The notes under the pieces: model-generated
Database searches by the model: none
Seen by the model: the letters and a program-made list of their open reading frames with translations, nothing else
What the model was told of the DNA's origin: nothing
Shown here: piece by piece, positions 1 to 64,000 of the stretch
Layout of the letters: each line of letters opens with the position of its first letter
How positions within the stretch are numbered: the first letter of the stretch is position 1
Source of the DNA: Streptomyces sp. ML-6
Lineage (GTDB): Bacteria > Actinomycetota > Actinomycetes > Streptomycetales > Streptomycetaceae
Direction of reading: 5' to 3'
Assembly (NCBI RefSeq): GCF_030116705.1
Contig: NZ_JAOTIK010000001.1
Location: 6,662,501 to 6,726,500, forward strand
DNA length: 64,000 nucleotides
Program-made: the position numbers and the translations under genes

Positions 1-1
1 C

Positions 2-1159
2 CTCGACTTCTTCGGCGGCATCCTCACCACCATGACCGCCCACGCCCTGCCCGAGGTGACCAAGGCGGTCGCCGAGCAGGCGGGGCGGATCATCCACTCC
101 TCCACGCTCTACCTCAACCGGCCGATGGTCGAGCTGGCCGAGCGCATCGCCGCGCTCTCCGGCATCCCGGACGCCCGGGTCTTCTTCACCACCTCCGGCA
201 CCGAGGCCAACGACACGGCCCTGCTGCTCGCCACCGCGTACCGCAAGTCGAACCAGATCCTCGCGATGCGCAACAGCTACCACGGCAGGTCCTTCTCCGC
301 GGTCTCCGTCACCGGCAACAACGCCTGGTCGCCCACCAGCCTGTCGCCGTTGCAGACGCTGTACGTGCACGGTGGCGTCCGCACCCGGGGGCCGTACGCG
401 CACCTCGGTGACGCGGAGTTCGTCGCCGCCTGTGTCGCGGACCTGGAGGACCTGCTCGGCCACACCCGGACCCCGGCCGCGCTGATCGCCGAACCCATCC
501 AGGGCGTCGGCGGGTTCACCTCGCCGCCCGACGGGCTGTACGCGGAGTTCCGCCGGGTCCTCGACCGGCACGGCGTCCTGTGGATCTCCGACGAGGTGCA
601 GACCGGCTGGGGCCGTTCCGGCGAGCACTTCTGGGGCTGGCAGGCGCACGGCCGGAACGGGCCGCCGGACATCCTCACCTTCGCCAAGGGCATCGGGAAC
701 GGCATGTCGATCGGCGGTGTCGTGGCCCGCGCCGACGTCATGAATTGCCTGGACGCCAACTCCATCTCGACCTTCGGCGGTTCCCCGGTCACCATGGCGG
801 CGGGCCTGGCCAACCTCTCGTACCTGCTGGAGCACGACCTCCAGGGCAACGCCCGGCGGGTCGGCGGGCTGCTGATCGAGCGGCTGCGGGCGATCGGTGC
901 GGGTTCGGAGCACGTGCGGGAGGTGCGCGGCCGGGGCCTGATGATCGGCATCGAGCTGGTGCGGCCCGGCACCGACGAGGCGGACCCGCAGGCGGCCGCG
1001 GCCGTGCTGGAGGCGGCCCGGGAGGGCGGCCTGCTCATCGGCAAGGGCGGCGGCCACAACACCAGCGTGCTGCGGATCGCGCCGCCCCTCTCGCTGACCA
1101 TCCCGGAAGCGGAGGAGGGTGCCGAGATCCTGGCCGAGGCCCTTCGGTCGGTGGCCTGA
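2..1159 (+). CDS. Class III PLP-dependent aminotransferase, 5' end cut off by the window
   Basis: The reading frame is already open at base 2, so the true start lies upstream. The protein shows class III aminotransferase features: the SGTEAND segment that binds the PLP phosphate, DEVQTGWGRSG with the PLP-binding Asp, and FAKGIGNG with the Schiff-base Lys. Enzymes of this family move an amino group from omega-amino acids such as beta-alanine to a keto acid. The following same-strand genes (dihydropyrimidinase, LLM oxidoreductase, NCS1 transporter) point to reductive pyrimidine or hydantoin breakdown, where it would act on beta-alanine or beta-aminoisobutyrate; that substrate is inferred. Two large GC hairpins follow the stop codon. 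Confidence 0.9.
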   Translation, partial: LDFFGGILTTMTAHALPEVTKAVAEQAGRIIHSSTLYLNRPMVELAERIAALSGIPDARVFFTTSGTEANDTALLLATAYRKSNQILAMRNSYHGRSFSAVSVTGNNAWSPTSLSPLQTLYVHGGVRTRGPYAHLGDAEFVAACVADLEDLLGHTRTPAALIAEPIQGVGGFTSPPDGLYAEFRRVLDRHGVLWISDEVQTGWGRSGEHFWGWQAHGRNGPPDILTFAKGIGNGMSIGGVVARADVMNCLDANSISTFGGSPVTMAAGLANLSYLLEHDLQGNARRVGGLLIERLRAIGAGSEHVREVRGRGLMIGIELVRPGTDEADPQAAAAVLEAAREGGLLIGKGGGHNTSVLRIAPPLSLTIPEAEEGAEILAEALRSVA

Positions 1160-1192
1160 GACCAGGTCCGGACGGTCCGGTGAGGGCGGGCC

Positions 1193-1313
1193 GGTGCGCC
1201 CCGGCCCGGCCGGCCGACGCGGGCGGGCCGGGGCGCACCCGACCGGCCCGCCGACTGCGGCGGGACGGGCCGGTCGGTGGGCGGGCCCCGGCCGGTGGCT
1301 CCGGGGCCCGCCC
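1193..1313. terminator. Tandem hairpins between convergent genes
   Basis: Two strong hairpins lie between the aminotransferase stop and the stop of the opposite-strand phosphodiesterase. The first has perfect 16-bp arms at 1193-1208 and 1224-1239. The second has perfect 13-bp arms at 1279-1291 and 1301-1313. Neither is followed by a clear T run, which is usual in streptomycetes. They probably terminate both converging transcripts. Confidence 0.65.
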
Positions 1314-1319
1314 GGCCGG

Positions 1320-3206
1320 TCAGCCGCGGTTGCCGGTGGGACGGGTGAGGTCCAGGCTGCGGACCGGGTCGAGCTCGCCGTGGTACGCGAGGTCCCGGTA
1401 ACGCACCTCGGTGATCCGCAGCGACGCCTTGGCGACGCCCCGGTCCACCGTGGCCTTGAAGCGCACCGAGCCGTCCTTCTTCGTGGTGCCGGTCAGCCTC
1501 CGCACCGTGCCGCCGGACGTCAGCTCGGCGGTGACCTCCGCCCCCTTCACCGGCGTGCCCTGCGCGGTCGTCACGACGCCGTGCGCGGTGACCTTCCAGG
1601 GCGCGTCGGAGCCGGGCCGGCCGAGCAGCTTGCTGCCGGCCGTCAGCGAGGCCACGGCGAGCTGCGACGGCGGGGCGGGCTGGTCGAGGGCGACCCGGTC
1701 CACCGTCCAGAAGGCGCTGTTCGTGCCGGTGTAGCGGAAGCTCAGCCGGGCCGTCCGCGCACCCGCCGGAACGGCCAGCTCCAGGCGCTCCACGGTGTTG
1801 CTGTTCGCCCGGTACGACTTCACCGGCTGCGGGGCGCCGCCGTCGTACGAGACGTACACGTCGCCGGTCTGCGGGCCGTCGACCCGGTAGTTCGTCGCGT
1901 ACGAGACGGTCGCCGTCGCCGCGCCGTTCAGCTCGTACGCGGGGCTGACCAGGATGGAGTCGAACTGGCCGGCGCCGTGCGCCTTGTCGTCCCACTCGTC
2001 GGAGTCGGCGACCGCGAACACGTCGCGGGCGCGGACGTTCGTCTCGCGGCCCTGGCCGCGCTCGGCGTTGGTCCAGAACTCGTCGGTGGCGAAGGCCCAG
2101 CCGCGCCACTCGGTGACGCCGCCGGCCGGCATCCTGGAGTTGTCGATGGACCAGCCCCCGGGCGCGGAGTTCGTCCACCCCCTGGCGTCGGCCGGGAGCT
2201 TCGTCTCGTCGACGGGCCCGCGCAGCGAGGGGCGCAGCGCGTCGAAGGCGTCCGCCTCCGGCTCGGCGAGCGAGGTGCCGTCCAGGTCCCAGGCGGGGTC
2301 GGTGGCGACGCCCTCGTGGCGCAGGACCGTGGGCGCGATGTCGGTGATTTTGACGTCGTCGCGGACCGAGCCGGGCCGGATGTCCTTGCCCTTGGCGATC
2401 ACGAACGTGCCGCGCTCCAGCGGGGTGTTGCCGCCGTGCCCGCCGGTGGGGGTGTGGCCGTGGTCGGAGGTGACGACGACCAGCCAGTCCTCCTGCGCGT
2501 ACGTCGGCCGCGACGTCACGGCGTCGAGCAGCCGGCCGACCTGGGCGTCGGCGGTCTTCAGGGCCTTGAGGTAGGCGGCGCTGGAGGAGCCGGTGCCGTG
2601 GCCGGCGCCGTCGACCTCGTCGAGGTGGACGAAGGTGGAGTCGGGGTTGCCGTGCGCGAGGTAGTCGGTGGCCTTGGCGGTGGTGCCCTCGTCGTTGCCG
2701 CCCGCTGTCCGCAGATCGGTCCTCGCGCCGAACACGGTTTGGGGGATCGGGTTCCAGGTGCCGACGACCAGGGTGGACGTGGCCGGGTCCGCGGTCTCCA
2801 GCCGGGTCGCGTAGTCCGGGTAGCGCTCGTAGTCCGGATTCGTGAAGTTGTTGTCCTTCACGTTGTGCTTGTCGGGCCAGACCCCGGTGGCGATGGACGA
2901 CCAGCCGGCGCCGGAGACGGTCGGGGCCATCGGGTTGGCGTACAGGTTGCTCCGGGCGGTCAGCCCCTCGGCCATCAACCGCTCGATGCGCGGTACGTCG
3001 GCACGCGAGAAGGCGTCGAAGGTGGCGCCGTCGATGCCGATGACCAGGGTCTTCGCCTGCTTGGTGCCGGACGGCAGACCCGCGTACGGGGCGGCGGACG
3101 GCGAGGCGGGGCTCTGGGCGTGGGCGGTGGTGGTGGCCAGCGGCAGGGCGACGGCGGCGACGGTTGCGGCGGCCAGCACCGTACGCACGGAGCGCGACAG
3201 GGACAC
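1320..3206 (-). CDS. Secreted alkaline phosphatase superfamily phosphodiesterase
   Basis: I chose a GTG start at 3206 because GGAGG lies five bases ahead and translation from there opens directly with a Sec-type signal peptide (basic VSLSRSVR, hydrophobic stretch, TTAHA cleavage region). The mature protein begins with an alkaline phosphatase/type I phosphodiesterase domain: VIGIDGATFDAF supplies the metal-binding Asp and a Thr nucleophile, TSDHGHTPTGGHGG supplies DHG and further His ligands, and HLDEVDGAGHG adds metal ligands. The C-terminal half, from about residue 380, looks like beta-sandwich or Ig-like modules of secreted proteins. It likely hydrolyses phosphodiesters or phosphomonoesters outside the cell; the substrate is unknown. 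It lies antiparallel inside the pyrimidine gene group and is probably unrelated to it. Confidence 0.85.
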   Translation of the reverse strand: MSLSRSVRTVLAAATVAAVALPLATTTAHAQSPASPSAAPYAGLPSGTKQAKTLVIGIDGATFDAFSRADVPRIERLMAEGLTARSNLYANPMAPTVSGAGWSSIATGVWPDKHNVKDNNFTNPDYERYPDYATRLETADPATSTLVVGTWNPIPQTVFGARTDLRTAGGNDEGTTAKATDYLAHGNPDSTFVHLDEVDGAGHGTGSSSAAYLKALKTADAQVGRLLDAVTSRPTYAQEDWLVVVTSDHGHTPTGGHGGNTPLERGTFVIAKGKDIRPGSVRDDVKITDIAPTVLRHEGVATDPAWDLDGTSLAEPEADAFDALRPSLRGPVDETKLPADARGWTNSAPGGWSIDNSRMPAGGVTEWRGWAFATDEFWTNAERGQGRETNVRARDVFAVADSDEWDDKAHGAGQFDSILVSPAYELNGAATATVSYATNYRVDGPQTGDVYVSYDGGAPQPVKSYRANSNTVERLELAVPAGARTARLSFRYTGTNSAFWTVDRVALDQPAPPSQLAVASLTAGSKLLGRPGSDAPWKVTAHGVVTTAQGTPVKGAEVTAELTSGGTVRRLTGTTKKDGSVRFKATVDRGVAKASLRITEVRYRDLAYHGELDPVRSLDLTRPTGNRG

Positions 3207-3597
3207 GTGATCCTCCGGGATCGGTCGAGGGGCACCGGACAACGGGGGGCGTCCGGTGGTGGGTTCGAGGCTGGCCATCGGTGGTGAGCGGATCACGCCG
3301 GGTACGGGACGGGCGCATGAACCGTACTCGACATCTGGACCAGACCCGTCATCAATTCGTTACCCACGGACGGGTCCGCGAGCCCGCGGCTGTTCCGCGC
3401 CCGCCCCCGCGCCGCCCCGCCAACGGCGCCGGTCCGCGACGCGCTGTGGGCCGGTGGAGTGTCGGGCGGATGAAACAGAAACGTCTTCAGCGGTTGGCGG
3501 CAGCGGTATTGCCACAGTGGGTAACCCACTTCTACGTTCTTCACCACGCACCTCATCTACGTGCGTAGACCCATTCCGCCACAGTGAGGAGGGGTAC
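3207..3597 (+). promoter_or_regulatory. Intergenic region with palindromic operator-like sites
   Basis: This region separates the phosphodiesterase from the pyrimidine genes. It holds a perfect interrupted palindrome GTGGGTAACCCAC at 3517-3529 (6-bp arms, one central base). A plausible promoter has TTGCCA at 3509-3514 and TACGTT at 3533-3538, spacing 18, so the palindrome would sit between the -35 and -10 elements as a repressor site would. A second palindrome, CTACGTGCGTAG, is at 3558-3569. No regulator gene is adjacent. Confidence 0.45.
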
Positions 3598-3753
3598 ATG
3601 AGCCGCGCCGTTTTCCACGGCGGTCCCGCCGGCGTCGCGTCCGACGGGAGCCGGGCCGGCGTACGCACCGGGGGTGCCCGCGCCGTGGCCCCCGCGGCAC
3701 ACGGCATCCGCGCCGCCGACGCCCTCGGCACCGGCCCCCGGGCGGCCGGGTGA
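3598..3753 (+). CDS. Possible 51-aa small protein of unknown function
   Basis: An ATG preceded by a good ribosome site (GAGGAGGGG, spacing three) opens a 51-codon frame that begins MSRAVFHGG and ends in a TGA. It sits just after the operator-like palindromes and upstream of dihydropyrimidinase. The composition (Gly, Ala, Arg-rich) resembles random high-GC translation, so the ribosome site is the only real support. It may be a leader peptide, a true small protein or chance. The roughly 130 bases between it and the next gene show nothing else. Confidence 0.3.
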   Translation: MSRAVFHGGPAGVASDGSRAGVRTGGARAVAPAAHGIRAADALGTGPRAAG

Positions 3754-3889
3754 GCGCGCGGGCGGGCGGGACCGCCGACCGGCCGCCGCTCGGACGCCCG
3801 GGTGTTCCGACCGGACGGGCCGTCCGCCGCAGCACGGCCGGGGGCAGCCGTGTTCCCCGGCGGACGCGATGTGAAGGGACTTGTGAGGT

Positions 3890-5281
3890 ATGACTCGGAC
3901 TCTGATTACCGGTGGCCTTGTGATCACGGCCGCCGAGGAGCTGCGCGCGGACGTGCTGATCGAGCACGGCCGGGTGGTGGCGCTGGCGACCCCGGGCAGC
4001 CAGCAGTGGACTGCCGACCGGGTCGTCGACGCGTCGCACAAGTACGTGATCCCGGGCGGGATCGACGCGCACACGCACATGGAGATGCCGTTCGGCGGAA
4101 CCTTCGCGTCGGACACGTTCGAGACGGGCACGCGGGCCGCGGCGTGGGGCGGCACGACCACCGTCATCGACTTCGCGGTGCAGTCCAAGGGAGCGGCGCT
4201 GCGGGCGGGGCTGGACGCCTGGCACGCGAAGGCCGACGGCAACTGCGCGATCGACTACGGGTTCCACATGATCGTGGCGGACGTGAACGAGTCGACGCTG
4301 AAGGAGATGGACGGGCTCGTCGAGGAGGGCGTGAGCTCGTTCAAGCTGTTCATGGCGTACCCGGGGGTCTTCTACTCGGACGACGGGCAGATCCTGCGGG
4401 CGATGCAGCGGGCCGGCGGGAACGGCGGGCTGATCATGATGCACGCGGAGAACGGCATCGCGATCGACGTGCTGGTGGAACAGGCGCTGGCCCGCGGCGA
4501 GACCGATCCGCGCTACCACGGAGAGGTCCGCAGGGCGCTGCTGGAGTCGGAGGCGACGCACCGCGCGATCAAACTGGCGCAGGTCGCCGGCTCGCCGCTG
4601 TACGTGGTGCACGTGTCGGCGCAGGAGGCGGTGGCCGAGCTGGCACGCGCCCGGGACGAGGGCCTGCCGGTCTTCGGGGAGACGTGCCCGCAGTACCTGT
4701 TCCTGTCGACGGACAACCTCGCCGAGCCCGACTTCGAGGGCGCGAAGTACGTGTGCAGCACACCGCTGCGGCCCAAGGAGCACCAGGCGGCGCTCTGGCG
4801 GGGCCTGCGCACCGACGACCTCCAGGTGGTGTCGACCGACCACTGCCCGTTCTGCTTCTCCGGCCAGAAGGAGATGGGCCGCGGCGACTTCTCCAGGATT
4901 CCCAACGGGATGCCGGGCGTGGAGCACCGGATGGACCTGCTGCACCAGGCGGTGGTGGACGGGCACATCTCGCGGCGCCGCTGGATCGAGATCGCCTGCG
5001 CGGCACCGGCCCGGATGTTCGGCCTGTACCCGAGGAAGGGCACCATCGCGCCGGGCGCGGACGCCGACATCGTCATCTACGACCCGGCCGCCGAGCAGAC
5101 CCTCTCCGCCGAGACCCATCACATGAACGTCGACTACTCGGCGTACGAGGGCAAGCGGCTGACGGGACGGGTGGAAACGGTCCTGTCGCGCGGCGAACCC
5201 GTCATCACCGAGCGGGAGTTCACGGGCCGTGCCGGGCACGGCGTGTACACCCCGCGCGGTCTCTGCCAGTACCTGGACTGA
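3890..5281 (+). CDS. hydA: Dihydropyrimidinase / D-hydantoinase
   Basis: At 463 residues this is the normal length for the family. Metal and active-site residues of cyclic amidohydrolases are visible: HTHM after GIDA, the carbamylated Lys in FKLFMAY, the His in MMHAENG, the His in VVHVSAQEA, and the Asp in STDHCPF. The enzyme opens the ring of 5,6-dihydrouracil or dihydrothymine, giving N-carbamoyl-beta-amino acids, and often hydantoins as well. The ATG at 3890 follows GAAGGGA with a spacing of about ten and matches the usual N-terminus. Neighbours complete a catabolic set (aminotransferase upstream, oxidoreductase and NCS1 permease downstream); the beta-ureidopropionase expected in the pathway is not in the window and may lie upstream. 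Confidence 0.92.
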   Translation: MTRTLITGGLVITAAEELRADVLIEHGRVVALATPGSQQWTADRVVDASHKYVIPGGIDAHTHMEMPFGGTFASDTFETGTRAAAWGGTTTVIDFAVQSKGAALRAGLDAWHAKADGNCAIDYGFHMIVADVNESTLKEMDGLVEEGVSSFKLFMAYPGVFYSDDGQILRAMQRAGGNGGLIMMHAENGIAIDVLVEQALARGETDPRYHGEVRRALLESEATHRAIKLAQVAGSPLYVVHVSAQEAVAELARARDEGLPVFGETCPQYLFLSTDNLAEPDFEGAKYVCSTPLRPKEHQAALWRGLRTDDLQVVSTDHCPFCFSGQKEMGRGDFSRIPNGMPGVEHRMDLLHQAVVDGHISRRRWIEIACAAPARMFGLYPRKGTIAPGADADIVIYDPAAEQTLSAETHHMNVDYSAYEGKRLTGRVETVLSRGEPVITEREFTGRAGHGVYTPRGLCQYLD

Positions 5282-5427
5282 CCGGTCCGGCACTCCGGGT
5301 GCCGCGGCGGGCGGTGCGCCGCCCGCGGCACCCGGCCCCGGCGGACAAGCAGTACGTGTGGATCGTCCGGCGGCCCGCGGCGCGACCGCGGACCGCCGGT
5401 CCGGACTCGACCAGTGAGGGGCTTCCC

Positions 5428-6447
5428 ATGGACTTCGGACTCGTCCTGCAGACCGACCCGCCCGCCTCGGCCGTCGTCGGCCTGATGCGCCGCGCCGAAC
5501 GCAACGGCTTCAGCCACGGCTGGACCTTCGACTCCGCCGTGCTGTGGCAGGAGCCGTTCGTCATCTACAGCCAGATCCTCGAACACACCGAGAACCTCGT
5601 CGTCGGCCCGATGGTCACCAACCCGGGCACCCGCACCTGGGAGGTGACCGCCTCCACCTTCGCCACCCTCAACGACATGTACGGCAACCGCACCGTCTGC
5701 GGCATCGGGCGGGGCGACTCCGCGATGCGCGTCGCCGGGCGCAAGCCGAACACGCTCGCCCGGATCAGCGGGGCGATGAAGACGATCCGGGCCCTGGGCC
5801 GCGGCGACGAGGCCGACCTCGGCGGCACGGTCATCAAGTTCCCGTGGGTGCGGGAGGGCGCCGAGGTCCCCGTGTGGATGGCGGCGTACGGGCCCAAGGC
5901 GCTGAAGATGACCGGCGAGGAGGCCGACGGCTTCATCCTCCAGCTCGCCGACCCGTTCCTCACCGAGTACATGGTGAAGGCGGTGCGCGACGCGGCCGTC
6001 GCCGTCGGGCGCGACCCGTCGGAGGTGAAGATCTGCGTCGCCGCGCCCGCGTACGTCACGGCGGACGACTCGCCCGAGGCGCTCGCCCACGCCCGGGAGC
6101 AGTGCCGCTGGTTCGGCGGCATGGTCGGCAACCACGTCGCGGACCTGGTCGCGAAGTACGGCTCGGACTCGGGCCTGGTGCCGCAGGAACTGACCGACTA
6201 CATCAAGGCGCGCGACGGGTACGACTACGCCCACCACGGCCGCTCCGGGAACCCCGACACGAAGTTCGTGCCGGACGAGATCGTGGACCGCTTCTGCCTG
6301 ATCGGCCCGGTCGGGACCCATCTCGAAAGGCTGCGCGCGCTGCGGGACCTGGGCGTCGACCAGTTCGCGCTGTACGCGATGCACGACGCGAAGGAGTCGG
6401 TGATCGACGAGTACGGCCGGCACGTCATTCCCGTACTCGGCGCATGA
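5428..6447 (+). CDS. LLM-class F420-dependent oxidoreductase
   Basis: This 339-aa protein has the luciferase-like monooxygenase fold pattern: N-terminal MDFGLVLQTD, a conserved VGPMVTNPGTR strand-turn region, and GIGRGDSA near the flavin site. It resembles the F420-dependent subgroup that co-occurs with hydantoinase genes in actinobacteria. The ATG at 5428 follows GTGAGGGG. The gene sits 146 bases after hydA and before the transporter, in the same direction, so a role in oxidising or reducing a pyrimidine or hydantoin derivative is inferred from context. The actual reaction is not known to me. Confidence 0.85.
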   Translation: MDFGLVLQTDPPASAVVGLMRRAERNGFSHGWTFDSAVLWQEPFVIYSQILEHTENLVVGPMVTNPGTRTWEVTASTFATLNDMYGNRTVCGIGRGDSAMRVAGRKPNTLARISGAMKTIRALGRGDEADLGGTVIKFPWVREGAEVPVWMAAYGPKALKMTGEEADGFILQLADPFLTEYMVKAVRDAAVAVGRDPSEVKICVAAPAYVTADDSPEALAHAREQCRWFGGMVGNHVADLVAKYGSDSGLVPQELTDYIKARDGYDYAHHGRSGNPDTKFVPDEIVDRFCLIGPVGTHLERLRALRDLGVDQFALYAMHDAKESVIDEYGRHVIPVLGA

Positions 6448-6656
6448 CGGGCGGCTTACCCCGCCCACCGCTCGTACTCCTCGTACTCCGCCCACCGTTC
6501 GCCCTCCGAGCACCGGTGGTGTCCCGACCACCGGTCACGTTCCCCTCACCGGTCACATCCCGACCGGGCACGGCAGTTCACGGCCTCCGCACGGCCATGC
6601 ACCCCCGTCCCCCGTGAGCCCCTCGGGCCCGCGGCATCCCCTCGAACGGACTGCCC
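6448..6656 (+). other. Intergenic gap with short direct repeats
   Basis: These 209 bases carry short direct repeats (GCCCACCG and CTCGTACTCC near 6465-6505, CACCGGTCA near 6530-6555). I see no gene, clear hairpin or promoter. Confidence 0.4.
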
Positions 6657-8207
<1,551 letters not shown>

Positions 8208-8307
8208 GAGCACGGACACCGCGTCCGACGGCGCCGACCGGCCGGCCCCTCCCGTCGCTCTTGTCACTCCTGTCGCACGGGCTCCGGGCGGGCCGGGTGC
8301 GGCCCGG

Positions 8308-9081
8308 TCACACCGGCGCGGGCGTGCGGCCCAGCAGGGCGCCGATGTCGTAGGTCTCGTCCGGGGACGGCGTGGTCGTGGGCACCGGCTTGTCGAAGGC
8401 CGAGAAGCCCACGACCGCGTCGGCCCCGGCGCCGCGCACCGTGATCCTCAGCGGGTACGGCTTGCCCGTGGCCGCGACGTACAACGTCAGGGTCCGGTCG
8501 TCCCGCATCCGGGTCAGCGGGATCACCGGAGTTCCGGCGAGGGTGGTCTTCCGGCCCTTGTTCAGCGTGCCCCGGTCGTTGTCCGCGTTGTCGGCGACCA
8601 GCTTCCGGAACGTGTCCAGGTCGCAGCCGTCCGCCAGGCCGCGCAGCCGCGGATCGTCGGCCGAGCCCTTCATGTAACGCCCGTCGAGGATCGCGGCGAA
8701 GGCCGGACCGCCGCCCGGGACCTGGTTCTTCCAGAAGTTCGCGTCCGGCTTGACCCAGACATCGTCGCCGCGCTTCACGATCCGGACCGAGCCCCGGTCC
8801 CGGCCGAGGTCCACCGAGCCGTTGCAGTTGCCGTCCCGGTCCAGGGTGAGTTCCAGCCTCATCGGCGGGCCGCCGTCGCCGAGGTCGCCGCGCGTGCTGA
8901 GGTGCAGGGAACGGGCGCTCAGCAGGGCGTCGCGGGAGCGGTCCGCGATCTGCTGCGCGGAGAGGTCGTCGATGCCGTCGTCGGCCCCCGCCACACCCCC
9001 GCCCAGGACGCCGCCGGTGATCCCCAGCGCGATGACGGCCGCCCCGACGGCCCGCCGCGTGCGGATGCGTCGACCGCTCAC
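8308..9081 (-). CDS. Secreted LppX/LolA-like protein of unknown function
   Basis: A GTG at 9081 with GGGAGG upstream starts a 257-aa protein with an N-terminal signal (RRIRTRRAVGAAVIALGIT, then a GVAGA cleavage region). The mature part is a mixed beta protein with repeats such as LHLSTRGDLGDGG, DVWVKPDANFWK and LTLYVAATGKPYPLRITV, the pattern of LppX/LprG-like carrier folds. There is no lipobox Cys; two Cys (DGNCNG and DGCDLD) could form a disulfide. A cell-surface role, perhaps binding a lipid or sensing the envelope, is possible but unproven. It faces the NCS1 gene tail to tail. Confidence 0.7.
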   Translation of the reverse strand: MSGRRIRTRRAVGAAVIALGITGGVLGGGVAGADDGIDDLSAQQIADRSRDALLSARSLHLSTRGDLGDGGPPMRLELTLDRDGNCNGSVDLGRDRGSVRIVKRGDDVWVKPDANFWKNQVPGGGPAFAAILDGRYMKGSADDPRLRGLADGCDLDTFRKLVADNADNDRGTLNKGRKTTLAGTPVIPLTRMRDDRTLTLYVAATGKPYPLRITVRGAGADAVVGFSAFDKPVPTTTPSPDETYDIGALLGRTPAPV

Positions 9082-9329
9082 GTCGCCTCCCTCGTAGGGC
9101 CCGTCGGGCCTGTTCAGGTGTGCGACCCGACGGTTCCGAGAGTACGCCGGGGGCGGACCGGCCGCGCGGCGGAGGAACGCCGCGGACATGCACGCTGCGT
9201 GATGTTCTGCCCGGTTTTGCGTCGCGGAGGGCGGGGACGGTTGTCGGCGTACCGGCCCGCCGTCGCCGGGGCCGCCAGGAGCGGGCCCGGCGACGCCGGA
9301 CCGCCACCCACGAGGAGGGACGGGAAGAC

Positions 9330-9683
9330 ATGAAGCTGTCGATGGGAAGCGCGTCCAGGGCGATGCTGCGGGGCGCCGTCGTGGTGGGAGCGGCCGCCGC
9401 GCTGGCGGTGCCCGTGACCGCCGCCACCGCCCTGGCGCCCCCGGCCACCCCGCCGGGCCTGTCCTGCCAGACCGGAAAGCACGAGATCGACGACTACACC
9501 GGCTTCGCGCTGTGCCGGAACAACGGCAACACGACGCAGGTCTTCTGGGTGCACCTGGTCTGCGGCTGGTCCCCGGACGTGGACGGTGAACACGTCACGC
9601 TCAACCCCGGCCAGTCCGGTCAGTCCACCGCGCACTGCGGCAGCCTGGGCACCGGGATCGGGGAGATCACCGTCCAGCCGTAG
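9330..9683 (+). CDS. Small secreted Cys-containing protein
   Basis: This 117-aa ORF starts at ATG 9330 after CGAGGAGGG. Residues 1-35 form a signal peptide (MKLSMGSASR, hydrophobic AVVVGAAAALAVPVTAATA). The mature domain of about 80 residues has four Cys (SCQTG, LCRNN, LVCGW, HCGSL), enough for two disulfides, and reads like a small extracellular beta domain. I do not recognise a family. Its end overlaps the end of the opposite-strand nucleotidyltransferase gene by 17 bases, so the two must be transcribed towards each other. Confidence 0.7.
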   Translation: MKLSMGSASRAMLRGAVVVGAAAALAVPVTAATALAPPATPPGLSCQTGKHEIDDYTGFALCRNNGNTTQVFWVHLVCGWSPDVDGEHVTLNPGQSGQSTAHCGSLGTGIGEITVQP

Positions 9684-10773
9684 GACGCGTTCCGGAAGCG
9701 GTGTCGTCCCCCAGCAGGCGCGGCAGCGCGTTCGCGAGCCGCTCCCGCAGCCGGCCGGGCCCGCCGTCCACCCACGGGTGGGCGGCGTGGAACGCGGCCC
9801 AGTCCACCGGCCAGTCCAGCACCGTTTGGGGCGTGAACCCCTCCGCGTGCGGGCCGAGCACGGTGCGCAGCAGGCGCAGCGGGAGCCGGGTGCCGGGATG
9901 CTCCGCCAGCAGCACCGCGTCGTACAGGTCCTTGGTGGCCGACCGGCCCTCCGCCTCCTGGTCCTCGGCCAGCCACAACAGCTTCCAGGCCAGCGAGAGC
10001 CCCGGGTCCGCGGTGCGCACCGGCGTCGGCGGGCCGCCGTCACCGCGCGGACAGGCCGTCCACACCGGGGCCCGGGGCAGCCGCTCGTCCCGGGCGAAGT
10101 CCATCCCCAGCTCGCCCGGCGGCAGCCCGTCGGCCTGCCAGGGCACGAGGAGCCGCACCCCGGGCGTCTCGTACTCCCGGTACATCCACGTCTCGTCCGC
10201 CCGCACCCGGGCCGGATCGATGCGTATCCCCTCGGGCGGCGGCGGCCCGGCCGTCAGGGCGGCGACGACCTCGGCGAGGACGGAACGAGGCGTGTACATG
10301 CCCCCGAAGTCCGCGCACTCCCCGGAACCGTCGAAGTCCTCGGAGTCGTCGAGGTCCTCGGACTCGATCCAGCGCAGCCCCTCGGGCGCGAGCCGGGGCC
10401 GGGCACCGGCGGTCTCGTGGGACTCCTCGTCCGTCCACAGCTCGGGAGCGGCCGCGCCGTGTGCGGCTTCCGGCCAGTGCTGGACCGTCTCGATCCCGGA
10501 GACGTACGGGTAGGGATCGAGGGGGTCGACGAAGTCCTCCGCCGACGGCCCGAACACGATCCAGTCCAGGTCGCCCGGCTCCCGCGCCGCCGCGCCCACC
10601 CACGCCCGGAGCGGGAAACTGCCGCGCAGTACCAGCTGGCCGCCCCACGGCGACCGGGCGATCACGCGCAGCAGGTGGTCCTGTGCGGCGCGCCGGGCGG
10701 CCCGCCAGCGCGGGGGGAGCTCCGGGTCGTCGAACGCCGGTTCCCCGGGGACGGGGCGGTCGACCGTGTTCAC
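9667..10773 (-). CDS. AbiEii-like nucleotidyltransferase
   Basis: This 368-aa protein carries the minimal nucleotidyltransferase signature LRGSFPLRAW followed by PGDLDWIVFG (GS...DxD), then a region with WKLLWLAEDQ and KDLYDAVLLAEH that resembles the helical half of AbiEii/DUF1814 proteins. The family includes toxin components of abortive infection modules, which transfer nucleotides to tRNA or protein targets; chromosomal actinobacterial members are mostly uncharacterised. The GTG start at 10773 overlaps the stop of the upstream gene by four bases (GTGA), so the two are translationally coupled. There is no AbiEi-type winged-helix antitoxin next door; the partner is an unrelated unknown protein. 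Confidence 0.75.
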   Translation of the reverse strand: MNTVDRPVPGEPAFDDPELPPRWRAARRAAQDHLLRVIARSPWGGQLVLRGSFPLRAWVGAAAREPGDLDWIVFGPSAEDFVDPLDPYPYVSGIETVQHWPEAAHGAAAPELWTDEESHETAGARPRLAPEGLRWIESEDLDDSEDFDGSGECADFGGMYTPRSVLAEVVAALTAGPPPPEGIRIDPARVRADETWMYREYETPGVRLLVPWQADGLPPGELGMDFARDERLPRAPVWTACPRGDGGPPTPVRTADPGLSLAWKLLWLAEDQEAEGRSATKDLYDAVLLAEHPGTRLPLRLLRTVLGPHAEGFTPQTVLDWPVDWAAFHAAHPWVDGGPGRLRERLANALPRLLGDDTASGTRPTAGR

Positions 10774-11432
10774 GGCGCCACCTCGACCCGCTCGTCGATC
10801 CAGCCCGCGTCCACCGCCGGATGGTCGTCGTGCACCACGAACTCCTCCTCGGTCTCCAGCACTTCGAGCCCGGCGTCGTCCAGCGCGCGCAGGAGCGCGT
10901 CGAGCCGGGCCCGGGCCCCGGGCCGGCCCACCGCGCGGCAGCGCTGCGTGACGAACCGCTCGTGACGCCCCGGGCCGTCGGTGCGGCGGGCGTTGCGCGA
11001 CAGGTGCGCGCCGTGGCGCTCGGCCGCGGCCCGTGCGGCGAGGAGGTCGGACCCGCCGGAGAGCAGCAGCTTGACGTGGTGCTCGAAGTGGCAGTCGGGG
11101 GACAGCGCGGCGGCCTCGTCGGCCGTCCGGGGCACGTCCTCGTTCCACGGCGCGGCCTCGATCTTCACCCTGATGACCGGGAACCCCGCCGCGCGCAGCG
11201 CCTGCGCGCGGAGCTCCGCGGCGGCCCGCTGCCCGGAGAGCGAGCCCCGGCCCCGCTCGGTCAGCATGGGCTGGTCCGGCACCGCGCCGCGGTCCAGGAC
11301 GATGCGGGTGAGCTTCAGACCGTGCCGCCGGGCCCAGCGCGCCAGCCGGGCGTCCTCCTCCGCACCGTCGGCACGGGGATCGAACCGCACCGTCAGATGC
11401 GTCTCGAACTCGCCCTCGAACTCCGCTTCCAC
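10770..11432 (-). CDS. Conserved unknown protein coupled to the nucleotidyltransferase
   Basis: I place the start at GTG 11432 because GGAGGG lies four bases ahead and the segment upstream looks non-coding with tandem repeats. The 220-aa product begins VEAEFEGEFETHLTVRFD and contains HFEHHVKLLL and a C-terminal EEFVVHDDHPAVD segment. His residues in THLTV and HFEHHVK recall the paired His motifs of 2H phosphoesterases, but the second lacks the expected Thr/Ser, so that is only a thought. It overlaps the nucleotidyltransferase by four bases, implying joint function, possibly as a partner or antidote. Confidence 0.65.
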   Translation of the reverse strand: MEAEFEGEFETHLTVRFDPRADGAEEDARLARWARRHGLKLTRIVLDRGAVPDQPMLTERGRGSLSGQRAAAELRAQALRAAGFPVIRVKIEAAPWNEDVPRTADEAAALSPDCHFEHHVKLLLSGGSDLLAARAAAERHGAHLSRNARRTDGPGRHERFVTQRCRAVGRPGARARLDALLRALDDAGLEVLETEEEFVVHDDHPAVDAGWIDERVEVAP

Positions 11433-11460
11433 ACGCCCTCCAGCAGTGCCTTCGCCACTC

Positions 11461-11550
11461 GCGCCCGGCCCGTTCCCACGATCCGCGCCCGACCGTCTCC
11501 ACGATCCGCGCCCGACCCGTCCACGACTCGCGCCCGGCCCGTTCCCACCG
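11461..11550. repeat. Four imperfect 22-24 bp tandem repeats
   Basis: Four direct copies of a GCGCCCGGCCCGTTCCCACG-like unit begin at 11461, 11485, 11508 and 11530. They lie just upstream of the start chosen for the unknown gene at 11432. Slippage repeats or regulator binding are both possible. Confidence 0.7.
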
Positions 11551-11674
11551 GCAGAACGTAACAAGCAGCACCGACACTCCCCGGTCCCTCCCCGAGGAGC
11601 TGCCGGGCCCACCACCCGGCGCATTGCCCGGCCCCCCGTCCGGCGCACCGCCCGGCCACTTTCCACCGAACGGT

Positions 11675-11710
11675 TGAGCGGACCGCTCACTACTCGTTAC
11701 CCTCCGGTAA
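11675..11710. promoter_or_regulatory. Two operator-like inverted repeats upstream of the amidase
   Basis: TGAGCGGACCGCTCA at 11675-11689 is a palindrome with 7-bp arms around one base, the style of TetR-family operators. A second inverted repeat, TTACC-CTCC-GGTAA, is at 11697-11710. Both lie 70-110 bases upstream of the amidase start. No regulator gene is adjacent. Confidence 0.5.
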
Positions 11711-11782
11711 GTTCGATTGCGTCCCCAGCGGGACCACAGACGCGTCGCGCGCCTCTGCCGAGACGAGGAAGGCGGTCAGCCC

Positions 11783-13255
11783 ATGTCCTCAACGGAAGCC
11801 GTGGAAACCACCGGACCGGCCGAACCGGCTTATCCGGCCGGACTGGCCGACAGCGCACGGGAGCTGGCCGAGGGAACCACCACCTCGACCGAGCAGGTGT
11901 CCGCCGCGCTGCGCCGCATCGGGGCGAGCCAGCCCGTCCTCAACGCCTTCCGGCACCTGCGCGCCGAAGCCGCGCTCGCCGAGGCCGCCGAGGCCGACCG
12001 CCGGCTCGCGGCGGGGGAGCGGCTGCCCCTGCTCGGCGTACCGGTCGCGGTCAAGGACGACACCGACGTCGCCGGGATGCCGACCCACTTCGGCTGCGAC
12101 GGCGACCTGCCCGTCGCCACCACCGACAGCGAGGCCGTGCGCAGACTGCGCGCCGCCGGAGCCGTGATCGTCGGGAAGACCAACTCCTGCGAACTCGGCC
12201 AGTGGCCGTTCACCGAGGGGCCCGCCTTCGGTGCCACCCGCAACCCCTGGCACACCGGCCACACCCCCGGCGGATCGTCCGGCGGCTCGGCGGCGGCCGT
12301 CGCGGCCGGTCTCGTGCCCGCCGCGCTCGGCTCGGACGGCGCCGGCTCCGTCCGCATCCCGGCGGCCTGGACCCATCTCGTCGGCATCAAGCCCCAGCGC
12401 GGCCGGATCTCCGGCCACCCGCACAGCGACGCCTTCCAGGGCCTGACCGTCAACGGACCGCTCGCCAGGACCGTCGCCGACGCCGCGCTACTGCTCGACG
12501 CGGTCGCCGGGCCCCACCCCGACGACCCGCACCGGCCGCCGCCCGTCGACGCCTCGGCCGCCGCCCGCCGCGACCCCGGCAGGCTGCGGGTGGCGATCGC
12601 CTGGCGCCCCCCGTTCACCTTCACCGGCTCCGAACCCCACCCCGACGTGCGCCGCGCCGTCACCGCACTGGCCGAAACCCTCGCCCGGCTCGGTCACGAC
12701 GTCGAGGAGGCCAGGCCCCGCTACGGACTGATCGGCCTCGGCTTCGTCCCCCGGGCCACCGTCGGGATCGCCGAACTCGCCGCCCGCCACCCCGACCCCG
12801 CGCTCCTCGACCCGCGCACCCGCAGCGCGCTGCGCACCGGCACCCGGCTCGGCGGCCGGGTGGTGCGGGCGGCCAGGCAACGCGAGGTGCGCCAGCACCA
12901 CCGGATCGGCGCGTTCTTCCGCACCTCCCGCACCGGCACCGGCTACGACGTGCTGCTCACCCCGACGACCGCGCTGCCGCCGCCCCCGATCGGCCGGTTC
13001 GACGGGCTCAGCGCCTGGCGCACCGACCTGGCGATGACCGAGGCGTGCCCGTACGCCTGGCCCTGGAACGTGCTGGGCTGGCCCGGCATCAACGTACCGG
13101 CGGGCTTCACCGGTGCCGGGCTGCCGGTCGGCGCCCAGCTGCTCGGCCCGTCCCGCAGCGAGGAACGGCTGATCTCCCTCGCCGCGCAGCTGGAGGCGGA
13201 CCGGCGGTGGTACGAGCTCCGGCCACCCGCCGCGGCCGCCCCCGCGGCCGGCTGA
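11783..13255 (+). CDS. Amidase-signature hydrolase
   Basis: This 490-aa protein has the Ser-cisSer-Lys triad of the amidase signature family: Lys in PVAVKDDTD (about residue 90), the Gly/Ser-rich GGSSGGSAAAVAAG, and the nucleophilic Ser in DGAGSVRIPA. It hydrolyses a carboxylic amide; the substrate cannot be read from the sequence. The start ATG at 11783 is preceded by GAGGAAGG at a spacing of ten. It stands alone, with operator-like palindromes upstream and a hairpin downstream, so it is probably its own regulated transcription unit. Confidence 0.88.
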   Translation: MSSTEAVETTGPAEPAYPAGLADSARELAEGTTTSTEQVSAALRRIGASQPVLNAFRHLRAEAALAEAAEADRRLAAGERLPLLGVPVAVKDDTDVAGMPTHFGCDGDLPVATTDSEAVRRLRAAGAVIVGKTNSCELGQWPFTEGPAFGATRNPWHTGHTPGGSSGGSAAAVAAGLVPAALGSDGAGSVRIPAAWTHLVGIKPQRGRISGHPHSDAFQGLTVNGPLARTVADAALLLDAVAGPHPDDPHRPPPVDASAAARRDPGRLRVAIAWRPPFTFTGSEPHPDVRRAVTALAETLARLGHDVEEARPRYGLIGLGFVPRATVGIAELAARHPDPALLDPRTRSALRTGTRLGGRVVRAARQREVRQHHRIGAFFRTSRTGTGYDVLLTPTTALPPPPIGRFDGLSAWRTDLAMTEACPYAWPWNVLGWPGINVPAGFTGAGLPVGAQLLGPSRSEERLISLAAQLEADRRWYELRPPAAAAPAAG

Positions 13256-13308
13256 CCACGCACCCCCTCACCTCCACTCCGCACCGGCCGCGCCCCCTGC
13301 CCCACCCG

Positions 13309-13343
13309 GCCCCGCTCCGGCCCCGCGCGGGCCGGGCCGGGGC
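13309..13343 (+). terminator. GC hairpin after the amidase
   Basis: Arms of 15 bases at 13309-13323 and 13329-13343 pair with two mismatches around a CGCGC loop. It follows the amidase stop by about 50 bases and precedes the next gene on the same strand. Confidence 0.45.
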
Positions 13344-13394
13344 GCTCGCCCGGTCGCGGTCGCTCGCACCGGAGCGTGAAAACCGGGACCATGG

Positions 13395-16046
13395 ATGTGG
13401 AATGGATGGGTGGTGAACCGTATGGCGCGCGCAGGCCCGCAGCCGGAGCCCTGCCCCGAACCGTTGCCGCCCAGAGCCCCCCGGGACACCCACGACGCGG
13501 CGAACGACGCGACCGCGGTGGTCGCCGGCACCGGCACGATCGTCGGCTGGACGCACAGCGCGCAGGAACTGCTGGGATACCGCGCCGTGGACGTGGTCGG
13601 GCGGTCCGCCGGCTTCCTGCTCGCCATGCCCGAGGACCCGGTCCGGGTGGCGGGCATCGCCGAGCGGTGCCGGGCCGGCGTGGGATGGAGCGGCGTCGCC
13701 CAGGTGCGACGGAGCGACGGCCGCCGGATCGCGGTGGACCTGCGGGTCTCGGCCGCCTTCCACCTGGACGGGCGGGAGTGCTTCCTGGTCTCGGGACGCG
13801 AACGGCGCCCGGAGTGGACGGTCGGCCAGTCCGTGCTGGACGCCTTCCTGACCAGCTCCCCGATCGGCATGGCCGTGCTGAACCCGAGCCTGCGCTACCT
13901 CTGGATGAACGACACCCTGGAACGCTTCGGCGGTGTGCCGCGCGAACAACGCCTGGGCCGCCGGCTGAGCGAGGTGCTGCCGGGACTGGAGACCGACGCC
14001 ATCGAGACGCTGATGCGCGGGGTGCTGGACACCGGCGTGCCCGTCGTCGACTACGAGTACCTGGGCTGGAGCTGGGCCGATCCGCACCGCAAGCGCGCCT
14101 ACTCCACGTCGTTCTTCCCGCTGACCGACGGCGACGACAACGTCACCGGCATGTGCTACATGGTCCTGGACGTCACCGACCGGTGGAAGGCCCAGCAGCG
14201 CCTGGCCCTGGTCAACGACGCCGGGGCCGCGATCGGCTCCACCCTGGACGTGATGCGCACGGCCCAGGAACTGGCCGACTTCGCGGTGCCGCGCTTCGCC
14301 GACTTCGCCCTCGTCGACCTGCTGGAACCGGTCGCCAGCCCCGAGGAGCCGGCCCCGTGGCCGCTGGGCCCGGGACTGTCCCGCGCGGACCTCGCCCGGT
14401 CCCGCACCGCCGACCCCTCGCTCCGGCCGAAGATGCGCCGGGCCGGGATGAGTTCGGTGCGCGAGGGCTGCCCGGAGGCGGTGGGCCGGATCGGGGACCA
14501 GGTCGACTTCATGCCCCCGCCCCACGACATCCGGTTCCTCATGGACGGTGAGCCCGTCCTCGTCCCGGTCCTCGATCCGGACAGCCACATCTGGGTGGCC
14601 GAACAGCCCGCGAGGGCGGCGAGCATCCGGGAGTTCGGGCTCCACTCCTTCATCTGCGTACCGATGCGGGCCCGGGACACGGTGCTCGGCCTGGTCACCT
14701 TCGTACGGTCGGTGAACCTCGCCTCCTTCGAACCGGACGACGTGCTCCCGGCCCGCGAGATGGTGGCGCGGGCCGCGGTGTGCGTGGACAACGCCCGCCG
14801 CTACACCCGCGAGCACGCCGCGGCACTGACCCTCCAGCGCAGCCTGCTCCCGCACACCCTGCCCGGTGGCATGGCACTGGACGTGGCCTCGTCCTACCTC
14901 CCGGCGGACGCCAAGGACGGTGTCGGGGGAGACTGGTTCGACGTCATCCCGCTGTCCGGCGCCCGGGTCGCCCTGGTCGTCGGCGACGTCGTCGGACACG
15001 GCATCGCCGCGGCCGCGACCATGGGCCGGCTGCGCACCGCGGTGCACACCCTCGCCGACATGGACCTGCCCCCCGACGAACTGCTGGCCCACCTCGACGA
15101 CCTCGTGCTCCGCCTCAGCGAGGAGGAACCCGGGAACGGAATGCGCGGCACCCAGGTGCTCGGCGCCACCTGCCTGTACGCCGTCTACGACCCGGTCACC
15201 CAGCTCTGCACCATGGCACGCGCCGGTCACCCGCCGCCCGTCGTCGTCTCCCCGGACGGGCGCGTCGCCTTCCTCGAACTGCCCGCCGGACCCCCGCTGG
15301 GCCTGGGCGGGATGCCCTTCGAGACGGCGGAGGTCGAACTGCCCGAGGGAAGCCTGATCGGCCTCTACACCGACGGGCTCATCGAGGGCCGGGACCAGGA
15401 CGCCGAACTCGGCATGTCCCGCCTCGGCGGGGCCCTGGCCCAGCGCGGACTGTCCCTCGACGCGCTGTGCGCGATGGTCGTGGAACAGCTGGTCGCCGTG
15501 CCCCAGCCGGACGACGTCGCCCTGCTGCTCGCCCGTACGCACGAACTGGGCGCCGACCACGTCGCCTCCTGGGAGGTGCCCGCCGACCCGGCCGCCGTCG
15601 CCGGTGTCCGGGCCCGGACCGCCCGCCTGCTGAGCGGCTGGGGCCTGGAGGAACTCCAGATGACGACCGAGCTGATCGTCAGCGAGCTCGTCACCAACGC
15701 GGTGCGCTACGCCACCGGCCCCATCCGGCTCCGGCTGCTGCGCCAGTCCGTCCTGATCTGCGAGGTCTCCGACACCAGCAGCACCTCGCCCCGCCTCAGG
15801 CACGCCCGGACCACGGACGAGGGCGGTCGCGGCCTCTTCCTCGTCGCCCAGCTCACCCACCGCTGGGGCACCCGCTACACGCCCGAGGGCAAGGTCATCT
15901 GGACCGAGCAGGAGATCCCGCCCCCCGGAGGGGAACTCCGGCCCGACGAAGGGGAACCGGGGGAGGGCGAAGGCGAACCGGGCCCGGCCGGGGAGCAACT
16001 CCCCGCCGACGAGCGGGAGTTCCCTCCGCCCCGACCGGAGAACTGA
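13395..16046 (+). CDS. PAS-PAS-GAF-SpoIIE phosphatase with C-terminal ATPase domain
   Basis: This multidomain sensor has up to 883 residues: PAS around 40-135 (GWTHSAQELLGY), a second PAS around 145-265 (SSPIGMAVLNPSLRYLWMN), GAF around 275-475 with VCVPMRARD-like strands, a PP2C/SpoIIE domain around 490-700 (GDWFDVIPL, GDVVGHGIAAA, YTDGLIEGRD as metal ligands), and a HATPase_c anti-sigma-like domain from about 725 (SELVTNAVRYA, GRGLFLV). Such proteins are common in streptomycetes and act in partner-switching control of sigma factors, dephosphorylating anti-anti-sigma factors and possibly also phosphorylating them. The start is uncertain: ATG 13395, GTG 13413 and ATG 13422 are in frame and none has a strong ribosome site. 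The last 40 residues are a Pro/Glu-rich tail. Confidence 0.88.
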   Translation: MWNGWVVNRMARAGPQPEPCPEPLPPRAPRDTHDAANDATAVVAGTGTIVGWTHSAQELLGYRAVDVVGRSAGFLLAMPEDPVRVAGIAERCRAGVGWSGVAQVRRSDGRRIAVDLRVSAAFHLDGRECFLVSGRERRPEWTVGQSVLDAFLTSSPIGMAVLNPSLRYLWMNDTLERFGGVPREQRLGRRLSEVLPGLETDAIETLMRGVLDTGVPVVDYEYLGWSWADPHRKRAYSTSFFPLTDGDDNVTGMCYMVLDVTDRWKAQQRLALVNDAGAAIGSTLDVMRTAQELADFAVPRFADFALVDLLEPVASPEEPAPWPLGPGLSRADLARSRTADPSLRPKMRRAGMSSVREGCPEAVGRIGDQVDFMPPPHDIRFLMDGEPVLVPVLDPDSHIWVAEQPARAASIREFGLHSFICVPMRARDTVLGLVTFVRSVNLASFEPDDVLPAREMVARAAVCVDNARRYTREHAAALTLQRSLLPHTLPGGMALDVASSYLPADAKDGVGGDWFDVIPLSGARVALVVGDVVGHGIAAAATMGRLRTAVHTLADMDLPPDELLAHLDDLVLRLSEEEPGNGMRGTQVLGATCLYAVYDPVTQLCTMARAGHPPPVVVSPDGRVAFLELPAGPPLGLGGMPFETAEVELPEGSLIGLYTDGLIEGRDQDAELGMSRLGGALAQRGLSLDALCAMVVEQLVAVPQPDDVALLLARTHELGADHVASWEVPADPAAVAGVRARTARLLSGWGLEELQMTTELIVSELVTNAVRYATGPIRLRLLRQSVLICEVSDTSSTSPRLRHARTTDEGGRGLFLVAQLTHRWGTRYTPEGKVIWTEQEIPPPGGELRPDEGEPGEGEGEPGPAGEQLPADEREFPPPRPEN

Positions 16047-16108
16047 GCCCCCCGGCCGCCGGCGGTACCCGGACGAGTCATGTGACGGACGGACCCCTCA
16101 CGCGGCAA

Positions 16109-16142
16109 ACGGGTCCGGGCCGGCGAACCGCCCCGGACCCGT
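16109..16142. terminator. Convergent terminator hairpin
   Basis: Perfect 11-bp arms ACGGGTCCGGG (16109-16119) and its complement (16132-16142) lie between the SpoIIE gene and the opposite-strand ligase gene, so they can stop both transcripts. Confidence 0.6.
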
Positions 16143-16163
16143 CCCGTCTCCCGGCCCGCTCCG

Positions 16164-17219
16164 TCACGGCACCCGGGCGGTCCATTCCTCGGTGCCGAAC
16201 TTCGTCCGTACGAGCTCCTCGGCCCGCGCCATCTCCTCGTCCGTCACCTTGCCCCGCGTGAGTCCGTGCCGGGTTCGGAAGGAGTCGATCATCCGCTCGA
16301 TGACGGCCTCGCGCGCCAGCCCCGTCTGGCGGCGCAGCGGGTCCACCCGCTTCTTGGCGCTCTTGGTGCCCTTGTCGGACAGCTTCTCCTTGCCGATGCG
16401 CAGGACTTCGAGCATCTTGTCGGCGTCGATGTCGTACGACATGGTCACGTGGTGCAGCACGGCGCCCTCCCCGCCGACCACCCGCTTCTGCGCCGCGCCC
16501 GCGATCTTCCCGGCCTCCGTGGCGATGTCGTTGAGCGGCTGGTACCAGGCCTTGATGCCCATGTCGGCCAGGGCGCCGAGCACCCAGTCGTCGAGGTAGG
16601 CGTAACTGTCGGCGAACGAGAGCCCGGATACCAGGGCCTCCGGGACGGAGAGCGAGTACGTGATGGTGTTGCCGGGTTCCACGAACATGGCCCCGCCGCC
16701 GGACACCCGGCGCACGACCGTGACGCCGTGGCGCTCGGCACCCTCCGGGTCGACCTCGTTGCGCAGGGACTGGAAGCTGCCGATGATCACGGCGGGGGAG
16801 GCCCACTCCCAGACCCGGAGCGTGGGCGGGCGGCGGCCCGCGGCGACCTCGGCGGTGATGACCTCGTCGAGCGCCATGTGGAGCGCGGGGGACTGCGGGG
16901 CCTCGTGGATGAGCTGCCAGTCGTAGTCGCTCCACTCGGTGGCGTGCGCGAGGGCCCGGCGCACGGCGACGGCGACGCCCTCGGAGGTGAGGCCGAGCAT
17001 CACGGTCGAGGCGGGGAGCGCCGCGTCAATACGGGCGGCGAGGCCCGCGGTGTCGGTGTTGGCCGGGGCGCCCTCCAGCGCCGCGTCGATCGCGAGGATC
17101 GCCTCGTCCGGTTCCAGGAAGAAGTCCCCGGCCACCCGTACGTTGCGCAGCGCCCCGCCCTCGACATCCAGATCCACCACGACGAGCTTGCCGCCGGGGA
17201 CCTTGTACTCACCGTGCAC
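16164..17219 (-). CDS. Lipoate-protein ligase A family protein
   Basis: I chose the GTG start at 17219 because GGAAGGGAA lies seven bases ahead; an ATG at 17273 is in frame but lacks a ribosome site. The product is 351 aa. Residues 1-80 (VHGEYKVPGGKLVVVDLDVE) resemble the lipoate ligase accessory domain, here N-terminal. The BPL/LplA catalytic domain follows, with RRVSGGGAMF and the Lys of EAGKIAGAAQKR, the residues that bind lipoyl-AMP. The enzyme would attach lipoate (or octanoate) to 2-oxoacid dehydrogenase E2 or GcvH. Its final 70 residues are charged and helical. Confidence 0.85.
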   Translation of the reverse strand: MHGEYKVPGGKLVVVDLDVEGGALRNVRVAGDFFLEPDEAILAIDAALEGAPANTDTAGLAARIDAALPASTVMLGLTSEGVAVAVRRALAHATEWSDYDWQLIHEAPQSPALHMALDEVITAEVAAGRRPPTLRVWEWASPAVIIGSFQSLRNEVDPEGAERHGVTVVRRVSGGGAMFVEPGNTITYSLSVPEALVSGLSFADSYAYLDDWVLGALADMGIKAWYQPLNDIATEAGKIAGAAQKRVVGGEGAVLHHVTMSYDIDADKMLEVLRIGKEKLSDKGTKSAKKRVDPLRRQTGLAREAVIERMIDSFRTRHGLTRGKVTDEEMARAEELVRTKFGTEEWTARVP

Positions 17220-17721
17220 GGCTTTGTTCCCTTCCAATGCGCGGCGTGGCCCCTGAGCCCGTTGCTCCGACATGGATAGACACGCACGTGCTTCGCCTCG
17301 CACTTTAGTGCTGGCTCGTGACGAGCGACTACGCGGCCTCGATACCGCTGGAGCGGCATGTATGGGGCGACCGTCAGGCCTGTCATACGTCGGCGGGCTG
17401 AACAGAACTCGGCGCACAGCCCGACCCGTCTGCCGCCACCTGCGGCTCTGCCTTGGAAAGGGCCTCCGACCTGCATCGGAGGCCCTTTCCGGTCCTTCAG
17501 GAGCTTGCTGCGTCAGGCAGCGAAAAGTCCCTCGGACAGCGCTGAAAGTCCCTGAAAAGTGCCTGGGATGCAGGCGAGGGTTGAAGCTGTGGTCGTCGCC
17601 GGACAGCTCGATGGCGACGAGGCGATTTTTGAAGCGGTCCGCACGGCGGACGTGGGATGAAACGGGGGGCAGGCAGCTGCACGTCGATGATGAGCGGCAG
17701 CGTGATCTTCCCTGAATGGGC
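17220..17721. other. Intergenic region bordering the accessory block
   Basis: These 500 bases hold no convincing gene. They include the promoter side of the ligase gene, a perfect hairpin at 17455-17490 and a 30-codon frame (ATG 17568 to stop 17660) that I cannot identify. It is the left border of the accessory-looking block; no tRNA gene or attachment repeat was seen. Confidence 0.5.
17455..17490. terminator. Perfect 15-bp stem hairpin
   Basis: GGAAAGGGCCTCCGA at 17455-17469 and its exact complement at 17476-17490 enclose a 6-base loop (CCTGCA). No T run follows on either strand. It could end the minus-strand epimerase transcript, whose stop is about 230 bases to the right, or an unannotated plus-strand small RNA starting near 17290. 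Confidence 0.7.
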
Positions 17722-18669
17722 TCATAGCCGTGACGTGGTGAGCCGCTGACGGAACCAGTCCACAGCAGCGGGGACCCCTTCCTGAAGGGCTACGGGAGCG
17801 ACTGTCGGGAACAGAGCTCGCAGGCGTGTGCCGTCAGCCTGTGAGTGGGGGACATCGCCGACGCGGCCCGGCACGTGTTCCCGTTGCACGCGGAGGCCCG
17901 TCGCCGTCTCGATCTCCTGGACCAGGGCCAGCAGCGAGGTACGCGTCCCGTAGGCCAGGTTCACAGGGCTTGGGCTAACGACCCGGCGGAAGAGGGCGTC
18001 GGTGAGGACGTTGCAGACCGTGCTCACGTACGTGAAGTCGCGCGTCTGGGTGCCGTCGCCGTGGATGGTCACCGGCTTGCCTGCGAGGGTGGCGCTGATC
18101 CACTTCGGGATGACGGCGGCGTAGGCGTGGTCGGCGCGCTGGCCGGGGCCGTAGACGTTGAAGAAGCGGAAGGGGAGGACCGGCAGGTCGAAGCTGTGGT
18201 GGTAGGCGCCCAGGTACGCCTCCGTCGTGAGCTTGGTGACCGCGTACGGGCTCATGGGGGCGGAGACGAGGTTCTCGTGCTTCGGCAGCTGGGGGTTGGC
18301 ACCGTAGACGGAGGACGAGGACCCGGCGATCACGTGCGGACCTCCGGCGCGGCGGGCGGCCTCCAGAACTTGCAGGGTGCCGGTCGCGTTGGCGTGATGG
18401 CTGGCCAGGGGGTCACGCAGGGAGCGTGGCACAGAGGGGAGGGCGGCTAGGTGGACGACGGCGTCGGCACCGCGGAACGCCTGGTCGAGGAGAGCGGCGT
18501 TCTGGACGTCTCCTTCGAAGAAGTCCACATCGAGGCCGACGAGGTTCGCCTTGTCTCCGGTGGAGAGGTTGTCGACGACCCGGAGCTGGGTGACCTGAGG
18601 CAGCTCGGTCAGAGCACGGGCAAGGTTGCCGCCGATGAATCCGGCGCCGCCAGTGATCACTATCTTCAC
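17722..18669 (-). CDS. NAD-dependent sugar epimerase/dehydratase (GalE-like SDR)
   Basis: This 315-aa extended SDR has the Rossmann signature TGGAGFIGGNL at residues 6-16 and the catalytic set Ser in GSSSSVYG plus YAVTK. The sequence HGDGTQTRDFTYV is typical of UDP-hexose 4-epimerases and related NDP-sugar epimerases. The likely role is interconverting UDP-glucose/galactose or the corresponding uronic acids. It lies 11 bases downstream of the UDP-sugar dehydrogenase on the same strand, so a UDP-hexose to UDP-uronic acid route is a reasonable inference. Confidence 0.88.
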   Translation of the reverse strand: MKIVITGGAGFIGGNLARALTELPQVTQLRVVDNLSTGDKANLVGLDVDFFEGDVQNAALLDQAFRGADAVVHLAALPSVPRSLRDPLASHHANATGTLQVLEAARRAGGPHVIAGSSSSVYGANPQLPKHENLVSAPMSPYAVTKLTTEAYLGAYHHSFDLPVLPFRFFNVYGPGQRADHAYAAVIPKWISATLAGKPVTIHGDGTQTRDFTYVSTVCNVLTDALFRRVVSPSPVNLAYGTRTSLLALVQEIETATGLRVQREHVPGRVGDVPHSQADGTRLRALFPTVAPVALQEGVPAAVDWFRQRLTTSRL

Positions 18670-18680
18670 GTTGCTTCCCT

Positions 18681-19976
18681 TCAGAGAGAGTCGACGTGGG
18701 CACCGGAGAGCCGGCGGCGGCAGTCGAGTATGTACGGGGAGTGGGCGCTGATCAGGGGGTAGTCGAAGGCGTCGTGGTCCGCGAGCAGGACTACGGCGTC
18801 GGCTGTCGCGAGCAGGCCGGGGGTCACCTCGACCCGCTGGAGGCCTTCCAGGCCGGCGGCGCGGGGGTGGGCGTCGTCCAGGACGTGGGGGTCGGCGGCC
18901 TGGACCTCGGCGCCCATACCGGTGAGGAGTTCGGCGATGCGGGCCGCCGGCGTCTCACGGGCGTCCCCGGTGTTGGCCTTGTACGCCACACCGAGCAGCA
19001 GGATCCGGGAGCCCTTGAGTGGCTTCCCACGTTCGTTGAGGCCCGCCACGAGACGCCGCACCACGTAGTCGGGCATGTGGTTGTTGACGTCGTTCGCCAG
19101 CTCGACGAAGCGGAAGTTCTGCCCCAGGGTTCGCTCAACCCGCCACGACAGGTACGAGGGGTCGACGGGCAGGCAGTGGCCTCCGACCCCGGGGCCGGGG
19201 GTGAAGCGCATGAAGCCGAACGGCTTGGTGGACGCTGCGTCGATGGCCGCCCAGACGTCGATGCCCAGGTCGTGGGCGAAGATCGCCAGCTCGTTGGCGA
19301 GGGCGATGTTCACGTGCCGGAAGGTGTTCTCAAGGAGCTTGGTCAGCTCCGCCACCTTGCAGCTGGCCACGGGGACGACGGTGTCTACCAGGGATGCGTA
19401 GAAGTCACGGACCGACTTCAAGGAAGACGGGGTGATGCCCGAGACGACCTTGGGCGTGTTCTCCAGCCTCCAGCTGGGGTTCCCGGGGTCGATGCGCTCG
19501 GGGCTGTAGCCGAGGCGGAAGTCCCGGCCGGCGGCCAGCCCGGAGCCGCGCTCGAGCAGCGGGCGGAACACCTCCTCGGTCGTCCCGGGGTACGTGGTCG
19601 ATTCCAGGACGACTGTCGCTCCGCGGGTCAGGTGGAGGCCCAGCGTCCGCGCCGCGTCCTCAACGTGCGACAGGTCCGGCGCGCCGTCGCGTAGTGGCGT
19701 CGGGACGGTGACGACCGCCACGTCGAACCCGGCGCAGTCGGCCGGGTCGACGGTCGGCGTGTAGACGCCGGCGGCGAGGAGGGGCGCCAGCCGCCTGTCC
19801 GAGATGTCCTCGACGTACGACTCGCCGAGCATGAGTCTCTTGATCCGCCCGGCGTCCACGTCGAGGCCGACGACGTGGTGCCCTACCTCGGCGGCTCGCA
19901 CGGCCAGCGGGAGGCCGACGTATCCCTGCCCCACGACGACCACGCGGAGTCGATGGGGTTCGTGATTCCGGAGCAT
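18681..19976 (-). CDS. UDP-sugar 6-dehydrogenase (nucleotide sugar dehydrogenase)
   Basis: The 431-aa protein has the NAD-binding VVVGQGYVGLPLA near its N-terminus, TVPTPL, the central dimer-forming AELTKLLENTFRHVNIA with the conserved Lys and Asn, and the catalytic Cys in GVGGHCLPVDP. This is the UDP-glucose/UDP-ManNAc dehydrogenase family, which oxidises C6 of a UDP-hexose twice to the uronic acid. The start ATG at 19976 follows AAGGTGG. It is the first gene of a two-gene minus-strand unit with the epimerase and diverges from the metG-like gene across a 350-base control region. Confidence 0.92.
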   Translation of the reverse strand: MLRNHEPHRLRVVVVGQGYVGLPLAVRAAEVGHHVVGLDVDAGRIKRLMLGESYVEDISDRRLAPLLAAGVYTPTVDPADCAGFDVAVVTVPTPLRDGAPDLSHVEDAARTLGLHLTRGATVVLESTTYPGTTEEVFRPLLERGSGLAAGRDFRLGYSPERIDPGNPSWRLENTPKVVSGITPSSLKSVRDFYASLVDTVVPVASCKVAELTKLLENTFRHVNIALANELAIFAHDLGIDVWAAIDAASTKPFGFMRFTPGPGVGGHCLPVDPSYLSWRVERTLGQNFRFVELANDVNNHMPDYVVRRLVAGLNERGKPLKGSRILLLGVAYKANTGDARETPAARIAELLTGMGAEVQAADPHVLDDAHPRAAGLEGLQRVEVTPGLLATADAVVLLADHDAFDYPLISAHSPYILDCRRRLSGAHVDSL

Positions 19977-20327
19977 GTGGTCCACCTTGCTGAAGTCTGG
20001 GCTCGGGGGGAGCGGGGACGCACTTGTGGTGCGGGATTCGCGGTCGGCGGTGGCCGTAAGATGGGGAGCGCCTCGGCCGTCCGAGACTCGCTTGGCCGCC
20101 TGTCTCGGACGGCCGAGTGCTGTTCGTGGGCAGCGCGGGGAGGCCGGAAAACCCGTGGGCTGGCCAAACCCCCGGTTCGATACGATGACGGTGGCTTGCA
20201 GCCCTGTTCTGTCACCGTGTGTGATGCTGGCGTGCGATCGGAGTGATCGCGTCGGCTGCGGCCTCCCGACCTGGGCCCGCCGTGGCAGTGCCACCGGCGC
20301 CATACGTATGAAATGGAGCATCCAAGG
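19977..20327. promoter_or_regulatory. Divergent control region with several inverted repeats
   Basis: This gap between the dehydrogenase and the metG-like gene holds four inverted repeats: a perfect 16-bp-arm repeat at 20072-20087/20102-20117 with a 14-base loop; ACGGTG/CACCGT at 20188-20193/20213-20218; GTGGCAGTGCCAC at 20282-20294; and CATACGTATG at 20301-20310, just before the ribosome site. I found no T-box consensus. The arrangement could be operators, an attenuator, or both. Confidence 0.55.
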
Positions 20328-22052
20328 ATGGCTCGACACCTGGTAACCAGCGCGCTTCCCTACATCAACGGGATCAAGCACCTGGGCAACATGGTCGGGT
20401 CGATGCTTCCGGCGGATGTGTACTCCCGGTACCTCCGCCAGCGTGGTCACGATGTCCTTTACATCTGCGCCACCGACGAGCACGGCACCCCCGCCGAGCT
20501 GGCAGCCAAGGAGGCCGGGCTCTCGGTCGCCGAGTTCTGTGCGCAGGCGCACGACGCGCAGAAGGCCGTGTACGACGGGTTCGAGCTGGCCTTCGACTAC
20601 TTCGGGCGCAGTTCCTCGCAGCAGAACGTCGAGATCACCCAGCACTTCGCGCGGAAGCTGAACGAGAACGGCTTCATCGAGGAGCGTGCGATCCGGCAGG
20701 TGTACTCGCCGGTCGACGGACGCTTCCTGCCGGACCGGTACGTCGAGGGCACCTGCCCGCACTGCGGCTACGACAAGGCCCGTGGCGACCAGTGCGAGAA
20801 CTGCACTCGCGTCCTCGACCCGACCGACCTGATCGACCCGCGATCGGCGATCAGCGGTTCCACGGACCTGGAGGTCCGCGAGACCAAGCACCTCTTCCTG
20901 CTGCAGTCCAAGCTCCAGCACGACGTCGAGGAGTGGATCGCCACCGTCAGCGCGGAGTGGCCGCACCTGTCCACGTCCATCGCCCGCAAGTGGCTGACCG
21001 AGGGCCTGAACGACCGCGCCATCACCCGCGACCTCGACTGGGGCGTCCCGGTGCCGGCCGACACCTGGCCGGAACTCGCGGCTGAGGGCAAGGTCTTCTA
21101 CGTCTGGTTCGACGCCCCGATCGAGTACATCGGCGCGACCAAGGAGTGGGCAAACGCCGTCGGCGATGGCGAGTCCCGTGACTGGAAGTCGTGGTGGTAC
21201 GAGGCCGATGACACCGTCCGCTACACGCAGTTCATGGCCAAGGACAACGTCCCCTTCCACACGGTGATGTTCCCCGCCACCGAGCTCGGTGTGCGGGAGC
21301 CCTGGAAGAAGGTCGATGTCGTCAAGGGCTTCAACTGGCTGACGTTCTACGGCGGCAAGTTCTCCACCTCCCAGAAGCGCGGCGTCTTCACCGATGCGGC
21401 CCTGGAGATCCTGCCCGGGGATTACTGGCGCTACTTCCTGATCGCTAACGCCCCCGAGTCGGACGACTCGTCGTTCACCTGGGAGCACTTCACAGCCACG
21501 GTCAACAAGGACCTGGCGGACACCCTCGGCAACTTCGTCAACCGCGTGCTGTCGTTCTCCCGCAAGCGTTTCGGCGACGAGGTCCCGGCCGGGCACGCCG
21601 TCGGCGAGGCGGAGGCGAAGCTGGGCGAGGAGATCGCACGGCTGCTCGGCGAGTACGAGGAGCAGATGGAGGCCCTCCAGTTCCGCAAGGCCGCCGCTGC
21701 CCTGCGCGCGCTGTGGTCCGCGGGCAACTCCTACCTGGAGGAGAAGGCCCCCTGGCTGGAGATCAAGACCGACGCCGACGGCGCCGCGCTGACGCTCCGT
21801 ACCGCGATGAACCTGATCCACCTGTACGCGGTCGTCTCCGAGCCGTTCATCCCGGCCACGGCCGCCGCCATGCGCGGGGCCTTCGCCCTGGAGAACGACA
21901 CCGCGACCTGGGTGACCGCCGACCAGGCCAAGTCCCTGGACACCGTCCCGGCTGGCACCGCGTTCACCGTGCCGCCCGTGCTCTTCGCGAAGATCACGGA
22001 GGAGGACCTGGAGTCCTACCGCGAGCGCTTTGGCGGCGCCCCGGAAGCCTGA
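20328..22052 (+). CDS. metG: Methionyl-tRNA synthetase
   Basis: The 574-aa class I synthetase reads [13 protein letters not shown] (HIGH motif as HLGN), CATDEHGTP, a four-Cys zinc knuckle ([17 protein letters not shown], about residues 140-157), [17 protein letters not shown]-like MAKDNVPFH, and KFSTS at the KMSKS position. These features match the zinc-containing MetRS subgroup that includes eukaryotic-like enzymes; my recollection is that streptomycete housekeeping MetRS also has HLGN and KFSTS. No C-terminal tRNA-binding domain follows the anticodon-binding helices. I prefer ATG 20328 because GGAG lies nine bases ahead. It could be the only metG of the cell or a second copy tied to the surrounding sugar/transferase genes. 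Confidence 0.95.
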
Positions 22053-22064
22053 CGGGCGTCCCCG

Positions 22065-22103
22065 CGCCCGCACCGTCCCGACTCTCATCGGACGGTGCGG
22101 GCG
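22065..22103. terminator. Convergent terminator after metG
   Basis: Perfect 14-bp arms at 22065-22078 and 22090-22103 with an 11-base loop lie between the metG stop and the tail of the opposite-strand histidine phosphatase; the right arm overlaps the last codons of that gene. Confidence 0.65.
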
Positions 22104-22723
22104 TTGAGGAGGACGGGCAGGTCCGCAGGCGAGACGTTCATGAGCCGCACGCGCGGAGCTGGGCCGCCGATCTCCACCCACGTGAGCCCGGCGGACCCGG
22201 GCACGTGCTGGAGGTACCGGTCGAAGCCGTTCCCGGTGAGCCACAGCAGCAGGCAGGCGATGCCCCCGCCGTGCCCGACGAGGACGGTGGTTCGCCGCCC
22301 CCCGGAGCAGACCTCGGCCCACAGATCCACGTAACGAGCCTGGACATCCTCCGACGACTCGCCGCCCGGCGTGCGGAGCCGGTGGATCGGCACACCGTGG
22401 CGAGCGGCCTCAGCGGCGGCGAGCTCTCTGGGCCGGCCCCCGAGGTGACCGCTGTCCTTGGCGGCCAGACGCTCGTCGACGCGGACATGGGCTGGGGCGA
22501 GCGTGGCGGTGAGAAGCTCGGCCGACTCCCGGCAACGGGACATCGGGCTGACGAGCATCTGGTCCATGGCGACCCCGGCCGTCGTGAGGCAGGCACCGAC
22601 CAGCCGCATGTCGGCGCGTCCGCGCTCGCTGAGCCGGCCGCCGACCGCGCGGCCCTGGTGGATGCCCTGGAGGTTCTCCTCGGTCTCGCCGTGCTTGATC
22701 AGGTAGATGTGCTGGGTGTTCAT
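22085..22723 (-). CDS. Histidine phosphatase family protein with altered RHG motif
   Basis: The 212-aa protein has the phosphoglycerate mutase-like fold: YLIKHGETEEN at the N-terminus, SPMSRCRESAELL, and VLVGHGGGI with the second catalytic His. The usual RHGxTxxN motif is KHGETEEN here, so the phosphate-binding Arg is replaced by Lys while the nucleophilic His is kept. It may dephosphorylate a sugar phosphate or nucleotide-linked intermediate made by the operon; that is inferred. It is the last gene of the six-gene minus-strand operon, 23 bases after the FkbM gene. Confidence 0.85.
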   Translation of the reverse strand: MNTQHIYLIKHGETEENLQGIHQGRAVGGRLSERGRADMRLVGACLTTAGVAMDQMLVSPMSRCRESAELLTATLAPAHVRVDERLAAKDSGHLGGRPRELAAAEAARHGVPIHRLRTPGGESSEDVQARYVDLWAEVCSGGRRTTVLVGHGGGIACLLLWLTGNGFDRYLQHVPGSAGLTWVEIGGPAPRVRLMNVSPADLPVLLNARTVR

Positions 22724-22746
22724 GGCGTCGTGTCCCCTCACTCCGC

Positions 22747-23301
22747 TTAGTCCCAGTGGCGGACGTCGACGCGTGCGGAGACGGTGGTGGCGACCTCGTC
22801 GTGCTCGGCCTGGCTCATGGCGGGGAAGCGGTCGTGGTGCCACTCGACGTAGAGGACGGAGACGAGGCCGATCGTCTCGTCGGCGAGCAGCTTCCTGAGC
22901 ACGGGGTACTCGGCGCCCTCGATGTCCATCTTTACGACGACGTGGTCCTCCGGCGTGGCGGTCCGGCGGAGCCAGGCGCTGAAGTCCACCGCCGGGACGG
23001 CGACGGGGGAGCTGTAGTCGATCTGCTGGTCGTACACGGGCGGTACCCGCTTGCCGGACATCACGGTGGAGCTCTCGTGGTGGCCGAGGAAGAGGTCGAT
23101 TGTGCCGTCCTCGGTCCACACCGCACTGGGGGAGACCTCGACCAGGCCGGCGTGCTGGGCCTGCTCCACGTTCGCCGTGATGGAGGGGAGCAGGGTCGCA
23201 TTGGGCTCGAAGGCGTAGAAGTCGTGGTCCGGGAGCTCGTGCATAAAGCGCTTCAGCACGATTCCGAGGTTGGCGCCGCAGTCGACGAAGATCTTGCGCA
23301 T
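22747..23301 (-). CDS. FkbM-family SAM-dependent methyltransferase
   Basis: This 184-aa protein has the SAM-binding FVDCGANLG at residues 5-13 and FEPN at the ribose-binding acidic position, and the FkbM hallmark VVKMDIEGAEYPVL. FkbM enzymes usually O-methylate hydroxyls on sugars, polyketides or lipids. At 184 residues it is at the short end for the family but has both core motifs. It starts five bases after the membrane protein gene, with GGAGG ten bases ahead of its ATG, so it is co-transcribed. In context it would methylate the glycosylated product or a sugar. Confidence 0.85.
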   Translation of the reverse strand: MRKIFVDCGANLGIVLKRFMHELPDHDFYAFEPNATLLPSITANVEQAQHAGLVEVSPSAVWTEDGTIDLFLGHHESSTVMSGKRVPPVYDQQIDYSSPVAVPAVDFSAWLRRTATPEDHVVVKMDIEGAEYPVLRKLLADETIGLVSVLYVEWHHDRFPAMSQAEHDEVATTVSARVDVRHWD

Positions 23302-23306
23302 GAGAG

Positions 23307-24854
23307 TCAGTCCTCCAGGTCGGTCATCGGAGCGCTGAGGTCGATCTCCCGTACGACGCGATCGGCGAGCAGGACGAAGTCGCCGGTCTCGGGGAGGTAG
23401 CAGCGCTCCTCGTAGCGGATGGTGATGCGGCGGACGGGTTCCTTGCCGCGGTAGGCGGGCAGATCGCCCCATCGGTAGAGCTGGCCCCCGGGCGCCTTGA
23501 GTCGACGTAGCCACCGGGGCAGGGGGCTCTTTCGAGTACCGGCGTTGAGCCGGGTGAACATGGCGGTCAGGAAGGCGACGTGCTCGGCCGAGCGTTCCTC
23601 GTCCCTGTGCGTTCGGCCGTACGTCTGCTTGAGCGTGTGCAGCTGGTCCCGGTCTCGGCCGGCCTGGACGAGCAGATCGCGAATGCGCCGGTCCCAGACG
23701 ATTCCGAGGTGGCCGTGGAGTATGGGCTCGTCCGTCAGGAAGTAGCCCTCTACGCGGCCGAACTCGCGCTCGTACGGGCACATGTAGTCGTTGTAGAGAC
23801 CCCTCGTCGCGCCGGAGACGGTCTCCACCTGCCAGTGGATGCGGGCGGTGAAGGGCGCGTCCCACCACCCCAGATGCCAGGGCTGCCACAGCAGGTCGGC
23901 GGTGCTGAGCAGGATCACGGTGAGCGCCACCAGCGCGGCGGGCCACCCGAAGGCCGTGTCGTACCCCGTGTCGGGGAGCAGCCCGACGACCGTCGCGAGT
24001 CCGATGTTGGCGGCGATGTTCTCCCAGAAGAGGATGCCGGAGGCGAGGGCGACGGCGAGGTTGAAGAGTGCGGTCGCCACCAGGATCGCGATCAGCAGCC
24101 GGCGGTCGAGGAAGGCAACCAGCCCGGCGGCCTCCACGACCATCGTGAGGATGTTGACGGGGCGGTCCACGACCCTCGCCCGGCGCAGGAGCTGAGACAC
24201 CTTCCCGGACGGGAGGAAGCGTGCCCAGCCCCAGGAGTGCGCCGAGGCCATGAGGTAGTGCGTGCGGTTGTCCCGGGCCCACGACCAGGGATGCGGTCCC
24301 AGACGGGCCTTGCTCCAGGCCGGCTTGACGTAGTGCGACAGCGAGACGCAGCCGAGTACCAGCACCAGACCGGCCGTGGAGTCGGAGGGAGGAGGGGCGA
24401 GGACCGCGGTCACGACGAACCAGGCGAGGTACGTCTTCAGCAGGCGCACCGGCATCATCGCGTGGTGCTGCCACCCGCGCAGCCTGCCGCAGAACACGGC
24501 GATCCACGCCGACAGGGCGGCAGCCCAGACGACCGAGGCGACGGCGAGGAACAAGAGGAGCAGCTTGTCCCGACGCTGGGGACCGATGGGCAGCGTGACG
24601 TCGTAGTCGCTTGTCACGCCGCGCCAGGTCAGTAAGGCGATCACGAAGACGACGAACCAACGCAGCGGCCCGGGAAGGGGCGACGTCCGGAGCGTCAGAG
24701 GGGCGATGACCGCGACGGCCGCGCTCACGGCCAGGGGCGTGGGGTGACGGGCGAGGGCCCGTACAGCCGGGGAGACCCTGAGGCGGTAGCACGCCACGAC
24801 GGCGGCTACGACCGTTGCGGTCGCCACGTACGAGGGAGCCAGGGGAGCCGACAT
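23307..24854 (-). CDS. Polytopic membrane protein of unknown function
   Basis: The 515-aa protein has roughly eight to ten hydrophobic segments in residues 5-335, then a soluble C-terminal domain of about 170 residues with GLYNDYMCPYERE, EGYFLTDEP and RRITIRYEERCYLP. I do not recognise the family with confidence; a Trp/His-rich region (SHYVKPAWSKARLG, NRTHYLMASAHSWGWARFLP) between membrane spans could be catalytic, as in integral membrane transferases or HTTM-like proteins. Residue 74 (in VIALLTWRG) is encoded by the rare TTA at 24635-24633. The gene follows the glycosyltransferase by six bases and precedes the FkbM gene by five. Confidence 0.8.
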   Translation of the reverse strand: MSAPLAPSYVATATVVAAVVACYRLRVSPAVRALARHPTPLAVSAAVAVIAPLTLRTSPLPGPLRWFVVFVIALLTWRGVTSDYDVTLPIGPQRRDKLLLLFLAVASVVWAAALSAWIAVFCGRLRGWQHHAMMPVRLLKTYLAWFVVTAVLAPPPSDSTAGLVLVLGCVSLSHYVKPAWSKARLGPHPWSWARDNRTHYLMASAHSWGWARFLPSGKVSQLLRRARVVDRPVNILTMVVEAAGLVAFLDRRLLIAILVATALFNLAVALASGILFWENIAANIGLATVVGLLPDTGYDTAFGWPAALVALTVILLSTADLLWQPWHLGWWDAPFTARIHWQVETVSGATRGLYNDYMCPYEREFGRVEGYFLTDEPILHGHLGIVWDRRIRDLLVQAGRDRDQLHTLKQTYGRTHRDEERSAEHVAFLTAMFTRLNAGTRKSPLPRWLRRLKAPGGQLYRWGDLPAYRGKEPVRRITIRYEERCYLPETGDFVLLADRVVREIDLSAPMTDLED

Positions 24855-24860
24855 GTCCAG

Positions 24861-26009
24861 CTACCCCGCGACCGGAGCGGGTATCAGCCGGTCGACCGTT
24901 GGCAGGCTCTCCAGGTACGAGGCGATCCGCTCCCGGGGGTCAGCCGAGAGGTACAGGTCCCGGTGGCGTACGACGTTGTCGCTGAGTGCCCGACCGCGCG
25001 CGAGGAATTCGAGGACAGCCCGCCGTTCGATGCGCGGGGCCGCAGTTCCCAGTCCGGCCTCCTCGGTGACCTTCGCGCACCAGTGCTGGTCGTAGGTGGG
25101 TAACGGGATGAGGTGGACCGGTTTGCCGAGGACGAGTGCCTCGCTGATCAGGTTGAAGCCGGCGTTGGAGACCACGGCCTCGGAGCGAGCCATGTCCGCG
25201 ATGAACGCCTCGCGGTCGAAGGCGCGGATCTCTACACGGGCGTCGGCGTACCCGAGCAGGGACCTCAACTCCGTCGGCTGCGTGTAGATCCGCAGCGTTC
25301 GGTCCGGTACGGACTGGCGGAAGATCGAGGCCAGTTCGCGGACGGATTCCTCCGGGCCGTGGTCGAAGTAGCGGGAGAAGTAGGCCGTGACGAGGGGCTC
25401 GGTGGTGACCGGTGCCGATCTGATGAGATCGGGAATGACCGGGGCGATGAACTCGACTCTTCGGTCCTCGGCGTCCAGTGGGATGTAGGAGCAGATGAAG
25501 GACCGGTCGACGCGGGGGGCGAAGTACCGCAGTCGCTGCTCTTCGGCCGTACGGGCGTACCGGTCGACGACGGGAAGGTCCAGGTGTCGGTACTTGCTCT
25601 GTTGGTCGATGGAGATGAGCGGTCGGCCGAAGTGGTAGGCGAGGCGCGGGGTGTTGGGCTCGTAGTCGGTGATGAACACATCCGGAGCACCGCTGCTTCG
25701 GACGAGCCGACGCAGCTGGAGGTGTCGGCGGAGACCTCCGGGTACCTGGCGGATGTTCGCGCGCACGGCGTCGCGAGCGTGGATCCGGTCGTCGCGTGCG
25801 AGGAGCGTCGGCATCCATCCGTCCCAGGCGGGGAAGCCGAGGTCCTGGAAGTACGCGATCCGACCGGAGCCGTTGGTGATGATCCGAACCTGGTGCCCGC
25901 GGTCGCGGAGGTACTGGGCGATCGCGCTCTGCCGGACCGTGTGTCCCATGCCGATGCCGTTCACGCCGATGATCACGTTGAGCGGCTGTTCGTTGCCGTT
26001 TCCGGACAT
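24861..26009 (-). CDS. MurG/UGT-like glycosyltransferase (GT-B fold)
   Basis: The 382-aa protein starts NVIIGVNGIGMGHTVRQSAIA, the N-terminal GT-B acceptor-domain motif seen in MurG-like and MJ1255-type glycosyltransferases, and has the C-terminal donor-binding segment VVSNAGFNLISEALVLGKPV with LPTYDQHWCA. It should transfer a sugar from a UDP-sugar, plausibly supplied by the nearby dehydrogenase and epimerase. ATG 26009 follows AAGGA. Leu303 (in HLIPLPTYDQ) is encoded by TTA at 25103-25101, so in a streptomycete translation would need the bldA tRNA. Confidence 0.88.
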   Translation of the reverse strand: MSGNGNEQPLNVIIGVNGIGMGHTVRQSAIAQYLRDRGHQVRIITNGSGRIAYFQDLGFPAWDGWMPTLLARDDRIHARDAVRANIRQVPGGLRRHLQLRRLVRSSGAPDVFITDYEPNTPRLAYHFGRPLISIDQQSKYRHLDLPVVDRYARTAEEQRLRYFAPRVDRSFICSYIPLDAEDRRVEFIAPVIPDLIRSAPVTTEPLVTAYFSRYFDHGPEESVRELASIFRQSVPDRTLRIYTQPTELRSLLGYADARVEIRAFDREAFIADMARSEAVVSNAGFNLISEALVLGKPVHLIPLPTYDQHWCAKVTEEAGLGTAAPRIERRAVLEFLARGRALSDNVVRHRDLYLSADPRERIASYLESLPTVDRLIPAPVAG

Positions 26010-26028
26010 GAGGATTCCTTTTCTTCGG

Positions 26029-27345
26029 TCAGGAGAGCCGGGTGATGACGTTGCGGGTGACAGCGGAGACCTGGGGGTCTGTGGCCAGGAGTCGGGCCCA
26101 GTCGGTGGTGGCGGCGGTGAAGACCGTGCCGCCAGCTGTGAAGACGCCGAGGGTGGCGGCCCGAGGGCTGGACATCGGCTCACGGGCGGCGAAGTTCCAG
26201 TCCGGGGGGAGCTCGGCGATGCCGAGGATCTCGAAGTCCTTCGGCGTTCCGTCCTGCCCGGTGGGACGCGGCCGGCCGGCGGCGTCGTACTCGTAGGCCG
26301 CGCCATCGCATTCGTAGCCGATCAGGGCCCCGTCGTGTCCGAGAGTGTCGCCGGTATTCAGCCCCGTGCCGCAGTACACCCAGTGGCCGGCGTCCGTGAC
26401 GATGAAGCCCCGGCAAGCTCGGGTGCCGTCCCAGTGACCGCCGCCGTTGCGGTAGCTCACGCCCAGGAGCGTGTTCTCCGGCTCTGACTCCCACCAGTGG
26501 TCCGGGCAGCCGTACGAGCTGTCCGGATCAGTACCGGCGGGGGCGCCGGGCGGGAACTTGTCACAGGACAACCCTGCCCCGTCCGGAGTGACGCCGACGC
26601 GCCACCAGCAGGTGTTGGCGCCGAAGTTGGCGATGTGGCCGCCGGCGTCACGGAAGGCGGTCACGTGGCGTCGGATGTCGGTGCTCCAGTATTCGTCGTG
26701 ACCGGCGGAGACCAGGAGACGGTAGCCGTCACGCAGGAACAGGCCCTCGTGGAGATCCAGGTCGGTGCAGTAGTCGGCCTCGATCCAGTTCCGTTCCATC
26801 CAGGCGATGAAGTGGGCGTCCCAATGAGCGAACGTCTGCCGGGGGGACGACGGGTCGTACGCGTCCGGCAGGCCCTTCACCGGTCCGCCGACACCGCCCC
26901 CGGGACGGCGCGTCGTGATCTGGGAGGCGCTGTAGAGGCTGCCGCCGCCCGCTGTGTTGTACGCCTGGTAGGTGAACGTCGGGATCTTGTACAGGATCCT
27001 GCGGCCGGAGGGCGCGGAGGGAGTGACGACCAAGAGGATGCGCCCCTCCCTGGCATCCAGCGGCGGAGTACCGGACGCGTGCTCCGTGCCCAAGACCGCG
27101 ATGTAGACGCCGGACCGCCACTCCGGGGGTACGAGAAACTCGTACGCGGGCCACCGCCAGTCGGCGTCGAAACGTCCGGAGGACGCGGCACGGCCGGGCC
27201 ACTCGCTGTGTCCCGCATGCTGCGGTGTGGCTCCCCAGCGATAGAAGTCAACGTGTACGTGGGGAGCGGTGGTGGCGATGTGCAGGCGCACCACCTCGCC
27301 GGCGCGGACGCTGGGCCGGGCCGCGTATCCGTTGACCGGGATCAC
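26029..27345 (-). CDS. N,N-dimethylformamidase beta-subunit-like protein
   Basis: The 438-aa protein matches the DMFase large-subunit pattern: an N-terminal beta domain (residues 1-110), then YKIPTFTYQAYNTAGGGSLY, DYCTDLDLHE, LLVSAGHDEYWS, and GGHIANFGANTCWWRVG. Characterised members hydrolyse small formamides, but most homologues are unassigned and may cleave or bind other amides or be glutamine amidotransferase-like. GTG 27345 has GGGAGGG just ahead and overlaps the methyltransferase stop by four bases (GTGA), showing tight coupling. Among glycosyltransferase and methyltransferase genes it may act on an amide of the operon product. Confidence 0.8.
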   Translation of the reverse strand: MIPVNGYAARPSVRAGEVVRLHIATTAPHVHVDFYRWGATPQHAGHSEWPGRAASSGRFDADWRWPAYEFLVPPEWRSGVYIAVLGTEHASGTPPLDAREGRILLVVTPSAPSGRRILYKIPTFTYQAYNTAGGGSLYSASQITTRRPGGGVGGPVKGLPDAYDPSSPRQTFAHWDAHFIAWMERNWIEADYCTDLDLHEGLFLRDGYRLLVSAGHDEYWSTDIRRHVTAFRDAGGHIANFGANTCWWRVGVTPDGAGLSCDKFPPGAPAGTDPDSSYGCPDHWWESEPENTLLGVSYRNGGGHWDGTRACRGFIVTDAGHWVYCGTGLNTGDTLGHDGALIGYECDGAAYEYDAAGRPRPTGQDGTPKDFEILGIAELPPDWNFAAREPMSSPRAATLGVFTAGGTVFTAATTDWARLLATDPQVSAVTRNVITRLS

Positions 27346-28019
27346 GCGCCCTCCCTGGGGCGGGCCACACCGGACAGGTGGAACGCGTCGATCGTCTCGA
27401 CGCGGGCGTCCCAACCCAGACCATCCAGCTGGGAGGTGAGGTCTGCGGGGTCTCGGAGCACCTTCACGGCGACGTGGCGGGAACCGTCGGAGAGGGTGCG
27501 TCGCACGGTCGGTACCGGCGCCTCGTCCACCTGTTCCTCGATCTCCGCCTTCGCCGACGAGTCATCGAGGAACACCACGTGGCCGCCCGGCGCCAGCGCC
27601 CGCCGAAGCAGGTCCCAGAACGGCTCCATCTCGACCGGCGGGACATGGCTGAGCCAGAAGGCGAAGAACACCGTGTCGTACTGGCGGTCCGGTTCCCAGC
27701 CGAAGATGTCCGCTTCGATAAAACGGGTCGCGGTGCCCCGCACGCGGTCGCGGGCTCGGCGGAGCATCTCCGGTGCCGCGTCCAGCGCGGTCAGGCTGTG
27801 GGCCTGGGGGAGGAGCAACTTGGTCCACTGGCCCGTGCCGCAGGCGAGCTCCAGGACGTCACCGCTGACCGGTAGCGCGTCAAGGGCCTTCGCGAGCCGC
27901 GGCATGCTCATGCGGTCGCTGTACGTGCCGTCGTACTCGTCGGCTCGATCGCGGTAGTAGGCGATTTGCCGTTCGGACCAGTCGTCCGAACCGTGCTGTT
28001 GTGCCTTCGCTTCGGTCAT
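27342..28019 (-). CDS. Class I SAM-dependent methyltransferase
   Basis: The 225-aa protein has motif I VLELACGTGQWT (about residues 55-66), TALDAAPEML for ribose binding, EADIFGW and GGHVVFLDD. It is a typical small-molecule methyltransferase; the substrate is unknown. It is the first gene of the six-gene minus-strand operon, so its promoter must lie in the 270 bases before the divergent regulator gene. Confidence 0.9.
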   Translation of the reverse strand: MTEAKAQQHGSDDWSERQIAYYRDRADEYDGTYSDRMSMPRLAKALDALPVSGDVLELACGTGQWTKLLLPQAHSLTALDAAPEMLRRARDRVRGTATRFIEADIFGWEPDRQYDTVFFAFWLSHVPPVEMEPFWDLLRRALAPGGHVVFLDDSSAKAEIEEQVDEAPVPTVRRTLSDGSRHVAVKVLRDPADLTSQLDGLGWDARVETIDAFHLSGVARPREGA

Positions 28020-28288
28020 CGTGTGACCACCCCTCTCGTCTGCCTGCGGAGCGGTGGAGCTCCGTGCTGAGCAGACTGCCGAGCTGCGTCGGACAGCGGG
28101 CTGCCGTGGTGTCGCACTCGCGGTGCAGCACCGCCGCTGTCCAAGGCGGCGGGTGCACCTCGCTCAGACCTGGCCGGAATGGCCGGGTGCTGCATCCGTG
28201 CTGAACTCCCGTCGCAGCGAAGGCTCTACGCCGCTGGTCAGACCGCCCTACCCTGTTATCGTCGTCGGTGTCGGTCGAAGGAGCTCAG
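28020..28288. promoter_or_regulatory. Divergent intergenic region
   Basis: These 270 bases separate the methyltransferase operon from the NB-ARC regulator and should hold both promoters. I see no clear -35/-10 pair, iron box or long palindrome; GGAGCTCC near 28070 is a short palindrome. An N-terminal HTH in the adjacent regulator makes this a likely binding region. Confidence 0.4.
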
Positions 28289-31200
28289 GTGGCCACAGTG
28301 CAGCGCTGGACCGGACGGGAGGCGCGCGCTCTGCGGCTCGCGACGCGTCGGAGCGTGCGTGGCTTCGCGTCCTACCTCGGCGTCAGCGACCGGACGGTGT
28401 CCAACTGGGAGGCCCGGGGCGAGGAGATCGTCGTCGCACCGGACTCCCAGGCGCTACTCGACACGGCGTTGGAACGGAGCGACGCGGAGGTGCGGCAGCG
28501 CTTCTGGGACTCCGTCGGCGTTCCAACGCCCTCGGTCTCGCCGGCGCCGGACCACTACCTTCCGATACCCGTTCCGGAGCCCGGCTTGGTGCACAGGTCA
28601 GAAGATCTCGAAGGGCTCGTCTCCGTACTCCGGGAGGCGTCGCAGGACGACAGCGTCGCCACGGTCGCCCTGTGCGGCCCTGGTGGGTTCGGTAAGACGA
28701 CGCTGGCCACCCAGGTGTGTCACGACACCCGCGTCCGGGACTCCTTCTCGGAGATCCTCTGGGTGGAGACCGGCGAGGGTTGCACGGCCGCCAGGGTCGT
28801 CGAGCTGATCTCCGACCTGTGCGTCCACCTCGACGGCAATCGCCCGTCCCTCGCGGACCCCGAGCAGGCCGGGTTCCACCTCGCGCGTCTGCTCCAAGGA
28901 CGACGCGCGCTCCTCGTCGTCGACAACGTCTGGTCCGCCACCGACCTCGGCCCCTTCCTGCTCGGCGGCGAGGACTGTGTACGGCTCGTGACCACGAGGA
29001 ACGTGCGCGTGAGCCCCAGCTCCGCCCGAGTCGTTCGCCTCGGGCCCATGGCCCCGGGCGAGATCCGGGAACTGCTCGTCCGCAACGTCGGAGCCCTGGA
29101 CGACGCCGAGGCCGCACGCCTCGCAGGCGTGTGCGGGGGATGGCCGCTGCTCGCCTCGATCGTCGGGGCGAACGTATCGCAGGAGGTCGGCTCCGGCGCC
29201 CCGGCCGGACGCGCCGTTACGGAGACGAGCGCGACGATCCGCGCGTACGGTCCCCAGGCTTTCGACGTCTGGGACTCCGACCAGCGCAAGAACGCCATCG
29301 GGCAGGCGCTCGAGTCCAGCCTCCGCAGCCTCGCGGAGAGCGTCTCGATCGCCGGGCGTACGGACCTGCGAGACCGATACCTCTCCCTGGCCGTGTTCCC
29401 TCCGTCGGTGCCGATCCCCATGTCGGTACTCACCCACTGGTGGGGCACCGCGAACGGATGGGCTCCCCACGTGGTGCGCCAGTTCTGCCGGGTGCTGTCC
29501 GACCGGTCCCTGATCAGCGCCTACCTCGCCGACCGGAACGCCATCGTGCTGCACGACGTGTTCCGGTCCTACCTGCGCCATCTGATCGGCGATCAATGGG
29601 CGACTCTTCATCGGTCCCTGATTGAGGCGTACTGGCAGAGCACGGACGGCGCCTGGGAGACCCTGGAGGAGACCGAAGGGTATCTGTGGCGCCACCTTCC
29701 CTACCACCTGTGTGAGGCCGGCCTCGACGCCGAGCTTGTCAGCCTGCTGGCCTCGCCGACGTACATCATGCGTAAGGTCGCGCTCGTCGGACACCAGTCG
29801 CTGGCCGCGGACGCCGCCGTGCTCGACGCCCTGCCAGGGCGGCATGAGGTGGGCCATCCGCAGCACCAGGTGTGGGCGACCGCCCGTGCCCTGACCGGCG
29901 CCGGGTATCTGCTGAGCGGGCTGGAGAGCCCCGCCGATATCGCCTCGACGCTCTCGGTCGTGCTGCGCCGCGCACCCTTGCCCGAGGCCACCCGGTTCCT
30001 GGGAAACGTCGTGGGGGAGGGGACAGTGCTCGCCCCGAAGTGGCTGTTGCCCCCGGAGGAGAACCCCGCGGCGGCGGAGCGTGGTCACATCGGCGCGGTA
30101 GTCAGTGTGGCCGCCGTCCGCGACCTCGTGGCGTCGGGCGGCGAGGACGGGGTGGTCAGACTGTGGGACCTGGGCACGGGCCGACTCCTCCGAGCCCACG
30201 AGGCCCATACCGGGTGGGTGTTCGCCACCGCGCTCTCCGCGGACGGGACGGTCCTCGCCTCGGCGGGCGACGACGGAGCGATCCGGCTGTGGCGCACGGA
30301 CACCGGCGAACCTGTAGGGGTGCTACCGGGGCACAATCGTCGTATCCGCAGTCTCGCCTTCTCCTCGGTCGACCGCGTCCTGGTCTCCGGTGCCGAGGAC
30401 GGCGCAGTATGCGTGTGGGACCTGGAGCGCCTTGTGCTCCTGCGTACGATGCGGGCGGCCGGCACCCCCGTCTGGTCCGTGACGATCGGCGGCGACTCCG
30501 ACTCGCTCGTCGCCGTGGCCGGCGAGGACGAGTTCGTCCGCCTCTTCGACCTGCGCACCGGTCGCCTCCTGGACGAACGCGCGGCACACAAGGACTGGGT
30601 CCGCTCCGTGGCCTTCGCCCCAGGCTCCTCCCTCCTGGCCTCCGGATCCGGCGACCGTTCCGTAGCCGTGTGGGACGCGACCGACGGAAAACTCACGCTC
30701 ACCCGCCGGATCACCGACCTCAAGGCGCGCGTGCGCGCCGTCGCTCTGTCCCCGCACGACAATGTCCTCGTCTCCGCCACCGAGGAACCGAGGATCCAGG
30801 CGTTCTCGGCGGAGAGCCCCGTGGGCGAGACCCAGCTCCCACCAGGCGTGGACTGGGTGCGCTCACTCGCCAGAACGGGCGACGGCACCGTGATCGCCGG
30901 ATGCGAGGACGGCGCTGTCCGCATCTGGACCATGGGGAAGAGCAGGCTCAGGACCCTGGCCAGCGGCTCGAACACCGTATGGTCCACACAGTTCGCGGCC
31001 GGTGGACGCATCGCCGTGGTCGGCGACGGGGCCGGCGGCGTCGGCGTCATCGACACCACGACCGCGACAGTCAGCCGGAGACTCCCGGCGGCCCACGGAC
31101 GCGTCTGGTCCCTGGCCTGCGGCGAGAAACACGTTGCCGCAGCATGCGGCGACGGGGCGGTCAGGGTCTGGTCGCTGCTCGACACCGCTTGGTCGCTCAC

Positions 31201-31813
31201 CCTGAACCAGGACACCCCGCGTACGTGGGCCGTGGCGATGGCCCGTTCGACACCTCGTGTCGCCGCGAGCACGGGCGATGGACACATCCGGTGCTGGGAT
31301 CTGCCCACCGGGACGCTGCTGTGGAGCCAGGACGTGCACGCTGGTCGGCTGCGGTCGCTCTCCTTCGACGACAGCGGGGACCTCTTGGCAGCCTGCGGTG
31401 GTGACGGCTCGGTACGCGTGTGGCACGCCCCCACAGGGGAGTTCAGGAGCCGGTTCAGCAGCCCCAGCGGCTGGGCCCGCGCTGTCGCCGTGGACGGTCC
31501 GGGCAACCGGGTGGCGGTCGGGGCGGGAACCGGCGACATCGCGGTACGTCGCCTGGGGGCGGACCGGTTCACCTCCCACCTCTCCGGCCACACGGGCCGC
31601 ATCCTCATGCTGGGCTTCATGAGCGACGAGGACCGCCTTGTGTCCGCTGCGGCGGACGGGACGGTGCGCGTGTGGTCGCTCGGCGAGCAGCGGCAGATCG
31701 CCAAGGTCCGGGTGGACGCCTCACTGCACTGCGCGGCCTTCGAACCCACGACGGGCGAGGTGCTGGTGGGGAGTGCGGCCGGCGTCGTAGCCCTGGGGAT
31801 CATTGACACATGA
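28289..31813 (+). CDS. XRE-type HTH / NB-ARC (STAND) ATPase / WD40 protein
   Basis: The 1,174-aa protein starts with an XRE-like helix-turn-helix (residues 15-50, SVRGFASYLGVSDRTVSNWE). An NB-ARC ATPase follows: P-loop CGPGGFGKTT near residue 130, Walker B ALLVVDNVW near 210, VRLVTTRNVR, and CGGWPLL. Then comes a helical region, and from about residue 600 a long WD40 array, some 13-14 repeats or two propellers (for example SGGEDGVVRLWDLGTGRLL). GTG 28289 follows AAGGAG by five bases. STAND proteins oligomerise on ligand binding; with an HTH it is most simply a ligand-activated regulator of the divergent operon. Antiphage STANDs also share this layout. Confidence 0.88.
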   Translation: MATVQRWTGREARALRLATRRSVRGFASYLGVSDRTVSNWEARGEEIVVAPDSQALLDTALERSDAEVRQRFWDSVGVPTPSVSPAPDHYLPIPVPEPGLVHRSEDLEGLVSVLREASQDDSVATVALCGPGGFGKTTLATQVCHDTRVRDSFSEILWVETGEGCTAARVVELISDLCVHLDGNRPSLADPEQAGFHLARLLQGRRALLVVDNVWSATDLGPFLLGGEDCVRLVTTRNVRVSPSSARVVRLGPMAPGEIRELLVRNVGALDDAEAARLAGVCGGWPLLASIVGANVSQEVGSGAPAGRAVTETSATIRAYGPQAFDVWDSDQRKNAIGQALESSLRSLAESVSIAGRTDLRDRYLSLAVFPPSVPIPMSVLTHWWGTANGWAPHVVRQFCRVLSDRSLISAYLADRNAIVLHDVFRSYLRHLIGDQWATLHRSLIEAYWQSTDGAWETLEETEGYLWRHLPYHLCEAGLDAELVSLLASPTYIMRKVALVGHQSLAADAAVLDALPGRHEVGHPQHQVWATARALTGAGYLLSGLESPADIASTLSVVLRRAPLPEATRFLGNVVGEGTVLAPKWLLPPEENPAAAERGHIGAVVSVAAVRDLVASGGEDGVVRLWDLGTGRLLRAHEAHTGWVFATALSADGTVLASAGDDGAIRLWRTDTGEPVGVLPGHNRRIRSLAFSSVDRVLVSGAEDGAVCVWDLERLVLLRTMRAAGTPVWSVTIGGDSDSLVAVAGEDEFVRLFDLRTGRLLDERAAHKDWVRSVAFAPGSSLLASGSGDRSVAVWDATDGKLTLTRRITDLKARVRAVALSPHDNVLVSATEEPRIQAFSAESPVGETQLPPGVDWVRSLARTGDGTVIAGCEDGAVRIWTMGKSRLRTLASGSNTVWSTQFAAGGRIAVVGDGAGGVGVIDTTTATVSRRLPAAHGRVWSLACGEKHVAAACGDGAVRVWSLLDTAWSLTLNQDTPRTWAVAMARSTPRVAASTGDGHIRCWDLPTGTLLWSQDVHAGRLRSLSFDDSGDLLAACGGDGSVRVWHAPTGEFRSRFSSPSGWARAVAVDGPGNRVAVGAGTGDIAVRRLGADRFTSHLSGHTGRILMLGFMSDEDRLVSAAADGTVRVWSLGEQRQIAKVRVDASLHCAAFEPTTGEVLVGSAAGVVALGIIDT

Positions 31814-31838
31814 GCGAGAAGTGAAGGGCTTGGAGACC

Positions 31839-33059
31839 ATGACAGAGAAGACCTCCCGCGCCTCGGGCGAAGAGGCCGTTCGCGACGCCGGCCCCATCGG
31901 TGCCCCGGTCATCCTGAGCAACGAGTCCGGCTCGTTCGCCTGGGGTGTGCTGGCCAAGCGCCACCCTGCCCTCATTCAGCAGGTACGAGATGCCTTCCCG
32001 TACGGCCGCCGACAGCACGAGGCCCTCGACGCCCTGCTGGAGGAGATCACCAACAGTGTGGTCGAGCCGCTCGCCCCTGCGGAACACGACCACGAGCGCT
32101 GGGCGGACTGGGGGCAGGAGCACTTCGGACGCTTGTGGTACGACGCCCCGTTCCTGTGGGCGGAGAGCTACTTCTACCGCAGGCTCCTCGCTGCCATCGA
32201 GTACTTCGGCACCGGCCCATGGCAGGGAGTTGATCCGTTCGCGCCGTTCAAGCAGGCCGAACTGCGCGGTGACGCGGTGGAAGAGGAGCTGCGAGCTCTC
32301 GACGCGCTTGCGGACGCGCCGACCGAGGAGCGGGCCACGGCCCTGCTCCACGCCTCGCTCTGGGGCAACCGCGCGGATCTCGGCTTCCGCGTTGCGGCGG
32401 GGGAGCCGGCGGTCGGTGACGCCGCTGCCTCCACGCTGGTGGCCGATGACAGCGCGGTGCTGTGGCAGCTCCTGCCCGCCGGAGCGTCCTCCACCGTCGC
32501 CGTGGTGGCGGACAACGCGGGACGAGAGCTCATCCCGGATCTGATCCTCATCGACCACCTCCTCGAACATCGGCACGCCGAACGGGTCGTGCTCCACGTC
32601 AAGCCTTACCCCTACTACGTCTCCGACGCGATGACGGCTGACGTCGTCGACTGCCTCCGTCGCCTCACCGAGGCGCCCGGCGAAGCCGGCCGGATCGGCG
32701 GCCGACTCTGGAAGGCCATGGCGGCAGGAAGCCTGGAGGTCCGCACCCACCCGTTCTTCTGCGCTCCGCTGCCGTACGAGGGGATGCCCGAGGACCTTCG
32801 CGGCGAGTTCCAGAGCGCCACGCTCACCATCCTGAAGGGCGACCTCAACTACCGTCGCCTGGTGGGTGACCAGCTGTGGGATGCCACGGTGCCCTTCGCC
32901 GATCTCACTGCCTACTTCCCGGGAGCCGTCGCGGCGCTCCGGACCCTGAAGTCCGACGTCATCGTCGGCCTGGAGCAGGGAACGCTGGACGCCCTCGAAC
33001 GGTCCGGGGCTGCCTGGCGTACAAGCGGAACTCACGCGCTGATTCAGGTGAGAAGGTAG
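31839..33059 (+). CDS. ARMT1/DUF89-family damage-control phosphatase-like protein
   Basis: The 406-aa protein carries DUF89 motifs: VVADNAGRELIPDLIL with the metal-binding Asp-Asn, LKGDLNYRRLVGD (GDxNYR), and LKSDVIVGL near the C-terminus. Characterised DUF89 proteins are metal-dependent phosphatases acting on sugar phosphates or damaged metabolites. ATG 31839 lies 25 bases after the regulator stop, preceded by AAGGG and GGAG, so the two are co-transcribed. Together with the operon's histidine phosphatase it suggests handling of a phosphorylated sugar, which is inference. Coding homology ends sharply where the RHS remnant begins. Confidence 0.85.
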   Translation: MTEKTSRASGEEAVRDAGPIGAPVILSNESGSFAWGVLAKRHPALIQQVRDAFPYGRRQHEALDALLEEITNSVVEPLAPAEHDHERWADWGQEHFGRLWYDAPFLWAESYFYRRLLAAIEYFGTGPWQGVDPFAPFKQAELRGDAVEEELRALDALADAPTEERATALLHASLWGNRADLGFRVAAGEPAVGDAAASTLVADDSAVLWQLLPAGASSTVAVVADNAGRELIPDLILIDHLLEHRHAERVVLHVKPYPYYVSDAMTADVVDCLRRLTEAPGEAGRIGGRLWKAMAAGSLEVRTHPFFCAPLPYEGMPEDLRGEFQSATLTILKGDLNYRRLVGDQLWDATVPFADLTAYFPGAVAALRTLKSDVIVGLEQGTLDALERSGAAWRTSGTHALIQVRR

Positions 33060-33175
33060 AGCCAAGGCGGAGTGAGCTCCGGCGCATCAGGTCTCATACC
33101 TGGAATGGTCGGCTACGTCAGCTCGTCTGCTTCACACTGACGCCACTGCCACGCGGGGCAGCCCGGGCAGACAGC

Positions 33176-36100
33176 GAACCGGGCGGCAACGGCGAAGCCT
33201 GGCTGGACCGGATCGAAGACCGCCACGGCAACTGGTGGGGCGTGGAGCGTACCGAAAACGGCACCCCGCTCGCCCTGACTGCTCTGCGGGCCGCCGGGTG
33301 ACCGTCGCGGTGAACGACGGCCGAGTCACGGCTCTGTCCCTGGTGGGAGCGGGGAAGAACGGGGCGGACCTGCATCTGATGCGCTACGGCTACGAGGATG
33401 GAAACCTCATCGCCGTCGTCAAACCGTCCGGTGCCACCACCACCTTCGTCTACGACGACCGCGACCGCGTCATCGCCGAAGGCGGTCAGGCCGGCCACAT
33501 CCAGATCATCCTCGCCTACACCGAACCCGACCCGGAGACCGGTCTTCGCACCACCAGCCTCACCACGGCCGGCGGACACACGACCCAGCACCGGATCGAT
33601 CGTCACTGCCGGGTGGTGTCCACCATCGATCCGCTCGGCCACACCACCCGCCTCACCCACGACGCCCGCGGCAACACCCTGACCCACACCGATCCTCTGG
33701 GGCGCACCACCTCCTTCACCCACGACGAGGACGGCCGCCTGCTCGGCGTCACCCGCCCCGACGGGAGCGAACTGCGTACCGTGCGCAACCCGTTGGGATT
33801 GTCCACGGAGTTCCACGGCCCGGACGGCGCCCGCTGGCTCCAGGAATTCGACGAACACGGAAACCGCACCGCGGTCACCGACCCGGCCGGGGCCACCACC
33901 CGGTACGCCTATGACGACCGGGGCAGGCTGACCACCGTCACCGACGCCCTCGGCGCCACCACCACCGTGCACTGCGACGCCGCAGGGTTGCCGGTGGCAG
34001 TGACCGACCCGGCCGGCGGCACCACCCGCCTGGAACGCGACGCCCTGGGCCGGATCGGGCGTACCACCGACCCGGTGGGCAACGTCACCCGGTTCACCCT
34101 GGACGAGGACGGCAACCTCGCCCGCCGTGTCGCCCCGGACGGCGCCACCGAGTCGTGGACGTACGACGGCGAAGGGAACCCCCTCACCCATACCGGCCTG
34201 GCCGACGGCATATCCCGCTTCGACTACACGCACTTCGACCTGCTCACCACCCGCACCGAGCCCGACGGCACCCGCCACACGTTCGAACACGACGCGGACC
34301 TGCGGCTGACCCGGGTCACCGGCCCGCACGGCACCTGGTCCTACACGTACGACGCCGCCGGCCGACTCACCTCCGAGACGGACTTCGACGGCCGCACCCT
34401 CACCTACCACTACGACCCCGCCGGGCAGCTCACCGCCCGGTCCGACGCACTCGGCCAGACCGTGTCCTACACCTACGACCAACTCGGCCAAGCCGTCCGC
34501 AAGGACGTAGCGGGCAAGGTGACCACCTACGCGTACGACCGGGCCGGACGTCTGCTGCACGCGGCCGGACCGGACAGCGAGATCCTCTACGCCTACGACC
34601 GGCGTGGCCGGACCAAGACCGAAATCGTCGACGGCCGCGCCATGAACTACGCCTACGACACCCTGGGCCGCCGGGCCCGCCGCATCACCCCCACCGGCGC
34701 GATCACCGAGTACGGCTACGACGCCGCCGGCCGTGCCGCCCGGATGACCAGCGGAGGCCGCGAGATCGCCTTCACCCACGACGCGGCCGGCCGGGAACTC
34801 GAGCGCGTCTTCGGCGGAACCCTCACCCCAGCCTCTGCCTGGGACGAGGCCGGAAGGATCTGCGCCCAGCACCTGATGATCGGGGGCCGTTCCCTCAACC
34901 ACCGTCACTACGCGCACCGCGCCGACGGCCACCTCACCTCCATAACCGGCGACCTTTCAGGCTCCCGCACCCTCGATCTGGACGCCGCCGGCCGGGTCAC
35001 CGCCGTCCACGCAGAAGGGTGGACCGAGCACTACGCCTACGACGCCGCCGGCAACCAGACGGTGGCCTCCTGGCCAGACTCCCACCCCGACCACGACGCC
35101 ACCGGCCCCCGCTCCTACACCGGAACCTCCCCCACCAGGGCCGGCAACGTCCGCTTCGAACACGACGCCCTCGGCCGCGTGACCCTACGCCAGAAAACCC
35201 GCCTGTCACGCAAGCCCGACACCTGGCGCTATGAGTGGGACGCGGAGGACCGCCTCGCCGCCGTGGTCACCCCCGACGGCACCCGCTGGCGCTATCTCTA
35301 CGACCCCCTGGGCCGCCGCACCGCAAAGCAGCGCCTCTCCGACGACGGCGAGAAGGTCGCAGAAGAGGTCCGCTTCTCCTGGGACGGCACGACCCTGTGC
35401 GAACAGACGGTCCACACACCGGATCTCTCACATGGGGTCGCCCTCACCTGGGACCACCGCGGCCTGGTGCCGCTGTCCCAGACGGAACGCCTCCTCACCC
35501 CGGACAGCCGTCAGGAGGAGATCGACCGCCGGTTCTTCGCCATGGCCACCGACCTCGTGGGAACGCCCACCGAACTGGTCGACGAGTCCGGCGATATCGC
35601 CTGGCGCGCCAGGAGCACCCTCTGGGGCACCACCGCCTGGGCCCGTTCCAGCACGGCCTACACTCCGCTGCGTTTCCCCGGCCAGTACTACGACCCGGAG
35701 ACCGGGCTCCACTACAACCTCTTCCGCCACTACAACCCGGAGACCGGTCGCTACACCTCCCCGGACCCCCTCGGCCTCGGCCCCGCGCCGAACCCGGTTG
35801 CCTATGTGCACAACCCGTTCACCGTCTGCGACCCCCTCGGCCTGTCGCCGTACTCGCAGTTCAAAGGTCTGGGCTGGCTGACGGACAAGCTGCTCGGCCG
35901 CCCGTCGTACCGGTACCAGCGGCTCGTCACCGACCAGAGCTACGAGCAGCAGTGGATCCTGCCGGACGGCAGGGAAGTCCACCTCGACGGCGGGCCGCGG
36001 GACGGCTGGATCACAGAGGCCAAGTGGACCGGAGGTGACAACCTTTCCGAATGGGAGAAGTCTCCATACAACCCCAACTTCAAGCATTACAACGAGGGCC

Positions 36101-36308
36101 GGATCATCGCCCAGGCCGACAAGCTGCTCGCCCTCAACGAGGATCTCGGAGGCAAGGGCGTCCGCTCCATGGTGCCCAATGAATGGGTGCCATGCATGTG
36201 AACGAAGTGCTGTCCAAGGCCTTCCCCGAGGCCTATGCCCGCGGGCAGTTGAAGGCGTATCACGTGCCCGGCAACGGCATGAGTGGAATGGGTTCATGGC
36301 TGAAGTGA
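33176..36308 (+). pseudogene. RHS/YD-repeat polymorphic toxin, 5'-truncated and frameshifted twice
   Basis: From 33176 one frame reads RHS sequence (GEAWLDRIEDRHGNWWGVE) and hits a TGA at 33299. Homology then continues in another frame (RRVTVAVNDGRVTALSL) to 36201, with YD repeats such as TRYAYDDRGRLTTVTD and the core end PGQYYDPETGLHYN...NPETGRYTSPDPLGL. The C-terminal toxin resembles a restriction-endonuclease-fold domain, DGGPRDGWITEAKW (D...ExK). A second frameshift near 36187-36195 gives a premature stop; the other frame carries NEVLSKAFPEAYARGQLKAY and ends at 36308. The normal signal and N-terminal region are missing. It is most likely non-functional, though the toxin core is intact. 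Confidence 0.8.
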
Positions 36309-36778
36309 TCGCAATGCTGGAAGAGCTCAGGGGGATCGTGCCGCTGACCGCGGAGGGCGCAGCGGCGCGGTTCTCGGCCCAGGAGTGGACGCCCGGGGGC
36401 AAGCTTCGCAACGGCGTGGAGACGTCCTGGGACAAGGGCGACGTCGGGGGCTGGATCCAGGTGTTCAGCAGTGGGGCGGTCAGTGTCAAGTTCTACGTCT
36501 GGATCCGCGACGTCGACGAGTCGGGCTACTTCGACGACGTGGAGGCCGTCTACGAGGAGGGGGAGCAGGCGCTGGCCCGCTTCCTGCCCGAGATCGAGGA
36601 GTCCTCTCTCGCCGGTCACCTCGTCGAGGCCGAGCAGACGGAGGCGGACAGGGACGAGTTCATCGCGCTGAAGAAGTGGACCCTCGACGGCCGGATCCTG
36701 ACCGCTGGTGTGATCCAGCAGGACGCCGATCTTCCGGTGATGGTCGTGGTGGCGCTGGAGGAGCCCGGCGCCGCCTGA
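36296..36778 (+). CDS. Putative immunity protein for the RHS toxin
   Basis: This 160-aa acidic protein starts at ATG 36296, after GGAATGGG, and overlaps the frame-corrected end of the toxin by 13 bases, the usual coupling of toxin and immunity genes. It contains GGWIQVFSSGAVSVKFYVWI and LARFLPEIEESS and has no signal peptide or membrane span. I do not recognise a named immunity family; the call rests on position, size and charge. The frame itself is intact, in contrast to its toxin. Confidence 0.6.
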   Translation: MAEVIAMLEELRGIVPLTAEGAAARFSAQEWTPGGKLRNGVETSWDKGDVGGWIQVFSSGAVSVKFYVWIRDVDESGYFDDVEAVYEEGEQALARFLPEIEESSLAGHLVEAEQTEADRDEFIALKKWTLDGRILTAGVIQQDADLPVMVVVALEEPGAA

Positions 36779-37209
36779 CTCAGCCCGTACGCCAGGGCAC
36801 CCACGTCTCCATCCGGGGCTGGGCGCGCCTTGGCGTACGTGAAGGGAGACGGCGTCCAAAGACGAGCCGTACGGCGCCTTCGAGGTCTGTCCAGAAGGCG
36901 GACCACCACTGCTCGTGCGGTCGTGAGTTCCTCAGGCGCATTGCTCCTGCTCAGCAGCGATTGCTGTGCTTGGGCGGCTCTCCCTGGAAGTCGCACCCGG
37001 AGCACTCGTCCTCACCCTGGATATGGGCCTCGTACCAGCCATGGACCGCCGTGTGCGAGATCGTCTTCTCCGCCAAGGCTTCGCAGTTGCGGACCGAAGC
37101 GATGGTTTGGCGGCCACTACCCTGAGCGCAGCGTTGTCGGGTGAGGGGAACAGCGGGGACGGCATCGGCGAATCGGACGTCATGGCCGCGGCTTACGTGC
37201 GGGTGCCGG
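36779..37209. other. Degenerate region downstream of the immunity gene
   Basis: No intact gene is visible. The only coding-like signal is the minus-strand fragment at 36951-37124. Frames here are short and interrupted, in keeping with decaying mobile DNA. Confidence 0.5.
36951..37124 (-). pseudogene. C-terminal fragment of a Cys-containing protein
   Basis: A minus-strand frame reads ASVRNCEALAEKTISHTAVHGWY, then EDECSGCDFQGEPP, ending KHSNRC and a stop. The CxxC and terminal Cys, and the non-random amino acid use, suggest a real gene end with zinc-binding potential. I see no start codon with a ribosome site in frame, so it looks 5'-truncated. Family unknown. Confidence 0.35.
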
Positions 37210-37446
37210 TCAGCCGGACGGAGTGGTCGCCTGTTGGGAGGAGCCATGCAGGTCGCTGCGGAACCCTCGGCCGACCGGCTTCCACCCCTGGAACGTGGCC
37301 GGCCTCCAGCGGGGCCGGTCCGGCACGCTGTCGTCGTCGGGCGCGGGCAGGCTGCCCCGGCTCTTTCAGCTGCGGGCCGCGCCGATGCTGATGCGCAGGT
37401 GCGCGGCGACCTCGGTGTAGCCCCAGAGCTGCTGGTCGTCGGCCAT
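37210..37446 (-). pseudogene. Small HTH (Xis/AlpA-like) DNA-binding protein with an internal stop
   Basis: Starting at ATG 37446 with GAGGAGG seven bases ahead, the frame reads MADDQQLWGYTEVAAHLRI, then SIGAARS, a TGA stop, KSRGSLPAPDDDSVPDRPRW, RPATFQGW, ending at 37210. The pattern of wHTH core plus a short linker with PDRPRW is that of the small MerR/AlpA/Xis-like proteins carried by actinobacterial integrative elements. The in-frame TGA falls after about 26 codons, in the recognition region, so the gene is inactivated unless read through. It supports past residence of a mobile element. Confidence 0.7.
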
Positions 37447-37741
37447 CGTGTCCTCCTCGTTGTCGGAGACGAGCGGGCGCAACACGTGGGTGGGCGCACG
37501 GCAAGGCCGCCCCTGCCTGATCGGCGCGAGGCGGCCTTCTGTGGTTTCCCGGTCAGACCCCGGAGAGGTGATTCGAGAGGTCGAGGGCGTCGGTTGCGAA
37601 CGCGAGGGCGGCGCACAGGCCGATTACCTCATGGACGGTCACGGACTAGGCGCGGCCAGTCGTCCGAGGCAGCGGGCCAGGAGGCGGGATGCACCTCGGT
37701 GGTGGCCAGGCCCAGGTGGGGGACCCCCCTGGGGAGCGTTG

Positions 37742-38102
37742 TTCCGCAATACATCGTGCGGTGTCGCGTACGCGCACGGGGAGGCCGACTGCAACGGGCA
37801 CTACGGCATCCGCGAGCTATGTGACATCTGCCCGCCCGCACAGCTCGCGAAGTGCCAGGCCGCCTGGAACCGGCCGGACCTGAAAACCGTCACGCAGGAG
37901 GCGCGCGGGCTCGGCGCGATCGGTGAGGTCGAGGTCAATGACCGTGCCATCGTCGTTGAAGGACTGGACGAACCGCCGCGCTATTACCCTCCAGCACGGC
38001 TTCGGCTATCAGTGCCACGACCGAGCCAAACCCCACCACTGCCGCCGGCACGGCCGAGCCGACATCGGCTGGACGGTGGAGAACGGAAACCCGGCCCCGT
38101 GA
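37742..38102 (+). pseudogene. Frameshifted 3' fragment of a Cys-rich protein
   Basis: One plus frame reads SCGVAYAHGEADCNGHYG, then IRELCDICPPAQLAKCQAAW and DRAIVVEGLDEPPRYY. Around 37980 the coding pattern moves to another frame, reading ITLQHGFGYQCHDRAKPHH, then RRHGRADIGWTVENG with a stop at 38100-38102. Clustered Cys (CDICP) suggest a metal-binding protein; I cannot name the family. The start is approximate because the 5' part is missing or unreadable. Confidence 0.5.
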
Positions 38103-38748
38103 ACTTCTCCTCCTGGCCCACATTGCTCGTTGTCGATGATGCTTGGGGAGGGCGCGGTCACGTTCTCCGGGGACCCGCGGGGAGGACCGGAAGGCGGCGG
38201 GTGGGCAGGCTGTGGGGAAGCGCGGCTCCTTCCGGTGGGGCCGGAGGGGGCCGCATCCGGCCGGGGCCGGGGCCGTACCGTGCGTCATGCGCGCGGGACG
38301 GCCCCTCCCCTGTTGACCCGGCCGGTCACAGCGGGAACCCGGTCGGGGCCGGGCCCCGGCTCATGCGATCGCGCCGAGCGGCGCGAACCGGACGAGGAGG
38401 CTCCTGCCGGGCCCGTCGCAGGCGCGTTCCGGCTCCGGGCCGCCGGGCGCGTCCGGGTGGCACGGCGCGTACGCCGCCTCGCGCCGCGTCCCGGCCCGGC
38501 ACGCCGGCCGGACCTCCGCACCTGCTGCACCCATCCGTCCGCACCACCCGTCGTCGCGTCGGCGGAGCCGCCCGTCGCGGGAACTCCGCAGAGGTAACGA
38601 CGGCGGCCGAGCGGTCGGTCACGGCACCGGAGTGCGTGATCGGATGTTCGAGGACCCGGCACCCGGGGCGCCGCGCCGGGCCGGGCGGCGGTGTGTCCAC
38701 GGGGTGCGGGGCCGGCCGGGGAACCGGCCCGGGGGAGGGTGCTCCCGG
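38103..38748. other. Gene-free high-GC stretch
   Basis: I see no coding signal, RNA gene or repeat that I can support in these 645 bases. A 7-bp-arm hairpin at 38709-38730 may end the adjacent minus-strand membrane protein gene. Confidence 0.45.
38709..38730 (-). terminator. Possible terminator of the GlsB-type gene
   Basis: GGGCCGG at 38709-38715 pairs with CCGGCCC at 38724-38730 across an 8-base loop, about 20 bases past the minus-strand stop. Confidence 0.35.
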
Positions 38749-39024
38749 TCAGTTCCGCGAGTTGCCGAAGAGGAGGCGGTAACCGATGAGCAGGACGAGG
38801 GAGCCGCCTATCGCCGCTCCCCAGGTGGTCAGGTCGAAGAACTCCTTCTCCACCGGCCGGTCGAAGAAGTGGGCCGAGAGCCAGCCGCCGACGAAGGCAC
38901 CGGCGACGCCGATGAGGGTGGTGCCGATCAGGCCGCCGGGATCGCGGCCGGGAAGCAGGATCTTGGCGATGACTCCGGCGACGAGGCCGAGGATGATCCA
39001 GCTGATGATGCCCACGTTCGTCAT
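38749..39024 (-). CDS. GlsB/YeaQ/YmgE-family membrane protein
   Basis: The 91-aa protein has three hydrophobic segments and the family pattern GIISWIILGLVAGVIAKILL, PGRDPGGLIGTTLIGVAGAF, and a C-terminal GAAIGGSLVLLIGYRL. Such transglycosylase-associated-like small membrane proteins are linked to general stress. The start could be ATG 39024 or GTG 39015; AGGGGA lies better for the GTG. It stands alone and diverges from the ArsR-type gene. Confidence 0.85.
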   Translation of the reverse strand: MTNVGIISWIILGLVAGVIAKILLPGRDPGGLIGTTLIGVAGAFVGGWLSAHFFDRPVEKEFFDLTTWGAAIGGSLVLLIGYRLLFGNSRN

Positions 39025-39234
39025 TCCCCTCATCGGGCCGCACCGGGGCGGGAACGGCCCCGGCCGGCGAGTGCATTGCATGGTTGCGCAACTGTACGGA
39101 CGATGGTGAGGACGCGGGGCGGGCGGGGGTGGTTGCTCCGCGCCCGCCCCGCGTCCCCGTGCGGCCGGACGGCAGCCGTCGGGCACTGCCTAGACTTGGG
39201 TCCGCAAGCGAGCCGGGAAGAGGAAGGGACGACG

Positions 39235-39591
39235 GTGGTGACGGACGTCGACGGCTTCGAGGACCCGCCCGCCGAGGTGCTCACGGAGGCTGCCGCGTCC
39301 TTCGGACTGCTGGCGTCCCCGGCCCGGCTGCACATCGTGTGGGCGCTGGCCCAGGGCGAGAGCGACGTGACCGGACTCGCGGAGCGGGTGGGCGGTGCGC
39401 TGCCCGCCGTCAGCCAGCACCTGACGAAGCTGAAGCTCGCGGGGCTCGTCCGCTCCTGCCGCGACGGCCGGCGGATGGTGTACTTCGTGGACGACCCCGA
39501 CGTGGTGGCCGTGGTGCGGATGATGGTCGCCCGGCTGGCCGCACGTGCCGCCTCCACCCCCTCGCGCACCCTCCGCCGGACCGGTGCCTGA
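39235..39591 (+). CDS. ArsR/SmtB-type winged-helix regulator
   Basis: The 118-aa protein has an ArsR-like fold: LLASPARLHIVWALAQGE, VSQHLTKLKLAGLV as recognition helix, and CRDGRRMVYFVDDPDVV as wing. It has Cys only in SCRDG; a typical alpha3 ELCVCD metal site is absent, so the metal or other signal is not evident. GTG 39235 follows GAGGAAGGG. Its stop overlaps the start of the P-type ATPase, so it probably autoregulates that transporter. Confidence 0.85.
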   Translation: MVTDVDGFEDPPAEVLTEAAASFGLLASPARLHIVWALAQGESDVTGLAERVGGALPAVSQHLTKLKLAGLVRSCRDGRRMVYFVDDPDVVAVVRMMVARLAARAASTPSRTLRRTGA

Positions 39592-42295
39592 GACCTCCGC
39601 GACCGAGGGGCGGGGCCTGGTGGTGCCGTTCCCGTCGCGGACCCTTCCGGCGCCGGCCGGCGCCCCCGCGACCGGCGGCACCCCGGCGGGCCCCACCTCG
39701 CTCCAGGTGCTGCGCACCCTGGACAGCGGCCCCCACGGTCTGACGGACGAGGAGGCCGAGGAACGCCTGGCCGGGTACGGCGAGAACACCCTGCCCGCCC
39801 GGCGGACGGTCTCGTGGCCCGGCCGGTTCCTGCGCAGCCTCCGCGACCCGTTCACCGCGGTGCTGCTCTGCCTCGGACTGGTGTCCGTGGCCGTCGCGTC
39901 CTGGGGCCCGGCCTGTGTGATCACGGTGCTCGTGGCGGTCAGCTGCGCGCTGCGGTCGGCCGGGGAGTACCGGGCCGACCGGTCGATGGCGGGACTGCGG
40001 GAACTGGTGGCGACCACCGCCACGGTGGTGCGCCGCACGGGGCGGGACGCGGACCCGGTGCCGCGCGAGATCCCGGTCGACCAACTGGTGCCCGGGGACG
40101 TGGTCCGGCTCGGGCCCGGGGACCTCGTCCCCGCCGACGTACGGCTGTTGCGCGCGAACAGCCTGAGCGTGAACCAGGCGGCGCTGACCGGCGAGTCGGC
40201 CCCGGTCGCCAAGTACCCCGTCGACGCGCCGGGCCGGCCGGGGAGCGGGAGGCCGGACGCGCCGGGCGGGTCCGGGAGCGGGGCGCCGGAGCAGGGGCCG
40301 TTCGGCGAGCCGCAGTCGTGCTTCCAGGGCAGCAGCGTCATGTCGGGCAGCGGCACCGCGGTGGTCGTGGCGACCGGGGCGCGCACCCGGTTCGCCGCCG
40401 CGCACGACTTCGTGCACCCGCGCGGCCCGAGCGCCTTCGACCGTTCCGTGCACGGGATCTCCTGGACCCTCATCCGGTTCATGCTGGTGACGCCGCCGCT
40501 GGTGCTGATGGCGAACGCCGCCCTGCGCGGCCGGGGCCTGGAGACGCTGCCCTTCGCGGTGGCGGTGGCGGTGGGACTCACCCCGGAGATGCTGCCGGTC
40601 GTCGTCACCACCTGCCTGGCCCGCGGCGCCTCGCTCCTCGCCCGCGCCCACGGCGTGATCGTCCGACGGCTGCCCGCGCTGCACGACCTGGGCGCGGTCG
40701 ACGTGCTGTGCCTGGACAAGACGGGCACGCTCACCCGGGACCGCCCCGTCGTGGTGCGCGGCCTGGACGCCGAGGGGCGGGACGACCCCGAGGTCCTGCG
40801 CTGGGCCGCCGTGAACGCCTGGTGGACGCTCCAACTCGCCGACCTGCCCGTCCCCGACGCCCTGGACGAGGCGATCCTCGACGCGGCCGACGCGCAGGAC
40901 GCGCAGGCCCACGACGGGGTCGCGGCCGTGCCCTTCGACCCGGCCCGCCGCCTCTCCATCGCCGTGGTGCGCGTGCCGGGCCGGCTCGGCACGGACACGC
41001 TCGTCGTCAAGGGCGCCGTCGAGAGCGTGCTGGAACGGTGCGCCCTCGACGAGGACCGGCGCCGACGGCTGCTCCGGCTCGCGGCGGGCCGGGCGGACGA
41101 CGGGCTGCGGCTCCTGGCGGTCGCCACCGCCGAACGCCCCGCCCGGCACCGCCCGTACACCCCCGCCGACGAACGCGGCCTGACCTTCGTGGGCTTCGTC
41201 GCCCTGCGCGAGGAACTCGTCCCCTCCGCGGCCGGCGCCCTGCGCGTCCTCGCCGACCGCGGCGTCACCGTCAAGGTGCTCACCGGCGACCACCCGGGCA
41301 CCGCGGCCCGTGCCTGCCGGGACCTGGGGCTGGACCCGGGGGAGGTGTGCACGGCCGACCGCATCGACGGACTCACCGGCCCGGAACTGGCCGAACTCGC
41401 CGACCGCACCACCGTCTTCGCCCGCTGCACCCCCGAGCACAAGGCCCGCATCGTCACCACGCTGCGGGCCGCGGGCCGCACCGCGGGGTTCCTCGGGGAC
41501 GGCGTCAACGACCTGCCCGCCCTGCACGCGGCCGACGTCGGGATCTGCCCGCGCGACGCCGTCGACATGGTCCGCGAGAGCGCCGACGTGATCCTCGCCG
41601 GCCGGGGCAAGGACCTGACCCCGATCGACCACGCGATCACGGCGGGCCGGCACAGCGGCGTCACCATCGCCACGTACCTGCGCATCACGCTGTCCTCGAA
41701 CCTCGGCAACGTCATCGCCATGCTCTTCGCCGGGCTCCTGCTGCCCTTCCTGCCGATGCTCCCGGCCCAGGCCCTCGTCCAGAACCTGTGCTTCGACGCC
41801 GCCCAGCTCACCTTCTCCTACGACCGGCCCGCGCCCGCCGCGCTCAAGGGCCCGACGGCGCTGCGCCCGCGGGACCTGCTCCGCTTCATCACCGGTTTCG
41901 GGGCGCTCAACGCCGTCGCCGACCTGGCCACCTTCGGGGTGCTCGCCCTCGCCCTGTACGGGCCCGGCGGCGCGGACGACGAGGCGGTGTTCCACTCGGG
42001 CTGGTTCACCGAGAACCTGCTCACCCAGGCCCTGGTGATGGTGCTCCTGCGGACCGGCCGCCGCACGGCCGGGGCCCGCGGCGGCAGCCCGGTCGGCAGG
42101 GCGGCGGCCGGACTCGCCGTCACCGGGCTGCTGCTGCCGCTCTCCCCGCTCGGCCCGCCCCTGGGCATGACGGCGCTGCCCGCCCTCTACTACCCGCTGC
42201 TCGTGGCGGTGCTCGGGCTGTACGCGGCGGCCCTCGCGATTGCCGTCCGCCGCCAGGGGAACCGCGACACGCGGCCCCGGCCGCCGGTCGCGTGA
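39584..42295 (+). CDS. MgtA-like P-type (type IIIB) cation ATPase
   Basis: The 903-aa protein shows P-type ATPase motifs: actuator LTGESAP, phosphorylation site LCLDKTGTLT, nucleotide-binding VVKGAVESVLERC, hinge FLGDGVNDLPAL. Around ten membrane spans are visible. The TM4 segment TPEMLPVVVTTCLARG and the sequence after DKTGT match magnesium-importing MgtA/MgtB enzymes rather than CPx metal exporters. I chose GTG 39584, overlapping the ArsR stop; GTG 39545 and GTG 39620 are in frame alternatives. Control by an ArsR-type regulator is unusual for an Mg importer and may hint at another ion. Confidence 0.88.
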   Translation: MPETSATEGRGLVVPFPSRTLPAPAGAPATGGTPAGPTSLQVLRTLDSGPHGLTDEEAEERLAGYGENTLPARRTVSWPGRFLRSLRDPFTAVLLCLGLVSVAVASWGPACVITVLVAVSCALRSAGEYRADRSMAGLRELVATTATVVRRTGRDADPVPREIPVDQLVPGDVVRLGPGDLVPADVRLLRANSLSVNQAALTGESAPVAKYPVDAPGRPGSGRPDAPGGSGSGAPEQGPFGEPQSCFQGSSVMSGSGTAVVVATGARTRFAAAHDFVHPRGPSAFDRSVHGISWTLIRFMLVTPPLVLMANAALRGRGLETLPFAVAVAVGLTPEMLPVVVTTCLARGASLLARAHGVIVRRLPALHDLGAVDVLCLDKTGTLTRDRPVVVRGLDAEGRDDPEVLRWAAVNAWWTLQLADLPVPDALDEAILDAADAQDAQAHDGVAAVPFDPARRLSIAVVRVPGRLGTDTLVVKGAVESVLERCALDEDRRRRLLRLAAGRADDGLRLLAVATAERPARHRPYTPADERGLTFVGFVALREELVPSAAGALRVLADRGVTVKVLTGDHPGTAARACRDLGLDPGEVCTADRIDGLTGPELAELADRTTVFARCTPEHKARIVTTLRAAGRTAGFLGDGVNDLPALHAADVGICPRDAVDMVRESADVILAGRGKDLTPIDHAITAGRHSGVTIATYLRITLSSNLGNVIAMLFAGLLLPFLPMLPAQALVQNLCFDAAQLTFSYDRPAPAALKGPTALRPRDLLRFITGFGALNAVADLATFGVLALALYGPGGADDEAVFHSGWFTENLLTQALVMVLLRTGRRTAGARGGSPVGRAAAGLAVTGLLLPLSPLGPPLGMTALPALYYPLLVAVLGLYAAALAIAVRRQGNRDTRPRPPVA

Positions 42296-42307
42296 GCCGG
42301 GCCGGGG

Positions 42308-42892
42308 CTACTTGCTGATGGCGAAGCGCATCAGCGCGTGCTCGTTGCCCTGCTTGATCTTCCCCGTCGTGTTGATCACTTCGAGCTTCCAGGCGTTGCC
42401 GACCCGCATGGCCTTGGCCACGGCGCAGCCGTTGTCGGTGGTGAGCAGGCTCGGCCAGATGTCGGCCACCTGCTGGGAGCTGCCGCCGGTCGCGTCGTAC
42501 ACCTTGAAGCTGATGTTGCGCGCCTTCTGGAAGGAGCTGCCCTTCTTGTACGCGGCGGCGATGAACACGATCGACGTGATGTTCTCCGGCAGGCGCGCGA
42601 ACTCGACCGTCACCGTCTCGTCGTCGCCGTCCCCGCGACCGGTCTGGTTGTCGCCGCTGTGGAGCAGCGAGCCGTTGCCCATCGGATCGAGGGAGTCGAG
42701 GCCCGCCAGGCGCACCGGGTCCGCGCCCTGCATCGCGACGGCGATCAGGTCGAGGTCCGTCCCGGACTTGCGGCGCAGCATCCCCATCATCCCGCCGCTG
42801 CTTCCGGCGGTGGGGTCCCAGGACACCCCTATGGACAGATGGGTCACTCCGTCCAGGTCCGCCGGGCCGTCTTCCTTCTTGAGCGTAATCAT
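42308..42892 (-). CDS. terD: TerD-family calcium-binding stress protein
   Basis: The 194-aa protein has the TerD calcium-binding pattern: MITLKKEDGPADLDGVTHLSIGVSWD shortened in the loop, DLDLIAVAMQG, and an Asp-rich GDGDDETVTV segment. TerD-like proteins are implicated in tellurite/oxidative stress and in streptomycete differentiation. ATG 42892 follows AAAGGGAT. It ends 12 bases from the converging P-type ATPase gene. Confidence 0.9.
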   Translation of the reverse strand: MITLKKEDGPADLDGVTHLSIGVSWDPTAGSSGGMMGMLRRKSGTDLDLIAVAMQGADPVRLAGLDSLDPMGNGSLLHSGDNQTGRGDGDDETVTVEFARLPENITSIVFIAAAYKKGSSFQKARNISFKVYDATGGSSQQVADIWPSLLTTDNGCAVAKAMRVGNAWKLEVINTTGKIKQGNEHALMRFAISK

Positions 42893-43041
42893 GCGTGGAT
42901 CATCCCTTTGCTGGCGGTAATGCGACACACAGAGTGTGCCCGGAGCCTTTGGGGCCCCGCACACCCGGTCCGCCCGCCGCCGGTCGCCGCCGGTCGCGCA
43001 CGCAGCCGCGGACGCCGGCGCGGGCCCGCGGTGCCGCCCCG

Positions 43042-43833
43042 TCAGGCGGGGACGGCGGCCGGGGTCGCCACCGGCACCACCACCGGCGATCCGTCCGACG
43101 AGGCCGTCAGGATCTCGGCCTCCACGCCGTACAACTCCCTCACCAGCGCGGGGTCGATGGTTTCGCGCGGGGTGCCGCAGGCGACGACCCGGCCGTCCCG
43201 CATGGCGATCAGCGTGTCGGCGTAACGGGCGGCGGCGGCGAGGTCGTGGACGACCATGACGACGGTGCGGCCGTCGGCGGCGATCTGCCGCACCAGGTCC
43301 AGGACCTCGACGGCGTGCCCGATGTCGAGCGCGCTGGTCGGCTCGTCGAGCAGCAGGACCGGGGTCTCCTGGGCCAGCGCCATGGCCAGCCAGCACCGCT
43401 GCCGCTGACCGCCGGAGAGTTCCTCGACCCGGCAGTCGGCCAGTGCGGCGGTCCCGGTGGCGGTCAGGGCGCGCTCGACCGCCCGTTCGTCGTCGCGGGA
43501 CCACTGGCGGAACAGGCCCTGGTGCGGGTGGCGTCCGTAACGGACCAGGCCCGCCACCGTGACCGCCTCCGGCGCCTGCGGGGCCTGGGGGAGCAGGGCG
43601 ATGCGGTGCGCGGCCTCCCGCTGCCGCATCCGCCACACGTCCTCGCCGTCGACCAGCACCCGGCCCGACTCCGGGGCGTGCAGCCGGGCCATCGAGCGCA
43701 ACAGCGTCGACTTCCCGCAGCCGTTCGGCCCGACGATCGCGACCACATGGCCCGAAGGCGCCGTCACGTCGACGCGGTCGACGACCGTACGTCCGGAATA
43801 TCCGGCAATGAGCTGCTCGGTGCGCAGTTCCAT
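43042..43833 (-). CDS. Ferric-siderophore ABC transporter ATP-binding protein (FepC/FecE-like)
   Basis: The 263-aa ATPase has Walker A GPNGCGKSTLL, the Q-loop LLPQAPQ, signature LSGGQRQR, Walker B VLLLDEPTSAL and the switch His in VVMVVHDL. The arrangement matches iron-siderophore ABC ATPases. I chose ATG 43833 (AAAGGGCGG upstream). It diverges from the binding-protein gene across an iron box; the permease it needs is 13 kb away, at 56.7-59.0 kb in this locus. A CDS begin further upstream would run into the operator. Confidence 0.9.
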   Translation of the reverse strand: MELRTEQLIAGYSGRTVVDRVDVTAPSGHVVAIVGPNGCGKSTLLRSMARLHAPESGRVLVDGEDVWRMRQREAAHRIALLPQAPQAPEAVTVAGLVRYGRHPHQGLFRQWSRDDERAVERALTATGTAALADCRVEELSGGQRQRCWLAMALAQETPVLLLDEPTSALDIGHAVEVLDLVRQIAADGRTVVMVVHDLAAAARYADTLIAMRDGRVVACGTPRETIDPALVRELYGVEAEILTASSDGSPVVVPVATPAAVPA

Positions 43834-43878
43834 CTGGACCGCCCTTTCGGAATGACGAGACCCCTTGCTCGATGAGCC

Positions 43879-43897
43879 TGAGGTAAGGCTAACCTTA
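43879..43897. promoter_or_regulatory. Iron box (DmdR/DtxR-type operator) between ATPase and binding-protein genes
   Basis: TGAGGTAAGGCTAACCTTA resembles the 19-bp streptomycete iron box TTAGGTTAGGCTCACCTAA, in which DmdR1 represses when iron-loaded. It lies between divergent starts at 43833 and 43986, so it can control both. Confidence 0.8.
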
Positions 43898-43985
43898 GTC
43901 ATTGCGGCGGGGGTGTTGAGGCGGCTGTGAGCCATCGGCCTGCCCTCCGCGCAGTTCGTACATTTCCGTGAACCGTGGAGTTCCC

Positions 43986-44987
43986 ATGACCCTGTCCAGC
44001 CGTCCCTCCCTGATCCTGCCGCGTCGCGCGGCCCGGGTCGCCGCCGCGGTCGGTGCGGCCGCGCTCCTCGTGACCGGTTGTGGTGCGGACTCCGGCGACA
44101 AGGACTCCAAGGGGTCCTCGGGCAAGGACTCCGCGGCATCGGCCACCCGGACCGTGAAGGACGCCACCGGCCGCGCCGTCGAGGTCCCGGCCCACCCCAA
44201 GCGGATCGTGACCCTCACTCAGGAGGAGCTCGACGCGGTGCTCGCGCTCGGCGTGAAGCCGGTCGGCATCACCAACGGACAGGGTCTGAACAAGCCGCCG
44301 GCCTACCTCGCCGACAAGGTCGAGGGCATCGAAGTCGTCGGCAACCTGCTCCAGCCGGTCATGGACAAGGTCGTCGCCGCCAAGCCCGACCTGATCCTCG
44401 CCGGTGACATGCAGGACGAGCAGGTCCTCGAGCAGCTGCGCGAGATCACCCCCGCCACCCTCGTCACCATGGCGCCGACCGACGACTGGAAGCTGTCGCT
44501 GCGCGGCATCGGCAACGCCCTGAACAAGCTCGACGTGGCCAACAAGGTCATCTCCGAGCACGAGAGCGCCGCCAAGGCCGCGGGCGAGAAGCTCGGCGGG
44601 AACAAGGGGGCCGAGGTCTCCATCGTCCGCTGGAACCCGGACGGGCCCAGCTGGATGGAGAACAAGCAGTTCGCCAGCGGCATCGCGCTGGAGATGGGCC
44701 TGAAGCGGCCCAAGTCGCAGAACAAGGACGGCAACGCGCACACGCCGTCGCTGAGCCTGGAGAAGATCAACGAGATCGACGGCGACTGGCTGTTCCTGTC
44801 GACCCTCACCTCCGACGGCGAGCAGGCGCTCGAGGAGGTGCAGTCCAAGGCCGCGTACAAGGAGCTGAACGCGGTCAAGGAGGGCCACGTGGTGACGGTG
44901 AACGGCTCCGTCTGGTCGACCCGAGGCGGCCCGCTCGCCGCCGACGAGGTCATCAAGGACATCACCAAGGCCCTGACCGCCTCCTGA
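43986..44987 (+). CDS. Iron-siderophore ABC transporter substrate-binding lipoprotein
   Basis: The 333-aa protein starts with a twin-Arg-bearing signal and lipobox (AALLVTGCGADSG), so it is lipid-anchored outside the membrane. It has a class III periplasmic-binding (FepB/FhuD-like) layout: VPAHPKRIVTLTQEELDAVLALG, LQPVMDKVVAAKPDLIL and a long linking helix with AAKAAGEKLGG. It should bind the ferric siderophore made by this locus. ATG 43986 follows GTGGAG. A very strong hairpin follows the stop. Confidence 0.92.
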   Translation: MTLSSRPSLILPRRAARVAAAVGAAALLVTGCGADSGDKDSKGSSGKDSAASATRTVKDATGRAVEVPAHPKRIVTLTQEELDAVLALGVKPVGITNGQGLNKPPAYLADKVEGIEVVGNLLQPVMDKVVAAKPDLILAGDMQDEQVLEQLREITPATLVTMAPTDDWKLSLRGIGNALNKLDVANKVISEHESAAKAAGEKLGGNKGAEVSIVRWNPDGPSWMENKQFASGIALEMGLKRPKSQNKDGNAHTPSLSLEKINEIDGDWLFLSTLTSDGEQALEEVQSKAAYKELNAVKEGHVVTVNGSVWSTRGGPLAADEVIKDITKALTAS

Positions 44988-45001
44988 CGTCGTGTCATAT
45001 C

Positions 45002-45042
45002 GGTGCGGGCCGGCCGTACTCGCCGTACGGCCGGCCCGCACC
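45002..45042. terminator. Perfect 18-bp stem convergent terminator
   Basis: Arms at 45002-45019 and 45025-45042 are exact complements around the loop TCGCC. It lies between the binding-protein gene and the opposite-strand amidohydrolase gene. Confidence 0.8.
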
Positions 45043-45051
45043 CGGCGTGCC

Positions 45052-46224
45052 TCAGGCGGTGCGGTCGCCGGCCCGGCGCGCCCCGGCGAGGTCCGCGGCC
45101 GTCCACGCCATCGCCGTCGCCCCGTCCAGCAGCGCCCGTTCGGCCGCGGGCGAGAGCGCGGCCTCGGCGAAGGCGGCCTCGTGCGGGCCGCAGGACCCGC
45201 CGCTGATGTCGAGCACCGGATGGATGGCGGGCACCGCGTGCGAGACGTTGCCCATGTCCGTGCAGGCGAACGGGGCCCGCTCCACGGGCTCCGGACGGCC
45301 GAGCGCGCGGGCGTTGGCCGTCCACAGCCGGATCAGCTCCGGATCGCCCCGGAAGTCCAGGTAGTCGGGCTCGGGGCGCTCCAGGGTCACCTCGCACCCG
45401 GTCGCCAGTGCGCCCGCCCGGAAGCACGCCTCCACCCGGTCGCGCAGCTCCGTCAGGTCCTCGGCCGCCAGCGCGCGCAGTTCGTACTCGGCGCGCGTCC
45501 GGTCCGGGATCGCGTTGGGGGAGCTGCCCGCCTCCGTGGTGATGCCGTGCACCCGCCACTGCGGCGGCAGTTGCTGGCGCAGCAGACCGATGGCCACCTG
45601 GGCCACGGTCAGCGCGTCGGCGGCGTTGCGGCCCTCGTGCGGATTCAGGCTCGGGTGTGCGGACCGGCCGGTGTACGTCACCGACAGGGTGCCCAGCGCG
45701 AAGGACCGGAAGTCGGCGACCTCGAACGGGCACGGGTGCACCATCATGGCGGCGTCGACGCCGTCGAACGCGCCCTCGCGGAGCATCAGCGCCTTGCCCG
45801 CGCCGCGTTCCTCCGCCGGGGTGCCCAGCACCCGTACGCGCAGGCCGAGTTCGTCCGCCAGCGGGGCCAGGCCCAGTGCGGCGCCGACCCCGGCGGCGGC
45901 GATGAGGTTGTGGCCGCAGGCGTGCCCGAGGCCCGGCAGGGCGTCGTACTCGCAGACCACCGCGACCGTGAGCGGGCCGCTGCCCGCGGTGGCCTCGAAC
46001 GCGGTGTCCAGCCCGTACGCCGGGGCGGTCACCGCGAAGCCCCGGGCGCCCAGCAGTTCGGCGCACCAGGCGGCCGCCCGGTGCTCGTCGAACGCCGTCT
46101 CCGGGTGGCCGTGGATGCGGCGGCTGAGGTCGAGCAGGGCGTCGCCCTCCTGCTCGATCCCCTTGCGTATGCGGGACTTGACGTCCCGGAGGGCGGGTGC
46201 GGCGTCGTCGTACGGGTCGGTCAT
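45052..46224 (-). CDS. M20-family amidohydrolase
   Basis: The 390-aa protein has the M20D pattern: [30 protein letters not shown] with the metal-binding His, [11 protein letters not shown] with the catalytic Glu, and GRSAHPS in the lid domain. Relatives hydrolyse N-acyl amino acids, aminobenzoyl-glutamate or similar amides. It shares a divergent region and iron box with the NRPS gene, so it may be iron-regulated and act on the siderophore or a breakdown product (for example a DHB amide). That role is inference. ATG 46224 follows GAGGAG. Confidence 0.88.
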
Positions 46225-46299
46225 CGGCTCCTCTTCCGGTGGGTGCGGTCGCACTGTCCCGCGTCGCGAAGTTCACCCGCGGGCATGCCGTGCAAGTAT

Positions 46300-46318
46300 T
46301 TAGCTTAGGCTTGCCTAA
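46300..46318. promoter_or_regulatory. Iron box upstream of the NRPS gene
   Basis: TTAGCTTAGGCTTGCCTAA matches the 19-bp iron box consensus at 16 positions. It lies 56 bases before the NRPS start and 76 bases before the divergent amidohydrolase start. Confidence 0.85.
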
Positions 46319-46373
46319 GTCATTGGCGGCCCACTGCGCGGCAAGGCTTTCACAACCGAGGAGTTGTCCCCAG

Positions 46374-53618
<7,245 letters not shown>

Positions 53619-53625
53619 CACCCCG

Positions 53626-53838
53626 ATGGCCGTGAACAGCGACGCACCCGTCAATCCCTTCGACGCCGACGGCGGGGCCGAGGCCTTCCTCGTCCTCGTC
53701 AACGAACAGCGCCAGTACTCGCTGTGGCCCGAGTTCGCCGACGTACCGGCCGGCTGGACGGCGGTCCACGGGCCGTGCCCGCGCCAGGAGGCACTGGACC
53801 GGATCACCGCGCTCGACACCGGGCTGCCGGCCCGGTGA
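53626..53838 (+). CDS. MbtH-family NRPS accessory protein
   Basis: The 70-aa protein has the MbtH signature [12 protein letters not shown] and the later GWTAVHGPC. MbtH-like proteins bind A domains and help their folding and activity. It follows the NRPS by seven bases and overlaps the exporter start by four, so it is in the same transcript. Confidence 0.93.
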
Positions 53839-55310
53839 CCGCACCCGAATCCCGTACCGGGCGGGGCGGACGGCTGCCGACGCCGCGCATCCGCCCCCGG
53901 CTCGCCGTGGTCCTGGTCTACGTGGCCGCGATGTGCATGAACGGCCTGGACTCGACCATCGTCAACCCGGCCCTCTACACCATCGCCGAGGACTTCGGCC
54001 GGCCCGTCTCGGCGGCCAACACCGTCGAGACGGCGTTCCTGGTCGCCCTGGCGCTCGCCCTGCCGGTGGCCGGCTGGCTCGGCGACCGGTACGGCACCAA
54101 ACGGGTCTTCCTCGGCTCGCTGGCCGTCTTCACCGCGGCCTCCGCACTGTGCGGGCTGGCCTGGAACCTGCCGGTACTGGTCGTGGCGCGCGCGTTGCAG
54201 GGCCTGGCGGGCGGACTGCTGACCCCGGTGGGCATGACGCTGTTGTTCCGGGCGTTCGCCCCGTCGGAGCGGGCCGGGCTGTCGAAGGTGCTGATCGTGC
54301 CGACGGCCCTGATGCCCGCCCTCGGCCCGCCGCTCGGCGGCCTGCTCACCGAACACCTCTCCTGGCACTGGCTGTTCTTCGTCAACGTGCCGGTCGGCGT
54401 GGCCGCCGTACTGCTCGGGGCGATCGGGCTGCGCGAGCACGTCGAGGGCACCGCCGGCCCGTTCGACCGGGCGGGCTTCTGGCTCGCCACGCCTGCCCTC
54501 GGCCTGCTCACCTACGCGCTCGGCTTCGGCCCGGCGCACGGCTGGTCCGACCCCCCGGTCGTGCTGGGCGCGGTGCTGGGCACGGCGCTGCTGGTGGCGA
54601 CCGTCATCCAGCAACGCCGGGCCCCGGCCCCCCTGTTGGGGCTGCGGCTGCTCGGCGACCGGTACTACGGGACGGCCGCCGCACTGGCTGCCCTGACCGC
54701 GGCCGGGCTGATGGGCGTGCTGTTCGTCGTCCCGCTGCTGTTCCAGGCCGCCCTGGGCGGCTCCGCGCTGGACGCCGGGCTGAGCGTGTTCCCCGAGGCG
54801 ATCGGCCTGATGCTGGCCTCGCAGGCGGTGGACCGGCTGCTGCCCCGGCTCGGCCCCCGCCGCCTGGCGGTGGCCGCGCTGCTGCTGGCCGCCGCGGTGT
54901 TCGGCGCGCTCGCGGTGCCGGGCACGGCGGAGAACAGCTGGGCCGTGCGGGCGTTGATGTTCCTGATCGGGCTGGTGCTCGGAACGGCCGTCCTCACCGT
55001 GCAGATCGCCGGGTTCGAGACCATCGCGCCGCCCGACATGGGCCAGGCGATGGGCCTCTTCCAGATCGTCCGCACCCTGGGCGGCGCCCTCGGCATCGCC
55101 CTGTGCGCGGCCCTGGTCGGCGGCGGCGCCCACGGCGCGGGGACCACGATGGACGCCGGGCCGTTCCGTACGGCGGTGTGGGCCACGGCCGCCCTGGTGG
55201 CCCTGGCGGCCCTGTTCGCCCTGCGGCTGCCGTGCACGGCACCGCAGCCCCCGCCGCCGGACGAGGACCTGCCGGGCGAGGACGCGCCGGAGGGTCTCCG
55301 GGCGGCCTGA
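53835..55310 (+). CDS. MFS exporter (DHA2/EmrB-type), likely siderophore efflux
   Basis: The 491-aa protein has about 14 hydrophobic segments and the drug-H+ antiporter motifs [17 protein letters not shown] (motif D1-like) in TM1 and [14 protein letters not shown] (motif A) after TM2. GTG 53835 overlaps the MbtH stop (GTGA). Within the siderophore operon it most likely exports the apo-siderophore; this is inference from position. A strong hairpin ends the transcript right after the stop. Confidence 0.88.
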
Positions 55311-55325
55311 GCGGCCCGTACACAC

Positions 55326-55362
55326 GGAAGGTGCCCCGCGGGACTCCCGCGGGGCACCTTCC
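55326..55362. terminator. Perfect 17-bp stem convergent terminator
   Basis: GGAAGGTGCCCCGCGGG at 55326-55342 and its exact complement at 55346-55362 flank a 3-base loop. It separates the exporter from the opposite-strand esterase. Confidence 0.8.
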
Positions 55363-55391
55363 GCACGTCCGTACGACGGACACGGCGCGGC

Positions 55392-56627
55392 TCACCGTCC
55401 GGCGGGCGCCTCCGCGTCGTCCCCCAGCAGGTCCACCAGGGCGTCGGCCAGGCCGCCGCGCCAACAGGCGTAGTCGTGGCCGCCGTTGAACTCCCGGTAG
55501 GTCACGTCGTAGCCGCGGGCGCGCAGGACGTTGCGCAGCCGGCGGTTCTCCGCGAGGAGCATCCACTCCTGGACGCCCACCTCCAGCCACAGCCGGACCG
55601 GCCGCCGGTGGCCGGACGCGTACTGCCGGGTGAGCCACTCCGCGCCCTTGTCGGGGTCGTCGTCCGGCCACCAGAAGGACCCCGACTGCGACACCGCGAG
55701 GCCGAACCGGTCGGGGCGCCGGAACGCGGCGAACGCGGCGGTCAGCCCGCCCGCGCTCTGTCCGGCCAGCACGGTCCGCCCCGGGCGCACCGGAGTGCCG
55801 AACTCCGCCTCCGCCCACGGCAGCAGGGTGTCCGCCAGCCAGTCCACGAACGCCCCGTTGCAGCTCAGGTCGTCCATCCGGGCATCCATCGTGTCCACCA
55901 TCAGCGCCGCGGTCGGCGGCAGCGATCCGGCGGCGTGCATCCGGTCCAGCATGCCGCCGGCGTCCAGGACCGGTCCCCACATCTCGCCGTCGAGCAGCAC
56001 GACGACCGCCCGCGGGGCCCCGTGCCCCGCCGGGAGGCGCACGGTCACCCGGCGGCCGTCGACCTCGTGCTCCGCCGACGTCCCGCGCGGCACGGGGCCG
56101 TCATCGGCGACGTACGGCTGCGGCGGGGCATCGGGCAGCGACAGCACCGAGGCCGGCCGGCGCCCGCCGTGGGACGGCAGGAGGGGTGCCGGGCCGAGCG
56201 GGTCGGGCAGGGCCCGGTCCAGCGCGGCCCGCCAGGACACCCGGTCGGTGCGCAGCAGTTCCTCGCGGGTGCGGTGACCGGGCAGGAACTGGTACGAGGC
56301 GCGGTGGTCGGCGCGCAGCCGGTGGGAGAGCGCCCATACGGAGGTGCCCTCGACGCGCCGCATCAGGTGCCGGGTCAGGTCACCGGCGTGCCGGTCCCGG
56401 TCGGTGACGGTGTGCACCAGGAGCAGGACGTCCGTGGCGGGCCGGTCCGGGTCGTCCCGCCAGACGAAGGTGACCAGGCGGTGGGCCGGGTCGCCCTCGG
56501 GGTCGGGCTCGACCAGCGGGGTGCCCGTCCGGCCGGCGCGGAGCCAGAACTCCTCCTCGGCGCCCGGCACCCGGGCCCGGACCCCGTCGCGCAGGGCCCG
56601 CAGGGCGGGGCTGGGGAGAGCGGTCAC
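55392..56627 (-). CDS. Enterochelin esterase (Fes-like)
   Basis: The 411-aa alpha/beta hydrolase has an N-terminal domain with FVWRDDP and LSHRLRADHRASYQFLPG as in Fes, then VVLLDGEMWG, the nucleophile GQSAGG and a C-terminal GGHDYACWR with the catalytic His. Such esterases cut the ester bonds of ferric tri-lactone siderophores after uptake to release iron. There is no signal peptide, so it is cytoplasmic. Its presence agrees with a cyclic ester siderophore. GTG 56627 is the likely start (AAAGG ahead); it lies 86 bases after the permease. Confidence 0.9.
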   Translation of the reverse strand: MTALPSPALRALRDGVRARVPGAEEEFWLRAGRTGTPLVEPDPEGDPAHRLVTFVWRDDPDRPATDVLLLVHTVTDRDRHAGDLTRHLMRRVEGTSVWALSHRLRADHRASYQFLPGHRTREELLRTDRVSWRAALDRALPDPLGPAPLLPSHGGRRPASVLSLPDAPPQPYVADDGPVPRGTSAEHEVDGRRVTVRLPAGHGAPRAVVVLLDGEMWGPVLDAGGMLDRMHAAGSLPPTAALMVDTMDARMDDLSCNGAFVDWLADTLLPWAEAEFGTPVRPGRTVLAGQSAGGLTAAFAAFRRPDRFGLAVSQSGSFWWPDDDPDKGAEWLTRQYASGHRRPVRLWLEVGVQEWMLLAENRRLRNVLRARGYDVTYREFNGGHDYACWRGGLADALVDLLGDDAEAPAGR

Positions 56628-56713
56628 GTTCGTCTGCCTTTCGTGCGGGTGGTGCGAAGGTCGTGGACGGGGGCGGCGGTGACGGCGGTTCATCCCCGGG
56701 TGGTGGCGGTGGT

Positions 56714-59035
56714 TCACACCCGGGTGGCGGCGGACCGGCCCAGCAGCACCCACAGCAGGAAGGGCCCGCCGAGCACCGTGGTCACCACGCCCACCGGCAG
56801 TTCGGAACCGGAGAAGACGATCCGCCCCAGGGTGTCGGCGGCCACCGTCAGCACCGCCCCGGTCAGCATCGAGGCGACCAGCGGCACCCGGAGCGGGCCG
56901 GCCAGCCGGGTGGCGATGACGGGGGAGGCCAGCGCGACGAACGCCACCGGGCCGCACACCCCGACCGCCAGACCGGCGAGGGCCACGGCCAGCAGCATGC
57001 ACACCAGCCGCACCCGGTTCGGGTGGACGCCCACCGAGGTCGCGGTCACGTCGTCGAAGCGCAGCACGGCCAGGTGCCGCGCCACCGCGAGGGCCGCCGG
57101 GACGAGGACGACGAGCCCGATCAGCACGGGCACCGCCACCGAGTAGCCGCGCCCGTTGAGGCTGCCGGAGGTCCAGATGTACAGCGAACCGGCCGAGTTG
57201 AGGGAGCGGCGGGACAGCACCACCTGGGTGACGGCGGAGGCCAGGGCCGACATCGCGAGGCCGACCACGAGCACCCGGTAGCCGCGGGTGCCGAGGCCGC
57301 CGGAGACGGCGGTGACGACGAGCACGGCGGCCAGCGCCCCGAGCGGACCGGCCCACCAGTCGCCGAAGGTGCCGGTGGCGCTGAGCGTCACCGACAGCAG
57401 CACGGCGGCGGTGGCACCGTCGTTCACGCCGAGCAGTTCGGGGGTGGCGAGCCGGTTGCGGGCCAGGGTCTGGGTCAGGCAGCCGGCGAGCCCCAGGGCC
57501 GCGCCGGCGGCCAGCCCGGCGACGATCCGCCCGAGCCGGAACTTCTGCACCAGCAGGACGTCGAAGCGGTCGCCCTGCCCGAACACCGCGCGGAAGGTGC
57601 GGCCCACGCCCATGTCGCTCTGGCCCGCGTACGCGGACAGCACGACGGCCACCACCGCCAGCGCGGCGAGGACGAGCACGGCGAGCGCGGGCCGCCGGTG
57701 CACCAGCAGGGAGAGCGGGCCGCGCCGCAGGACCGCCGTGCCCGGGGCGAGCGCCCCGGCCGCCCCGTTCTTCCCCGGGGTCCGGGCGGTCCGGGCGGGC
57801 CGCAGCTTCCGCAGGGCGCCGGCGAGTCCGGCCGGCACCAGGGCCCGGCCCGGCTTCGACGGGGCGCCGTCGGCGGCCGGTTCGGTCATGCCCATCGCGG
57901 CCAACTGCCGCGAGCGCACGATGCCGATGAGGACCGGCGCGCCGATCAGCGCCACGATCACCGACACCGGCGCCTCGAACGGCCGGGACACCACCCGGGC
58001 CGCCACGTCCGCCACCGTCAGCACCCCGGCGCCGATCAGCCCGGCCAGCACGACCCGGGCGGCGGGGCGGGTGGCGGCCAGCGCCCGGGCCAGGAACCCG
58101 GCGAGGAGGCCGAGGAAGGAGATGGGCCCGGCCAGCGCGACCGCACCGGCGGTGAGCAGGGTCACGGCCACCGCGACCGTCGTACGGATCACCGAGGGGC
58201 GGTGGCCGAGGCCGCGGGCGAGGTCGTCGCCGAGGGCGAGGGCCGACAGCGGCCGGGTCACCAGCAGCGCCACCACGAAGCCGACCACGAGCACGGGCAG
58301 CAGCCGGCCGAGCTCCCCGTATCCGTCGACCCCGGCCAGGGAGCCCAGCACCCAGAACCGGAACCGGTCGTAGGTCTCGGCGGAGTTGACCAGGATCACA
58401 CTGGTCAGCCCGCCGAAGGTGGCGCCCAGCGCGGAACCGGCGAGCACCAGCCGCATGGGGGAACTGCCGTTGCCCCGGCCCGCTATCAGCAGCACCAGAC
58501 CGCTGGCGACCACCGCGCCGACGAAGGCGCACACCAGGTAGGCGTAACCGGAACTCAGTCCCAGCAGGGCGATGCCGGCCACGACACCGAGCGAGGCGCC
58601 CGCGTTGACGCCCAGCAGCCCGGTCTCGGCGAGCGGGTTGCGGGTCACGGACTGGAGCAGGCAGCCCGCCACGCCCAGGGACGCCCCGACCAGGACGGCG
58701 GTGAGCGTGCGGGGCAGCCGCAGATCGCCGATGACCAGGGCCAGACGGCTGTCCGAGCGGGCGCCGTGACGGTTCAGCAGATAGTCCAGTGCCCCGCCCG
58801 GACCGACCTCGCCCGCGCCCACGCACAGCGAGACGCCGCACAACAGGACGAGGACGGCCGCGAAACCGGCGATCACCAGTCCGGTGCGGCGCCGGGAGGG
58901 CTCGGCTGCGGGACGGCGCTCCGGGCCGGCCACGGGGGCGGTGGGGGAGGGCCGGTCGGCCCCCACCGTCAACGTCCCTGTGTTTCCGCCCTTTTGTCCG
59001 TCGGGGCAGGGGACCTCGGAATGCCGTATGTGCAT
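56714..59035 (-). CDS. Fused FecCD-type siderophore ABC permease (two permease units in one chain)
   Basis: The 773-aa protein is two BtuC/FecCD permeases joined by a linker near residues 385-435. Each half has the family pattern RLPRTLTAVLVGASLGVAGC...LLGVNAGASLG in the first and RIVAGLAAGAALGLAGC...LLGVNDGA in the second, with GPISFLGL and GPVAFVAL as the later signature. Most systems use two separate genes. It should pair with the ATPase at 43.0 kb and the binding lipoprotein at 44 kb. The start ATG 59035 is four bases from an iron box and has no clear ribosome site; a later start within the first 25 codons is possible. Confidence 0.9.
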   Translation of the reverse strand: MHIRHSEVPCPDGQKGGNTGTLTVGADRPSPTAPVAGPERRPAAEPSRRRTGLVIAGFAAVLVLLCGVSLCVGAGEVGPGGALDYLLNRHGARSDSRLALVIGDLRLPRTLTAVLVGASLGVAGCLLQSVTRNPLAETGLLGVNAGASLGVVAGIALLGLSSGYAYLVCAFVGAVVASGLVLLIAGRGNGSSPMRLVLAGSALGATFGGLTSVILVNSAETYDRFRFWVLGSLAGVDGYGELGRLLPVLVVGFVVALLVTRPLSALALGDDLARGLGHRPSVIRTTVAVAVTLLTAGAVALAGPISFLGLLAGFLARALAATRPAARVVLAGLIGAGVLTVADVAARVVSRPFEAPVSVIVALIGAPVLIGIVRSRQLAAMGMTEPAADGAPSKPGRALVPAGLAGALRKLRPARTARTPGKNGAAGALAPGTAVLRRGPLSLLVHRRPALAVLVLAALAVVAVVLSAYAGQSDMGVGRTFRAVFGQGDRFDVLLVQKFRLGRIVAGLAAGAALGLAGCLTQTLARNRLATPELLGVNDGATAAVLLSVTLSATGTFGDWWAGPLGALAAVLVVTAVSGGLGTRGYRVLVVGLAMSALASAVTQVVLSRRSLNSAGSLYIWTSGSLNGRGYSVAVPVLIGLVVLVPAALAVARHLAVLRFDDVTATSVGVHPNRVRLVCMLLAVALAGLAVGVCGPVAFVALASPVIATRLAGPLRVPLVASMLTGAVLTVAADTLGRIVFSGSELPVGVVTTVLGGPFLLWVLLGRSAATRV

Positions 59036-59039
59036 GAAG

Positions 59040-59058
59040 TGAGGTTAGCCTAACCATA
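59040..59058. promoter_or_regulatory. Iron box upstream of the permease
   Basis: TGAGGTTAGCCTAACCATA resembles the inverse of the iron box consensus. It directly precedes the permease start, close enough to block initiation. Confidence 0.8.
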
Positions 59059-59109
59059 GAAAGCCGAGGTCGCCGGTCGAATGACGGGCGGCTGTCAACT
59101 TTGCTCGAA

Positions 59110-59128
59110 TAAGGTTAGGCTTGCCTTA
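59110..59128. promoter_or_regulatory. Iron box upstream of dhbA
   Basis: TAAGGTTAGGCTTGCCTTA matches the core of the iron box. It lies 17 bases before the dhbA start, about 50 bases from the permease iron box, so the divergent promoters have two operators. Confidence 0.85.
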
Positions 59129-59145
59129 CGAAGTGGGGGTCAGTC

Positions 59146-60015
59146 GTGTCCGAAGTCATATCCGACGCTTCCGCGTCCATGGCGGAACGAAACACCGGGA
59201 GCCACCACGGCGTCCCGGGCGGGAGCGGAACTCTCGCCGGCCGCCGTGCCCTGGTCACCGGAGCGGGCCAGGGCATCGGCGCGGCCGTCGCCCGTGCACT
59301 CGCCGCCCAGGGCGCCCACGTGGCGGCGACCGACCGCCGCGCCGAGGGCGTCGAGGCGCTCGCGGCCGAACACGCCGTGGCCGACGGCGCGTCGAAACCC
59401 GGCGGCATCACCCCGTACGCCATGGACGTCACCGACGCCGCGGCCGTGCACACCGTGGTCGACACGGTCACCACCCGGCACGGCCCGCTGGACATCCTGG
59501 TCAACGTGGCGGGCATCCTGCGCCCCGGCCCGGCGGCCGAACTGTCCGACGAGGACTGGACGGCCACCTTCGCCGTGAACACCACCGGGGTCTTCCACAC
59601 CGCCCGGGCCGTCGCCCCGGGCATGGCGGCCCGCGGCCGCGGCAGCATCGTCACCGTCGGCTCCAACGCCGCCGGCGTGCCCCGAGTGCACATGGGCGCC
59701 TACGCCGCGTCCAAGGCCGCCGCGGCGATGTACACCAAATGCCTCGGCCTGGAACTCGCCCGCACCGGCGTCCGCTGCAACGTGGTCGCCCCCGGCTCCA
59801 CCGACACCGCAATGCAACGCGCGCTGTGGCAGGACCCCGAGGCGCCCCGCCGGGTCATCGACGGCGACCCGGCCGCGTACCGCACGGGCATCCCGCTCGG
59901 CCGCATCGCCGATCCGGCCGACATCGCCGGGGCGGTCCTGTTCCTGGTCTCGGACGCGGCCCGGCACATCACCATGCAGGAGCTCTACGTCGACGGCGGC
60001 GCGACCCTTCGCTGA
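59146..60015 (+). CDS. dhbA: 2,3-dihydro-2,3-dihydroxybenzoate dehydrogenase
   Basis: The 289-aa classical SDR has [22 protein letters not shown] and the catalytic GSNAA plus YAASK. In the neighbourhood of isochorismate synthase, isochorismatase and a DHB-AMP ligase it must be the EntA/DhbA enzyme that oxidises 2,3-dihydro-DHB to 2,3-dihydroxybenzoate with NAD. It carries an extra N-terminal stretch of about 27 residues before the Rossmann core. GTG 59146 follows GTGGGGG. It is the first gene of a five-gene DHB operon. Confidence 0.92.
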
Positions 60016-60115
60016 CCGTCCTCCCCGCGCCCATCCCGCGCACCGAAACACACCCCCGAACCCCCCGCACCGCGCGCCCGCGCCCGCAGCCGGACGTGCG
60101 AGAAACGGAGCCATC

Positions 60116-61321
60116 GTGCCGACGGCACCACAAGTCGCCGCGCCCCACACCCTCGCCGAGCCGGACCACCCCGCCGTGGGCGCGGCCACCGGCCTGCTCA
60201 ACTCCTATGCCCCGGGCGCCCGTTTCCTCGGCACCCCGACACGCACCCTGCTCGGCGAAGGAGTGCACAGCGAGGTGCCGCACGACGAGCGCCCACCGGC
60301 CCTGCGGGTGGCCGCCGCCCTCGCCGCGGCCCGCTCCGCCGGGCACCCCGCCCCCCTCGTCATGGGCGCCATACCCTTCGACCAGGACGCCCCCGCCGCG
60401 CTCGCCGTGCCGGCCGTCCTGCACACCGCGCCGCCGCTGACCGCCGACCCGCTGGTCGCCCTGCCCGTGGACCCGCCCTCCCGGACCGACATGACGGTCC
60501 ACCAGGAACCGGCGCCCGAGCAGTACGCGGCATCCGTCGCCGCCGCCGTCGAACGCATGTGGAAGGGCGAGTTCAGCAAGGTCGTGCTCGCCCGCACCCT
60601 GCGGATCGACGCCACCGCCCCGTTCGACGTCGCCGCCATGCTCCAGCGACTGGCCCGCCGCGACCCCTCCGGCTACACCTTCGCCCTGCCCACCGGACCC
60701 GACCGCACCCTGCTCGGCGCCAGCCCCGAACTGCTGGTGTCCCGGCGCGGCTCCCGCGTGGTCGCCAACCCGCTGGCCGGCTCCGTACCGCGCAGCGACG
60801 ACCTCGCCGAGGACGTACGACGCGCCGCGGCCCTCCTGGAATCCGCCAAGGACCTGCACGAACACGCCGTCGTGGTCAACGCGGTGGAGGAGAGCCTCGC
60901 CCGGTACTGCACCGACCTGACGGTCCCCGCCCGGCCCACCCTGGTGCGCACCGCCACCATGTGGCACCTGTCCACCACCGTCACGGGCCGGCTCCGCTCC
61001 CCGGACACCGCCGCCCTCGAACTGGCCTGCGCGCTGCACCCGACCCCCGCCGTCTGCGGCACCCCCACCGACACCGCCCGCCGGGTGATCCGGGAGAGCG
61101 AGGGCTTCGACCGGGGCTTCTTCACCGGCATGGTCGGCTGGGGGGACGCCGACGGCGACGGCGAATGGGTCGTCACCCTCCGCTGCGCCGAGGCGGAACC
61201 CACCTCGCTGCGCCTGTACGCCGGCGCCGGAGTGGTGGCCGCCTCCGAGCCCGAGGCGGAGACCGCCGAGACCGCCGCGAAGTTCCGCACCTTCCTCGGC
61301 GCCGTGGGGGCCCGGCTGTGA
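60116..61321 (+). CDS. dhbC: Isochorismate synthase
   Basis: The 401-aa protein has the chorismate-binding domain: [48 protein letters not shown], and FTGMVGWGD near the C-terminus. It converts chorismate to isochorismate, the first step to 2,3-DHB. GTG 60116 follows CGGAG. Its stop overlaps the next start (GTGA), so dhbC and dhbE are coupled. Confidence 0.93.
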
Positions 61322-63015
61322 CCCTCCACCCCACCCCGACCTGGCCCGCCGAGTACGCCGAGCGCTACCGCGCCGCGGGTTACTGGCGCGGCGAGACCTT
61401 CGGCGCCATGCTGCGCGAACGCGCCGCCGCCCACCCCGACCGCGTCGCGATCGTCGACCCGGCCGCCGGCACGCGCCGGACCTACGGCGAACTCGATGTC
61501 CGGGCCGACCGGCTCGCCGCCGGACTGCTCGCCCGGGGCATCGGCAGGGGCGACCGGGTGGTCGTGCAACTCCCCAACATTGCCGAGTTCTTCGAGGTGG
61601 TCTTCGCCCTCTTCCGGATCGGCGCACTGCCGGTCTTCGCGCTGCCCGCGCACCGCGAGTCGGAGATCGGCTACTTCTGCGAGTTCACCGGGGCCGCCGC
61701 CTATGTGATCGCCGGGGAGCACGACGGCTACGACTACCGGAAGCTGGCGGCGAAGGTCCGGGCCGAAGTCCCCACCCTGCGCCACGTGTTCGTCGCCGGG
61801 CCGGACGCGGGCCCCTTCGAGCCGCTGGACGCGGTGCACACCGACCCCGTGCCGCTCGACGGGCCCGAACCCGGGGACCTGGCCTTCCTCCAGCTCTCCG
61901 GCGGCAGCACCGGCATCCCCAAACTGATCCCGCGCACCCACGACGACTACATCTACTCGCTGCGCGGCTCCAACGAGATCTGCGCGGTGGACGAGCACAG
62001 CGTCTACCTGTGCGCCCTGCCCGCGGCCCACAACTTCCCGCTGTCCTCGCCGGGCACGCTCGGCGCGCTGTACGCGGGAGCCCGGGTGGTGCTCTGCCCG
62101 CGCCCCAGCCCCGAGACCGCCTTCCCGCTGATCGAACGGGAACGCGTCACCATCACCGGCCTCGTCCCGCCGCTCGCCCTGATCTGGACCGAGGCGGCGC
62201 CCACCACCCCGTACGACCTGAGCAGCCTGGACGTCCTGCTGGTCGGCGGCGCCAAGTTCAGCGAGCAGGCCGCGCGGCGGGTCCGCCCGGCCCTCGGCTG
62301 CACGCTCCAGCAGGTGTTCGGCATGGCGGAGGGGCTGGTCAACTACACCCGCCTCGACGACCCCGAGGAGACCGTCGTCACCACCCAGGGCCGTCCCATC
62401 TCCCCGGACGACGAGATCCGCATCGTCGACGACGCGGACGAGGACCTGCCCCCGGGCAGCTCCGGCCACCTGCTGACCCGCGGGCCCTACACCATCCGCG
62501 GCTACTGGAACGCCCCCCGGCACAACGCCCGCGCCTTCACCCCGGACGGCTTCTACCGCACCGGCGACATCGTCCGCCGCACCGAAACCGGCCACCTGGT
62601 CGTGGAGGGCCGGGCCAAGGACCAGATCAACCGGGGCGGCGAGAAGATCGCCGCGGAGGAGGTCGAGAACCACATCCTCGCCCACCCCGCCGTCCACGAC
62701 GCCAACGTGGTCGGGGAACCGGACCCCTACCTCGGCGAACGCACCTGCGCCTACGTCATCCTGCGGGCCGGCGCCGAGCCGCTGAAGCCGGTGGCCGTCA
62801 AACGCTTCGTCCGCGAACGGGGCCTGGCCGCCTACAAGGTGCCCGACCGCGTCGAGTTCGTGACCGCGTTCCCGCAGACCGGGGTCGGCAAGATCTCCAA
62901 GAAGGACCTCCGGGCCGCCGCCCGCCCGGCGGGCACGGACGCCACCGCCCCCGAGCCCTCCGCCACCACCCCCGAACCGGCCGCTCCCCGGCTGTCCACC
63001 CCCGCACAGGACTGA
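61318..63015 (+). CDS. dhbE: (2,3-Dihydroxybenzoyl)adenylate synthase
   Basis: The 565-aa protein is an acyl-adenylate-forming enzyme with [18 protein letters not shown] (ATP-binding loop), [36 protein letters not shown] and the late Lys in [10 protein letters not shown]. The sequence [15 protein letters not shown] around the acyl pocket, with Asn at the aryl-acid-selective position, matches EntE/DhbE. It activates 2,3-DHB and loads it on the free carrier protein at 63.7 kb. The C-terminus has an extra Pro/Ala-rich tail of about 25 residues. Confidence 0.94.
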
Positions 63016-63028
63016 ACGAGACACCCCC

Positions 63029-63661
63029 ATGGCCCTGCCCAGGATCACCCCGTACCCCATGCCCGCCGCCGCGGATCTGCCGGCGAACCGGGTCGACTGG
63101 AAGGTCGACCCGGCCCGCGCGGTCCTGCTCGTGCACGATCTGCAGAACCACTTCCTCTCCGCCTACGACGTCGGCGCGTCCCCCGTCCCGGAACTCCTGG
63201 CGGGCGTGGCAGCCCTGAAGAAGCGCGCGGGACAACTCGGCATCCCCGTCCTCTACACCGCCCAGCCGGGCGGGCAGACCCGGGAGGAACGCGGGCTGCA
63301 ACAGGACTTCTGGGGCTCCGGCCTGCCGGACGACCCCACGGCCGCGGCGATCGTCGAAGCCGTCGCGCCCGGCCCGGACGACGAGGTCGTGACCAAGTGG
63401 AAGTACAGCGGCTTCGTCCGCACCGACCTGGCGGACCGGCTGGCCGCCCTCGGCCGTGACCAGCTCGTCGTCACCGGCGTCTACGCCCACATCGGCGTGC
63501 TGATGACCGCCTGCGACGCCTGGATGCGCGACATCCAGGCCTTCGTGGTCGCCGACGCCGTGGCGGACTTCTCGGCCGAGGAACACGCCATGGCCCTGCG
63601 CTGGGCCGCCGGCCGGTGCGCCGTCGTCACCACCGCCGACACCGTCCTGGAAGGGATCTGA
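63029..63661 (+). CDS. dhbB: Isochorismatase (no fused carrier domain)
   Basis: The 210-aa protein has [33 protein letters not shown] with the catalytic Asp, VTKWKYSGF with the Lys, and [17 protein letters not shown]. It hydrolyses isochorismate to 2,3-dihydro-2,3-dihydroxybenzoate and pyruvate. EntB and DhbB usually carry an aryl carrier domain of about 75 residues at the C-terminus; here the protein stops at 210 and the carrier is encoded separately four bases downstream. Confidence 0.94.
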
Positions 63662-63665
63662 CCCC

Positions 63666-63896
63666 GTGGCACTCACCCTGCAGCAGATGCGCGAGGACAT
63701 CGCCGACATCCTCGGCGAACCCGTCGACGACATCCCCGACGACGAGAACCTCGTCGACTACGGACTCGACTCCATCCGTCTGATGGCCCTGGTCGGCCGC
63801 TGGCGCGAGGCGCACGGCATCGACATCGCCGTCGCGGACCTCGCCGAACGCCCGGCCGTGGAGGTTTGGGCCGAACTCCTGAAGGCCACCGCCTGA
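63666..63896 (+). CDS. Free-standing aryl carrier protein
   Basis: The 76-aa protein has a carrier-domain fold with the phosphopantetheine Ser in YGLDSIRLMAL. It is equivalent to the C-terminal domain of EntB, carrying DHB from DhbE to the first condensation domain of the NRPS. GTG 63666 follows the isochorismatase stop by four bases. Confidence 0.93.
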   Translation: MALTLQQMREDIADILGEPVDDIPDDENLVDYGLDSIRLMALVGRWREAHGIDIAVADLAERPAVEVWAELLKATA

Positions 63897-63934
63897 CCCG
63901 CCCTCCCCGCCCGGGAAGCACCACGTCCCCGGAC

Positions 63935-63970
63935 AGCCGTCGGGCCGCTCGCACGAGCGGCCCGACGGCT
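63935..63970 (+). terminator. Terminator of the DHB operon
   Basis: Perfect 16-bp arms at 63935-63950 and 63955-63970 around a 4-base loop follow the carrier protein stop by about 40 bases. No T run is seen. Confidence 0.7.
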
Positions 63971-64000
63971 TGGCGGTTCGACGGCCCTGTGGCCCGGTGG

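Follow-up and report, generated by a model that had tools for sequence, protein, structure and literature searches.

A discrete 15.3-kb island in the window, which is the whole 64,000-nucleotide stretch of DNA that was analyzed, is almost certainly a real gene cassette whose core moves as a unit, with a second methionyl-tRNA synthetase (MetRS) held inside it. It appears to comprise about ten genes that move horizontally between soil bacteria and make a sugar-containing compound. The reading that we prefer, and to which we give about an even chance, is that of a horizontally mobile cassette for a glycosylated metabolite, in which a type 2 MetRS (MetRS2) is a built-in second target that would protect its host from a product directed against the type 1 enzyme (MetRS1).

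Results

A cassette with a conserved core is found in 18 genomes

The edges of the island, at ~17731 and 33060 of the window, are where DNA homology to four other genomes ends. They coincide with the block (17722..33059) delimited in the original prediction, whose gene content we could confirm with Pfam/NCBIfam (Table 1). The nine core genes, that is, the epimerase, the sugar dehydrogenase, MetRS, and a six-gene operon, occur in identical order in 17 of 18 genomes, while the remaining copy, in Sphaerimonospora (another family), has seven core genes: its methyltransferase is gone, and only a remnant is left of its dehydrogenase. The core is present in 8 of the 392 genomes of the genus, counting the source genome. 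Among 24 loci from named genomes, scanned with two short peptide patterns that miss divergent relatives, 12 have it as well. Since two named genomes are identical to genomes of the genus set, this makes 18 distinct cassette genomes. Because the core recurs across all of them, it is not a chance assembly; homologues found together in other genomes had been set beforehand as the test of a single coherent system, and this is what we see. With the starts used here, neighboring genes of the operon overlap by 4 bases at three junctions and are separated by 6 and 16 bases at the other two. When a profile of the cassette glycosyltransferase was run across the phylum, 1 of 396 genomes, the source genome itself, matched at E 1e-60. 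A plasmid collection contained no cassette, and in just one of its records the membrane protein was matched in part, at 21%.

Table 1. Features of the island, with positions in the window and occurrence among the 18 cassettes
Feature	Position	Strand	Evidence	Occurrence
NAD-dependent sugar epimerase	17722..18669	-	PF01370 E 4e-55	18/18, two frames in one
Nucleotide-sugar dehydrogenase	18681..20015	-	TIGR03026 above cut-off; start inferred	17/18, 10% remnant in the other
Structured leader of MetRS and divergent promoter region	20066..20327	+	conservation, helices	
Methionyl-tRNA synthetase of type 2, the genome's second	20313..22052	+	PF09334, PF19303	
Histidine phosphatase, CobC-like	22085..22750	-	PF00300 E 1e-29	18/18
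FkbM-family methyltransferase	22747..23310	-	PF05050 E 2e-10; start inferred	18/18
Membrane protein, GGCX/HTTM-like predicted fold	23307..24854	-	no Pfam match	
GT-B glycosyltransferase, MJ1255/VC2487-like	24861..26012	-	PF13528 E 2e-34; start inferred	18/18
DMFA-like amide hydrolase, possible N-deacylase	26029..27345	-	PF20254 (DMFA2_C) E 1e-65	18/18, G197 copy split by an insert
Class I SAM methyltransferase, operon's first gene	27342..28019	-	PF13649 E 3e-18	17/18, two frames in one
NB-ARC-WD40 protein, candidate regulator, accessory	28268..31813	+	PF00931, PF00400	8/18
ARMT1-like (DUF89) phosphatase, accessory	31803..33059	+	PF01937 E 1e-64	8/18

While core genes other than MetRS are lost, split, or read in two frames in 4 of the 18 cassettes, MetRS is intact and in the same inner slot in every one, and therefore belongs to the system. 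This rules out a chance neighbor, one of the options initially left for the synthetase. The NB-ARC and DUF89 genes, once counted as members, are instead variable passengers, ruled out as core parts since only 8 of 18 copies have them; the HTH-like N-terminal part of the NB-ARC-WD40 protein was a by-eye call of the original prediction. Upstream of the methyltransferase, some other copies carry a P-loop kinase (AAA_33), a 2'-5' RNA ligase-like, or an HTH-TPR protein, as seen by Pfam on eight genes from five loci, of which L050 has none of the three types.

The core enzymes suggest a sugar-containing product

The epimerase, whose PDB relatives include WbgU and WbpP, is probably a UDP-HexNAc(A) 4-epimerase (WbgU/WbpP/TviC-like). 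As for the dehydrogenase, its best PDB relatives are the UDP-ManNAcA dehydrogenase 4r16, Cap5O, and an NDP-GalNAcA dehydrogenase, and it is probably a UDP-HexNAc 6-dehydrogenase. Its earlier description as a UDP-sugar dehydrogenase thus holds at the level of the family, with the correction that it is nearer to UDP-HexNAc than to UDP-glucose dehydrogenases. We place its start near 20015 because conservation begins there; many copies match the dehydrogenase query in two frames or with a stop, which we explain by its leading 68-76 residues being upstream of the true start. The GT-B protein falls below the cut-off of TIGR00661, the model of the MJ1255 kind.

Enzymes of the dimethylformamidase/N-acyl-beta-Phe acylase superfamily bind iron through two tyrosines and one glutamate. 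Judged by homology over the catalytic C-terminal domain, the DMFA-like protein is a member: PF20254 is matched over most of the profile, and profile matches of ~80-125 residues were obtained to N-acetyl-(R)-beta-phenylalanine acylase (8huy, E 1e-9) and dimethylformamidase (6lvb, E 4e-8). The glutamate of its GHDEYW motif aligns with HPEY; for TYQAY, the alignment with the acylase is confined to a weak segment. A structure model with a pLDDT of 38 was set aside. Given this relationship to an N-acyl amino-acid acylase and dimethylformamidase, the amide-containing product first envisaged is better read as amide removal.

The membrane protein may resemble vitamin K gamma-carboxylase (GGCX) in its predicted fold, with a Z score that the comparison tool calls middling for helical proteins, and its invariant lysine K182 is aligned with an HTTM lysine. 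It differs from GGCX/HTTM (PF05090) in having no Pfam sequence match: none of nine members of the cassette protein's set matched PF05090 at E up to 5, and Foldseek returned nothing at E below 0.1. The cassette would supply this bacterial gamma-carboxylase-like fold with a genetic context.

Against the preferred reading, no recognizable backbone enzyme (PKS, NRPS, adenylating enzyme, or precursor peptide) and no obvious exporter are seen in the core. By inspection, the only intergenic space in which a precursor peptide could fit lies ahead of the methyltransferase. As originally stated, no described cluster could be matched, within a limited search that covered the literature.

The cassette synthetase is of type 2 and is found in hosts with MetRS1

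By sequence, the cassette MetRS is a type 2 (archaeal/eukaryal-like) enzyme. Its best PDB matches are 5gl7 (human cytosolic, 408 bits) and 1rqg (P. abyssi, 398 bits), while the S. aureus-type 7wpi scores 142 bits. The motif VWFDAP is present in 45 of 45 type 2 sequences and in 18 of 18 cassettes, whereas the host's type 1 MetRS reads YVWVDAL. A position that is proline in MetRS2 and leucine in MetRS1 is described in PMC8165550; we place it in VWFDAP. The coding sequence may start at 20328, with GGAG preceding MARHL. The cassette enzymes are 79-90% identical to type 2 MetRS of genomes with no detected type 1, and these relatives must charge tRNA because no type 1 is found in their genomes. In the tree, the cassette MetRS2 group together (97/89) with six stand-alone copies from dual genomes. 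The cassette proteins are not a single clade within this group, three of them falling among stand-alone copies.

A type 1 MetRS is encoded elsewhere in the genome of all 18 cassette hosts, as against 95 of 199 sampled Streptomyces (77 with type 1 only, 101 with type 2 only, 18 with both, and 3 with neither, at the limits used), a comparison drawn from a small sample and ignoring host kinship. In each of the 18 genomes, the cassette copy is the sole type 2 MetRS among the matches listed. The proposed second target gene is thus fixed within the cluster in 18 of 18 cases and a separate type 1 MetRS is kept in as many, the arrangement expected of a duplicated target. This MetRS1-plus-MetRS2 pattern favors a self-resistance role for the synthetase. 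If MetRS2 were purely self-protective, hosts with a housekeeping MetRS2 should be ideal recipients, and counter to that expectation none of the 18 cassette genomes is without type 1. Taken by itself, self-protection by MetRS2 could in our estimation equally be right or wrong.

MetRS is preceded by a structured leader

The region ahead of MetRS contains a 16-pair inverted repeat (20072-20117) and, also ahead of the start codon, another two helices. All 16 cassettes tested have this leader, as do four stand-alone MetRS2 copies; mean column identity over 20 rows is 79%. The G166 and G205 stand-alone copies lack it, and so do 20 of 20 further type 2 loci (L076-L095); no housekeeping MetRS2 locus among those examined has it. 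On the MetRS strand, helices 2 and 3 contain 36 G-U versus 1 A-C cells; double changes in the leader helices are few (4 pairs, 7 cells), with slid controls reaching 3 pairs and 6 cells. An Rfam search gave no match above threshold; the nine matches that it listed below threshold (best E 0.02) are to hairpins of microRNAs and sRNAs and cover the inverted repeat. A T-box was rejected, with no Rfam T-box match at gathering or at E up to 10, as was a conserved leader peptide, since a nine-codon frame seen by eye in several rows is fused or missing in others. Nothing was found in a scan for consensus promoters or terminators.

This is apparently an undescribed synthetase leader RNA. Like the RNA-controlled synthetase genes of actinobacteria, for which trpS and leuS attenuators and ileS T-boxes are described in PMC1262725, it is structured and lies upstream of a synthetase gene. 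In that paper metS, metG, and methionyl occur 0 times, and the cassette leader differs in being without an Rfam match above threshold.

Discussion

How the core genes could work together is proposed here in order of decreasing certainty. We infer that (1) the dehydrogenase and epimerase would make a UDP-HexNAc-uronic acid (e.g., UDP-GalNAcA), (2) the GT-B enzyme would move this sugar onto a small acceptor, (3) the DMFA-like enzyme would strip an N-acyl group, (4) the two methyltransferases and the phosphatase would finish or unmask the product, and (5) the GGCX-like membrane protein would act on the product in a quinone-coupled step. This compound would block MetRS1, and MetRS2, which is hardly touched by known MetRS1 inhibitors, would sustain translation in the producer, with the leader raising MetRS2 synthesis upon a fall in charged tRNA-Met. 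That MetRS1 inhibitors have little effect on MetRS2 is documented in PMC8165550.

That the product is a specialized metabolite is suggested by four sister loci (G019, G105, G139, and a second locus of G397). These share the epimerase and the DMFA-like gene (4 of 4) and the dehydrogenase (3 of 4) with the cassette, at 56-70% identity, and have genes of their own: YcaO, P450, and methyltransferase in all four, one or two other glycosyltransferases, and an aldo-keto reductase in three. In the stretches read, matches to MetRS, to the GGCX-like protein, and to the cassette glycosyltransferase are all lacking. The recurrence of epimerase and amidohydrolase with YcaO, P450, and methyltransferase weakens the idea of a cell-surface glycan, which was part of the original prediction. 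In this rival view, the cassette would build a surface glycan or glycolipid with a methylated uronic-acid sugar and a membrane enzyme, MetRS2 riding along and being useful by itself. The epimerase and dehydrogenase do resemble capsule/O-antigen enzymes, FkbM, GT-B, and membrane proteins suit envelope chemistry, and stand-alone MetRS2 with the same leader exists. However, chance riding leaves the constant inner slot of MetRS unexplained, and a flippase, a polymerase, and a lipid-linked sugar transferase are all absent from the core Pfam matches. We thus regard a surface glycan as unlikely.

Dedicated synthetases supply aminoacyl-tRNA in some clusters, and MetRS2, always present and full length with its anticodon domain, could likewise provide Met-tRNA for a tRNA-dependent biosynthetic step. 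No Fem-, LanB-, cyclodipeptide-synthase-, or GNAT-like partner is, however, among the core Pfam matches, and a genome already endowed with MetRS1 would not need a type 2 enzyme, which makes this role quite improbable. The NB-ARC/WD40 architecture and the mobile, patchy distribution would fit an island for immunity or anti-phage defense in which NB-ARC is the sensor, and PADLOC matched 3 of 10 proteins (methyltransferase-mad2, E 4e-19; NB-ARC/WD40-HEAT-ARM_XIII, 1e-24; and, weakly, the glycosyltransferase, 4e-4). Yet these are common domains matching parts of larger models with no partner genes matched, and 10 of 18 cassettes are without NB-ARC, so that we give this explanation very little credence. 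MetRS-cupin enzymes of diazo and azaserine-type clusters form N-N bonds. A ligase of that kind in place of a synthetase is scarcely credible, since the cassette MetRS, full length with an anticodon-binding domain and no cupin match, is so close to type 2 enzymes that must charge tRNA, even though MetRS is mentioned in papers on such clusters (PMC11429834, PMC10445470).

Self-protection by a second synthetase has precedents. A second, insensitive synthetase is known in antibiotic producers or hosts for mupirocin (IleRS2), indolmycin (TrpRS), and borrelidin (ThrRS), where, as here, an enzyme of another type stands beside the retained housekeeping one, in the present case inside a biosynthetic block. 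The cassette differs in that the synthetase is MetRS and the product is only predicted. Mobile MetRS2 of Gram-positive bacteria was reportedly described by Brown and by Gentry in 2003; there too a type 2 enzyme is added horizontally to a type 1 host and withstands MetRS1 inhibitors, whereas the cassette MetRS2 is a fixed member of a cluster and is preceded by a structured leader of its own. We know of no natural MetRS inhibitor. None was found in the literature search or in the MetRS part of the review PMC7916415, and a limited search covering few subscription journals revealed no paper tying MetRS to cluster self-resistance. The IleRS1/IleRS2 pair is treated in the abstract of PMC10485003.

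MetRS is actively pursued as a drug target, and insensitivity by way of MetRS2 is known. By bringing MetRS2 into MetRS1 hosts in all copies seen, the cassette is a concrete place to seek a natural MetRS inhibitor, and it would explain in concrete terms the existence of MetRS2 as a mobile gene. We suggest, tentatively and with more doubt than confidence, that it may combine a natural type-1-selective MetRS inhibitor with a MetRS2 antidote under a new leader responsive to charged tRNA-Met, and that such cassettes may be both the source of MetRS2 and the selective force by which it spread in Streptomyces and perhaps to other Gram-positives.

Gene Content, Edges, and Distribution of the Cassette

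All the genes named in the original prediction are found in the window (G000:C1:6662501-6726500 of the 9.1-Mb genome of the strain, G000), arranged as listed below. Within the six-gene leftward run, adjacent genes overlap by 4 bases in three cases and are otherwise separated by 6 and 16 bases.

Features of the cassette and extent of its blastn homology to other genomes
Feature	Place	Direction	Window coordinates
Epimerase	first in order	leftward	
Sugar dehydrogenase	first in order	leftward	
MetRS	after dehydrogenase	rightward	
Histidine phosphatase	six-gene run	leftward	
FkbM methyltransferase	six-gene run	leftward	
Membrane protein	six-gene run	leftward	23307-24854
GT-B glycosyltransferase	six-gene run	leftward	
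Dimethylformamidase (DMFA)-like protein	six-gene run	leftward	
SAM methyltransferase	six-gene run	leftward	
NB-ARC/WD40 protein	last in order	rightward	
DUF89 protein	last in order	rightward	
RHS/YD-repeat protein	directly beyond right edge		33235-36201
Homology to G418			17731-33060
Homology to G398			17731-33063
Homology to G057			17749-33050
Homology to G359			17768-33049

The edges were defined by blastn against the four genomes in the table, which have a longer form of the cassette, and the window flanks have no match in the compared stretches of these genomes. A search of 11 stretches gave no match to the SpoIIE phosphatase and LplAB genes, which neighbor the island in the window. Judged from sequence, the block is a discrete mobile unit. 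Not every copy occupies a site of its own, since parts of the right flank are common to G057, G359, G197, G397, and G188, and both flanks to G398 and G418.

The original prediction treated these genes as one system, and homologs of the core (epimerase, dehydrogenase, MetRS, and six-gene run) do lie together in 18 distinct genomes, counted after dropping two duplicates, since G359 and G398 are also the source genomes of the named S. solincola and S. pacificus loci. Independent copies are fewer, G188 and G397 being 99.9% identical across 32 kb and G398 a sister of G418. A search of 392 genomes of the genus for the membrane protein gene, used as a marker, matched 12: eight (G000 included) have the core, three have only a distant relative of the membrane protein, and one (G022) has an epimerase together with part of the membrane protein. 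Scanning species genomes turned up 24 loci. Of these, 12 carry the cassette; in the remaining 12 the membrane protein is a distant one (36-43%), and no core gene besides it exceeds 34% identity. Hosts include Streptomyces tanashiensis, S. coeruleorubidus, S. griseofuscus, S. albus subsp. chlorinus, S. solincola, S. pacificus, and, beyond the family, Sphaerimonospora thailandensis. Members of the membrane protein family are found apart from the cassette as well (loci L054-L065), in other Streptomyces, in MAGs of Myxococcales/Polyangia and other proteobacteria, in Nannocystis, and in Thalassoglobus.

When 17 copies were compared, the window's own being taken as intact, the MetRS, phosphatase, FkbM, membrane protein, and glycosyltransferase genes proved unbroken in 18 of 18 (coverage 94-100%). 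The DMFA gene of G197 is interrupted by an insert of ~1.5 kb. Two genes, the epimerase in strain A3M-1-3 and the cassette methyltransferase in S. coeruleorubidus, are each split between two frames, perhaps through sequencing error. Most of the dehydrogenase is gone from the Sphaerimonospora copy, in which no methyltransferase was found. NB-ARC and DUF89 genes are present in 8 of 18 cassettes; several copies without them have a P-loop kinase, an RNA-ligase-like protein, or an HTH-TPR protein upstream of the methyltransferase. The kinase, a conserved 346-aa protein in the upstream part of five cassette loci without NB-ARC, was assigned to AAA_33 by Pfam (L043, L049, and L051) or blastp (L045 and L046), and is possibly product-modifying or protective.

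A Type 2 Synthetase in Type 1 Hosts

The cassette MetRS is complete, anticodon domain included, and its nearest solved structures are human cytosolic and Pyrococcus MetRS. By its sequence, it is a type 2 enzyme (MetRS2), a class set out in PMC8165550 and PMC9071491. The genome has a further MetRS, of type 1 (MetRS1), at C1:3786091. Among 199 Streptomyces sampled, and at the limits used, type 1 stands alone in 77 and type 2 alone in 101, while 18 have both and 3 neither; stop-containing matches were scored as present (type 2 in G143 and G161, type 1 in G102 and G112), and three genomes with only a third MetRS type (38-39% identical) were left out of the type 1 count. The 18 dual genomes comprise four with the cassette, nine others, and five (G102, G106, G118, G130, and G222) in which the two genes are adjacent and replacement of the housekeeping synthetase is apparently under way. 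Of seven intact type-2-only loci fetched, six (L102, L104-L107, and L113) have flanks in common with the type 1 loci L111 and L115, the exception being L108.

Type 1 MetRS is present in all 18 cassette genomes. Had cassettes arrived at random, given type 1 in 95 of 199 genomes, the chance of finding it in 17 of 17 Streptomyces hosts would be 3.5e-6, a figure too small by an unknown factor because the hosts are related.

Other MetRS-like genes were seen. The third type (38-43% to type 1) occurs in G108, G023, G213, G168, G040, and G156, and further frames of 690-790 codons (26-29% identity) are, we guess, perhaps cupin-MetRS enzymes. Type 2 genes are broken in G023 (L109), a genome that retains part of the leader and also has a type 1 gene, and in G108 (L110), where the only other MetRS gene found is of the third type (39%).

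We built a tree of 45 type 2 proteins (the best-scoring 30 of 119 loci, 12 named cassettes, G397, G418, and G012), in which all 18 cassette MetRS2 group with six stand-alone MetRS2 of dual genomes (97/89). The nearest neighbors of this group come from two type-2-only genomes, G206 and G012. Inside this group, under a midpoint root only, cassette proteins sit at two places amid stand-alone copies, and exchange has therefore occurred.

A Conserved Leader Upstream of MetRS

A stretch of ~260 bases preceding the MetRS start shows conservation in all 16 cassettes tested. The same leader precedes the stand-alone MetRS2 of G006, G029, G217, and G121 (73-78% identity), and a remnant is found in G023. 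At E 1e-3, in a search covering a minority of the 119 type 2 loci, it was not detected at the stand-alone MetRS2 loci of G166 and G205, at 20 other type 2 loci (L076-L095), at L108, or at type 1 loci L111 and L115. It contains a 16-pair inverted repeat, picked by eye, and two more helices proposed by RNAalifold as the consensus of the alignment in which pairs were also counted, which biases pair counts toward them. Of the cells, 94.4% are paired, and double changes (four pairs, seven cells) exceed those of nearly all shuffles, but slid versions reach three pairs and six cells; one pair of the inverted repeat is disrupted in 14 of 20 rows. On the MetRS strand, the two gene-proximal helices have 36 G-U cells versus one A-C (cells being non-independent), whereas among background pairs A-C slightly outnumbers G-U. 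This excess points to a structured RNA leader within the MetRS message. Rfam gave no family at threshold, and the synthetase genes named in a 2005 survey of actinobacterial leaders include trpS, leuS, and ileS (PMC1262725).

Sugar Chemistry and Sister Clusters

The closest relatives of the dehydrogenase and epimerase are enzymes of N-acetylhexosamine-uronic acids. Since the DMFA-like protein is related to N-acetyl amino-acid acylase and dimethylformamidase, a natural guess is that it would N-deacylate the transferred sugar. The DMFA profile matched 20 of 392 genomes, in three groups: the eight cassettes; G019, G105, and G139 together with a second locus in G397; and nine genomes plus a second locus of G000. 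In the second group, an epimerase (4/4) and a dehydrogenase (3/4) lie alongside at 56-70% identity. With them are YcaO, P450, and methyltransferase genes (4/4), an aldo-keto reductase (3/4), and one or two other glycosyltransferases, content that was read by Pfam for G105 and G019 and by tblastn for the rest. The sugar/DMFA module, common to cassette and sister clusters, would thus belong to specialized metabolism in at least two settings, and MetRS accompanies it in the cassette only.

The second, more distant DMFA-like gene of G000 (C1:7319541; L160 and L161) lies in another conserved block, with methyltransferase, HAD hydrolase, ABC-transporter, radical SAM, and epimerase genes, parts of which recur in five other Streptomyces compared.

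Discussion

A second synthetase within a producer cluster follows a logic already known. What is new here, to our knowledge and from a limited literature search that found no description, is the synthetase, the gene set, the membrane protein, and the leader. The fact most awkward for self-protection is that none of the 18 cassette genomes is a type-2-only host. A surface glycan as the product, a role for MetRS2 in Met-tRNA supply, and other readings share the chances left over by the reading we favor. That reading, to which we give about an even chance, is that the cassette would make a diffusible glycosylated compound directed at MetRS1, and that MetRS2 would protect the producer.
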